Below, one piece after another: positions 1-64,000 of a DNA stretch of 64,000 nt. Both the position numbers and the translations under genes were made by a program. Under the pieces are notes generated by a model. The model was not told where the DNA came from, searched no databases, and was given only the letters and a program-made list of their open reading frames with translations. Within the stretch, counting starts at the first letter, position 1, and each line of letters begins with the position of its first letter. This stretch comes from Xestospongia bergquistia (lineage: Eukaryota > Porifera > Demospongiae > Haplosclerida > Petrosiidae), in contig OZ014416.1 in assembly GCA_963965975.1 (NCBI GenBank), forward strand, positions 5,952,001-6,016,000. The letters run 5' to 3'.

Positions 1-272
1 GTCTGTGGGAAGCTTATACTTCATTTATGGACAATACAGATAACTTCAAAGTATACATCACAGGTGATTATTGAAATTATCAGTAGATACGCAAGTTAAA
101 AGGGATCAATACGGTACTTGAAATTTTGAAATGTGACTAGTAATAAGGAAGTTACAGCGAAAAAACCAAGTTCCAGGTGAACACGAATGGACTTTAGTTA
201 CATTGACTATATAGTTTACTGTCTAATAGTTTATGTTTTGTTATTAAATAACTTTGTCTCTTATGTTCCTAG

Positions 273-374
273 TATGAACGTACACCTGCACACTATGCTG
301 CAATGATGGGTCATACTGACACAGTAAAACTGTTAATTGAAATTGGACAAGCTGATGTTTGCAGTAAGGATAAA
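273..374 (+). CDS. Gene A exon: one ankyrin repeat
   Basis: A 102-nt phase-0 exon between a CTAG acceptor and a GTAAGT donor. It encodes 34 residues with the ankyrin core TPAHYAAMMGHTDTVKLLIE and ends DVCSKDK. One exon equal to one repeat, in phase 0, lets repeats be added or lost without changing frame. The next exon begins with a further repeat (DGNTLLHSACSFG), so this belongs to gene A. A closely similar exon of the same length occurs in gene B at 25218-25319. Confidence 0.85.
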
Positions 375-3300
375 GTAAGTCACAGTAATTGTATTACAAG
401 ACATATCATTGTACCAAATTATGACCAATGAAGTAAATGAAATTACTTCATTTGGTTAATGGTTAATAAATCAGGTTAATAAATCAATAAGACACATAAT
501 TTGAAGTGTATTACTGATTTAATAAGAAACCTGTACTCTACAACAACTGTTCTTTACCAGTTCTTGATTCTTTTAATATAATTTTTCAAAACATTTCAAT
601 AATAATAATGTTTAGTATTGATTAACTTAAGACAATAAGGGAACATGCAAAAAATTGGACTTTCATTATGTGACTTGTAACAAGACTAGTCTATATAATA
701 ACACAAGAACTTATAAATAATGTTCAAACTTTTTCTCTATTAGTCATGATACTATTAATCATAGCCATTTGTCTAACCAGTAGTGTAATACTATCATGTC
801 TGAGTCCTTACTTTGCTTGACCATTATTGCACTTCACTTAGTAACAAAAACATTTTATACAAATTTTGGTAGGAAAGCGTTTATTACCATAAATATTCCA
901 AATTTCTTGAAAACAATCCAAAGAGCATATATGTCACTTTATCATCAGTTACTAAGCAACAATTACTAAGTCATCATAGCAACATTTACTAAGAAAAAGA
1001 TATAGAATTTAGTGATTGTAGCCCTTCTATATTCTATACACATTTTGAGAGAAAACTGTTTATTGCCATAGTTATTCCAAATTTAATGAAATCAATGTCA
1101 AAATATACTATATCTTTAATTAATATGTATTCATCAATTTCTATAAAAGATTTATAAATTTCAAAAGCAATTGTACCAATGAAATCACAAAATAGAAGGA
1201 GTCATATAATAAGCAACAGCATATAATTTACTATTGCAACAGTATATAATGTCACCATAGTGACAATCACTATAGCAAAATCATTAATGTCACCATAGCA
1301 ACTGTTACTATAGCAAATAATAGTCACAATGGTTGTTATTAATGTTTATCAAATCCCATAACTTGCTATAAAAACAACATAATGGCAAGCCCATTCTAAC
1401 TATAGTGAGTAAATAGAGACATATTTGTCAACCATAGTGAATGCATATCAAAGTCACAGTTTACTTCAGTAAGAATTTTCAGTACTATGTTCCCATTGTT
1501 CTTATTAGCAACAATATATATATACTACAATATCATTGTACCAAATTATGACCAATGAATTAATTAAAATTACTTCATTTGCGGTTAATAAATCAATAAG
1601 ACACATGTTTTGATGTGTATTGCTGATTATTGAAACCTGCACTCTACAGCAACTGTTCTTTACCAGCTCATGATTATTTTAATATGTTTTTACCAAACAT
1701 TTCAATAATAATAATAGTAATGTGTATTATTGATGAATTTAATTAGCAAATGTGCTAAAATTGTACCATTATACCTTATGTTAACAACAAAAACATTTTA
1801 TAATCATTTTAGCAGAAACTGTTTATTGCCATAACTACTCCAAATTTCTTAGAAACAATGCCAAAAGTTTCTAGATGTTTAATTGTATGTATTCATCAAT
1901 CACCATGAAAATTTTGCAAAAGTTTCTTTAACCAAATGTACCCATTAAATAATAAAGTCCAAGGAATCATGTCATCATAGAAGAAAGCAACAGCACATAA
2001 TTTATTATAGCAAGAGCACATATGTCATCATAGCAACAGTTACTAAGCAAATGAAAGTTCATCACCATAACATGAATTACTCAGTAACAGCAAATATGTC
2101 GCCATAGCAACTGTTGCTATACCAATAACATATGAGTATAAACGACTATAGTATAACAAGAATAAACAATGTCATAGTTACCATAGCAACATTGCTATAG
2201 CAATTAGGTATGCATCTATCATGATAGCAATGATCTCCATGGTAACAGTTGTCATAACATCATTACCATAGCAACAACATATAGATATATTACTATATTA
2301 ATGTTACTTATAACACTGACAATTGAGCAAATTGTTGTTATAAGATGAAAATTATACCATTATGCTTTCATATGTTCAAAACTAATAAAATATTTAATTA
2401 ATGACCATTATTTAATTTCTATTCATAATTGGCAATTTTTGCAAAAAATAATTTGCTATGAAACGTTTAACATATAGTTACTGTGACCTTTTTATACATA
2501 TTTTGGCACAAAACAATTTATTGCCATAATTATTCAAGTTTTGTTGAAAACAATGCTAAAACATACCATCTCTTTAATTCATAATTATATATTCATCAAT
2601 CTCTATGAAAGATTTATAAATTTCAAAAGCAATTGTACCAATGAAATCACAAAATATAAGGAGTCATATAATAAGCAACAGCATATACTTCACTATATCC
2701 ATGGTATGTAATGTCACCATAGCAACAATCACTATAGCAACAGCATTCATTTTACCATAGCAACGGTACTATAGTGTCACGGTGTTTGTTATTAATGACT
2801 ATCAAATCCCACATAAAAATAACACAGTGGGAAGCCTATTCTAGCTATAGAGAGTAAAGAAAGCCTTTTTGTCAACCATAGTGAATACAAAAATACAAAT
2901 AGAAATAGACATGCACTGTTTGTACAAGGAAGTAACATATTAAAGTAAAGATTTTCAGCACTATGTTCTCAATGTTCTTATTAGCAATGAGATGTATGTA
3001 TAACATTATTTATTTTTCACATTACTATATTATAGTAATACAAATACAACATATTGTACACACAGTTGACTGTGAACTCACAAGCATTGTGAACTGTTGT
3101 ATAATATAAATAAATATATCACTGTTGATTGAGAGTATACTCATACAACAAAGTACATGTACATATAATGTTCCAAAGATATTCTTATATCATTTGTAAC
3201 TGTTGATCCCATAACCTGCTGTAAAAATAACACATAGATGAGAATGTTTCATATAGGGAGTGGAAAAATACTTCTTGTGAACCATATTGATTATAAAATA

Positions 3301-6300
3301 CAATACAAATACGTATACACTGTGTGGTACAAGCAAGTAACAAAATCATAGTTTACTTGCAATAACAAGTGTCAGTGCTACTACTTAGACATTTAAAAGG
3401 TGTTTGGTTGTCATAGTTACATTTGCTCCTATGATGATCTTGAAAGATTGATTCAGACCATTTAGTGAGACAGTTATACATACCACTGTTGTCTATCTCC
3501 ACTAGTCACTGCTATTTCAGATTTTACTGTTCCTAGAAAAGTGTTCTTTTCAACTTCTCTGACTCTTTTGAGTCAATGACACATAACCTCATAATGTCCC
3601 CATCTATAGCACTTTTACAAATACTTTCCTGTGCTAGACATACCAATCTGTTCTGACTAGAGGTGACTTTCCACACCTTGTACATTACTATACTATTAGA
3701 GTCCACTGATCCTTTCCTCTTGACTTTACTATGAAAATGAGTTCATGTCCCTCTTGATCTTTTTATTGACTGGGCAATACTTTTTTATGAAAAGTTTTTG
3801 AATCTTTTCCATGAACAATGGTCTGTTATTTTTAACAGGTTTACTTTGTGTAACTTCAATAATAGCTGTCTATAACTTGAGTTCAGCATCTAACTGTTTT
3901 GCTCTGACAGTTTACAAATCAAAATACTGACTAAAATCTGATCTCAAATCATCTCTTCTCTGAGATCACCATATGTCCAGTTTAGTATACATCTGTAACA
4001 TATTAACATCACAGTTTAGTTTGCAATAAAAATTCTCAGCACTATATCTCTTCGTTTGTATTAGCAAGTAAATGTTAATGATTCAGTAATGTCTCAATAC
4101 TTGTATGTACTAAAATATTTTTTCACAGTACTATGTATAGTAATATATATATAACATTGTAATACATATAGTTGACTGTTAACCCACAAGCAATGTGAAT
4201 TGTTGTATAATATAAATATATCATTGTTGACTATAAGTGTATTCATACTAACAAGGTACATGTACATATGATCTTCATAAGATATTGTTTTGTCATCTGT
4301 ACCTTGTAAGGTTGTGATTATTGTCTATTACATGAGCAGCTTGTTTGCTTGGAAGATAGGTTTCTTTTCTTGAAACTTTATTTAAGTAGTGTACATTTAT
4401 ATAATATAATATTATTATTAATGTCAGCCATTTGTTGAAGTACCAAGTCATGGTTTGTTCATTATTGCTGATATTTATAATAACATTGATAGTGTTTGTT
4501 TTGTTTATAAGATGATTATGATGAATAATAACAAACTATTATAATTAAAGTATGTTCACTTAGTTCACTATTACAAACATAGCATTGTGAAACAGAAATC
4601 ATGACAATCACCAGATTTATTAATCATATAATGATGCTTAAATTGGTAACTGGCCGTACATTTCACCTCTTTGTGTATCATTAAGTTAATGTGTTACAAA
4701 ATTGTATGTGTACTCATCAGTAGTAGATTGGGTAGCAGTTTATACCATTTCTTGAGTACTGTAATCATGTTTGTCAATACAACATAACGTTGTACCTTGT
4801 AATGTCTTACAAGTATTGTTGTTGTTACCATGGTGATAAATACAGGAGTTAAAAATTGGTGATAAGTTTTGAAAGATGGTTCACCATTTGCTGCATATTT
4901 TGCCATATATCTACTATAAGTATTTATATCAATAATTAATTCAATATTAATATTGGTTCTCTATTATGAATTAATAGTAATAATAATCTTAATATTACTG
5001 ATAACAATAATGAAATAAACTCTGTACCTTTGTTGCATACTTTGTAGTTCTTTGTGGCTACTGAGATGAAAAATCTCCAAAGATGTATCTGATATCTTTA
5101 ATTATACAATTATTACATCATCAGTGCTTTAGATACATATTTAATTGAAAAAATGGTTGTCTATGTTACATTTCAAAGTAAAATAAGAAAATTGAGTAAT
5201 CCTTAACAATTGCCACTTTCATCATTTATTCCTTAAATATATCTGATCAAATCTTTAATTTGGTTTCTTCACTTTGTTGGTTACTAGGAAGTGAACATAT
5301 AAACATATGTTGATTTGTACTTTATGCATATCAAAGTTATAACACTGGGGACTGCTTTAGATATGAAAACCTATTCAAACTTCCTATTAGACAAATTTTC
5401 TGGCTTTAGATAATGTCTGCTATAAATGTCAATACATTCACTACAAGTAGTGTTGTCTAGTGTTGTATTAGTTTAAGTATAACTAAAACTAAAATACATT
5501 TAGTTAGGAGGGTTATTTTGATTTTATTTAACTAACTATAACGAATTAAAATGAAATATTCTCAAAACTAACTATAACTAACTAAAACTGTTTGTACTTC
5601 TTTAATAACTTTTATAACTAACTAAAATATTTTCATGACTGAACTTACTAAAATAACTAAAATAACTCATTTTCTAAGACCTTAGAAGTTTTTACTGTTT
5701 AGCACATTTCCTTAAAAGTTAGTGATGCAGAACTATCTTATCTATAGACTGTACCATAATACTATGTACCGTAGTGTAATTGTTCTGTATAGATCATTTG
5801 TTGTGTATAGATTGCAGCTGCATGTTTGGACATTGCCATTCATTTCAATATGATCCACTAAATTTCTGGGTTGAAAATGAACTTTCATTTCATTTGCCCA
5901 CAATATTTTTGGAATCCCGGCGTCTTTTATGCCTGTTGAACGTGTATTTTCAAGGCAGGATATTATGTCCAGGGTAGAAGAAATTGACTTAGTGGATCAA
6001 GTTTGGAAAATTAAGTGTTTCTTAAAACAAATAAACAATATGTTTCCTAATATTACATTCTGAACTGTACAATGATTATTACCTAAATAGAATAGATTAT
6101 GCAGAAAAACTAATAAAAACTAAAACTACAAAACAATAACTATAACTATAAAACTAAACTGAAACTAGACGTGCAATAAACAACAACTATAACTAACTAA
6201 AATATTTTACTTGGACTAAAAAACTAACTAAAACTTAACTAAAACTAAATCTCATAACTAAAACAACATTAGTGTTGTCCCAAGATTAAGAATGATTATT

Positions 6301-9300
6301 TTAGGTGATATATGGAATATACTCAGAGCTGATTTATTCACATAACATTAATTTCATGTTCTGTTTTGCTATGAACACTGTTTGTGTGGACAATTAGGAT
6401 TAAAAGGAAAAAGAAAATAGAACCACATATTCACTAGATATTCCTCCAGATAATTATTCCTTTTAAGTCAAAATTTACACACAATGTCAGAACTTGTTTC
6501 CTTGAAGTGATCCTTTTGTGCAGCTGTTCCAGGTATATTGGTAATTTTTTCACTCTTCCTACATTTCATTTCAGTGAGGTCCTTAATAAAGGTGTGTTAC
6601 AGTATCACCACAAGGACATCGGTTATATGTGGTAATGTAGACATCTGTAGCCTAAGATAGGTTTTCTTTGAGTTTGCTAGTAGCCACTTAACCATGTACT
6701 AGATATGGCTTACATCATTTGCTCTGTTGATTCTAAGGAGTCAATTAGCTTTCTTTCTCCAATATCAAAATTATATAAACAGTTCTAATTTTTCATGTAC
6801 TGTGACATTATTAAACCAGCTACTTGATGAAGGGCATTTTAATGATCAGAATTTCTGGCTTCAAAAACACCTGCATTGAGTTCACCTGTTTGCTAGTCTT
6901 GTAAAGTTGTACGATGTCTGTAAAACAAATGCATACTTATTAAGTGTATTTGTTGTTAGAGATGGCACTGAAGACTAGGCATTGAATATTAATAATTAAT
7001 GAACCCAACATAGTGGCATCCTGTTAAAGTTCACAATATTAGAGCCATTCTTGTATTAAATATAATTTAGTCTATTGTAGAAGCTGCTGCTACAAAGAAG
7101 AGGATTGAAACATAATTGGAATGCTTTTCTGAAATGCCAAGATACATTTTTGCTACACATTTGTAGTTGGCAGGTGCTTCTTACAAGCAATGCAAACTTG
7201 AACCATTTTTACATATGAAAACTTCTTCATGTACTTAGTTTCAAGGTATTGTTCAATGTGAATTTAAGTGATATTATGCTTTACATCTTTGTTACCATCA
7301 AATGTAAAAATACCTGTATGTTGTCAACATCAGCCAAGACAATTCTAATGTTAACAAGCTCTTCTGTAACTACTCATATGTAAACTGGTGGATAGGTCCT
7401 TAGACTCTCTCTTACTATGTCTTCCCAAATTTTGGCTTTCCTTCTCTTTCCTTTATGCTTACCACTTTTCAAAATAAATTTTACTTTGTTGTGTGAGACT
7501 TTGTATCTACCTATGCTAAGGCATGAAACAGTGCTCTACAAGATCAAAGAGTATATTTATGGTAACAAGTTTAAATCATTATCAATACCTTATAGATACA
7601 CTGAGGTGTAGTTGACTTTGTTAATACAATTCATAGTCTTAAATCCACAGATACTATGAGTGATCTTTGATACAAATTTTGTATCTATACATCAACGTTA
7701 TTATTGAACTTATACCTGTGGTAATTTTTATTCAGTTAACTGACACCTATTAATATATTTGTCAGTTCATGTCAATTACCTCATGTTTGTGGCAATTTAA
7801 ATGCCTTTCAAAACATAATGGCTAGCCATTGATGTCTTACATTAATGTTATTTACATCCTTCACAATTTTTTTGTCTTAATGCTTGACTCTTACTATGCA
7901 GCTTGCTTTGCAAGTTATGATACTCAGTATTTTTTCATATTTTGGCCACCTAGTTTATGATGAATATTAATTTATATCACCATCCATTGAACTTTTCCAT
8001 GCCTGATATATCTAGTGCCACAACATTTTTTATAACATTAGAGGAAGTTATAGCAAACTCCAGCAAAAATTATTAATTAAGTATAAGAATTTAAATGTTC
8101 TATAGAAGCAATTTCCAAGATTTTTAAAGCTTTACTTTTACTGTCAAAGTACTCAAAATTAAAATAGATATTGCTGATGTAAAAGCATAATCATATTGGT
8201 ATGGTATAAAATTAATCATTACAAATGTTCAAATTTTATAATTATCATAGTTCAAACAAAATTAATTATGAAAAAAAGAAAAGAACATTGTGTCATATCT
8301 AAATAGACAATGCTGTTGACTACATGATGGTTGTTCTCAAAAACACAAAAGCAATTATGTAAAATTGACATTCATGTTAATTGACATGTGACCCTAAACA
8401 ATCCTAGGACCATCTGTTCATATGTAGTATGTCAGGTAATATAATTAAAACAAACTAGTCATGAAAGCAAGATACTTCCTCATATTAAAACAAATGACAA
8501 CACTAGCAGTCAATAGAAGTATGACTAATTAAAATAACATTATCTTTCAGTCATTATACTCTGTTTGTAACTGTTATATTATTGTCAATGATAAAGAAAT
8601 AGATAGAGGTAATTTGTGTTATTGATATTTTCAGTTTTAATATGTTAATATATTTCTCATCATTTTGCCAAGAATCTTGTATTCATGAGATATTAATAAT
8701 AATATAATTATAAAATACAATATTATAACAAATTATTTTGCTCCATGTTCTCATCTAGACCTATGTGTTATGTGTTTACTTCTTTCTCTAGGATGGCAAT
8801 ACTCTATTGCATTCTGCTTGCTCATTTGGTACCTTTACTTTCCAACAACATTCTACCTCCCCAACTGGTAGTAAGGACACAATACAATACCTGCTAAATG
8901 ATGTGAAGTTAAATCCACTGGCTGTAAACAATCGTCAACAAATACCATTAGAACGCATTTCACCAAATCTCAAAGACAGATTCCAATTACTAAAATTGTT
9001 TCAACCATTTCTTCAACATAATATAGAGTATCCAGTAGATTCATATGCCAAACTATTCCTTTGTGGAAAAACAAATGCTGGTAAAAGCTCTTTAGCTGCT
9101 GTTATATCTTATCGTGCTGACAAGGGACTACAATATGACTATAATCCAGAAGAATGTGTTGAAGGTGTTGTATTACATACCACTGGAATTGACTACCACA
9201 GCATTCGTAGTTGGGAAATAGGAAATGTTGTAATTTTTGATTTTGCCGGACATGCAGAATATTACAGTAGCCATGCTGCAGTATTGGAAACTCTTTTGTT

Positions 9301-12300
9301 GAGGTCACCAGCTGTCTTTGTAATTGTAACTAATCTTACTGATGAGAAAGAGATAATAAAGAGGGACCTGTACTTCTGGTTTAATTTTATTGAGAATGTT
9401 AGCACAAATTTAAGTAACCCCAGTCAAGTTATCATTGTTGGAAGCCATATTGATCTTTTGCCACATGGAAATGATTACGATTCTTTTATTAATGAAATTA
9501 CAAGTAGTGCCATTCGTGATCAAAATTATACTGGTTTCCTGGCAATGGACTGTCATAGACCAGGAGGTGAAGGTGTTGAAGAATTTATGACTAAACTAGA
9601 GAAGAGCTGTGAAGCTGTTATTGACAGAGAAGATAAAATAAGCTACCATTGTCATTGTCTACATTCTTTCCTTCAACAGCTTCAACTTGTTGCTATTAGT
9701 TTAGATGACCTCTGCTCAAGAATTGAGAATATGAATGAGCCATGTCTTTTGTCAGACCGATCAACTGTGTTGAAGTTCTTGACCATTCTTGGAAGAAAGG
9801 GTCTTGTCTTATTTTTAGAAGATTGGTTAATTATTGACAAAAAAACTCTGTTGACTGAAGTAAATGGCATTATTTTTAATGAAAGCATTGATCGTGTATG
9901 TAAACCCATTACCAGTAATACTGGTATCATGCCAGTGTCCACATTAGCTAAACTATTTCCCAACCACAATACAAAAATGCTAATTCGTTTCCTAATAAGT
10001 CTACAATTCTGTCACCAAATCAATTCTCGTTCTGTTAATAACATCGCAAACAATATACCATCTGAAGAGCCTCCTGTAAATGAAGATGTCAAATACTTAT
10101 TTTTTCCAGCACTTATTAAAGAAAACAGGCCATCACCACTCTTCAATACAACAAATGGATTTGGTTGGTGTTTATGGTGTCCAAATCCACAACAATTTCT
10201 ACCTATACGATTCCTTCATACACTACTTCATCACTTGGCCTATACTTGTTGTCTTCCTCCTGACAACACTGGTATTATTGAAACCAACATTAAAGTTGAG
10301 GAACTCTGTCGTAATTGTACTATGTGGAAAAATGGCATATACTGGAAAAACGAGAATGATATTGAAGTGATGGTGGAGGTTACTGAACACAATAGATGTG
10401 TTACAATTCTAGTTTCATACAGTAGTTCCTTGAAGAGTTATGAGATCCGGACATCTCTCATTAAACAAGTATTTAGTCTTAAGAACAAGATATGCTCGTG
10501 TGAAGTGGAGCAGTTTGTCATACCTCCTGGTAATGTAAATGATGTTATTGAGAAGGAACAGAGACACCGTATACTCTATTCCCTCCGTAAAGCAGCCCTA
10601 GGAGTTATTACCAAATGCCCTATTGGTGATGCAAACAGTAAAACTGCTACAAGTGTTGACGTCAGATCAGTTGTGGGTGAAAATGAACCGTATCTCTTCA
10701 TTGCCCCCATTGTCATTGAGGCTCTCTTTACTGACAGCAATAAGGACATACTCTTACCACATCACTACATCCAACATATAGAGAAAGCATGCAGGAAGAT
10801 GATACCAGTATCATCTGATCATTCTTATCTCTTAGTGAGGGAACGTCTCAACCGATTTAGCATTTTTACTGGCCGTAATCCTTTAGTAAGTCATTGTTTT
10901 TAGCAATGTTTTATTGTTTGGATTTTGTAAACAGACTATATCCTCTCGACCTATTAGAGATGAAGAGATACAACATCTATCTGATGATGCATTTTATATT
11001 ACAAAGAAAGGTAGGTCATCATATCTGTCTTACTTAACATTTACTTATTATTGTTTGTAGAATCTGTCACCACTAATCCTGATAAACAGACACAATTATC
11101 AAGTGTGCATGATGTATCACGTATGTTTGGTATTCATGTATCCATTACAATAAGTCATTATACTAGAGACATGTAATATGTTTACTATGCCTACCTGTTT
11201 TTAAGTATATTATATAAAGATTAGTATAGCTTTTAGCAGAAAGAACCACTTATATTGATAGATGTTATTCTGAGTTCTTATGTCCTGATTTATAACTTTT
11301 TACTATTGTGTGTGTTAGTTTTGGTTCATTGCTATAGTAATTTTAAAAACAGTAGCAATTGTTTTGTTTCCATGCTGCTGCTGTCAGAAATGTTTATCCA
11401 ACTTTTATTGTTTAATTAATACCATGTTACAGGTACACAAGACTTAAAGCAATCTACTGATGATTTTACTCATTTTCCTAAATTATGTAAGTTAATTGAG
11501 TCATTTTTTGATAATTGTTTAATTTAACTGTACATCTAGTTGTCAAACCTACTAGACGTGAAGTGTTACCTCATCTTGCCAGTATCAATGCTTCATGGTA
11601 TGAAATTGGAGATGGCCTTGGAGTGAAATATAATGACCTTGACGGTTTGGCTTAATCCAACCTCAAAAATCAAAGAAAACTTGGTGAAGTCATTCAAATA
11701 TGGATAGAGATGGATGGTAAAGATGATGGTGCTCCTGTGACATGGATCACAATTTTAGATGTTCTAAAGGGACCACTTGTTAAGAACAAAGCCCTAGCTA
11801 TGAAGATATACCAGTCATTACAAGAACAAAGTTCTAAAGAACAGATAGCTCCAAGTAAATATACTATAGACTCATGATGTTATACATAAATGTTTTAGAC
11901 ACAATGCAGTTAATTGTTGTGATGGTCATATTATTACAATTATAGAATTAATCTGCTCTGTAGGTCTTGTCTGACTTTAGTTACCATAACATTATTTATG
12001 CCTTTGTTTTTGTGACTAACAAAATGGTTAATATATTTTAGCAATTTTTAGTGAAATTTAACTCACATAGCAATTAGGATTGAATGTGTTATATTTTGCA
12101 ATTGCTCACATATCATATTATGTTTTAATGTATACTCTAGTTATAGTTAAAGGTTATGCAATTATTATCATATAATGCTTGTATGATGACTTTGTATAAG
12201 ACAAATTGTACATAACATGACAAATTTTATGATGTTCACTTTATATCCTATAGAACCTGTCAAGGAATCAGGTACTGCTAATACAACTGAAGGATATAAT

Positions 12301-13115
12301 ACTGACAACTTACTCATAGAACATCAGGTATGATTTATCTTATGTTATAGGTCATGTTAATGTTGGTCATTCACAAACTCAGTTGCTTAATGATAATTAT
12401 AATAGACAATGTTTACTTCATCAATCTTTCCTATTGTAAACATAAACATTATTTATGACATATTTATACTCTACTTAATAGCATCAATCCTCACAAGAGC
12501 TTTCAAATGAGCCAAAAGAAGAACCTCTCCCTAGTGACAGTACACACCAAGGTAATGTAAGACATATAAATAGTATCTACTGCATATAATATATATGATG
12601 ACATCTACTAATCAATTGTGCCGCCTACACAGTGTATGTTGTTATAGTTGGCATAGTGATATTAAGTAGTTTATTTATGTTAATAAATGTTGTTTGCTTG
12701 CTTATTTAGATCACAATTCACCAATTTTCTTTATATTTGCAAAGTAATTCAGTTACTTTTCCTTTTATTGTTATATTGTGTAGGCATACATGATCCTTCA
12801 GAAATATTTCTTGATTATTTTGCTGATATTTGTGATGCCATTGAAATTAAACCACTTGCCATTGTTAACCGACTCCTTACTGCTAGATTGATATCATCTA
12901 ATTTTAAAGAAGATATAGAAAGTATGAGTGGTGATAATTATGACAAAGCGAACAAAGTAGTTAATGAACTACAACGACAAATCAAGGAAAAAAGAACTGA
13001 ATGTTTAAAGGCTATCTGTGATTTCCTTTTGAACCAGAACCATACATTAAAAGACATTGGCATAAGAATGAAATGTCAACTAGAAAGTAAGAGATATTGT
13101 AAAACTCTAGTATGA
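273..13115 (+). CDS. Gene A: ankyrin-Roc GTPase-COR-like-Death-CARD-like protein (5' end outside window)
   Basis: Nine exons are visible: 273-374, 8792-10885, 10935-11010, 11061-11120, 11433-11486, 11540-11854, 12254-12327, 12482-12551 and 12784-13115. All have AG acceptors and GT donors, and every phase joins correctly, giving 3,177 nt (1,059 codons with the stop). Order: ankyrin repeats, Roc-type GTPase, COR-like region, Death domain, low-complexity linker, CARD-like helical domain. Known families with this layout (ROCO and NLR-like proteins) are cytoplasmic switches that recruit partners through death-fold contacts; that role here is inference. One oddity is an in-frame TAA at 11653-11655 inside the Death domain, which would remove the last 224 or so residues unless it is a sequence error, an allele or bypassed. 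The exons encoding the N terminus lie upstream of base 1. Confidence 0.8.
404..3000. repeat. Duplicated intron blocks with X-box-like motifs
   Basis: Within the first visible intron of gene A, one block (about 404-850, with a distinctive 'accaaattatgaccaatgaa' start) recurs at about 1530-1830. A second (about 1020-1470) recurs at about 2490-2990, sharing long runs around 'gaaagatttataaatttc'. The order A-B-A'-B' suggests one tandem duplication of a unit over 1 kb, since diverged. The blocks carry many copies of GTCACCATAGCAAC-type sequence. No coding potential seen. Confidence 0.7.
1289..2726. promoter_or_regulatory. Cluster of exact RFX X-box consensus sites
   Basis: The RFX-factor X-box consensus is GTNRCC-N(0-3)-RGYAAC. 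Exact matches lie at 1289-1302 (GTCACCATAGCAAC), 2098-2111 (GTCGCCATAGCAAC), 2177-2190 (GTTACCATAGCAAC) and 2713-2726 (GTCACCATAGCAAC). One-mismatch versions lie near 2024, 2262 and 2752. They sit in related repeat blocks and so are not independent. Regulatory function is inference. Confidence 0.4.
3010..4310. repeat. Direct repeat pair inside the gene A intron
   Basis: About 3010-3200 and 4115-4310 share an imperfect block containing 'gttgactgtgaactcacaag' (or close variants), 'gttgtataatataaata' and 'aaggtacatgtacata'. The sequence between is AT-rich and without genes. Confidence 0.6.
5458..6271 (+). mobile_element. hAT-family DNA transposon, degenerate, with 8-bp target duplication
   Basis: The ends are imperfect inverted repeats: TAGTGTTGTATTAGTT at the left, and TAATGTTGTTTTAGTT at the right read inward. 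The element is flanked by a perfect 8-bp direct repeat GTGTTGTC (5450-5457 and 6272-6279), the length hAT elements create. Subterminal regions are packed with AACTAAAACTA motifs. Inside, about 5843-6000 on the plus strand, lies a decayed hAT C-terminal dimerisation region: DPLNFWVENELSF, then in another frame NIFGIPAS and MPVERVFS. The rest of the transposase is missing, so the copy is non-autonomous. Confidence 0.85.
6280..8791. other. Intron sequence of gene A with no gene seen
   Basis: AT-rich sequence with only short open frames and no recognisable protein on either strand. It ends at the polypyrimidine tract and acceptor of the 8792 exon. Confidence 0.5.
8792..10885 (+). CDS. Gene A main exon: last ankyrin repeats, Roc GTPase, COR-like region
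   Basis: A single open exon of 2,094 nt (698 codons), phase 0 at both ends, donor GTAAGT at 10886. It opens with an ankyrin repeat (DGNTLLHSACSFG) and a second, weaker one. The G domain follows: Walker A CGKTNAGKSS (9062-9091), switch II DFAGH (9239-9253) and the base-recognition motif SHID (about 9443), which stands for the usual NKxD/TKxD and is typical of Roc-type GTPases. After about residue 220 comes a COR-like stretch with GRKGLVLFL and IDKKTLLTEVNGIIF. The C-terminal 300 residues match the equivalent exon of gene B throughout and end FTGRNPL. The intact frame over 2.1 kb argues for recent selection on the protein. Confidence 0.85.
10935..11486 (+). CDS. Gene A linker exons (three)
   Basis: Three short exons at 10935-11010 (76 nt), 11061-11120 (60 nt) and 11433-11486 (54 nt), each ending in phase 1. 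They encode a polar linker (RPIRDEEIQHLSDDAF, then SVTTNPDKQTQLSS, then TQDLKQSTDDFTHFPKL) joining the COR-like region to the Death domain. Two introns are only about 50 bp. There is no recognisable domain; they are called from splice sites and uninterrupted phase. Confidence 0.65.
11540..11854 (+). CDS. Gene A exon: Death domain with an in-frame TAA
   Basis: A 315-nt exon in phase 1 at both ends. It encodes a Death-type six-helix domain, with the helix 1-2 signature ASINASWYEIGDGLGVKY, then IQIWIEMDG and APVTWITILDVLKGP. It aligns with the Death exon of gene C (SAKWQEIGDLLGV, WLDNAPTPVTWHNII). TAA at 11653-11655 sits where gene C has TSNLSNQ, so the parental codon was probably a sense codon such as CAA. 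The frame continues cleanly on both sides and in the following exons, so this is the only visible lesion in gene A. Confidence 0.75.
12254..12551 (+). CDS. Gene A linker exons before the CARD-like domain (two)
   Basis: Exons 12254-12327 (74 nt, leaving phase 0) and 12482-12551 (70 nt, leaving phase 1) encode a Glu/Ser/Thr/Asn-rich linker (KPVKESGTANTTEGYNTDN, then QSSQELSNEPKEEPLPSDST). The second has the same length and phases as the 70-nt exon 51544-51613 that precedes the CARD-like exon of gene D, so the two share exon structure by descent. Confidence 0.6.
12784..13115 (+). CDS. Gene A last exon: CARD-like death-fold domain
   Basis: A terminal exon of 332 nt encoding about 110 residues and ending with TGA. 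The helical pattern is CARD-like: DPSEIFLDYFADICDAIE, then PLAIVNRLLTARLISSNF, YDKANKVVNELQRQI, and LKAICDFLLNQNHTLKDIG. Paralogous copies occur in gene B (16937-17229) and gene D (51097-51404), with the PSxIF start and LKDIG end kept in all three. CARDs act by homotypic pairing, so A, B and D products could interact. The domain call is by pattern only; a DED or other death fold is possible. Confidence 0.7.
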
Positions 13116-13419
13116 CTGACAGTTATTTTACAGTATAATATTATAATACATTTATTATGTAATGTAATTGCTTGTTTTAAATGATATTATACTCAACCAA
13201 CCTACTGTTTTTTTCTTTTTACTGCAGGCTTAACTCCACCTACTAATTAGTTGCAGTCCCTCCTTCCCTTCCTTTAATTTCACATTAGTTTATATATTTC
13301 ATTATTATAGTTAAGTTTGTTTTTACACTTTAATTGTCTTTAATTTACCATTAGTTTTTTTCCTTTGTGATTGCTACTATTTTCTGAAGTAAATTGCTAA
13401 ATTTATAGTGCTATTTATT

Positions 13420-14985
13420 CCTAATATTCAGCGTAAAGTCACCATACCCAACTTTACAGTTGCCACGACAACACATCTATGCATAGAATAGTTATAAAAA
13501 TGACTATTAAAGACAACTTTAAACCTTAACTTACCAGCAATAATTCTTTATTCCTAATATTCAGGGTAAAGACACCACACCCAATTTTATGATTGCCATG
13601 ACAACACTCCTATCCATAGAATAGTTATAAAAATGACTATTACAGACAATTTCAAACCTTAACTGACCAGCAATAACTTTCTTTCTAATATTCAGAGTAA
13701 AGACACCACACCCAATTTTATGGTTGCCACGACAACACTCCTAACAGTTATAAAATAACTATTACAGACAACTTTAAAACTTAAGTTACCAGCAATATGC
13801 ATAGGATAGTCATAAAAATGACTATTATAGACAATTTCAAACCTTAAGTTACCAGCAGTAACTCTCCCTTCCTAATATTCAGGGTAAAGACACTACACCC
13901 AATTTTACAGTTGTCATGACAACACTCCTATGGATAGAATAGATATAAAAATGACTATTACAGACAATTTCAAAACTTAAGTTACCAGCAATAACTCTTT
14001 TTTTCCTAATATTCAGGGTAAGACACCACACCCAATTTTACGGTTGCCATGACAACACTCCTATGCATAAAATAGTTATAAAAATGACTATTACAGACAA
14101 TTTCAAACCTTAACTTACCAGCAATAACTCTTTCTTTCTAATATTCATGGTAAAGACACCACACCCAATTTTATGGTTGCCACGACAACACTCCTATGCA
14201 AAGAATAGTTATAAAAATGACTATTACAGACAATTTCAAAACTTAAGTTACCAGCAATAACTCTTTTTTTCCTAATATTCAGGGTAAGACACCACACCCA
14301 ATTTTACAGTTACCACGACAACACTCCTATGGATAGAATAGATATAAAAATGACTATTACAGACAATTTAAAACCTTAAGTTACTAGCAATAACTCTTTC
14401 TTCCTAATATTCAGGGCAAAGACACAAAACTTAATTTTATGGTTGCCACGACAACACTCCTATGCATAGAATAGTTATAAAAATGACTATTACAGACAAT
14501 TTCAAACTTTAAGTTACCAGCAATAACCCTCTCTTTCTTCCTAATATTCAGGGTAAAGACACAACACTTAATTTTATGGTTGCCACGACAACACTCCTAT
14601 GGATAGAATAGTTATAAAGATGACTATTACTGACAATTTAAAACCTTAAGTTACCAGCAATAACTCTCTCTTTCTTCCTAATATTCAGGTTAGAGACACC
14701 ACACCCAATTTTACAGTTACCACGACAACACTCCTATGGATAGAATAGATATAAAATTGACTATTACAGACAATTTCAAACCTTAAGTTACCAGCAATAA
14801 CTCTCTCTTTCTTCCTAATATTCAGGGTAAAGAAACAATACACAATTTTACTGTTGTCACGACAACACTCCTACGCATAGAATAGTTATAAAAATCACTA
14901 TTACAGACAATTTCAAACCTTAAGGTACCAGCAATAACTCTTTCTTCCTAATATTCAGACCCACACCACACCCACATTTACAATT
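13420..14985. repeat. Satellite 1: about 12 tandem copies of a ~135-bp unit
   Basis: Each unit has the landmarks CCTAATATTCAGGGTAAAG, then ACCACACCCAATTTTA, GTTGCCACGACAACACTCCTA, ATAAAAATGACTATTACAGA and TTACCAGCAATAAC. Spacing between landmarks is mostly 131-138 bp, with one longer unit near 13690-13870. Neighbouring copies are highly similar. The array begins some 300 bp past the gene A stop codon. Diverged units of the same family occur at 35450-36230. Confidence 0.9.
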
Positions 14986-14989
14986 GCCA

Positions 14990-16930
14990 CTATTATATCA
15001 CTACATAATATAGACAGTTAAACTAAATAAAAGTGAAATGTATAAAATCTAATAATAGTAATAAACACAGTATAATGACATACTTTACATGATTATTACA
15101 TACTTCATTAACATTAACTTAATCCAATGTTAAGTATGTTGTATGACTACTTGAAATAAACTACATTCACATTCAAACTGACATATCAGTTCAACATATC
15201 ACTCTAGACAGATTATACTAATAAAATGATTAGATCAAAATAACTTGTGACTACTTTTGATGTTCAATTTTGTTTATATTACACTTACCTTAAAGTGTTC
15301 ATTTGTATCAACTAAGTCTATACATTCTATTCTCTTCTATGTCCCAGTATATGAGGTAAATAGATCAGAGAGACTGGGGGCACTATCACCAATAGCTTTG
15401 TCTTCCTTCAAACCATGAGACATTCTCATTTTTTAACCCTTTTCAATTTAAGGGTTAATTATAATAATACGATGTACATGTACATGTGTAAGTACAAACT
15501 AAAATGTATAATAATTTATAAGATATTAATAAAAATAGTAATTATGACTAATAACAATATATATTAACTTTGTTATATAATTTTTGATTTAATATTGTAT
15601 ATGTTCATGAAACTAATAAATATTTTTAGTTATTTTACACATAATTATACATTCCTATAATGATATCAATGAAAACACAATGATCTCTTCAGATTATTAG
15701 CTTAGTAATATTAACTGGTGAGTACTTAAAATTATTGCAAACAATGTTGTTGAGTTGATTAGTATAAGTTGTATAATTATATATATTGTAGTCTGTATTG
15801 ATATAGTACAGGAGGTGTATACTCCAATATGAAATTAATGCATTTAGTTTTAATTTTTATAATTTAGGGTCTACCATATAGTATTAATTTCTCAATACAG
15901 AATGGACTTCCTGTGTTGTACAAATAGACATTACCCATAAATTATACTGCAAATGCATATAACAGAATTATTAGCCTCCATTTTGCATACAACCTAGTTA
16001 CATAGATATACTATTGATGTTAAGTACTATCAGTATCAGAAGTTCATAGCCTAAAAGGTTTGCTTGATGCTATATGCTACTTCCTCTTTTGAAAGACTAT
16101 ATCATCTGATTTTAGTAGTATAATATTTTATGGATGACTGGAATGTTTAATTGTAATTATAATATATAATTATAGTTGATTGTGTTAACATGTACTCAAG
16201 TTTCCAAATATTGTCATGAGATGAGCAGCAGTTTGACTGTACAAACTGTGTTCGGTTATGTCAATTTACGATATTTGATAATATAACATTGCTAGTTTAT
16301 GTATTATAATTTCCCTATTAATTATAATTTTATGTGGTTATAGATTTATTGTACATGTACTCTTTGAGAATTTTAAAGTTTTCTTTGAAGTAATGTACGA
16401 ATTTAAGATATAGTAATATCTAAACATTTAAATTGAGACTTATAATATACAGCATTATGTACATTACATCCTAAATATTAAAAATGGAGGGAAATCTACA
16501 AAACAAACATAATAATATATTATAATCTAATAGTTCAAGTAACAAACACTGATACAGTCTACTAAATAAAGTATTAGATAGCAACAAATTTAACAAACTG
16601 TAAAAGGAAGGAGTCTATCCAAAGAACATGTAACCTACAATAGAAAAGAACATGTGGTTATTACAAGTTATTATCACTGTCTCTTTGAGTATTATTGTAT
16701 ATAATAATACACTAGTATTGTTAGTTTTATTATAAGCTTATGATCAGTTTATTCATTTAATAGAGAAAGCACATGTCAGCTATTTCTAATACATTTTATT
16801 TGATTATGAACTCATTGCAAAACAAAGCAAGAAATTATCATTAATTTAATTATTTAATTAATCTATTTTAAACATTATAGATGTTATGTGTGTTCATGTA
16901 ATATTTTCAACTTGCACTCTATAGTTGACT
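14990..16930. other. Convergent intergenic region, no gene seen
   Basis: AT-rich spacer between the 3' end of gene A and its satellite on the left and the 3' end of gene B on the right. No recognisable coding sequence or RNA gene. Confidence 0.5.
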
Positions 16931-16936
16931 CATCAT

Positions 16937-17229
16937 TTAAGTACCAATGTCCTTTAAAGTCTTGTCAGTTTGTTCTAAAAGAAAACCACAAATCTTCTTT
17001 AGCAACTCAATCGGGTGTTCAACATCATCTATCAGTTCCTGTAGCATCTCTACAATTTTATTAGCCTTATCATATATATCAGTTGTACTCTTAACATCCT
17101 TTATAATGTTTGATGGCAACAATTTAGCAGAGACAAGTTTGTTTACGATACGATGAGGCTTAGCATCTACAAGTATATCACAAAGATCAGCAGAATGAGT
17201 TTCAAAAATTTCCGATGGATTGCATTTAA
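16937..17229 (-). CDS. Gene B exon: CARD-like domain
   Basis: A 293-nt last exon, open to a TAA at 16937-16939. It enters with two bases completing a Val codon from the exon 17288-17341. It encodes KCNPSEIFETHSADLCDIL, PHRIVNKLVSAKLLPSN, YDKANKIVEMLQELI and a short end LKDIGT. It is homologous to the CARD-like exons of genes A and D but stops about 12 residues earlier. No lesion is seen within this exon. Confidence 0.6.
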
Positions 17230-17287
17230 CTATAGATACAATAAATTAATACACACATTACCTTTCTATACTCAATTATAAACTTAC

Positions 17288-19959
17288 CACTAACAGTGTT
17301 ATTGATCTCTGTGATAGAATCACTAACACCTTCATTGATACCTATGTTGAGAAGGGATCATTGTGACACAGGTCAAGATGAAGTACTTTACCATCAGCTT
17401 GCTCATCAATTGTGCTCTTGTCTGTTTGTGTCACACCTCCTATCATGAAGCACTTTGTCATTTATGAATTGTTAAGTAATCATATACAGGTTAAGTTACA
17501 AAAACTTACCATCATTTTGCTGCTTAATATTATTTTTGTATGTTTGTGTTACATATCCTATAATAACAACATAGCACAATCAATGAAATTAGTCAAATAT
17601 ACCAGTAATAGCTATTAAAGCAACACTATTTTTACTGTGTTATAAAGTATTACTTGTAAGCTATCATAGATTGGGGAACTTTTGTATCAGAAATTTTTCA
17701 TAAAAAAATTAGTATATAGAAAATATTTTGAACACAAGATGTGTGTACGAAAGTTTATTAAGCAATTGCCTGTGGCAGTGTGGAGGATGATATAAAACCT
17801 TTTGGATTTGGCAGTCCATCAGTAGGTTTCAGGTATCTCAAAATATCATGTCAGTCATATCTATACTATCTATACTTTTAATACCATCATGTAACATGTG
17901 CATTACATACAATAAATGTGCTATGTTGCTATGTTTATTTTTCATATATTGTCTAATGTTCAAACATTTTTCACAATAAAATTTCCCAATCTATGGTATT
18001 TGCTTAACTCATTGAACAACTAAATCACTGAAATTATAACTAAAGATACAGGTGTCCCTATATTGCTAATACCCTTTAAAATTATTTACTAATTAAACAT
18101 CATCATCTCTTAATTCAAATCTACACACACATGCATTAATAATAATGATATACCTCTGACATTACTCTCTTGTTGTTCTTGGGCAAACTTCTTTGTTTCA
18201 GGTAAATCATCTATTGTTATGTAAAATTAAAGAATTATATTCAAATAAGTTAAACATTACATACATAGAAATCAAAAACAAATGTATCCTTAACACTTTG
18301 CTATAAAGCCACATTAGTTACATTTACTTTCCAAAGTAGACAGACAATTGCTAAAATATTGTTCATGTTCAAGATAATATATAGTATTGTCTGTGTTATC
18401 ATTTGAAAATAAATTCTTTGTGCTATATTGTTAGAAACACAGCATGTACATAGAAAATAATTACTTTTAGCTAACAGAATAAGTAATTTGTTTTCATTAC
18501 CTGAGCAAAGGTTACTATCAAGCTTGTGTTTACAAGAACCTGGACTGATTTCTATAGATACTGATCATGATGACATAACATATTATAATTCCAAACACAG
18601 ACTTTTTTGTTTAGTGCTAGTGATGCATTACTTTATCCTCTCTTAGTAATCTTTTTCCTATAAATTAATATATATATTAATGTAGAACTAAAGAAGCAAT
18701 TTGAATTGTACCTGTAATTCCATTGTCAGGCCCTTATCAATGCTTTCAACCCAATTAATACTTTCTAGATCTGATTCCTCGGTAGTAACAATAACAGATG
18801 CCAATTCTGCATCTAAAGTATAAAAGTAGTTAAAAAATGGTATATAATGTTGTTTTTAAATGTAGACATTATAATTTCACAGTGTGTGTAACACTTAAAA
18901 TAATCTACCTAATTTATCATTATCTGTGTCATCAGATTATTTAAGCTTCTGTAATGATGAATGGAAAAAAGATTCATTACGCTTTGCAGGAGCTGAGTAT
19001 GGATAAATCAAGTCATTGATTAAACAAAATTAAAGGTTGATGTTTATATTGTTTAACATTGTGATGTCATAATAACAACAAAGCATATCCACTATCTATT
19101 CAATGAAACTTGCTAAATTTTTAAGATGTGGCTATTGTTGGTTGGACACGAATATCAGTGCATTAAAAATGGCATGATTATAACATATCCCTTTCTTTAG
19201 TATATATGTAAGATTGTTCTTTTCTATAACTTTTGATAGAATATTCAAAGATTAGATGTACTAGATAATGACATTTAATTACCTTATTAAGTGCATAGAT
19301 GTAAGGATTGTATATATGAAGGTAAAGGTTTATAATGGATTTATTGTACTGAGTGTAGGAAGTGTCAAGTTTAATAAATCCAGTGTAAACTAGCATTAAG
19401 GCCACAATATAATCGTCATACAAATTATTTACTGTGCTAGCAATGTGCTGTCTCAATTTACTATAGTAATAATGAGCTTACCACTTACAGTGTTTTTGTT
19501 GACTGTTATAAACTCACTAGGCGCTTCATCAACAACTATATTATGAAAGGCATATAATAATTAATCATTTAATAATCATTCTGTAATCATGTACTGGTTA
19601 ATCAATATTAACTTACCATCTTTTTGCTGCTCAGTTGTGTTTTTGTCTGTTTGTGTCACATCTTCTATAAAATTGTACCATAAAAGTAAACATAGAATAT
19701 ATTAGTGTATATATGTACCATTATACCTTGACACTAGAATGGATCAGAAAATTGATAAACTAATACATTACAAGTAATTACTAAATTTAACTTAAAAGTA
19801 TTTTAGACAATCAATAGTAATAAAGAATATATTGTTTTGTTAATAAACCAATTACTAGATACATTATGTATTTAATATATATGCATTTATTAGATAATGT
19901 ATTATAGTTACCATCACTTTGCTGCTCAGTTGTGTTTTGGTCTGTTTGTGTTACATCTT
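17288..19959 (-). repeat. Duplicated 48- and 54-nt linker exons of gene B
   Basis: A 48-nt exon type occurs at 17392-17439, 19617-19664 and 19912-19959; the last two encode DVTQTDKNTTEQQKD and DVTQTDQNTTEQQSD. A 54-nt type occurs at 17288-17341 and 19482-19535 (VDEAPSEFITVNKNTVS). All enter and leave in phase 1, so any combination keeps frame. Further candidates of 57 nt (18154-18210), 51 nt (18501-18551) and 15 nt (18909-18923) behave likewise. The candidate at 18712-18812 is 101 nt and would break phase. A 63-nt exon at 20245-20307 joins this set to the Death exon. Confidence 0.65.
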
Positions 19960-20519
19960 CTATAAAATTGTAACATAAAAATAAAAATAGAACATGTTAA
20001 TTTACATAAAGGTGGATTAGAAAATTACTAAACATAATAGAGCACATCTGAATAACTAAATTTAAACTTAAAATGTCATAGACAATAATTAGTGCAAAGG
20101 AACTATTTGATTTGTTAAAAAACAATTACTAGATATAGCATATGCATTTATCAGATAAAGTACTTTGTTTAAGTGTAATTGCTAATTCATCAATATAATG
20201 TGTTTAGTTCTGCAGTGAACCAGTACATATTAATAATTTCTTACCAGTAGAATTCAATAGCTCCAACAGATCATCATCACAGATATCATTATTTCCCTTT
20301 GTCTTGGCTACATAAATAATAACAAGAAATAACTATGATAATTACTAGCTTAAAAAGGCAATGAAATGCAAGTATCAATATTAAGAAATTTCTCATACTA
20401 ACACACAAAGTTATGTTTCCTCATGCAAAATGTAATTGTGCTTTTTAAGTGAAGAAGCAAATGCAAAAATTAACAAAAATATAATTACCTACTTTGCTGG
20501 CATTATAATAAGCACTCAC

Positions 20520-20795
20520 TTTTTAAGAAGAAGTTTTCCATCTCCATGACAGTAAATTTACTTTCAACAGGTGGACTTTCTATTGTCTGTAAAATTGTGT
20601 TCCAATTGATAGGTTTAGGCATTGTATCCATCCAAATTTGTAGTACTTTGGCAAGTTTATCAATATCTTCTGAAGTTTGTATTTGTAAAGTAGCCAAATG
20701 TGTGTATTGAATTCCAAGACATTCAGCAATAATATACCACTTAAAAGCAATACCTGCCATAAGTTGTAGGAGGTCACACTTCTCAGGACTTTTTC
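20520..20795 (-). CDS. Gene B exon: Death-like domain
   Basis: A 276-nt exon with acceptor TTAG and donor GTGAGT, leaving in phase 1 into the 63-nt exon 20245-20307. It is open throughout: KSPEKCDLLQLMAGIAFKWY, IAECLGIQYTHLATLQ, and WMDTMPKPINWNTILQTIE, ending FFLKK. It corresponds to the Death exons of genes A and C and is diverged in the helix 3 region. A decayed copy is present in gene E. Confidence 0.65.
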
Positions 20796-21160
20796 CTAAC
20801 AAATCAGAAAGATCAGAATCATAAGTGATGACAAAGTATATGTATATACAGACTAACTATAATAAGAAAGCTATCGTTTACTACGCAATGTCCTTAGATA
20901 TGCACTCAGATATCTATATCAAACCTTTTAGAGTTGAATAAATTGAAGGCGATCTTTTGCAACTTCTATAATCTCATCCTGTATTAAATGTGTACTTGAT
21001 AGAACCTTAATTTTAATAAAAATATATATATTGAAATAATGAGTACAAGGATAATGTGTTAAGTTATTAATTGATTGTGTTCACATATAAATATGTATAA
21101 GCTCATTTATCATATAATAACGAAGATATATATTAGGTTTAATATAGTATTGTAACTTAC

Positions 21161-23229
21161 CAAAGGATTTTGTCCAGTGAAAAAACTATAGTCATTGAGA
21201 TGACTGGCAATGGCAAAATAGGTGCTCCTCTTGGATGTATTACAAGATGACATTATACTGGTAGCAAATTCTTTTATGTGTTCAAGGTATCTCTGAGGAA
21301 TAATCTGATTGATTTTACTAGTGGAGAACAACGCATGGATGACTGCTCGTGCAAGGGAAATGTATGGCTCAAATAGACAAATGTATATGACATTGATTGA
21401 AGAGTCTTGAACTTCATTATGATTAAATATTTCCTCATTAACTAGCATTCCTTGAGCTACATCACTTAGTTTATAGAGTATTCGTTCAGAAATGGCCTTA
21501 CTACGAATGTCAGATAAAGATCCAGAAAGGATGATGTACTCTTCAATTTTACATGGACAAAACTGCTTTTGAAGAGAAAGAACTATTTTTATAATAGAGC
21601 AACATATTTTTTGACTTTCAGTTCCTTTGACATTGGAAACAAACACAGTGACACATCTATTATCATTTGTCACTTCCACTATGACATCATTTCTATGCTT
21701 CCAAAATATACCATTCTTCCAAACTGTACAATGACGATTCAACTGCAATACAGGAGATGTTGCATCCAACTCACCAACTTTATGACAACAAGGAAGGCAA
21801 AATAGATATGCTAATCGAAGCAAAAGAACATGCAGGAAGCGAACAGAAAGGAATTGAAATTTATTAGGGCAATACAAGCACCAGCCAAATCCACTCGTGA
21901 AATGATCATTTAAATCTGAAGGACGCTCTGCAGTGGGAAAGAAAAGTACATCAACATTAGAAATTTGATCTGATGAAGACAAGTTGGTAGTAATAGTATT
22001 CAGTGTGTCTAATTCGATAACATGACAAAATTCCATGCTTTTAAAAAATCAATAAGCATATTTTTATCATAGTCTTGGAAGAGCTCTTGCAAAACAGAAA
22101 CATGGACAATACCAGTTTTGCTAGAGGTTTGTTATAGAATAATGCTTGATGCTCTGATTAAAAAGAACACTATTAACTTCAGCAAGTAAGCTTGATTTGT
22201 TGACTACAATCCAACTATTAGATACTATTTCATTTTTTTGAAACAGAACAAGACCTTTGTCACTGAGAGTTGACAAGTAGTCTACCAAAACTGCTTTATC
22301 TGAAGGGAGGGATGGATCACCAAGACCTTTTAGGCTTTTAATAAGCTCAATAAGGCTAATAGCTACTTTTGCAGCTTTTGGAGATAAGCATAATAAATAT
22401 GGCAATAATAACTAATGTTATCGGACTTATCAAGAACAGCCTTACAACTTTCACGAAGGTGAACAACGAATTTAGGGAAATCTTTTCCATCTGGGCAATG
22501 ACACTCCATGGCAACAAATCCTCTATACTCTTGTTTACGAATGGCATCTTTAACAACATGATCAACAAAACTGTAAGTAATTGATTCATCGTAACTGTTG
22601 ACAAATTGATCGGCATGGCTTCCAGATACAATTACTTGAGAAGGTTTAGTTAAATTTGCACAAACATTTTCAATAAAGTTAAACCAGCTACAACTGCTTC
22701 ATGAAATAGTCCTGACCTCTAGTCAAATCTATCACTATTGTAAAAACTGCAGGGGTTCTCACCATAAGATTCTCTAGCACAGCTGCATGACTACTATAAT
22801 ATTCTTGATGACCACCAAAATTATAAAAAATAATATTTCCAACTTCATGACTATGAACATTATGATAGTTAATACCAGCAGTTTCCAATTGCACACCTTC
22901 AACACATTGAGAAGGATTGTAGTGATAATCAGCAGGTTTATCAGCTCTATATATAATGCATTGGGCTAATGAACTCTTTCCAGCTGTCTTGTTTCCACAA
23001 ATAAGCACTTTTCTATATGAATCAACTGGATAGTCTTGACGACTTTTTTCAAATGGCTCAAACATCTATAATTTTCAAGTCTGTTTGGATCATTTAGTCG
23101 GACTTCTTCTAGTGGTGTTTTTTGATGATTGTTTTGAGCAAGTGGATTGACTTTTCCAGTGTGAAGTAGATATGTAATCATGTCTACTTTACTGTTTGTG
23201 CAAGCAAGATGTGAGACAAAGTCCCCATT
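21161..23229 (-). pseudogene. Gene B main exon: ankyrin end, Roc GTPase, COR-like region, four frame changes
   Basis: 2,069 nt against 2,094 nt in gene A. It begins with ankyrin-type NGDFVSHLACTNSKVDMITYL. Walker A is ICGNKTAGKSS and switch II NFGGHQEY (Asn replaces the usual Asp). The base-recognition site is SGSHADQF. A COR-like stretch reads LSDKGLVLFQKNEIV and VNKSSLLAEVNSVLF, and the tail SGFGWCLYCPNKFQF ends in FTGQNPL before GTAAGT. The frame changes near 23060, 22690, 22375 and 22115, while the encoded residues continue to match gene A across each shift. The longest intact stretch is 21161-22110. Confidence 0.7.
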
Positions 23230-25217
23230 CTGTAAAGAATAAAGAAATACAATGATATTCATCATTAATATAATCTAGGTTATACATGTACAATAAGTAC
23301 ATAATGTTATATATTCATTTAATAAAGTTAAAAGAAAAACTAGTAATGAGTTGCATTGGATGTTAAAGAAAAGAAACATAATACACATTGATAGAAATAT
23401 CAGTGTAGATATATAGGACAAAATCATAGAGTTTGAAACCAGTGTATTCAGATATTATATAGTCTGTGCTTGCTTCCTGTATGCCTATTATTTGATATAA
23501 GTGTTAGTTTAAGACAGCATAAGAAACACAATGTTTTCAATTTGTTACATCTAAGCAACATGACCAATGGCAGTAACGTAGTTTGTTATTGTGTGATGCT
23601 TTGCAAGTGGAAGTTCCTTGAAGCTATATTATTTTGTTAAGCTGTATGATTTTGTAACACTACTATGCTTTTCAATAAACCAAAATTTTGAAGCAGATAA
23701 AAAAGAAAACTCAAGAAACTCCTTGACCAAGTACTTACAATGTGCATGTTATTGATCATATGAAAGCAATTATTATTTGTCAATTATTTATGGACACCAG
23801 TACCTTAGCATAGTGAAGTAAGTAAAATTGCCACAACTGAAAAAGAAGTATTTTTAGGAAAATCTTCTACTTTGAAAATGTTTAAATTATACACATACTA
23901 ATTTTTTGAGAGTGATAAATCCTACCATATTGTCTATGATTTTGGGACAGTCAAACTGATAAGATATTGTAACCTTTGCTAATGCAGTGAGTTGTGAGGA
24001 TTAACAAGAGGTACCTCTCACATTGTGAATATTGTTAGTAATAACCATTAATAATATTAATAATTGTGTATCTGTATTCAAACATACAAATAAACATAAC
24101 TTATCTCTTTATAATTGATATACTTTAAACTGTCAATAGCATTTTATCATAGTAACAGCTGCTGTCACAACAACTACTACAATGTCAATGGTGTTCAGTA
24201 ATGTTTAAAAAATTAACAACTTAGTAAATTGGCATTAGTAAGGAATATCACAGGCCACATCTAGTGATAGCTGCCAATAATTATGTTTGTTAATCCTATA
24301 CTAATGAGAGCTTTTAGGGCAAATCAACATAGAATATCTAATAATAATCACCCTTAATACTCCTTAAAATCTTACCTATAGTGGTAGTAATACACTTGTT
24401 AATTACTAGTCTCATAGCCAGGTGTTTAATAAAGAAAAGGAACAAAATCTACACTTTAGATTTTGTTTATGTATAAATTTAATATCATGTAAACAGATCT
24501 ATAAGTGACAGTCACTGACAGAGTAGAAGTTAATCATTAATTCATGCAATACAATTAATCATTTATGCTAATAATACATAGTAAAGGTGACAAGGACTAA
24601 TTCTAAGGAAGCATCAGACCACATTACTTAAGGTTTACATGGTAGAATACTTTTCAGGATATCAGATATGACCAAATTCACTACTTGTCCAGTAGATCAA
24701 GTGAACTATGATTTTACATACAAATGAACAAAATGGTTTGTCCACATATCACTGTACTTCCACCTGAAGCTGTTGATCTATTCAGAATATATGAAGTTCC
24801 TAAGAATGTTATTGCCCAATTATATGAAATCAATGTAGAATATATTACAACGGAGACTTAAGTATTAAAGGAGCGAACAGACAGGTAAATCACAAAAGTA
24901 TGGAGATGTTTTATGTATATGTGGGAGGAAGAGGTCTAATAAAGGTCACAGTGTATTAATTATTCATGATCATTAAGTAATTGATCCATTAATGAAATCG
25001 TCATTATTTGATGTATGACGAAGGAATGTTTAACACATGGTAGGTATCAATTAAAATTTGATTTTGTATTCTTTTTCTTGGAACATATTTTGCCAAAAAT
25101 GTGTTATTAAAATATTGGACAGTCTGGATACGAGAGAGGTTGGTATCAATATTAAAGACAACCTTAAATGTGACACTTTAAAAGGAATAATTCATAAGTA
25201 ACTATAACATAACTTAC
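23230..25217. other. Gene B intron, no gene seen
   Basis: AT-rich intron between the last ankyrin exon and the Roc exon of gene B. No recognisable coding sequence on either strand. Confidence 0.45.
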
Positions 25218-25319
25218 TTTGTCTGTAACATTCACATCAACTTGTCCCATTTCAATAAATAGGTTTAGAGCATCAACATGACCTTTCTGTACTGCATGAT
25301 GTGCTGGTGTTTGTCCATA
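25218..25319 (-). CDS. Gene B exon: ankyrin repeat
   Basis: A 102-nt phase-0 exon with acceptor CTAG and donor GTAAGT, encoding one repeat: YGQTPAHHAVQKGHVDALNL then FIEMGQVDVNVTDK. It is the closest match to gene A exon 273-374 in length, start (Tyr) and end (DK), so this exon predates the A/B split. Confidence 0.75.
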
Positions 25320-25883
25320 CTAGAAAACAAAAAATATTAATATTGCCATTAATAACAAACTAGATCATTTAGGTTGCAAATGTAGCATAACTAACATACT
25401 TCTATGACTATCAATTCTGTTAACATAATATAAATATTCAAACATGACTTTATGCCTACATATAAAAGGTTTACGGTTTTTAAGTATTATAAACGGTAAG
25501 ATGTTAAAAATCGAAATTAAAAAAAGAATGGCTCATAATTGGCTGTTCTTCCTTGGCTCAAGTGTTTAGGATTTGGATTTTGAATAGTGGTCTAGTAACA
25601 GTATAAAAGTGTCATATCATGCTGACATTACAACTCACTTTGACACAAATGGGATATGAACTAATGGTACCTCTTATTAATACAAAGACTCTTTCACTTA
25701 TGTACTACTATTATAGCAGGCAACATTTACTGACACCTGACATTTACTATGTTTATTTACCCTTCACTAACAAATATTTAAACAACAAATTGATGCAGAA
25801 ATTTTTAATAGGTAACATTCTATATCTATAAAATAATGATTAAAATCTAGTATCAGTAATCTCTACAAACATTATACACTGAC

Positions 25884-28800
25884 CTCATCACAAATATTGG
25901 GATTTGCATTTGAGTTTAATAGTAGCTGCATGATACCAAAGTGATTTCGTTCTGAGGCTAGATGTAGAGCTGTTTGCTGATTCTAAAGGAAATGCATAAG
26001 TATTTATTGTTGATTATAATAGCATTTTAATTTATAGAAAATATACATACCTATAATATAATGAAGCTCATATTGAAATTAAAGAAGATTAAAATTGTAA
26101 AATTTGTCCTAACTTACTTTGGGTTCTATTGGTATAGCAGTTGTTTTCCCCTATCATTGAAAACTGAAAATTTAAAGTAATTATCATAGAATAATAGAAA
26201 AGTCTTCATAAGTGTTCCAGAGGCTACATTTCAAAGAAGCAAGTTCTCTTTTCAGGATAATTGCTTAAGATGTAGTCATGGAGTATACTCAGCCAGAATT
26301 GGTAACAGGAAAAGTAAATTAAATTCATGTTGCTAAGTGCATTGGCATTTGTTACATGCAGTAAATTCATTCACCACTTTCAATACTCACAATATATCTA
26401 TACAATAAAGTACAAAAACTGGTATTGACATTGTAACACAAACGCAATCCAAAATCGTCTTTAACTGTCAAGAATGTAGAGGGTGCTAGTGAAAAAAACA
26501 ATAACTACAAAATAACAATAGGCATGTCTATTAATTTACAAAATAATATTTATTTTTTAGTTAGTTGTGCACCTGTCTTAATATTAAACAAGAGTGCTTA
26601 CTATTGGCTGTTCCTCCTAGGCCCAAGTGTTTAGGGTTTACATTTTGGGATGGGTCTGGTCACAGTATAAATGTACAGTATAATGCTGGCAAAACAATTT
26701 CTACAATCATTAGAACAGTTTTATACAAATGGCATACTATACTATTGGCACCTATGTGAATTATAAAATGCTTTCGAATATACATAATACTATTAAACAG
26801 GCCATACCTACTGACACCAAAGACTGACTACATTTATTAATCTTGTCTAACAAAATATTTTTAAAAACAGATTGACCTAGAAATCATAATAGCTGCCACA
26901 CACATAGCATTCTTCCTTATCTACTAATTACTGATTTAAATCTAGTAATATGTAGTAATCTCTGCAAATAATATATACTGACCATAACATAAATATTGGG
27001 ATCTGCATTAGTCTTTAACAGAACCTCAGAGAGACCTCCTTTTGAGGCTAGATGTAGAGCTGTTTGCTGATACTAGAGGAAATATTTATTGATGATCATA
27101 ATAGCATAAAAATTTAGAGAAATTAATTTAATACATATACATGATAAAATGTACTAGATGCTAAAAATAATGAGATTAATATTGTAAAAATTATCCTAAG
27201 ATTTTGGTGGTATTAGTGTCGCAGTGTTTTTCTCACCATTGAAAAATGGAAATTTGAAGTAGCTTTTTATTATTAAAGGTTGAAGAGGCTAAACCTTTGA
27301 GAAGCATTTGCTTTCTTCAGTTTAAGTTGCTGAACACTTGGTCTTTGAGTAGTCATACTCAGACTGAATTGCGTATGGGAAGAGTAAATACAATTCATTG
27401 GTCGCTAAGTTCATAGGCAGTTGTTACATGCAGTTAAATTTCATTCACTACTTTCAATAGTCACAATATATCTATACAATAAAGTACAAAAACAGACATT
27501 GATATTGCATACAAACACTGTCCAAAGTATTCTCATAACTGTCTAGCATGTATAATGTGCTAGTAAAAACAATAACTATAACTGTCACAGATATATATTT
27601 ATTAACTTTTATTTAGGCATCATCCTCTCTTAAAAAAGTTAAAACAGGAGTGTTTCACTACTGCCTGTTATTCCCATGCTTAAGCAATTATGGTTTATGT
27701 TTTGAAATGGGTCTATTAGCAGTGCAAAAGTATAGTATGATGAACTTCTACTAAATAAAGATTTAAACAACAACTTGACATAGAAATTCCTAATAGCCCC
27801 GCCCCACACATAACATTCTATATCTATTTAATACTGATTTAAATGTAGTAACATGTAGTACTCTCTACAAACAGTATACACTGACCATGTCAGAAATATT
27901 AGGATCTGCATTGGAGTTTAACAGTAGCTGTACGGTATCACAGTAACCTCGTTTCGAAGCTAGATGTAGAGCTGTTTGCTCACCCTACATGAATTACACA
28001 GATATTTATTGTTGATTACAATAGCATAAAATATTTAGAAAATTATAATATATACCTATCATAAAAAGGACTAAACATCAAAATTAAACAAGATTAAAAA
28101 TGTAAAAATTGTCCTAAAATACTTTTGATGGTATTGGTATTGTAGTTGTTTTCCCATCATTGAAAACTAAATTTTTGTTATAGTTATTATAGGATAATAG
28201 AGTAATCTTATTATTAACAGTAAATTTATAAGAAACATTTTCTCTCTTCAGTTTAAATAGCTTAACACTTGGTCTTTGAGTTGCCATATTCAGACTGAAT
28301 TGCTGAAGGGAAGAGTAAATTTAATTTGTTCTTTGCTAAGTGCATTGGTAGTTGTTATTATATTTCATTCATCACTTTTAATAGCCACATATATCTATGC
28401 AATAACCTACAAAAACAGAAATTGATGTTGCATACAAACACAGTCTAAAATCACCTCAAAACTGTCAAGAATGTAAATTTGCTAGTAGAAAACAACTATA
28501 ACTACCATGAATATTTGCTATTTAGGTGTGCTCCTGTCTCAAAAATAAATGGAGTGGATCACAACTGGCTGTTCTTTTTAGGGTCAAGTGTTTAGGGTTT
28601 ATGTTTTGGGATGGGTCCAGTAACAGTATAAACATATAGTATAATGATGATGATACAACACCTATAGTCATCAGAACAGTTTGACACAAATGGCATACCA
28701 TTCTAGTCGTACGTATACATCTATGAATACCAAGATGTTTTCAAGTATATGTACTACTATTATACCAGATCACACCTACAGATACCTGACACTATGTTTG

Positions 28801-28992
28801 TTCATCCTTTATTAAGAAAGAATCAAACAACAATTCAACACAGAAATTCTAATAGCCACACCCATAACATTGAAACATTCTATAACTATTAAATACTGAT
28901 TTCAATCTCGTAACATGTAGAAGTCTCTACAAACAATATACACTGACCTCATCACAAATATTGGGATCTGTATTAGATTTTAACAGTAACTG
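25884..28992 (-). repeat. Tandemly amplified ankyrin exon-intron units (about 1 kb each)
   Basis: Ankyrin exons at 25884-25982 (99 nt), 26983-27072 (90 nt), 27886-27984 (99 nt) and a cut copy at 28948-28992 share QQTALHLAS or EQTALHLAS and end NPNI or DPNI. Spacing is 0.9-1.1 kb. The intron between them repeats too, for example the landmark 'caagtgtttagg' near 25560, 26630 and 28590 and a diverged copy near 27690. Exon and intron were therefore duplicated together. All exons are phase 0 and open. The 26983 exon lacks three codons. Confidence 0.8.
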
Positions 28993-31120
28993 TTGTTTTT
29001 AGATACCATATTTATGGTCTAGTCATTACTTGCCATCTTAATGTGTCTTTTACAAAATAATAGTCAGTATGTGTGATATACTGTAATGTAAATTCCAAAT
29101 AGATTGAATGCAATTTTGTCACTTCATTAACTATATTGTTTTTGGTTGTTATATTTATGGTCCGGTCATTACTCATTATCTAATTGTGTATCTTTACAAT
29201 ATAATAGTCAGTAAGTGTGATTGATATATTGTAATGTAAATTCCATGTGTAATGAATGCTATTTTGTCATTTCATTAACTATATTGCTTTTGGTTACCAA
29301 ATCTATGGTCCAGTCATTAATAATTATCTAAATGTGTGTCCTTTACAATATAATAGTCTGTAAGTGTGATATATTGTAATGTTAATTCTGAGTGTATTGA
29401 ATACAATATTGTCATTTTTTTCACTATGTTGTATTTCGTTGCCACATTTATTGTGCTATCATTACTAATAATTATTTAAATGTGTGTCCTTTGCAATATA
29501 ATAGCCTGTAAGTGTGATATATTGTAATGTATATTCTGTGTGTATTGAGTGCAATTTTGCCATTTCATTCACTATTTTGTTTTTTCTTACCACATTTATA
29601 TTACTTACTGAATCTCTAAATGTGTACCTTTTGCAATATAATAGTCAGTAAGTGTGAAATATTGTAATATAAATTCTGAGTGTATTGAACGCGATTTTGT
29701 CATATTATAAACTAAATTGCTTTTGTTTACCACATTTATGGTCTGGTCATTACTAATTATCTAAATGTGTGCCCTTCACAATATAATAGCCTGTAACTAT
29801 TATATATTATAATGTAAATTCTGAGTGTATTGAATGCTATTTTGTCATTTATATTGTTTTTGGTTACCACATTTATAGTACTGTCATCACTGATTATCTA
29901 AGTGCATATTCTTTACAATATAATAGTCTGTAAGTGTGATCTATTATAATGTATATTCTGTGTGTATTGAGTGCAATGTTGTCATTTCATTCACTATTTT
30001 GTTTTTGCTTATCACATTTATAGTACTGTAATTACTGAATCTCTAAATGTGTATCTTTTACAATATAATAGTCAGTAAGAGTGATATATTGTAATGAGTG
30101 TATTAAATGCAATTTTGTCATTTTATTTACTATATTTTTTGATTACAACATTTTATGGTCCTGTCAGTACTTGCTATCTTAATGTGTCTTTTACAATATA
30201 ATGGTCAGTAAGTGTGATATATTGTAATGTAAATTCTAAGTGTATTGAATGCTATTTTGTCATTTCATTCACTATATTATTTTTGGTTACCACATTTATA
30301 GTACTGTCATTACTAACTATATAAGTGTATGTCCTTTCCAATATAATAGTCTGTAAATGTGATATACTGCAATGTGAATTCTGAGTGCATTGAATGCAAT
30401 TTTGTCATTTTATTCATTATATTTTTTTTGCTTACCAAATTTATGGTCCAGTCATTACTGATTATCTAAATGTATATCCTTTACAATATAATAGTCAGTA
30501 TAAGCGTGATATATTGTAATGTAAATTCTTAGTGTATTGAATGTCATTTTGTCATTTTATTCACTATATTGTTTTTGGTTACAACATTTAATGGTCATGA
30601 TTATCTAATAATCTGTCTTTTACAATATAATAGTCTGTAAGTGTGATATACTGTATGTAAATTATGAGTGTTATGAATGCAATTTTGTCATTTTATTCTC
30701 TCTCTTCCTTTTTTTCCACATTTATGATGCTGTCATTAGTTGTCATCTCAATGTGTCCATTAAAATGTAATAGCCAGTAAGTGCCATTAATTTGTGACAT
30801 AAATTTCATGCGTATTGAATGCTATTTTGTCATTTTGTTAACTTCATTGTTTTTGCTTACCACATTAGTGGTGCTGTCATCACTAATTGTGTGTCCGTTA
30901 CAACATAATACTCCGTGAATGTGATATATTGTAATGTAAATTCTGAGTGTATTTTGTCAAATTGTTAACTATATTTTTTTTGATACCACATTTTATGGTC
31001 CTGTCATTACTTGCTATCTTAATGTGTCTTTCACAATATAATGGTCAGTAAGTGTGATATATTGTAATGTAAAATCTAAGTGTTATGAATGCAATTTTGT
31101 CATTTTATTCAATGTCTTCT
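28993..31120. repeat. Satellite 2: about 15 tandem copies of a ~141-bp unit
   Basis: Each unit carries GTTTTTGGTTACCACATTTA, then TGGTCCTGTCATTACT, AATTATCTAAATGTGTGTCC, CAATATAATAGTCAGTAAG, TGATATATTGTAATGTAAAT and ATTGAATGCAATTTTGTCAT. Copies are moderately diverged. The array starts in the middle of a gene B ankyrin exon (coding match ends at about 28992). It is unrelated in sequence to satellite 1, despite a similar period. Confidence 0.9.
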
Positions 31121-31317
31121 TAAGGTACTGTCTGAAGATCTGCTGGTGTTTGGGAGAGTTGGCCCTTTACTTCCAATGCCACAATAATACAGATTGGTAT
31201 AGATTATTCCATCATATAACTAAAATGTAAAATAATGTTTCAAATAAGAAGACGTTCATACTATAATTATATAAAATAGAAACCTCAAAGTTGAATGGTA
31301 TCAAGATTTTTCCTACC

Positions 31318-31529
31318 ATGAAGTTGGTTGTGAGGTAAGTGTTTTCTTTATCCCATGGTACATTCATTAAGGTTATAATATTTGGGTGTCTGAGTTTTTG
31401 AAAAATTTATGTAAACTATTAAATCAATACACTTATTTCTTTCATGGCATTAATTATTACTTCCTCTCTTGCAGCCTCAGTCACTTTAATAACTTTCACA
31501 GCCACTTTCATATGCCACCCAATACCTCT
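31318..31529 (-). pseudogene. Protein kinase N-lobe fragment
   Basis: Reading leftward from a TGTAG acceptor at 31530, codons give GIGWHMKVAVKVIKVTEA, where VAVKVIK fits the beta-3 strand with the ATP-binding Lys. A Glu-bearing helix (EEVIINAMKEI) follows. After about 45 bp with stops comes RHPNIITLMNVPWDKENTYL, the standard link from helix C to beta-4/5. No canonical intron closes the gap in frame, and no catalytic loop (HRD) or DFG was found nearby. A further open segment lies at 31137-31215, with no match recognised. Probably a remnant of a tyrosine-kinase-like gene, possibly once the 5' part of gene B. Confidence 0.5.
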
Positions 31530-31619
31530 CTACATACATTACTAAATGTATCAGAAGTGATATGTTCTGTTATGGATATTTATGATAAGGATATACAGAA
31601 ATCAATTAATAACTCAACA

Positions 31620-33180
31620 TAATTATTTAAAATTATCATGCTCCTAATCATCTGTATCATCATCATCATGTTGATTGTCACTAGTAGAGAAAACTATGAA
31701 TTTCATATAAAATTATTAATCACTAAATGTGTAATAGACAACACAGTAAAAGATTATTGTAGAATAGACCACATTGCTATACAATAGACCACAAGACTAT
31801 AGGACAATTTTTCAATAGACCACATCACTACAGGGTGATCTCATATAGTCACAAAATGCAACCTACCAGGCCATCATAAAAGTAGGATAAATCATGAGTG
31901 CTCTTTTTTCTAAACTAGACATCGTTGTTGCTTTCTAGTGTCAGTAAAATATATAGCAATATAATGTATATCAAAGCTATATACAGTATGTACCATATTA
32001 AAATCAACAAGTTATCTCATCTGTACGAATTTCTATTACATTTGCACTACATCTAGAATATTGATCATATGTAAGAGTTCCTAAACAAACAGATATACTT
32101 CACAATCAGTAAAATTTTCACTTCATTACTATTACTTTCATTTCATTACTGGAGTGAAACAATTAAACGCGACAGCATCCTGTATCTATAATTATATTGT
32201 TAATAATATTCATAGTGTTCTATATTGCAATTATTAATTACATATTTTAGTTGTGGTTTATCAGGTCATATTTTAAGCAACCACAAAAGTTTATATAGCA
32301 TAAAAATTCCTGATTTATGTAATTTTATTTCTCTCTATAACAATAATTGTTCTGTGATAAGTCCAGATCGATATATGATATAAGAGTGGCTGTAATAATA
32401 ATGCTTTACATGGAGTCCCATTGCTCTATCTCCTATATAAATTTGAACACAGTCTAACTATCTTTGACAATTTTGACAGTAGACAACCCAAGTCAGCTTA
32501 GGTTCACTCTAAAAGTAATGACTCGGTCAACATTAAATCAGCAAAGTGGTTAGGATAATTGAACAAGAACACTGTAAACATTAACATGTTTCTTAACTAG
32601 TTCATAGCTTATGTTGATATATTTTACTATGAAATACAAATTTGTTTAAAAAAATAACTGTATGACTAGTACTTGTTTCTTGTACTAGTTCAACAAACCA
32701 TCAAATTAAATATGGAGTAATTATACAAATTCCATAGTAATCCACCAATGCACAAAAACAAATCTATTTTAATGTTAAAATACTGATTAATTTTTCTAGT
32801 GTGTGTATTAACAACTAATTTGTATTAAAACATGCTTCACAATTGTTATGCAAATAATACTTTTAACTACGACCAATTTATCATAAATGGTTTTGAAGGA
32901 ATAATTGTTGTAATAGTAATTTGACATTTGTCACATCATTAATTGACTGTTTTGTGTATGTCACATCATTGATTAACTGTTTTATGTATATACATGCACA
33001 TGCTTGAGAACCTTCTAGAACTTTTGTTTATGATTCTATATTCAGTAAATTTCAACAATAATGTATGCAAAACAAACAATCTAACAAAATATTATAGTCA
33101 AACAAAAACAATAACCACTACCCAAAACAAGTAGTTAAGGGATATTATAAAGTTGGAACTACAAAAGCTAAAAACATTTA
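31620..33180. other. Intergenic region, no gene seen
   Basis: AT-rich spacer. A short phrase 'aatagaccaca' repeats three times near 31750-31830. Nothing else recognised. Confidence 0.45.
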
Positions 33181-33187
33181 TATAAAA

Positions 33188-33804
33188 TTAGCACACTGAT
33201 GGCCCAGCTATACATGTAGTGGGATTTCCATTAGCTGTAGTCGGTTGTGTAGTCTAATCTACAGGATGATAGGGAGATACTATATAACATTCATTAAAAC
33301 ACAATTACTACCTTTGCAATGTTTACGATGAAAATCACAAGCATTACCCTTGCCACTTTTAGTATTGTAATACTTCTTCCAGTAATGACCTTGCTTTTCT
33401 GGATCAGTTGGAATGGATTCAGGAATATTTGAAAGAAACAGTCGACTAGCTATTCCTGAGTATGCTGGTGTGGTGAGATCCTCCCACTTTACTAATGGCC
33501 AGTTGATTCCAAATTCCTCTTTAATTTTTTTAAATTTGTCTGACAAACGTGGATGAGATGTCACATTCTGAGTATCTTCAAAACCAATTTTATCAACTTG
33601 ATAAATGCCACCATAGTAACCTTCACGATAGGTCCCTGAATCTAAACCATTATTGGATTCCATACATGCTAATCGATCCATAAAGCCATGATCATCAGGA
33701 AATATTTTACTTTCTCTGAGCACATTGTTAACATTTGAAACAACAGCCTTACCCTTCGTGTGAGATAACATAGCATCTTTACTGAATTTAGCGAATGCCA
33801 TCAT
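33188..33804 (-). CDS. Lysozyme-like secreted-type protein (two exons; 5' exon may be missing)
   Basis: Exon 33312-33804 starts at ATG 33802-33804 and ends at donor GTAGTA in phase 1. Exon 33188-33234 follows an ACAG acceptor and ends in TAA, adding ANGNPTTCIAGPSVC. Together they give about 180 residues. The core shows LACMESNNGLDSGTYREGYY then GGIYQVDKIGFEDTQN, and later YSGIASRLFLSNIPES and YWKKYYNTKSGKG. A Glu following the first Cys, with a GGIYQV segment after it, is what lysozyme and transglycosylase folds place at the active site. I recall similar unnamed proteins in other invertebrates, but cannot verify the enzyme class. No signal peptide is encoded in the visible exon, and a MITE lies 9 bp upstream of the ATG. 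Confidence 0.6.
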
Positions 33805-33812
33805 GTCAGTGC

Positions 33813-34390
33813 CAGGGGCGTATTTAGAGCTACACTATTGGATGGGCACAAGTGGGTGCGAGAAGCGAGGCTCGAAAATTTTTTTTGCGTTAATTATTTC
33901 ATAAGGGGCGTGGTAAAATTAAACCATGGTTATAATGATTAAGCTAGAACAGAGATAGAGTATAATGGTCAAAGTTCGCTTATAATAATTAGAATAAAGT
34001 GATTTTTCTATTCTTGAACTCCTCTAGTACTTCAGACATTTGTATGCGAGACAACAATTGTCTTTCTACTTCTAGTACTGCCAAATCTTTGTTCTCCTAT
34101 CGTTGATCGCAAGTAACTTTTTTATCGAAAGTGTCATTCACCATGCATTAATGAATAACGAAATAATTATAACTATTAGTGCCACGCCCTGTTTTAAAAA
34201 TGGCGAGTTAAGCCGGACTGCCAAGTTCCACTTCCAAGTGCCAACCTGCCAAGTTTCAATACTAATTTGATGTTTAATTTGAAGAAATCACTAATAGTAA
34301 ATTTTAAAAAATTATCCACTATCTAAAAATAATTTTAAAAAAATCTGAGCTGGTTGGTCGGGTCCAGGCCCACCCATGGATACGCCAGTG
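33813..34390. mobile_element. Non-autonomous DNA transposon (MITE) with GGCGTAT ends
   Basis: The left end is CAGGGGCGTATTTAGAG; the right end reads inward CACTGGCGTATCCATGGG. Ends of the CAGTGGCGTA type are common in animal MITEs. The element is 578 bp and has no coding capacity. The direct repeat AGTGC occurs just left of the left end and at the right end, so the exact border and target duplication are uncertain. It includes a GC-rich patch (gtgcgagaagcgaggctcg) unlike its surroundings. Confidence 0.6.
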
Positions 34391-35449
34391 CATGTTATTA
34401 TGTACAAGCAATCAAAAAGATTACTGTCAACCAGTATTCGTAAAAACTTTTAAAATGATTGTAAAGCTTATGAAAGTTTCTTATTAATAATCCTAGTAAC
34501 AGTCAATTGAACTATAAGTTGAACAGAATCACTTTGTTACTACAAACAGACTTAACAAGCCTTTTATGGTTGTGTTCTAACTAATACTGCATGAAAAACT
34601 ATATATATATGGAATGTACAATGGCAATAAAAACAAATAAACTGCAATGTTCCATTAACTAGAACATTTGACATCTGGTAGCTGAAACTGCCTCTTTCAA
34701 GAACCATTAGGCATATATCAAAAAGACTAAAACATTCTAAGAAGGTGACAAAAAACGTTCATACCTTTGTCTCATTATAAAAACTCGATTATAAATGCTA
34801 GGATCAAGAGATCTATTATCAGACAGACATCTTTATAATCATCAAATTCTCTTGCTTGCAACAATCTTGTTCCTTGACATTCATTCCTCTTCTTCATAAA
34901 GTAAGCATTAGAAATCAAACATTTTTAAGCATTATCTGTCCTAAGTGTAAGATGACTGAAAGAATATTGATGGTACAAGGTAATTTCATATTTAACTAAA
35001 TACTGTAAACCATACACTTCCACAACAAAACATAATGCTACCAAGAGCTTTATTTTCACTAAATATAAAGTACATACACGAGAGATAAATCATATGATGC
35101 TTGCATTCCTACTCATAAATATTTAATGATATTAGCTCTCAAATTTGTGTCAACATCATTCTTCTGTTTAGAGGATCCAAGAGCTTCAGACATGTTAATT
35201 ATCACAATATAGACCAGATATAAACAATGATGATCTCTACTATTGCAACATAACTTGGCTTACAACTGCAATCAACAACTTAGAGGTTATCCAAGGATAG
35301 TGTTCATGTGTTAACAAACCTAAGCACACAAACCTCAGATCTACTTTTACATGTAACTTCAGATTTAAATGACATAATTGAGTGCATCTTAGGAATGTCT
35401 ATCATGTAGTTTTCTTAAGAATGTGAATCTAGCTTCAACCATAGATTGT
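34391..35449. other. Intergenic region, no gene seen
   Basis: AT-rich sequence between the MITE and the diverged satellite copies. No recognisable coding sequence or RNA gene on either strand. Confidence 0.4.
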
Positions 35450-36230
35450 AGAGTGCTTTACTCACCATACTTCAATACCGAAACCACTTTTTTCAAATTG
35501 TATTATAAAAGTGATTATTGTAAACAATTTCTAAACAGCAATAACTGTTTCTTTAACATTTTCTGCCATTTCTAAGTGGAAATATCACACCTGGTTTTGT
35601 GATAGCTACAACGACATTCATATAATATAAAAATTACTATTACACAGATAACTTTAAACCTTAAGTTACAAGCAATTAATAGCTGTTTCTTTCAGTATTT
35701 TCTGCCATTTTCAGTGGAGACACGAACACCACATCTAATTTTGTGATTACGATGACAACATTCCTATATCATAAGAATAATTATTAATGACAACTTCAAA
35801 CCTTAAGTTACTACCAAAAACTGTTTCTTTAACATTTACTGACAATTCTGGATGCAGAGTCCACATCCACATTATAAAAATGACTATTAAAAAAAACTTC
35901 AAGTGTTATGTTATCTGTAAAAACTGCTTAACATGATATTCTGCCATTTCTGAGCAGAGACATATACCACACCCACTTTTACAAGTGCCACAGCAATATC
36001 TCTATGCATAGAATAGTTAGAAAAATAACTATTACAAACAACCTTAAACCTTAATTTGCCAGCAATAACTGTTTCCTTAACATTTTCTGATATTTCTGGG
36101 TAGATACACAAGTCACACAATAGCCACTTTGTAGTAGGTACAACAAGATTTCTCTATTATAAATATGACTAATACAGATAATTTCAAATTTAAGTTACCT
36201 GTAACTTATAACTGTTTCATTTTTTTATTA
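35450..36230. repeat. Diverged satellite 1 copies
   Basis: About five or six units with the order of satellite 1: ACTGTTTCTTTAACATTTTC, then ACACCCACTTTTACAAGTGC, CTATGCATAGAATAGTTAG, AATAACTATTACAAACA and CCTTAAACCTTAATTTGCC. They are much more diverged from each other than the units at 13.4-15.0 kb, so this array is older or less homogenised. Confidence 0.75.
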
Positions 36231-38772
36231 GATGGCTATTGTTGATAATTATAATACTGCTATTAACTTTGGTACTTGTAAGTGAAAACTCAATGATGTT
36301 GATGATGATATCTTATGTTCAACGTGACTAGAATTATATAAAATAGACAGTAATTATTATGTTATGTAATAGGACAATGAAATATCTCACAGCTCAAAAG
36401 GACATATAAGTCTAATGTGCACTATTTTTAACTATTCAGTTTCATATAATTTCCTTTATTTCAGAGTATAAAATGAACTTACTCTTTTATTTAATACATA
36501 AGACACATCTCCACTAGACTTCACTTGCCATGTTATCAAGACACATAAAGTCAGACACAGCTGTTCCCAGATATATCAAATATTGAGAGGTCTTCATTAA
36601 TGGACTAAAAAAAGAGAAACATATATAGTCAAATATAGTAGTGAATGGGACAAAATAGGACTAGTTGACTTGATCTAGAATAAAGAACTAATAATGTCAA
36701 TAATGAGTACTTTTAAACAAAATGAAGTTACAATTACTTGGCATGTTGTTCATAATAATTTACTTAATGAATAAACTTTAACAAGTTTTAGCTGTCTTCC
36801 ACATTCCTAATTCTAATTATTAATCTGTGATGTTTTAAAGGAATTTCTTTTCAAATTCAGTTGCTCATCTACTGAAGTAATATTAATGATGACTAACTAA
36901 AACATATAACTAATATATGAATGTATATAAGAGTGATATTAGGTTCAGGGTTTCTTCAGAAAATAGACCACTCAAGGTTTGTCCTCTTATCCTATTAGAT
37001 GTAGAATATTGCATTCTCTAACCAATTTAGACAATTTTGAGCCACAAGGCTAACCCAAGCAAGCCCAGTCATACCACTTCTCCAACTCAGTAGAAATCTG
37101 TATTGTCTCTAATATTAAATCTATCAACTATGGAAGTCCTAAGCAACATATATGATGTCATTCATAATACACAGTGCAAGTATTATGAACCATCTCTTAG
37201 AATCAAGTGTTAATGTCAACGAGACGTTTCCAGTTGATTTAGGTTCCTGATTTTGGTTGTAAATAGGAAATAGGATTTGGAAGGTCCATCTTTGGCTTCT
37301 GTACAAAATTAATTGTAATCATGAACTATGAACATGCAAACGTAAACAAGAATATCACTTAGAGCTTTAATAATCAACAAAGAGACACATCCAGAGGTCT
37401 ACAAGTAGATAGATACCTAATGTTTATAAACATCAAAGTTCTACTAGTAGTTACTTCTTTTTCTTATTAATTCCAAAAATGTGTAAATACATATAATTAT
37501 CATTATTTTTGACAAATTACCCAACTACAATTTATGTTTCGCATTAGTACAATTATTATACTTGTTCATTTATCTAATATCTGTTTTACTTTGTCACTGA
37601 CAATGCTGTCTTCAGTATTACTGATATCTATAAAGTCAAGGAGTGAAGATACAGGAAATGGATAATGAAAAGGTATAAAGAGGACAGTATAAGTCGAAAG
37701 ATGACTGCATTACATAGAGAGAGAAACTGTTTGACAACCTTATAACAGTTAAGGCAATAAAAACAGTAGGTTTGAATATATGAATCATTTAATCACCTGT
37801 TTTAACAGTTATAATTATGTCCATATTATATTGTATCTACAGAGATTATATACACTAATAGAAGGACTTCAATACAATACATGTAAATGCAATAGTTCTT
37901 ATAATTAATACAAAGACAACTGTAAGTTTGTCTTATATTATGTTAATATGTTTAGGATACTCTGCTGTTAGATAACTACTTGTTTCTGTATTGAAATTGT
38001 TTAGACATCAAACTTTTAAAATCCAAGTAATATGGTACAATAGATGAACAATGTATTGTACATAATATCATTTTATAAAAAGACATTGCTAGATCTATGA
38101 GTGAACTGCTTTTCATTCAATCATAACCTCAAAAGGGTTCATTCGTTATGATTCTATAAGATCTAGGTACTTCTACTGTTCCTCTTGTGTTCTTCTCTGG
38201 TATCCATACTTCCATCTCCCGGGTAAAGAGTTGATAATTATATTGCTTGATATCGTTTATCCAAATTTCTTTCTTTCTTTGGGAACTTGAGGTTATAGCT
38301 ACTGCTGCCACTGAAACTGTAAATCTGATAATCTTTAAAATAAGTAATTTTGCAGGACTACATCTAAGTTTTATTGGAGGTGCATTGTATGACAGTAGTG
38401 ACAGTATGGATTGTCTGGCCTTTTTCACAGATTTTTCCTATTTGTACATCTCTCTGTCCGTCTATTTCCTTGGGGATAGCTTAGGCTATTTATAACGTGT
38501 TTAAATCTGTAATTGGTTGAAAATTCTATAAACTATGACTAGGAATATTGGGGTCCCAAAACAAATGTTTTGCAAAAATCTCCTTCGACTATTCAATTAT
38601 TGAATCAGAGGCAGACAAGTATAATTTTGCTACTCTAATAGAGTAATAATAAATAACTAATAAGTAACGGTTTTGTTTCTATACAAAGAGGTCTGTAGCT
38701 ACTTTCTGCCAAGACAAGTTTGGGAGAGGTGATCTTTTAAGAGGTCTAAAGTTAGTAACTATATTATTTGCA
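36231..38772. other. Intergenic region, no gene recognised
   Basis: AT-rich sequence. A 99-codon open frame on the minus strand (38129-38428) has no motif I recognise and no clear splice context, so it is not called as a gene. Confidence 0.4.
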
Positions 38773-39055
38773 GCAAATATTCATGGGGACAACAACAAGA
38801 GTTTCACGTAGTTCTTCATGCTTTGGCACCACACTCCATATTGTTCTTTCTTGCCTTCAATCCTTCTGGAGGACTTGACACTTGATACAAAGTCACTTAT
38901 AAAAGTAATAATAGTGAAGTATCTGATCAATATGCCTATAGTTTCAATGTTAAACAAGTTCTTCTACAATATCTAGCTTGTATTGATTCAACTGAAAAGT
39001 ATGCAAAGCCACAAATGAACAGAATCAAGTTCAATGTTTTATTATGTGGTTTCTA
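38773..39055 (+). pseudogene. Fragment of a gene C paralogue (Roc GTPase switch II region)
   Basis: Plus-strand codons give WGQQQEFHVVLHALAPHSIL, FFLAFNPSGGLDT, a TGA (38883-38885), YKVTYKSNNSEVSDQYAYSF and NVKQVLLQYLACIDSTEKYA. This aligns with gene C at GGQPEFHEVLPALVSHSTLF, then GGLDNRYKVTYKTNDGNVSV and VKKALLQSLASIS. The match ends in stops after about 39055. No P-loop part is seen upstream. It is a decayed copy lying about 2 kb 5' of gene C, in the same orientation. Confidence 0.75.
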
Positions 39056-39718
39056 GATTTTCAAGTTTTGACATCTTTTGGATTGAAGGAGTTTAGACTA
39101 AAATTGACACTTTTTGTCCATACCAGTATGTCCTAAATGTGCCTCTCTGTTGCTTTTAGTTTTAAATTTAAACAGATTACTGATATGAACAAACTTTGTA
39201 ATCAGCTTCTCCAATGTTTATGTTTGTAAGTTTTCATGATGATAATATTTCAAATGGTCATTTGTACAATTCATTTTACAATATGTTAATTTAATACATA
39301 GTATACACAAAAATTTTATATATCTATGGTACAGTTTATAGGGTTTATATATATAACAGATACCTAATACACAAAATGGATGTGAACATGCACTTATTTT
39401 AAAAGGAGATTGCATATGTTATGGTGCTGGGTTACTTATATCAGATTACTATACAAATCATTAAACATAAAACAAGGTACTTTTTGGTACACATTTTCCA
39501 AAATACTCAACCAATAATTTTGATTGGATGACAAGAAGGATCATGCATAAGGTTCCCTAATGTTTATACTTAACCAAAATAGAAAAGAAGGCAAAGTATC
39601 AAAATATTCAAGAAATATCATTATGTTCTTAATAGCTGACAATACTGACCTTATTATAAATCATTCAAAACCATTTGAGGTTTATCTTATTATTATTGAA
39701 TTTTATTGAGTAATAAAT

Positions 39719-40977
39719 AATATTAAGGTAAAAATATCTGAAATTTTTTTTCAGCTTTTTTTGATGGAATCATGTAAAGATACTTGTTCTAATAATTGAT
39801 CATGCCTTAAAAAATTTTCTAAACCCTAGTACTTTGCAGAAATGTAGTTTGATTCCTTAATATCTGCAATATTTGGAGACGTCAAATAATAATATTAAAG
39901 AACCTACAGAGCTGAAACTTTTGAAAATTAAAGATGAAGTCGATTACTACAATTATACGGATGGATTTATTTCTACAATAATATTTGGCATTTTTACAAA
40001 GCTATAAACCTTCCCTACTTTAATCACTATTATTATTACATGTTATACAAATCGTACAAAGAAATGCATCCGTAAAAGTACTAAAAATTGATCGTTTTCG
40101 TTCTTGAACTTGTCAGCAAGTTGTTACATTATCCATAGAATCAAAAATCACTACAACAGTATCTAACAGTGCAAAAGTCGCCATCTTGATAATGAATAAT
40201 CGATTTTCATTAATTAAAGGCAATGAATACACTTAGTGTCAGGTTATTGATAAGTGACTTTCGCAGGATTAGAATAGTTAAATAAAATGTATTAATTATT
40301 ATTGCTATTATTATTATTATTATTATTGTTTGTAGTCTTATGTGCCTTCATCTCAAAGCAGTCCATGCTTTAATAACAATAATAACAACAATAATATAAA
40401 AAGTAATAATATATTTAACAATTTTAACCCCGCGAAAGTCACTTATCAATAACCTGACACTAAGTGTATTCATTGCCTTTAATTAATGAAAATTGATTAT
40501 TCATTATCAAGATGGCGACTTTTGCACTGTTAGATACTGTTGTAGTGATTTTTGATTCTGTGGATAATGTAACAACCTGCTGACAAGTTCAAGAACGAAA
40601 ATGATCAATTTTTAGTACTTTTACGGATGCATTTCTTTGTACGATTTGTATAACATGTAATAATAATAGTGATTAAAGTAGGGAAGGTTTATAGCTTTGT
40701 AAAAATGCCAAATATTATTGTAGAAATAAACCCATCCGTATAATTGTAGTAATCGACTTCATCTTTAATTTTCAAAAGTTTCAGCTCTGTAGGTTCTTTA
40801 ATATTATTATTTGACGTCTCCAAATATTGCAGATATTAAGGAATCAAACTACATTTCTGCAAAGTACTAGGGTTTAGAAAATTTTTTAAAGCATGATCAA
40901 TTATTAGAACAAGTATCTTTACATGATTCCATCAAAAAAAGCTGAAAAAAAATTTCAGATATTTTTACCTTAATATT
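39719..40977. mobile_element. Foldback element: two 546-bp inverted arms
   Basis: Arm 1 (39719-40264) and arm 2 (40432-40977) are equal in length and near-identical as reverse complements; I found only a handful of substitutions and no length change. They surround a 167-bp spacer rich in TTA/AAT triplets. The outer ends read TTAAGGTAAAAATATCTGAA, so TTAA (39723-39726 and 40970-40973) could be a TTAA target duplication, as piggyBac-type elements make. Because TTAA is palindromic this is ambiguous. No coding capacity. The right end lies 40 bp upstream of the gene C start codon. Confidence 0.85.
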
Positions 40978-41017
40978 TATAATTATTTACATAACATAAT
41001 GTAGGTGTGTCACCAAA

Positions 41018-44000
41018 ATGGAAGATTTGATGAAGCGTGCAAAATTTTTGTTCTACATATCTTTCATTTCATTGTTTGCGCCAAACTATGTACCAAGTCC
41101 TGTGGTAGTCATTTCTAATATTACTAGCTACTTAAATAGCTTTGACGCCATTTGTTCTGTTATCTTCTCATCAATTTCTTTGATCCTATTTATATCAATT
41201 GTTATTGGAGTGCTCAGTAGAACATCTACTAGGGATTTGTGTATATATGGTCCAATATTCTTTGCCATGACGTGTCTTATATTACTGATCACTTTATCAA
41301 GATTACCAGTTGGTGGAGATGGTATTCGATATGGCCTACTTTTTTCTATGATTGGATTTTTACTTTTGGCATTTCTATTTGGACTTTTTGGTGAATTAGT
41401 TAAATATGCAAGAGTAAAGCTATGGAAAAAAACTACAAATACAGGTGTATTATATTAATTTTATTGTATTAACTAACTTCTGTCTACACCATCACTTAAT
41501 ATATATATATACATTTCATTAAAGTCACACCTTCCAAGATTATAACTTTAGAGTTCAATTGTAAAATTTCAGTTGATAGTGTTCATGTCAGACAGTACTA
41601 AAAGTAACAGTTCACAATACTTAAGTGACAAATTATTCCCTTTGGAAAGACTAAAGTAAATCTAGCCTCTTCTTTTTATTGTATTTTGTAATGCTAATAC
41701 TATTCAGTGCAGTTAACTTTCCATGTCTGAAAACCTGACTTGATAATCTGTTAGTCAATTAACAATTGTTCATTACTTTTGTTTTCCTCTCCTTTTATAG
41801 AATCTAAGAATGAACATGATTTGTTTGACATCTACATAACACAATTAAAGAAAAAAGGATCATTAAAAGTAAATATTATCCAATGTATGACTGTTGGTCC
41901 ACCTACTGTTGGTAAAACCACAAATACAAAAAGAAAAAAAGACCAGTAGTAAGAAGAGTTAAACATCGACCCCCTAGTACTCCAGTTTGTGAGAGTGTAA
42001 TGAAAATTGAAGTAACATTAAATGACAATAAACAATCGTATTCTACATTTACAGTAGATAATTACACTTGGAAATCTCTCACATTAGATGAAGAATTCAT
42101 TGCGCGTTTAAAAAGGTTATCATCAAAGGATGTGATAGATAGTGATGATATAATAATGCCTCTTTCTGTGTTAGTTATGATCATGTACATAGTTATTGTT
42201 GTAGCACCTCTAGCTGATATTTATGAGCAAGAAAGAATGTTGATCAGTGAAGACAACGACAACATACAAATTTTAAGAACATTATCAATTATTGTCTTTA
42301 TTTTAGGTAGCCTTTTATTTTTCCTTTTTGGAATTTTTTTTTGGTTAAAAGGTCAATGTTCACGATGGATCAAGTCAACCAAAATTAATCTCATTAGTGC
42401 AGAGACTGTAGCTAAAGAATCTCTTCAAAGGAATGATATACAAAAAATCCAGCCTGTATTAGATCAAAATTTTAATATCTATTTCACAGATTGTGGAGGA
42501 CAGCCAGAATTTCATGAGGTGCTTCCTGCACTAGTGTCGCATTCAACCTTGTTCTTTTTTGTCTTCAACCTTACTGGAGGTCTTGATAATCGATACAAAG
42601 TCACTTATAAAACCAATGATGGTAATGTATCTGTTCCATATGAGAGTAGTTTCACAGTTAAAAAAGCTCTTTTACAATCTCTAGCTAGTATTAGCTCAAT
42701 TGGAAAGTACTTTAAACCGAGCACAACCATTATGTATAAAATTGAGTCATTTATAAAGCTACTTTCTAAGAAAGTCACTCAGTTCTTTAAAGAAAGTCTG
42801 AAATTGCCTATTTCAAAAGTAATAATAATTGGCACACACAAAGATGAGCTTTTATTAACAGGACAAACTGACGATAAAATTTTGCAGATCAACGATCAAT
42901 TAGAAGATGAGCTTAAAGGCACTGACTGGTACTCACAAGATATGGTTATACCAACTGAAAGTGGTATGGTTCTTCTTGGAATTAACTCATTCAATTCAAA
43001 CGATATAAAACTACTTAAACGTATGGTTATTAAGGTTGGTTTAAATGGTGATTATCAAGTAAAGATACCTGTGCCATGGTTAGCACTAGACTTTTGTATT
43101 CGAAAATTGGAAAAAAAGGTGATGTCTCTGAAGGACTGTCAAGATCTTGCTCTTGACTGTAACATTTCTCTTGGAGATGAGTTCAATGCAGCACTGTGGT
43201 TCCTTCACAATAAAGTAGGAACAATAAGATATTTCAATATCATACCTGAACTGAAGGATGTAGTTATTACTGACCCTCAGGTACTCTTTGATATTGTAAC
43301 AGACATTATTGTGAATACATTTTCCTTTGGCAAACGTATTCATAAGAAAAGTGAACATGACAGGTTTCGTTTATCAGGCCGTTTTACAAAGTATCATTTA
43401 GAGCAGTGTAAAGTTGTTAAAGATAACTTATTATCAGTAGAACAAGTAATAGCTGTTCTAGGACATCTTGTTATCATTGCTCCTGTAGGTATAAATGAGT
43501 CTAATGAACAGGAATACTTTCTCCCTTGTGTTTTAGTACATGCTTCTCTTCCATCTACTCCATTATCACAAAGTGATTGTGACATTCCTCCTCTTCTTAT
43601 TACATTCAAATGTCACTACACTCCAAGAGGTATCTTTAGTTCACTCATCGCGAAAATTCTTCTTGATGGTAAAGACAAGTGGGAACTCTCGTCAGAAAAA
43701 ATTTTCAGAGATCAAATTGAATTTAATCTTATTAAGTCAGGACATATTGTCACTATCACCAATTTCTTTAGGTTTCTTGAGATTGTTGTAAAATCTCCTC
43801 GTGGCTTTTGTGCAAGAAGTGATGAAAATGTTTATGTCTCTGTCAAACATTATATTTCTCGTTGTCTAACTTATGTGAAGAATCAGCTTAATTATACAGC
43901 TACTGCAGACCATTTCTTTGGGTTTTATTGTAAGGAACATAAGAACAGTTCTATAGAAAGTCATCCTGCTATATGTAATAATGACTGTCCTAAATATACA

Positions 44001-44097
44001 ACATGCAGTCGTAAAAGAAGCCTTAAAGCATACCTATTACCTCAAGAGCAGCTATGGTTTAATGAAAAAAGTGAGTTTGCCCTATGCATAGATTTAT

Positions 44098-44131
<34 letters not shown>

Positions 44132-44770
44132 TATAATAGAAACAACTATTTTCACCCTAAACTACACATTAACTTTGTAACAGATATTATATATGTGTGT
44201 GCTTTAAATAATTTAACTTTATGAATATTAACCCTTTATTATTTATTGTAAATTATAGTTTCTGCCACTGGAGTTGATTTACTATTACTTGAAGGTATGA
44301 ATATATAATAATATAGATAAAATATGTAATATTTATCATTTGTATACCCATCCTAGCTACAAAACCAGAAAAACACACATTGGTGATGTTACTTACTTCT
44401 GTCAGTGCAAAGTGGCAGGAGATTGGTGATCTACTTGGAGTAGATTCTGATATTATTGAGGGATTACATACTTCAAACTTATCTAACCAAGTTAAGATGT
44501 CTAAGATATTACAGAGCTGGTTGGATAATGCACCCACTCCAGTGACATGGCATAACATAATCAGTGTCTTAGAGGGACCACTAAAGGAGAAATCAATAGC
44601 TATTAAGATTCGCAATACTCTTGCAAGTATGTATAATAATGGCTGTATCACAATTATATATCATTTCATGAATATATATATCATTGAATTAAATGCATTG
44701 ATACTTGATACAATACCATACAATTCACACCATATTGTTTTGTTTTTTAGATTATGACAGAAACCACTAA
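41018..44770 (+). CDS. Gene C: multi-span membrane Roc-COR-Death protein with one frame change
   Basis: Exons 41018-41444, 41801-44070, 44259-44294, 44357-44626 and 44751-44770, with GT-AG borders and consistent phases. Exon 1 encodes about four hydrophobic segments (residues about 8-26, 45-67, 74-93, 104-127). Exon 2 gives Walker A GPPTVGKTT (41896-41922), two more hydrophobic segments, switch II DCGGQPEF, THKD (about 42834-42845), a COR-like region (DVVITDPQVLFDIVTDI) and a Cys/His-rich end. The Death domain follows. The coding total is 3,023 nt, one short of a multiple of three. The frame is lost in an A-rich run at about 41926-41942 (TAG at 41947 in the first frame), while the second frame reads PVVRRVKHRPPSTPVCES onwards. 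It is either a sequencing slip or a real lesion. An AATAAA lies about 520 bp after the stop. Confidence 0.7.
44100..44125. repeat. (TA)n microsatellite
   Basis: About 12 TA units lie in the intron after the main exon of gene C. Confidence 0.9.
44357..44626 (+). CDS. Gene C exon: Death domain
   Basis: A 270-nt exon in phase 1 at both ends. It encodes LLTSVSAKWQEIGDLLGVDS, IIEGLHTSNLSNQVKMSKIL and QSWLDNAPTPVTWHNIISVL, then EGPLKEKSIAIKIRNTLA. The W-x-x-I-G-x-x-L-G-V signature and the late TW pair are typical Death-domain positions and match the gene A exon 11540-11854. No lesion is seen here. Confidence 0.8.
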
Positions 44771-45420
44771 CAGTTATTCATAGCTCTCAGACAACATGTA
44801 TAAGTGACTAGTAGAATGATCTGAGGCACATTTGTTGAATGCAGATAAATATAATACATGTATGCGTGTGTATTGATAATGATGTATGTATATTTCTTTA
44901 ATTTTTCTGTTGTTCTTTACCAGTTCATATTATATTAAATATACATTGACTTTTGTTTAGCATTTGTTGACCATAATATATATTATATATATGCACTGAA
45001 CACGACAGTGGGGATACTACTATGTATCAAAGTAATGTATGTAAAGGCTATTTAATGTATATAGATATAACGAATTATAGCTTCTGTTTTGAAGACTATT
45101 CAGTTTAGAATGACACTTCTTCATACTGTAGTTTTAAGGTATAGTGTATTACTATCAGTTATGACTATATCATCAATCATGTACATTACTATAGTATTTT
45201 ATGATTATAATAACAGGTCAGTTGTTTAGAGATGGAATGAAATCATCTTTTGAGAGATAACATGTCCTACTCAGTAAATGCTATTAAAATAAAGCTAGTG
45301 TATTATAAAAACATACATATATAATACTTGATTTAAATATATCTTATGATGTCTTTATACTGGTATCTCTACTTATAACAAAGACTGGTGGTTTGTTTCA
45401 TTAAGCTTTTAACTTATTAA
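44771..45420. other. 3' flank of gene C
   Basis: No coding sequence seen. ATTAAAATAAAG near 45285-45296 is a candidate polyadenylation signal for gene C. Confidence 0.4.
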
Positions 45421-45560
45421 AAATGGATAGATAGATGAATAAATTTGGTTGATGGATAGATGGATTGTTATAGATAGATGAATGTAGATTAAGTCATGAA
45501 TGAAAGACTGATTGATGGATGGATAGATTAATAAATAGATGAATGGATGGATGAACTAAC
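45421..45560. repeat. Imperfect (GATA/GATG)n microsatellite
   Basis: Interrupted tetranucleotide run (gatagatagatgaat, tgatggatggatagatt and similar) ending about 30 bp before the open frame of the Penelope-like element. Confidence 0.85.
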
Positions 45561-45587
45561 TAACCACATATGAACATATGTCCATTC

Positions 45588-47160
45588 TCATATATTATGT
45601 AGACTAGTATACGATTCAGTATACGCATCTTTTTTGTTGTTGGTAGTCATCCCAGGAGTTGATGTAGTACATATCGACGTACCAGGAGTGGATGCACGCA
45701 TTGTGTGGGTTGGGTGTGGCTCGTGCGCTCTGTTTTGGAGCGTGAGGTAAGTTTGAGGTATGGGACCCTGCTCTCTATTGACAGTACCCTTATGATAGTG
45801 AATATGCCAAGATTCCAGGATGCATCTTTGCATAAGGTATGGGTGGCGGGCTAGGATGGTGGGTTTATCCCAGTTGATCTTGTGGCCCTTATGCCAAGCA
45901 TGTTCTGCTAGAGCATTGGTGGATATATTCTGTTGCTTTACTGCTCTTTTGTGTTCTCTAATGCGTTGTTGTAAACTTCGCCCTGTCTGGCCGACATAAG
46001 AAGAACTACACTCTTGGCAAGATATGTTATATACCACTCCTGTTTGTGAAAAAATAGATGTAGGATCCTTAGGCCTAGATATCATTTTTCTTAGAGTAGT
46101 AAGAGGTCTAAAGATTACTTGTATATCCAGATATCTTAGGATCCTCCTGATGGCTTCTGACTGTCCTTGCACATAAGGGATGGTTACCCTGATTGGAGGG
46201 GGACTGTCAGTGATGGTGGAGTTGGACACCAATGATGGGTTGGGTCTCTTCTGTTGTACTTTCTTGCGACAATCCATGATGATTGCGTTGGGATAACCAT
46301 TATTACGTAGAGCCTTTATAATACGAGTCTCCTCGTCAGCTTGTTGTACAAGGCTGGAGGAATGTGTAGAAGCTCTAGTGAATAATGTGCTAGCAACAGA
46401 CTGCTTATGGGAGGAGGGGTGGTGAGAAGAATACTGCAGGTATTGATCAGTGTGAGTTTTCTTTTGATAGACAGATGAACATAGGGTTCCATCATCATTT
46501 CTAATGACTAAAACATCTAAAAATGGGAGGCAGCCGTTTTCTTCTATCTCAACAGTGAATTGTATGGACGGTTCTATGGAGTTAAGATGTTTGTGAAAAC
46601 GATCAATAACACTTGCTGGTAATGCTGTGAAGGTGTCATCAACATATCCTTTCCAAAATAAAGGCTGGTAATCAAAGGATGATAAGGCTCTCTGTTCAAC
46701 ATTTTCCATCACCATATTTGCTACGGTTACAGAAACAGGAGAGCTCATTGCTGTACCGAAAATTTGCTTATAGTACTTGCCCCTGAATGAGAAATAGGTG
46801 GCATCTAAGCAGAATTCCAATAAGTAAATGATATTGTCGATTGAAAGAGTTGTCCTATTTGCTAGGTTAGTATCTTCTTCCAATCTTTACCTGCCCACTT
46901 GGATTGCTAGTTTAGTTGGAACTTTGGTGAAAAGGGAAACAACATCGAAAGATACCATGATCTCATTCTCCAATTGGTGTGATGTAACAAAGGTCACAAA
47001 GTCACTGGAATTTTTTATATGCGAGATGCTGTTTCCAACCAAGGGAGATAGGATAAGAGAGAGATGTTTTGATAAATGGTAAGTGGGAGAAGAATAGAAG
47101 GAGACTATAGGTCTTAACGGAGCATCAAGTTTGTGTATTTTGGGAGGCCATATATCTGTG
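45588..47160 (-). mobile_element. Penelope-like retroelement: reverse transcriptase plus GIY-YIG endonuclease, broken
   Basis: Read right to left. Reverse-transcriptase blocks include PPKIHKLDAPLRPIVSFY, SPTYHLSKHLSL and SFDVVSLFTKVP near 46930-47150, then an open stretch of 431 codons (45588-46883) with the catalytic box YVDDTF. A GIY-YIG endonuclease at its C terminus reads GVVYNISCQECSSSYVGQTG, followed by a basic RIREHKRAV helix. RT joined to GIY-YIG is the defining layout of Penelope-like elements. The N-terminal part of the RT is not present. The 3' end abuts a microsatellite. The copy is broken; the long remaining frame suggests it is fairly young. Confidence 0.85.
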
Positions 47161-47210
47161 GAGTTGTGGCATCAGATCTTCTTAAGCATTGGTATAACAT
47201 TTGAGATAGC

Positions 47211-48288
47211 TCATTCTTCTTTACTAGTGTTAATAAAAAGGAATTCATCCTTGTTTGAAGAGCGGGAGAGGGATCCTTCTACTTTAGTGTGCACAATGCC
47301 TTTGTTGTCCATAAATTCTTTAAATTCACAACTAGAAAATGATATACCATTATCAGAAACCACCTTGTCAGGAATTTCAAAATTTGAAAACAAATGTCGG
47401 AGTTTCTCTATCATCTCTACTGATGACATCGACTTTACGGACATCGCATCTATCAATTATGAGTAAGTGTCCATCACAATTAACAGTGTGACCAAAAACT
47501 GGACCTGCATGGTCAACATAAATTCAGCTCCAAGGGTTTGTTGGATACTCCCTCAGATGTAATGGTGCTGGTGCTGGAGAGTTCCTATTAGATTGACATA
47601 CATGACACTCCCTTACCTTCCTTACACTCCCTCACCTTCCTTTCAAGGTCAGAGTATTTTGCAATGAGTGTTGTTAACTCTTCCTTCACTTGGACCTGAT
47701 TTATCATGTGCCAGTCCAGTTTCAACTCATCAACCATTCTCTTCCGAGTAGGTTAGGTCCTTCAGACTCTACAAAAAGTAATGCTAATTTCTCTTCATCC
47801 CCTTGATGGTTCACTAAGAACCATAGATTTTAATCATACCTCCGGTATATGTCTTTCAAATTTATTCCTGCCCCACGTAATGGCGGTCTACTCATTGGGC
47901 TCCATAGCCTCTTGTACTCAGTGTCTGTCATCACTGACATTGACGCTCCTGTGTCAATCTCCATCTCAATGTCTTTGCCATTAATATTAACAACTGTCTT
48001 TAATGGTTTCGTCTTACTTGAGGGTAACATATACACTTGAGAAATAAGGTCTTCCACCACCTCATGAATGTTCATACTTGACTTGCTTGGCCTCCTTTGT
48101 GCATTCCTACAACATCTGACCAGGTGTCCCTTCTTGTTACAACCATGACAAACAGAGTCTTTAAATCTGCAACTTGGTGCTAAGTGGTTTACTTCAGTAG
48201 GAAGTTTGCCAATATGCCAAAATAAACTAAAAGTTGTGTCAAACAATTCTGTGATGACTTGAGATAGAGTCTCAGAGATATAGAACAA
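47211..48288 (-). mobile_element. Ty3/Gypsy-type LTR retrotransposon fossil, broken and fragmentary
   Basis: Pieces in retrotransposon order on the minus strand. A Gag-type zinc knuckle (CHGCNKKGHLVRCC, about 48105-48165) is followed by an aspartic protease site (MEIDTGASMSVM, about 47930-47970) and part of an integrase core (KVVSDNGISFSS, about 47300-47360). At about 1.1 kb it is far shorter than a whole element. No LTR pair was identified. It is clearly broken, with several breaks, and adjoins the Penelope-like element at about 47.2 kb. A moderate to old age fits its state. Confidence 0.75.
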
Positions 48289-48298
48289 CCTTTAATAC

Positions 48299-48495
48299 TT
48301 ATAAATCAGTAGAAAAAAGGACTACACAAGTACATAAAAAGAGAGCGGGTGTGTGGATTTTACAATGGAAGAGTCGAAAAAGAATGATATTAAGGGACAG
48401 TGTATAGAAATTAGAAGTGAACAAATAAGAGGAAATTATATTATTATGTAATAATAAGAAGGGTTACATTAGGAAAACGAAAGAAATATTACATG
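48299..48495. repeat. Direct repeat, copy 1 (second copy at 63455-63649)
   Basis: About 195 bp nearly identical to 63455-63649: only a few substitutions and a 2-bp length difference over landmarks such as GGACTACACAAGTACATAAA, TGGAAGAGTCGAAAAAGAAT and ATTATTATGTAATAATAAGA. The copies are 15 kb apart in the same orientation. No coding content. Confidence 0.9.
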
Positions 48496-48499
48496 TCAA

Positions 48500-49368
48500 A
48501 CACAATATTAAGCTCTACTTGTAGATTATTAACACACATTTCTCAGAGAGATTCTTCCACACAGAATTACTGTCTGCTGTTGAAGACTGAAAGAGTACAT
48601 GAGAGCATTACCTGACAACCTATCATTATACAAGAATACTTGTTTTTCCATTGATTATGAGTCTTGAAAATATTGTAATAAGTCTTCATTCACTGCTTCA
48701 AAAGACAAGAGGACCTAAATTATCCACTACTCCTGTCATATGAAGTAGATTGTGTCCATTAATGATCAGTTTATAATAAAGGTATGGCATATCTGACATA
48801 CTTGTCCCTGATGCTGTGACTTTGTTTAAACTACTGATGAGTAATTAATTATTTTGAGTGGTCATCCTTTCATTATACTTCTAAATGATATACTATAAGT
48901 TAGTCAACTTCATAGACTCAACATGAGGTGATCTAGTTAATTGACTACTGCACATTCTGCAAATATGACTGTAAAATAAGATATCAGTGATGTATAAATC
49001 ACTGACATTGATTTATAACTTTTCAATCATTTTATTTAAGTCAATATTAATCAGTATTATTGTTATATTGATAATTGATGTAGTTTTATACTTATACTGT
49101 TTATATTGTTTTATGAACAAATATTTAAACAATTATCTTTTATCATTGGAGAGGGTATTTAACAAGTGATCTGGTCTGCTGACGTATATGCCTCAATCAG
49201 TTCAAAGGCTAGGCAGTAACTCCACCCATTTTTTTCATTGATGTTATGATATTACATCAATTTGAAGCTTATGTTACCTATATTATTCAGTAGATTTTCA
49301 CGTATAGTAGCAGTGATCACTGCTGAATAAAATATGAGGTTAATTAATATTATTGTATCATACTATGG
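48500..49368. other. Intergenic region, no gene seen
   Basis: AT-rich spacer between the copy of the 195-bp repeat and the minisatellite. No recognisable gene. Confidence 0.4.
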
Positions 49369-49540
49369 CTGTATTACCTACAATACCTGTATTACCATAA
49401 TACTCATATTACCTACAATACCAGTATTACCTATATTACCAGTATTACCTACAATACCAGTATTACCTACAATACCAGTATTATGTACATTACCAGTATT
49501 ACCTACAATACCAGTATTACCCACAATACCAATATCACAC
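49369..49540. repeat. 18-bp minisatellite
   Basis: About nine units of ACCTACAATACCAGTATT with small changes. The open frame through it (repeating a LPTIPV-like hexamer) is a by-product of the 18-bp period. Confidence 0.9.
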
Positions 49541-49899
49541 TACTATTATTAACCCTATGATGTCATAATGATATCATCATGATGTCATCATAGGCAAGTT
49601 ACAACAAGAAGGACCCACTAAATACCTCAAAAAACAGTTTTGAATACATACAGTTACAATAAGTAGTTGTACATATATAGCAACTGTATGTATCAGAGTT
49701 GTTTTGGATTTGTTTTAACAGTGGTCCCATTTCACAAATCAGGTCACAAATGCTTTGTGAGAAGTGATTTCTTATTGCAAATCAGGTTAAAGTTAATCAC
49801 ATTATTATTGAGTATTGTATTGATAGAATGTACAGGTCATTGTTGTCATATGAATGTGGCTCTCATTTTCAATGTCTTGTTCACTTAAAGGCCACACCC

Positions 49900-50390
49900 A
49901 TCAGTTTCCATGGTGAAGATTTATTAAATATAATTAAACATTAATAGCAAGAGTCATCAGGATTACAGCCAACTAATGGAAAAAATCATTCCCAAAACCG
50001 CATACTAATATACCAGGCAGAGGTTTTATATTGATAACACATGTATCTGAAGTACAATTTGAATTTGAGATTTCTCAAAAAACGTGTTTGCTTGATGGGA
50101 AGTAAATAGTACACAAACTTGAACATAAGAAAAATCAAGGACTATTAAAATAAAAGGCCTACAATCATTAATTCATTATATATCTCCATTCCCAGTCTAT
50201 GGTTCTGGTATGATTCCTTATGAGTCTGATCCTCCCTGTCTCATACCTATACTAGATTTGGCAACCAATGATTTTATGTCAATACTACATCATTATGTAG
50301 GATATAATGAAGATGTCAAAGATAAGACATTATGTAATGTAATGTAAAGTGTAACGATTCATTTATCCATCAATTCATCAATTGATCTAT
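49900..50390. repeat. Segmental duplication block, copy 1 (second copy about 57310-57800)
   Basis: The two blocks share CCAGGCAGAGGTTTTATAT, AACATAAGAAAAATCAA, ATGATTTTATGTCAATACTA and AGGATATAATGAAGA in the same order and spacing. They flank the gene D/E region on both sides in direct orientation. Confidence 0.8.
50196..50347 (+). CDS. Candidate terminal exon of an unrecognised gene, copy 1
   Basis: After a pyrimidine-rich tract and CCCAG acceptor, codons run GSGMIPYESDPPCLIPILDL, ATNDFMSILHHYVGYNED, VKDKTLCNVM, stop (TAA 50345-50347). The paralogous block at 57593-57750 has the same acceptor position, frame and stop. The two differ by 3-nt length changes and many third-position substitutions, the pattern left by protein selection. 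Upstream exons were not identified. It could be a remnant rather than an active gene. Confidence 0.45.
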
Positions 50391-50399
50391 AAATGTATG

Positions 50400-51090
50400 C
50401 ATCTTTTGACTTAAAACATCTTATTGATCAATCTACTTATATCTAAAGACACTACATTAGATAACTACCCACTGCTGTCAGTAATATTATATAGATAATT
50501 ACTAATTGTTGTTTGATATAAAATTAATTATTGATTATGAAAGTTGTTTCTATCGATTGTATGTGGTCATACATTTAAAGTACTTGCACTTTTTAAAAAA
50601 ATTTCTTAATATATATAAGCAGCAAGAGGTATTAATAGTCTTGCATTGTACAAAAGATATAAGGAGTTTGATACATAATGGACATCATCAGTATTCAAAC
50701 TGGATTACTCATAAAGTAAATGTATACCTATGAGAAATGAAAACAGATTAATGAACTCATTATTTTGTTGAAACTACAGTTTATAATACAGAAATAACAT
50801 GTATTGTATATCAAGAGAATGCAATATGCCAAATTATTGTCCCTTGAAAAGTTAGTGCTATATATTTCTCTTAGATGGGCTACAATGACACATATTGTGC
50901 TATGTAATTTTTTAAGTGAATTCCTTGACTTTTAAATTACTGATATAATTAATAATTTATTTGTTATATACTTTAGTAAAAATATTAATAAAAAGCAGCA
51001 GCCATACATAACGTTAAAAACAAATGATAGTAATTCTTCTAGACTATCTAAGTTTAAGTACATTTACTAAAATCTTAAGTTAGAGTTGTA
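50400..51090. other. 3' flank of gene D, no gene seen
   Basis: AT-rich sequence with no recognisable coding content. On the minus strand it is the 3' side of gene D. Confidence 0.4.
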
Positions 51091-51096
51091 CAATAA

Positions 51097-54000
51097 TTAG
51101 AACCTCTTACTTTCTAGTTGGTGTTTTATTTCCATACCAATGTCTTTTAACTGATTCTGCTTTAGAAAAAAATCACAGATGGATTTTAAAGACTCAATTC
51201 CCTTGTCAATAACCTGTTGTTCTAGCTCATCAACTACTTTGTCTGCTTTGTTATAATCATTAATATGTTGTAAATCTATCTTAAAATCGAGTGATATAAA
51301 ATTAGCAGAATAGAGCCGGTTAATAATGGGGAGGGGTTCAACTTCAATGGCTTCACAAATATCAACATAATATTTTCGAAAAATTTGGGATGGCTCAAAA
51401 TTACCTATACAATATAACAAGAAAAGGAAATGTAACTGAGTTGAAGAATAGTAAAAAAATGCCAAAGACAAGTAATGAATTAATGTATCTTAACATCACA
51501 TGGTATCAGTAATCAAATACAACTACTTATGTCAACATTTTACCTGGCTGTGTAGTATCACCAGTGTGAGTATCTATTTTGTTTTCATTTGATCGTTTAT
51601 CAGTATAATGTTCCTAGGACAAGTGATGATATATGAGGTGTAAAGTATTTTAGGTCGACAATGTAAGTATTGTTGATGTAACAATTGTTTATGTTATTGC
51701 TAAGACTAGAGTTGAGGAATTATATATAATTGTGATTTGCAATCATTGTCACAAAGTGAAACTATCAATCTATCATTTTTAATTTAGGAATGCTTCTCAG
51801 AACTAACTCAAAGAATGCTTCATTAATGTGGCTACACATATATAATGATTTGATTGCTCAGTTAAGTTAGTAACAGGCACCACTTGCTTAAGGCAAGAAA
51901 ATACTTTTTGTACTATTGGAGCAAATGACTGAGATATATTTTCTTGTCTGTGACTACACCAAATGCTCTTTTAACATTAAGCTAGTAAGCATCTGGACAA
52001 GAGACTCGTTTGAGGTAATGCAAATAGTGAGGATAGCTCCTGATTACTGAAAGAAACTATATTATTATTCACTAACATAATGAGTTATTGAGTAATTATT
52101 GAATAACTGCTATTGATCCTAATATATTATTAAATAGTGGCTCTATAATTATACATAAGTTTTCAAGATATACTTGATTATCAATCTATAGCAAGGTACA
52201 GAAATAATTATATTTTTATCACCTTTTGATTATTAATATACTTAAAAGTTGCCTACAAGTAGTAGATTTTCTTCTTGTTGAATAATATTGAAATAAACAG
52301 TGTAGCATTTATGCAAGGAAATACAATAGTTTTGTTTTAATAAAAACTGTGCCTATATAATCTGGCAGATAATGTAATACTTCAATGTAAAATTAATACT
52401 ATGTCCTACACTCTAAACATAAATCTTGGAACAAAACTATATTAATTTTGCATTAAAGTATGGCATTTTTCCTCCAAGCATTAAATTAAACATCAACAAG
52501 ACGATTAAGGATACCATTATAAGTAACAATACCAGTCACTTGTAATTCAAATAATCTAGTATCATAAGATAATCACAATAAATTGTAACACATGTATGAT
52601 AAAAGTCATTTTAAAATTAAAAAGAAATATAAGAGTTGCAGTATCAAAAAAATTACTTAAACAATGCAAAGATGTAGTAATTCTACATAACTAGTTCACT
52701 GATAAAATGATCATGATACTTTAACATATGAATTTGTCATGTCAGTTTCATACACTCTGTATATTAACAGGTTGTTCAATATGTTTACTGAGTTTTAGAA
52801 AACATGGATTTGCTAAAAATATGTATGTACAGACTTGTGATACACTGAAAGTACCTCTATATAAGTACTCACTAGGAAACACCATTAAATTAAATGCTTA
52901 TATACTTAATGTATTAGCACACATTACATATCTAATATATAGCCATATTATGGATAGAATTGAATTTAAATGGATTGATGATTATTTGTATAGTTCAAAT
53001 CGGAGTCATTAGTCTTGACAACTAATGAACAAATATGAGGATACTATTATGTGTGCATGTACACTATAGATACGTTTAGGTGTCGTATTCATTACTACAT
53101 AAGTAATGAATGGCATGAAATAACAATTGATATGTTAAAACAACACTACACTATATGCAGTGTAATCTTACTCATTTTTAATATAAACTAAGGATAATCT
53201 AACTTTGTCACTCTAATAAATAGAGTAGCAATCCCTACATAAATAATTTATGTAGAGATTGCTACATTCCTACATTGTTTCAATAATTTTTGGTATTGCC
53301 ATTCATACATATTCTTAAAATGATTTTTATCAAACTTGTTTCCATTTTTCTGTTGCTACTGTTTATTTCACATGTGATATGACAAATAATAGTATTAACT
53401 GGTCACTATTCAAGTATTAATGTGAGTACTAGGAACATATAGAGACAGGTCCATACAATGATAGTAGATATGACCATTGTTTACATTTCAAATAGTATTT
53501 ACCATGTGGTAATGAGCATGGTCAGTTATAAATTAATAAATATTAGTGTGAATAAACATTAGAGATAATCGTATAAAATATCACTCAACTAAAAAGCTAC
53601 AGTTTGTAAGAAAGTCTAACTTCATGAACAGTTTGAGTTATATATGAAGAAGCTGTGTATATGTTAGTATAGGAGAAAAGAAGAGGAACAATTTTGTTGA
53701 TTAGATAGTTCTCATTTCTCCATTTAGAGACTGACTTACTAGATATATAAGATCCAATAGATTGTAAAAATAAATAATGAGCAAGTAGGTGCTGAAAAAA
53801 CATATGAGTCAACTTTAACAGTTATTTGAATGTAACATGTTGTAATAGATTGAATGTGGCAGTCATTTTTTCTGTCCACATTTCGACATATTAAGTAGTA
53901 CTATGCTTAATAATAATATGTAATATATTGATTGTACACTAACTTGTATAGTATACTGTATTATTTAGCAATAAACTTACAATTTCATCGTGCTCTCTCT

Positions 54001-55060
54001 TTGAAAATTGAGCTCCCATTACCAGGATAGGGTTGGTACTACTAATTTGATCTCTAAACATTAAATATAAATATAGTTATACTATAATGTACATATATCA
54101 GTTATACTATAATGTCTTATATGTATAACGTCATATAATACTAGGAATATGTGGGGATGCACAAGGTTTGCCTTGTCCAGTGATAGTTTAGATTTAATGA
54201 AAAATGTGACTTTTATCTTTTTTTAGTCTGTCCAGGATAAAGTAAGTTTTTGTAAGCATTTGTAGAACCGTGGGTATGCAAAAGCACATGATCAGCTATG
54301 TTCACAGTAAAGATGTTTTCTAGATGTTTAGCAATGAAATAAACTTGAAAAAAGGAAAAAACAGACATATTAAAAACAACTAATTAAAAGATGTCTATAA
54401 GACGTCTAAAGCAGTGTGAAGATCAAATAAGATCAAAGACTAAGTTAGAAACAAGGTAAACAAAAATTATGCCAGTAAAACAATTATCACATTTCTAAGT
54501 GTGACTGAACCATGTGTTGAAACTAATGTGCTAGATTAGTTCCCTCGTGCTTAGAATAAACTACATGTTCTTTATTTATTGTCGTTGTAAAACCATATAC
54601 AACATGATCATGACAACATCATGTGAAGCAAAATAATTTAAAATGAAACAAATAAATGGACTATCATTTTAAAAAATAACAGTTAATAATGCAAATTTCA
54701 CACCTTGAAAACAAATGGATATAGTATAAGCTTATACAGCCTTAACTCTACATGATTTGTAACTGTTGTAAACATTGTATTGCTGCCAAAATTAGCTAAA
54801 AATATGCTAAGTTATACAGAGATGTACTTCCTCTCCAGCGTATCCACTCAGACGTTTACAGAAATAAAACATTGATCTCGTGTATGTAGTCACAAAGTAA
54901 ACACTGTAATACTGCAAGCATTAATATAATATAGGACTCATATTATCCACACACAGTACTACTGATTAATTTGTACTTTATATTACTTACCAAGGCTATG
55001 TCACTGGTACACCGAGTCTCTTTCTTGCTGGGAGAGAACAACTACACGACCAAAAATATT
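51097..55060 (-). CDS. Gene D: CARD-only protein with myristoylation-type N terminus
   Basis: Coding exons 53981-54019, 51544-51613 and 51097-51404 (39+70+308 nt = 138 codons plus stop), all with GT-AG borders and matching phases. An untranslated first exon with donor GTAAGT ends at 54991 and starts near 55060. The next exon has its acceptor at 54054 and the ATG at 54017-54019. The protein starts MGAQFSKREHDEI, which fits the N-myristoylation pattern MGxxxS. A polar linker (HYTDKRSNENKIDTHTGDTT) follows, then the CARD-like domain PSQIFRKYYVDICEAIEVEP, PIINRLYSANFISLDF, YNKADKVVDELEQQV, LKSICDFFLKQNQLKDIG. Homologous to the gene A C terminus, including the 70-nt linker exon. No lesion seen. 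It could instead be the 3' end of gene E, but the separate start favours an independent gene. Confidence 0.6.
53225..53265. other. 41-bp near-perfect palindrome
   Basis: Left arm 53225-53244 (gtagcaatccctacataaat) and right arm 53246-53265 are reverse complements with one mismatch and a 1-nt centre. It lies in the long intron of gene D. It could be the core of a MITE or a hairpin. Confidence 0.7.
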
Positions 55061-55140
55061 TCACACTTTGAAACCTTCAATAGCGTAATACGGATCAAAA
55101 CGTCCCTGTAAATTAACTATGGAATTCACAACATTAAGTA

Positions 55141-55688
55141 CGGAAGCCGAAGGCGGACATCCAGTAATTTCATATTCTACTTTGGAGGTTTCGATTTCTA
55201 ATTGGAAATTTCCAAAAAATATTCTAATTTTACGCACAAAGCCTAATTTCAGATTATTTGGACTAACGAGGTACTATAGTTGGTTTGCTGTAGCTATCCA
55301 GTTGTCATTGGAAGCACATGTTATCATTAGTGTCTAGGGATCTGTTGTTGAGGAATCGAGTCTGCAGTACCTACGGAAGCCGCAAACGAACATTGCAATT
55401 TCTATTTCTTATTTCTTTTGCGAATGTTGAATATTCCATTGAAGGATAGAAAATAGAATTGGAATTGGAATATTTTTTGAAAACTTCAACGCAAAATATG
55501 AAATTACGAAGTAGAATTGGACGTTTGCATTTGTCTTCTGTAATAATGTTCATAACCTTCCTGTGTAAAATTTGAAAATCCTTTTGAAAATTTCCATTTT
55601 TAAATAGAAAGTACAAAATAAAAATCAAGAACTGCATAGTATAATATGAAATTACGAAGCAGTACTGGATGTCCACCTTCGGCTTCCA
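55141..55688. mobile_element. MITE with ~25-bp inverted ends and TA target site
   Basis: The ends read YGGAAGCCGAAGGYGGACAT then CCAGTA inward on both sides, flanked by TA (55139-55140 and 55689-55690), as Tc1/mariner-type MITEs are. A second, partial copy of the end sequence lies inside near 55370, with further foldback between 55370 and 55540, so the element may be nested or composite. 548 bp, no coding content. Its right end abuts the decayed Death exon of gene E. Confidence 0.75.
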
Positions 55689-55691
55689 TAG

Positions 55692-56935
55692 CTTTTTGGA
55701 TAGGTGGACTTCCTATTACTTCTAAAATGGTATTCCAAGTAACAGATTTAGTCATTCTCTCCTTCCAAAGTTATAGTATTTGGAAAGTTTGACATCATCA
55801 TGCTGGTCAGAACTATTCAAAGAGTCAAAGTCTCAACTTTAGATTCCAAGGCAAACATCAATAGCGTACCACCTGTTATTAATCCTAGACATTAGCTTTA
55901 GGAGGTCACTATACTCGGGAGCTTTTTCTAATGAATTAAAAATGATCAAAAAGAAAAGCGTAAGAACATAACAGAGTCTATATGAATGCATATAGTCTAT
56001 CATAAGATTCAATTAAATTGATTATCTGTCCTCACATATAAAGATGTATAGGCTCATATAATAAAGATGTGTATTAGGTTTAATATAGTACTGTAACATA
56101 CCAAAGGATTTTGCCCAGTAAAAAAGCTACAGTCATTGAGATAACTGGAGATATCAGCTCAGAATAGGTACTAACTTTGGATGTATTATAAGGTGACATT
56201 ATACTGCTAGGAGCAAGTTCTTGAATGTGTTTAAGAAATCTTTTTGGAATGACAACGTTGGGTTTACTATTGGAGAATAAGACATGGATGACTAATAGTG
56301 CAAGGGAGATGTATGGCTCATGTGGACAAATGTGTTTGACATTGCCTTGAACTCCATTATGGTCAAGGATTTCTTCATTACCTATTATTCCTTGAGCCAC
56401 AGCACTTAATGGATAGAGTTTATGGACAAACTGCTTTTGAAAAGAAAAAAAAACAGTTCAATAACAGAAGAAAATATTTTTTGACTTTCAAACTATTGAC
56501 ATTCAAAAGAAATACAGTGACACATCTATTATCATCTACATCATTGCTTAGTTTCCAATACCATTCTTTCAGATTGTACAATAATGATTCAACTGCTCTA
56601 TATAAGACTCTGCATGCATCTAATTCACCAGCTATAGGGTTACAAATAGGACAATAATCAGAATATGCTAATCAAAGCCAAAAAATGTGAAGAAAGCGAA
56701 CAGAGAGGAATTGAAATGGACTAGGACAACACAAGTACCAACCAAATTCACTTTTAAAAGTGCTGGAAAGGAAAGAATGTCAACATTAGAAACGTGATAT
56801 GACGAAGAGAGGTTGGTAATAATAGCATTAAGTGTCTCTGAATTGATAACATGACAAAATTCCATGCTTTAATTTTAAAAAATTAATAAGCATATTTGTT
56901 TGATATTTTGGAAAGAGTTCTCGTTAATATGACCT
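55692..56935 (-). pseudogene. Gene E: decayed Roc tail and Death fragment, paralogue of gene B
   Basis: Only the 3' half of a gene B-like Roc exon remains. It starts near 56935 with sequence matching gene B at NMLIDFLKSMEFCHVI (here MEFCHVINSETLNAIITNLS, 56806-56865) and continues with HICPHEPYISLALLVIHVLF and a tail ending at CAAAGG/GTATGT near 56101. A Death-like piece follows at 55692-55925 (WKERMTKSVTWNTILEVI). Several frame changes and internal losses are present. The P-loop half is absent. The Death piece is cut by the MITE at 55690. Confidence 0.7.
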
Positions 56936-56990
56936 ATAACTCACATTAAGTAACTTATAAAAGTATTAACTTGTAGTTTATATTGCTTAC

Positions 56991-57062
56991 CAACTAAGTC
57001 ACTTCTCCTCACTTTCGGAGAGAGCATCTATCACGCAATGGTAGTGACGAGTGGGCGGGGCT
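56991..57062 (-). promoter_or_regulatory. Candidate first exon and GC-box promoter
   Basis: A donor-bearing exon ends at 56991 (CTTAGTTG/GTAAGC on the minus strand). It resembles the gene D first exon ending at 54991 (CATAGCCTTG/GTAAGT), including the flanking TTTATATTxCTTAC. Upstream of it on the minus strand, at 57051-57062, is GTGGGCGGGGCT, a GC-box/KLF-type sequence that stands out in this AT-rich DNA. It would drive transcription into the gene E remnant. Confidence 0.4.
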
Positions 57063-57592
57063 CAAATTATCTCAGGCTAAGTCAGTTTTCTCATTAAGAA
57101 GTGAATGTATTGACTTATGTATTAGTCTGGTAAGCAGACTTTTCAACTCCACTTTTACTTCGGGATGACTTCAACTCTGTAGTTGAAAACAGTAACATTG
57201 CCTTATCTTTTAAGACCAATTAATTGTTAGTATGTGTCCCTATTCTCTAAATCCCAATGATACTAGTCTGATACCTACACTAGACTTGACTACAAATGGA
57301 GATTCATTGAAGATAATTGAATGTTGATATCAAGAGCCATCAGAATATCACAGCCAATTAATGAACAAAATCTAGTCCCAAAACCACATATTAATGTACC
57401 AGGCAGAGGTTTTATATCAACAACATAGGTATCTGAAATACAATTAGAGTTTTTTGTTTTTCAAGAGTCACTGATGATAGCAGAAAATGTGTTTAGTCTA
57501 AAGGAAATAAAGATTACAAACGTGAACATAAGAAAAATCAAAAACAATCAAAAACAAAGGCCAATAGTCATTATATATACCTCCATTCTCAG

Positions 57593-57750
57593 TCCATGGT
57601 ACTGGTATGATGAGTCCATTAGTGTCTAATCCTCCCAGTCTCATACCTATACTAAATTCAGCAACCTATGATTTTATGTCAATACTACATCATTATATAG
57701 GATATAATGAAGAAGATGTCAAGGATAAGACATTATGTAATTTAATGTAA
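57593..57750 (+). CDS. Candidate terminal exon of an unrecognised gene, copy 2
   Basis: Acceptor CTCAG, then GTGMMSPLVSNPPSLIPILN, SATYDFMSILHHYIGYNE, EDVKDKTLCNLM, stop (TAA 57748-57750). It is in frame with copy 1 at 50196-50347 from the acceptor to the stop. A further, more diverged trace of the same peptide (NPNDTSLIPTLDLTTNGDSL) is readable at about 57244-57305. No upstream exon recognised. Confidence 0.45.
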
Positions 57751-57799
57751 TGTAAAGTGTATACCCATTTATCCATTAAGCCATCAATATATGGATCTA

Positions 57800-60140
57800 T
57801 AAATCTATAATACAATATATGGACTATGCATCAATTCTTTCTCTACTAATATCACTTACACAGTATGCCATGCATATTATTGTACATGTTAGTTTTAATA
57901 TCTCTAACAAGTCAGTAAACATGGAAAAAACAGGTGTATTTATTTTGTTTTTAACCATTTACAAAGTACCAACCTAACTTGGATACACTTACTTGTAAGC
58001 CACTGGTGAACAATATAACTAGAAACTGTCTTCCCTTGAAAAACTTTACTTCCATTGGAGACGCACTGTCACTTGCAAACAATATACAACATCAAAGTGA
58101 ACACTGGCCATTTGTTGCTTCATGATGGGCAAATGTGAGCATTAAGAGCAAAGCAGACATGGCTAGTTCAAAGCATCAACTACATAGAAATGCTCAAACA
58201 AGGACACCTCACAATGCTTTAAAGCTGTAACTGCTAAATGATAGTTGCGGATTCATGGCTACAAATTAAAGCAAGTTAGAGAAATTAGTTTTATAAAAGA
58301 TCAAGTCCTCTTTTCAGTGAAAGTTCTTTGATGAGGTGGGTAATTTATTAGTAAACAGTATCATTGACACTGTTTATTTGTTGTCAAGAGAAATGATATG
58401 TGTGTTGTGTTCATGCATGTATAGAATATGAGGTTATCAAGATCGAACAAGTCCTGAATTAGTTGTTAGATGACATCAATCACACTTGCTTCAGTTTGTG
58501 CGTGTGAAATAAATATAGAATCCTTTCACTGTGTGGTGACCTCTAGACCTTTTGTTAACTTTTGTTATAGTACAATGAATGTAAACTTGTATAACTGGTT
58601 TAAATTCTTTACTGTTGACTTACTTGTCAGTGTAAATTCCTGCATGCAACATGTAATCATAACAAGGTGTTTGTTCACTGAATGTGACTGTATATCTGTC
58701 CATCTGATGTTAAAAAGGAGTAATTTAATTGCCGCTCAACTACAGTTTTGTCTTCAAATAATAAACAGTTTATATTGATACATGTAGTGTTAATGAGACT
58801 TGAACAAGTTGATAAAAGAGTAGTCAGAAGGAACAATTACAGATTTAGCAAAACAGGGTCATCTCTCAGGTCGCTGTGATAAATACTGATATTAACTAAT
58901 CTATAGAGCTTACTAATGTTAGATATCCTAGGTCACTGTAGTAAGTACTGATAGAGTGTTTATTACTTATTGTTATATACAGGTATTAAGACACTGACAG
59001 AAGATGAAACAAGTGTACTTTCAAATGAAGAATGAGATATTTGTTGGTTCATTTATTGTTGGTACATTCCTCAATATGGCTCAAAAAACATGTAATCTTG
59101 ACCATATTTTAAAAAGAGAAATTGGAAATATTCCACTTAACAATAATTTTACATAAATCTAAGTATAATTGATATAGCATGTACTAGTGATCATTTGTTT
59201 CTTAGAATAATAGTATGTACTGTTCACAAAGAACAGCTTCCAATTAAAGTCCAATTTTTTATTAACTTTATGACAGACAAACCACAACTAACAGACAGTA
59301 AATTTTAATATATACCTAAATAGTCTATATTGCTCCTTTTCTTCCACAGTAGTGCTCTATCTATGTACTTTACATCCTATATCAAGACAAGTATGCTGAT
59401 GGAAGTGTTATGGCTAATAAGCCATGTGTGTTTGTTATATCAACTTGTATAATCAGTCCATGGGAATACCAGAGTGAAATTTTCTATTAGCTATGTCTGT
59501 GGGCACTGGTATATGGTCATGAGCTGGGCAATAGTTCCTTCTTTAATTAACTTTCTAACACCACAAGGATCTTCCTCTCTAATGTTGTATTTCAGTGTTC
59601 ATAACTTTTACTATATAAACCTGACATTATCTTTGGTACCATAAAACAGAAAATATTTTCATTCTTAGCCCTATTAATAGTGTACTGTAATATTGGGACA
59701 TTCTGTTATGACACAGTATAGGGCAACAATACTTTGCGAACAATACTGTAAACTATAATGTAAACTCAAGTTTACATGATAGTTTACAATGGTTGACACT
59801 TGGCATTTCTACATCTGTAGACTACGGTGATTTGGACAAAGCATGTACAAAGCAATGTACACTTGACATTAACTTCTTTGTAAACTCTATGTACATTAGA
59901 TAAAGGTCATCATAAATTATACTACAATTTTTTTTGAAAAGAATTTGAGTTTATGGATAGTGTCAATAATCAATTAAGATGCAATGCTGAATTCTATTCA
60001 GTTTTACAGCAAATTTGAGCCTCAAGCACAACTGTATAAGAGATGAAAATAAACAGCTATGATATATCAAGTAACCTACAAGTGTATCATAATTATGATT
60101 GTGTAGCTACAAAGGAAAAACGTTTTAGTAAGTATAGAAG
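57800..60140. other. Region with no gene recognised
   Basis: AT-rich. An open frame of 102 codons at 58470-58778 (plus) has no motif, splice or paralogue support and is left uncalled. Confidence 0.4.

Positions 60141-60146
<6 letters not shown>

Positions 60147-60207
<61 letters not shown>
60147..60207. repeat. Compound (CATA)n(CA)n(TA)n microsatellite
   Basis: A run of ACAT units, then about 15 CA, then about 13 TA dinucleotides. Confidence 0.95.
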
Positions 60208-60779
60208 AGTAACGAGTGCCAATAGATGATAGATATTGTAATTTTCATAAATGATCACATAAGAGGTTACATTTGTACAATAACCTGTAAACATTATAAA
60301 AAGTATGAATGTAGTAATATACCTTAATTGATTTCAGAGATATATGTAGTTCACACAAACAGCTATGGTAAGATGTAATGACTACCATAAATATAAATTA
60401 CATGTACCTTAATGAGTGGGAGTTACACTTCTGGCAATCTAAGAGTACAAAGTGATGATTATATAATAATTACTATGTTCACCAGTATCAGTTTTATTAC
60501 CCATTTTGGTGTATCATTAGGTGGAACAGTAGCAGAAGGTGATCATTCCTTTCTGATCTTCTTTGCAACTAATGCACTAGCAGGACACTTAGCTTGCTTG
60601 TTACTGAATCAATCATCTAGAATTTTCATAAACTCATTAAGTTCTACAACAACATAATAACAGCGTACCAGTGTACATAATTGATTCTTAATGCTTATTA
60701 TCAGAACACTACAATAATTTGTGTTCAATTATTCCATTAAGGTTTTCAAGATTATCTGATTCTTCAGTTATGTATAACA

Positions 60780-61900
60780 AGTTCCATTTCAGTTGTTACT
60801 GACCCTCATCTCTGGAATCTCTGTAAAAAAATTAATTATACGGTAGCACACAATCTCAGCGATTAGCATAATATTCTAAAGTTAATTCATAATTATTACA
60901 AATACACGTTCATGTCATGATTTGTATTTCTCTGTTTTGATTGATTCTCCACAAAACCTCCCTTGCCAGACTGATGCTCAAGGAAAGCACAGCACAGATT
61001 TTCATAACAACATCTTACTGCCTGCCACTAAAAACATGTTGAAAATGCTCAGATAGTTATTTCAGTTAGTCTTACCTTTATTTCTTTTTATGAAAATTTG
61101 CAGCTTGGTTGACTTTGAATTTGTTCAGTAATAGAGACTTAAACAGTTTGGTGTAATCAGATGAAAATCAAGGAATACAACTTATAACAATAATTATTAT
61201 TTCAATTACCTACCATTCTGATTCCTTAAATTGATTTTCTAATTTTTTTATGGATGGAATACACTTTGTTCTGAAAAAAAGTGCTTTTTAACAACTCTAC
61301 ACAGCAATTAAGTAAACCTACAGATAATGTACAAGTTACTACTCATTTTCTTTTTCAATCACTGCTACTTGAACTAGGAGTAGTTGATGATGACAGTTTG
61401 TCAATTTGTGACTGCAAAGTTGTCAGTTTTTCTTCTAGTTGATTTTGTCTTAGTTCAAAAGCTTTTGACCCTCAACAACCTGCTGTAGCATCACTTGTTG
61501 TTGTTGTAAGATTGCTACAATATATCACTATTGACCAGAATTGATGGCATTGAATCATTAGTAACAAATTGAGTACATGTTCTCATTACTAGTGGAATGT
61601 CTTCAAAATTAAAACTATCATCATCACAATTTAAATCTTCATTACTAGAACTTCTTCTCTACTATAATCCTCTGCTATGGCTCCTAGTTTCATTCCTGGG
61701 CTATATACTTGTACCTTGTCCAGCTGGCGGACCGTTGAACATCAATTGACAAAGTTGTAAAACTCGAGATCGCTTGACAGAAGAACATTTCTCTTGATTG
61801 CTACCATTTTTATAAACAGGATCAGTATAGTACGAAGAGTGTTTTGGACTACTATGAGATCTATACGAGCTACAGCCATGTGCTTCTTGGCTAGTTAAGC
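60780..61900 (-). pseudogene. Decayed coding region with coiled-coil end, family not recognised
   Basis: On the minus strand, protein-like segments appear in sequence. First SSYRSHSSPKHSSYYTDPVY and NQEKCSSVKRSRVLQLCQLM, then an acidic stretch (NEDLNCDDDSFNFEDIPLVM). Then come a Gln/Leu heptad region (QNQLEEKLTTLQSQIDKL, spread over frames) and TPSSSSSD. Further left are exon-like pieces: KCIPSIKKLENQFKESEW before a GTAGGT donor (about 61212-61270), and WQAVRCCYENLCCAFLEHQS (about 60965-61025). Stops and frame changes interrupt it. Composition is more GC-rich than its neighbours. It may be a host gene relic or a transposon-borne gene; I cannot name it. Confidence 0.4.
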
Positions 61901-62199
61901 AACAAGCAGTACAGTAATTAAATGTAAATAAGTGGTAAACCTCACATGGATGCCTTTTGTAAACGATGAATGCCTGGTAAATTCATGTAAATACATTGTA
62001 CATATGAAGTTTACACATTTTGTATACTAGTGGAATCAAGCTGTGTCAGTACACTACATGTAAACTAAATGTAAACCTCAAGTATTGTATGTGGTAAATT
62101 ATTGATGGTAAATCTATGTTAATGTATTGTAAATTTGAAGTTTACATATTTTGTACACTGTTGTTTACTACTGCATTTGGAGCTGTGTATAGTCTAACA

Positions 62200-63450
62200 T
62201 TTAGATAGTACATTAGAACATAGTAAAGTATAAAATTGTAATGTTACATTAAAGCACAGTATAGTATATTATTGGTTACATTAGGACACATTACAGTGTA
62301 CAGTATAATTATGTCATAACACAGTATCAACTAACATTGGGACATTATAATATTATTAATAGACAGTAGTAGGGTAAAATTAAGATGTTTCTTTTAGGAA
62401 ATAGTACAAGGCAAAGTTGTGATGTTACTTACATTAGGGCACAGCAGGTTAACACAATATAGGTAACAATGGTAACATGAAGACACAGTAAAGGGTGACA
62501 TTCATATATTACATTAGGATACGAGATAGGGTGTCATTTGTATCTTACAACTGACATAAGGATTCAGCAGGATAACATTGAAAAATATGGTAACTTTGGG
62601 ATATTAAAATAGGACACAATAGAGTAACATTGGAACATTACATTAGGACACAGTAAGGGTAACATTTATTACATTAGGACACAAAATAGGAACAGTAAAT
62701 AGAGAGCACAATAATAAAAAAGGTTGCATTAATGCATTGGGACATAATGATCAGGAGACTCAACATTACAGAGAAATATTGAATAGTAGGATTACTTATG
62801 TATTAGAATAAAGTTAAGAGGAATGTTATATAAGATAACAGGTTAGGGAAGACTGCTCAATGCATATAAGACAAATCAAACAAGAGCAGACATACATTCT
62901 TGGATTATAGAGTACCATAAAGATGAGGATTAAATTAATGACACTACAATGCAGTAAATTATGAAATGAGGATTATATCATAATGAAGTGGACATTATCA
63001 TGCCATGAAAAAGAGCATTACACTCATTCTGGGCCAGTGATAATACATTAGAACATTATGACAACTGGTATATTGAGGGTAATGGATAGGAGAGGTACAT
63101 TAACACACATAGTAAAATACATTGGATAGCATTATGACACAACTATTATGAGGATTATATTAAAGGAATAGGGCTATACAAGGACAGAATAGAAAGGAGG
63201 ACTATATTATGGCTATGGTATGGACAAATGTAACCAACATGTTTTCAACAGTGAATTACCATATGACAATAGATTCTACCTTGGAATAATGCGAATATAA
63301 CAACAGTGATATTTTTTGGGACAGTGAACAGGAGGATTGTATTGGGAGGAACACAGTGACCAATATAATTACACTAACACTCACTGGATCACAGTGAGCA
63401 GGAGGACATACTAGACAATACATGTAAATGTGGTTAAGTAGACATGAGGT
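62200..63450. repeat. Degenerate short-period repeat region
   Basis: Phrases of the type ACATTAGGACACAGTAAGG and GGTAACATT recur dozens of times with irregular spacing from about 62200 to 63450, with the 195-bp repeat embedded at the end. It has no coding content; apparent long frames arise from repetition. Confidence 0.7.
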
Positions 63451-63454
63451 TACA

Positions 63455-63649
63455 TTATAAATCAGTAGAAAAAGGACTACACAAGTACATAAAAAGAGAG
63501 CGGATGTGTGGATTTTACAATGGAAGAGTCGAAAAAGAATGATATTAAGGGACAGTGTATGGGAATTAGAAGTGAACAAATAAGAGGATATTATATTATT
63601 ATGTAATAATAAGAAGGGTCACATTAGGAAAAAGAAAGAAATATTACAT
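63455..63649. repeat. Direct repeat, copy 2 (first copy at 48299-48495)
   Basis: Nearly identical to 48299-48495. Here it continues smoothly into the surrounding ACATTAGGA-type repeat region, so this is probably the source copy and 48.3 kb the derived one. Confidence 0.85.
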
Positions 63650-64000
63650 ATAGAATAGTGGATAGGAATGCAATGCACTGTGCATAAAGGAAACACAGTG
63701 AACAGGATAATTATTTTATGACAATGTTATATTAAAAACACAACAGCTTTACAGATGTGAATGAGAGCTGGGGTCATATCAAAATAAATTGAAAAAGGGT
63801 CAAAGAGAAGTACAGTTGTTTATTACTATTTGTGTATCGTCATAACATATTATAGGTTATATATAACACATAGGCAGTAGGGAATATACTACTTAGTAGA
63901 TATATCACATACATACAGAAGGTCATAGGGAAAATAATTTACATCAGAAATACATGTACTTGTATAAGATGTGCCTACTAATAATACAAAACTACAATGC
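63650..64000. other. End of window, no gene seen
   Basis: AT-rich sequence with fading traces of the same repeat vocabulary. No recognisable gene. Confidence 0.4.

Follow-up and report, generated by a model that had tools for sequence, protein, structure and literature searches.

The stretch of DNA analysed here, referred to as the window (64,000 nucleotides, C6:5952001-6016000, where C6 is its own contig in a genome of 146.5 Mb and 21 contigs), probably lies within an array in rapid turnover, made up of two expanded families of the Roco type. The local members A, A', A'' and C are broken copies, D looks like a short derivative of the A family, and the intact members would most likely be GTP-controlled death-fold switches. 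The A-type protein combines ankyrin repeats with a Roc GTPase and COR-like region, followed by a Death domain and, at the C-terminus, a CARD; the C-type protein spans the membrane several times and has Roc, COR and Death domains. An earlier note on this DNA had proposed that A, C and D work together as a linked trio of receptor, membrane partner and CARD-only adaptor. The domains that it saw are present, and its interpretation is supported as far as the death-fold and Roc domains go; the genes, however, are not as it described them, and the trio is not intact in the window, where a stop lies in the Death exon of A and the frame of C is broken. It is the intact relatives elsewhere in the genome that resemble receptors of an unusual type.

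Table 1. Gene models and gene remnants in the window.
Feature	Position	Strand	Evidence or remark
A, ankyrin-repeat exon, one repeat	273-374	+	acceptor seen; more exons possibly beyond the window
A, large exon: ankyrin repeat, Roc GTPase, COR-like region; open; P-loop GKTNAGKS	8792-10885	+	Pfam Roc
A, three linker exons	10935-11010, 11061-11120, 11433-11486	+	sequence reading; phases match
A, Death exon with in-frame TAA at 11653-11655	11540-11854	+	sequence reading
A, two linker exons	12254-12327, 12482-12551	+	sequence reading
A, last exon: predicted CARD-fold domain	12784-13115	+	structure model, profile comparison, copy matches
A', predicted CARD-fold exon, TAG and TAA near the 3' part	16916-17221	-	copy match
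A', Death exon, open	20521-20811	-	Pfam Death 0.031
A', ankyrin-Roc-COR-like exon, broken by frame changes	21152-23238	-	pieces in different frames
C, first exon: three predicted membrane helices	41018-41455	+	hydropathy
C, start of second exon, P-loop GPPTVGKTT, out of frame with the following part	41800-41922	+	comparison with L056-L058
C, open frame: membrane hairpin, G3 DCGGQPEF, G4 GTHKD, COR-A	41916-44096	+	Pfam COR-A 7.8e-6, predicted helices
C, Death exon	44350-44622	+	Pfam Death 0.019; matches A and A' Death queries
D, last exon: predicted CARD-fold domain	51100-51404	-	structure model, matches; open in 5/5 copies read
D, doubtful small middle exon	53740-53791	-	52 bases in 4/5 copies, 53 in one
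D, first coding exon MGAQFSKREHDEI	53981-54019	-	33 related genomic places, itself included
D, putative untranslated first exon, donor gtaagtaat	54991-55060	-	donor in 5/5 D copies
A'', remnants: COR-like region and Death exon	55675-56920	-	sequence matches

Gene A and the A-type family

As listed in Table 1, gene A carries all the domain exons in order, and its splice phases agree from the Roc to the Death exon and from the linkers to the CARD exon. The ankyrin repeat was matched by Pfam Ank at 1.7e-6 (residues 93-124 of frame 3, positions 279-374) and the Roc exon by Pfam Roc at 1.9e-5, with 25.3 bits, slightly below the cut-off of 27. Pfam COR-B did not match the window exon of A, and no kinase match was obtained in the three plus-strand frames of positions 1-8792; the 5' part of A may extend beyond the window. 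The TAA falls in the middle of the Death domain, and the piece of A downstream of it gives no Pfam Death match. This stop is absent from all 22 other loci in which a Death exon was matched, where the corresponding residue is Glu (13 loci), Gln (6), Lys (2) or Tyr (1). The ankyrin-Roc-Death-CARD receptor of the earlier note is thus recovered in its domain order but interrupted inside Death.

The resemblance goes well past what chance would give: the 703-residue frame of A is found at no fewer than 63 places including itself (out of 239 candidates), and the matches to at least 62 other places span at least 674 residues at 47-89% identity. Forty-seven of the 63 scored Roc exons lie on C6 and the remainder on C1, C3, C7 and C13, while the CARD exon of A recurs at 150 places or more (out of 219 candidates) with identity down to 32%. 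Among 30 A-type loci, all keep the P-loop pattern and 28, the window's included, have a Roc exon without a stop before the donor. Pfam Roc matches each of 12 members scanned, in all of which the D and G of DxxG are invariant, so that the Roc domain with P-loop and DxxG by which a Roco protein is recognised is present; COR-B was matched in four of these 12, at best with 0.0051. A Death exon was found at 23 of the 30 loci, again including the window's. For the other seven, the flank examined contained nothing that matched Death, and three of them (L027, L036 and L039) have a CARD exon. In L027 and L039 this CARD exon lies about 270-290 bases past the Roc exon, and the layout suggests that some A-type copies, such as these two, have lost Death.

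The A-type Roc exon is under purifying selection. For the exon of A, dN/dS was 0.32-0.46 against 14 close paralogs and 0.22-0.24 against four distant ones, values that may take in a few codons upstream of the exon; still open, it resembles a constrained gene. An exon mostly intact elsewhere and held by purifying selection is what would be expected of working NTP-switch death-fold receptors.

The window also holds broken copies of A-type genes, A' and A'', as had been claimed for it. A' gave in addition one weak Pfam match to nSTAND3 (0.019, below the cut-off). Among the window pieces scanned with Pfam neither NACHT nor LRR was matched, and these genes do not classify as NLRs. With A, C and both further A-type copies broken, they cannot be a working receptor and its partner as written.

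CARD and Death domains

The window contains Roc, CARD-fold and, by weak profile matches, Death domains, according to Pfam profiles, the structure model and profile comparison. The C-terminal exon is doubtful as a CARD by sequence: Pfam CARD did not match the exons of A and D, reached 0.021 for the third copy in the window (15.3 bits against a cut-off of 23.9), and matched one of ten family members at 0.017; none of these exceeds the cut-off. A search of PDB sequences with the CARD profile returned nine matches, none of them a CARD. The assignment to the six-helix CARD fold is nevertheless supported by the structure model and by profile comparison; absence of this fold from structure prediction had been named beforehand as a result that would speak against the proposal, and the fold was recovered in the model. 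Pfam Death matched 19 of 21 members at E up to 1 (best 0.00023), and the matches of C and A' are both below the cut-off.

Death folds are common in this genome, with at least 983 first-look Death candidates (the best 150 scored), 13 Pfam CARD matches out of 34 candidates and at least 152 Roc matches out of 452 candidates (150 scored). The copy numbers given here for A-type Roc exons, CARD exons, C, Roc and Death matches are all lower bounds.

Gene C and its split Roc domain

Gene C had been described as a membrane Roc-Death protein, which agrees with its COR-A match, weak Death match and hydrophobic helices; its frame, however, is lost right after the P-loop. From the P-loop to the next conserved stretch there are 17 bases in the window against 51 in its relatives L056-L058. 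We also considered that C might be a Roc protein without a P-loop, and rejected this, the P-loop being present in another frame. In L056-L060 (C6:5.44, 6.11 and 7.05-7.09 Mb) the P-loop region is in frame with the rest, L059 having GE for GK in the motif. The C-type has a COR domain, COR-A being matched in the window copy and in all four relatives scanned (6.2e-8 to 5.1e-6), all under the curated cut-off of 35.3 bits. An exon related to the three-helix first exon was found in L056-L058 and not in L059 or L060. The structure model of the C open frame had a pLDDT of 35.9.

In L056-L060, G1 and G3 are separated by some 150 residues, among which two membrane helices are predicted. The Roc profile is divided accordingly, positions 3-30 aligning with residues 30-57 of L056 and positions 31-88 with residues 211-265 of L057; no C-type member shows both halves in the table of best stretches, and Roc in one piece was not found in the C-type. 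For comparison, the P-loop and DxxG are 39-40 residues apart in Rab-like domains, which are not Roco; of the eight Roc-profile loci compared, four gave a match, two of them the same gene. The segment between the Roc halves contains two hydrophobic stretches of 19 residues, by hydropathy alone, in five of five loci (four distinct) and in the window copy. It is poorly conserved in sequence, yet hydrophobic in the five loci read. This segment was found at 21 places, always on C6, and in 17 cases over its full or nearly full length; among the matches listed, no C relative off C6 aligns before query residue 144.

By sequence, the C-type hairpin is predicted to follow the P-loop/switch I and to precede the G3 motif. 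We tentatively propose, at somewhat less than even confidence, that an intact C-type protein would be a membrane-embedded GTPase with a Roc domain that passes through the bilayer, so that tension, a lipid or a ligand on the far side could directly set the GTP switch and COR and Death could read it out; together with the A-type it would form a GTPase-based counterpart of the NLRs. We know of no Roco protein in which the GTPase domain is split by a membrane hairpin.

Gene D as a probable derivative of the A family

The D of the earlier note, for which it gave no coordinates of its own, was taken to be the minus-strand model 55060-51100. In the window copy its four exons can be joined in frame with good splice sites, and its CARD exon is 53-56% identical to that of A. 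Splicing the first coding exon straight to the CARD exon was tried and rejected, as the phases do not fit. D was likewise rejected as a mere 3' exon of the upstream A'', since the putative untranslated exon and the first coding exon intervene and this order is kept in four other copies.

Among the 33 first-exon places, seven belong to D-like units, at 94% identity or more. Of the remaining 26, a scored A-type Roc exon follows downstream on the same strand within 15 kb in 11 cases and within 25 kb in 15, the corresponding figures for random C6 places being 12% and 19%, and 11 have no such exon within 25 kb; this pairing is a lower bound, 63 of the 239 Roc candidates having been scored. D thus seems to carry the A family's first and last coding exons at its two ends, and looks like a short derivative of that family in which the middle is gone. 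Since its first coding exon and its last exon are both related to those of A-type genes, D is better read in this way than as the independent adaptor gene that had been proposed.

A lipid-anchor start had also been claimed for D. The second residue is Gly in all five D copies; the three A-type first exons read begin with MAAQ, MTAQ and MSTQ, placing Ala, Thr or Ser there, so that the glycine is seen in D alone and the Met-Gly start required for N-myristoylation is not kept across the family. With the glycine missing from all three A-type first exons, and one of the five D copies losing its frame in a 53-base middle exon, the claim is not upheld. In the window and L061-L064, the 52-base length of this exon is reached through gaps at three different places, which may reflect frame-keeping or chance. 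When the five copies are compared in pairs, the CARD exon diverges by 0.017 on average, the introns by 0.021-0.031 and the first coding exon by 0.031. Together with the codon changes considered below, this makes the evidence for a working D weak and mixed.

Possible roles of the locus

Roco and NLR proteins serve as the template for a model in which a receptor senses, switches and recruits. In intact members, we infer, a signal would be sensed by the ankyrin-repeat or membrane part, after which Roc-COR would switch state or oligomerise. Death and CARD, exposed in this way, could seed a signalling assembly through like-with-like contacts with partners, and the output of this assembly might be cell death or an inflammation-like response, giving these proteins a possible immune role.

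It is very improbable that the linked genes A, C and D function together as a sensor-adaptor cluster in which D, anchored by a lipid, would serve A at the membrane as a CARD adaptor or decoy. Such a cluster would agree with the joinable exons of the window copy of D, with a CARD exon open in five of five copies and less divergent than the introns, with the CARD fold and with Gly2 in every D copy; but A stops within Death, C is out of frame after its P-loop, the glycine is missing from the other A-type first exons, the middle exon of one D copy breaks the frame, and the spacing and orientation of C and D vary between copies. The linkage itself, which had been read as a functional cluster, is expected, because the A-type family members and the matches to the inserted segment of C cluster on C6.

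D could instead be a genuine, truncated A-family product that damps or seeds A-type CARD signalling and needs no lipid anchor, a role for which ICEBERG, a small CARD-only protein, offers a parallel. We regard this as rather unlikely. In its favour are the seven D-like units, with a nearby CARD exon free of stops in six rows (stops in one), and the prevalence of synonymous changes in four of ten pairs of copies; against it, the units are young duplicates, in which an open exon is weak evidence, and replacement changes equal or exceed synonymous ones in five pairs, one pair being unchanged. A stronger competitor, which we hold to be almost an even prospect, is that the whole window, D included, is non-functional debris of a birth-and-death array with no local role. 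The breaks in A, A', A'' and C fit this, as do the GIY-YIG frame, gag-protease fragment and long tandem repeats interspersed among them; yet open frames persist in the Roc exon of A and in the CARD exons of both A and D, and some truncated receptors work as decoys. Given the broken local machinery, birth-and-death turnover is the best reading of this neighbourhood, and a rapidly turning array of the two Roco-type families remains our preferred explanation.

Relation to known receptors

Proteins of the DAPK1 type have the Roco order ankyrin-Roc-COR-Death behind an N-terminal protein kinase. The A-type shares the order of ankyrin, Roc, COR-like and Death domains, a likeness of domain order and not of compared sequences; it differs in its C-terminal CARD, its dozens of copies and the lack of a kinase match in the window's part of A. 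In the literature searched, which left most subscription journals outside its scope, we found no report of an ankyrin-Roc-COR-Death-CARD family, nor of a Roc domain into which a membrane hairpin is inserted.

According to PMC12909245, expanded intracellular immune receptors of sponges have been described mainly through NACHT ATPases, and Dysidea avara has 126 bona fide NLRs (NACHT-LRR with Death or CARD). These resemble the A-type in combining an expanded NTP switch with death-fold signalling domains; the A-type, however, has a Roc GTPase in place of NACHT, ankyrin repeats in place of LRRs, and its death folds at the C-terminus. In Amphimedon, the available part of PMC8195603 reports an expansion of 357 TRADD-N proteins, mostly with Death-like domains and with ankyrin repeats or SH3-LRR tails as the commonest C-termini. 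This too is a huge sponge expansion joining death folds and ankyrin repeats, but it is built on TRADD-N, and Roc-COR fused to Death and CARD is not among the proteins described in that part. Brown-algal LRR-ROCO proteins are candidate immune receptors (PMC11378527), and thus a Roco family put forward for an immune function; they have an LRR sensor, and a death fold is absent from their description in the accessible text. Actiniarian and Aplysia proteins join Roc/COR to TIR, kinase or Death (PMC5094078, PMC9334734), which likewise links Roc/COR to innate-immune domains in invertebrates. Their combinations are with TIR, kinase or LRR, and neither a CARD fusion nor a membrane hairpin in the GTPase domain appears in the descriptions available from these sources. 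A large, clustered and fast-turning family coupling a Roc GTPase to Death as well as CARD would show the same receptor logic on a different switch.

Mobile elements and rearrangement

Between the gene copies lie a frame with a GIY-YIG domain (45591-46886, minus strand), which we take to be a Penelope-type element, and a fragment of a gag-type aspartic protease (47833-48291, minus strand). Long tandem arrays occupy 13414-14958 and 28993-31111, with units of about 133 bases and of 145/278 bases. These transposon remains and tandem arrays fit birth-and-death turnover. An open frame of 184 residues (33283-33834, minus strand) had no significant Pfam or PDB match. At L064 (C6:6492700-6499900), a D unit stands head to head with the counterpart of window positions 7008-8431, which lie 5' of the A Roc exon, a junction that shows rearrangement within the array.
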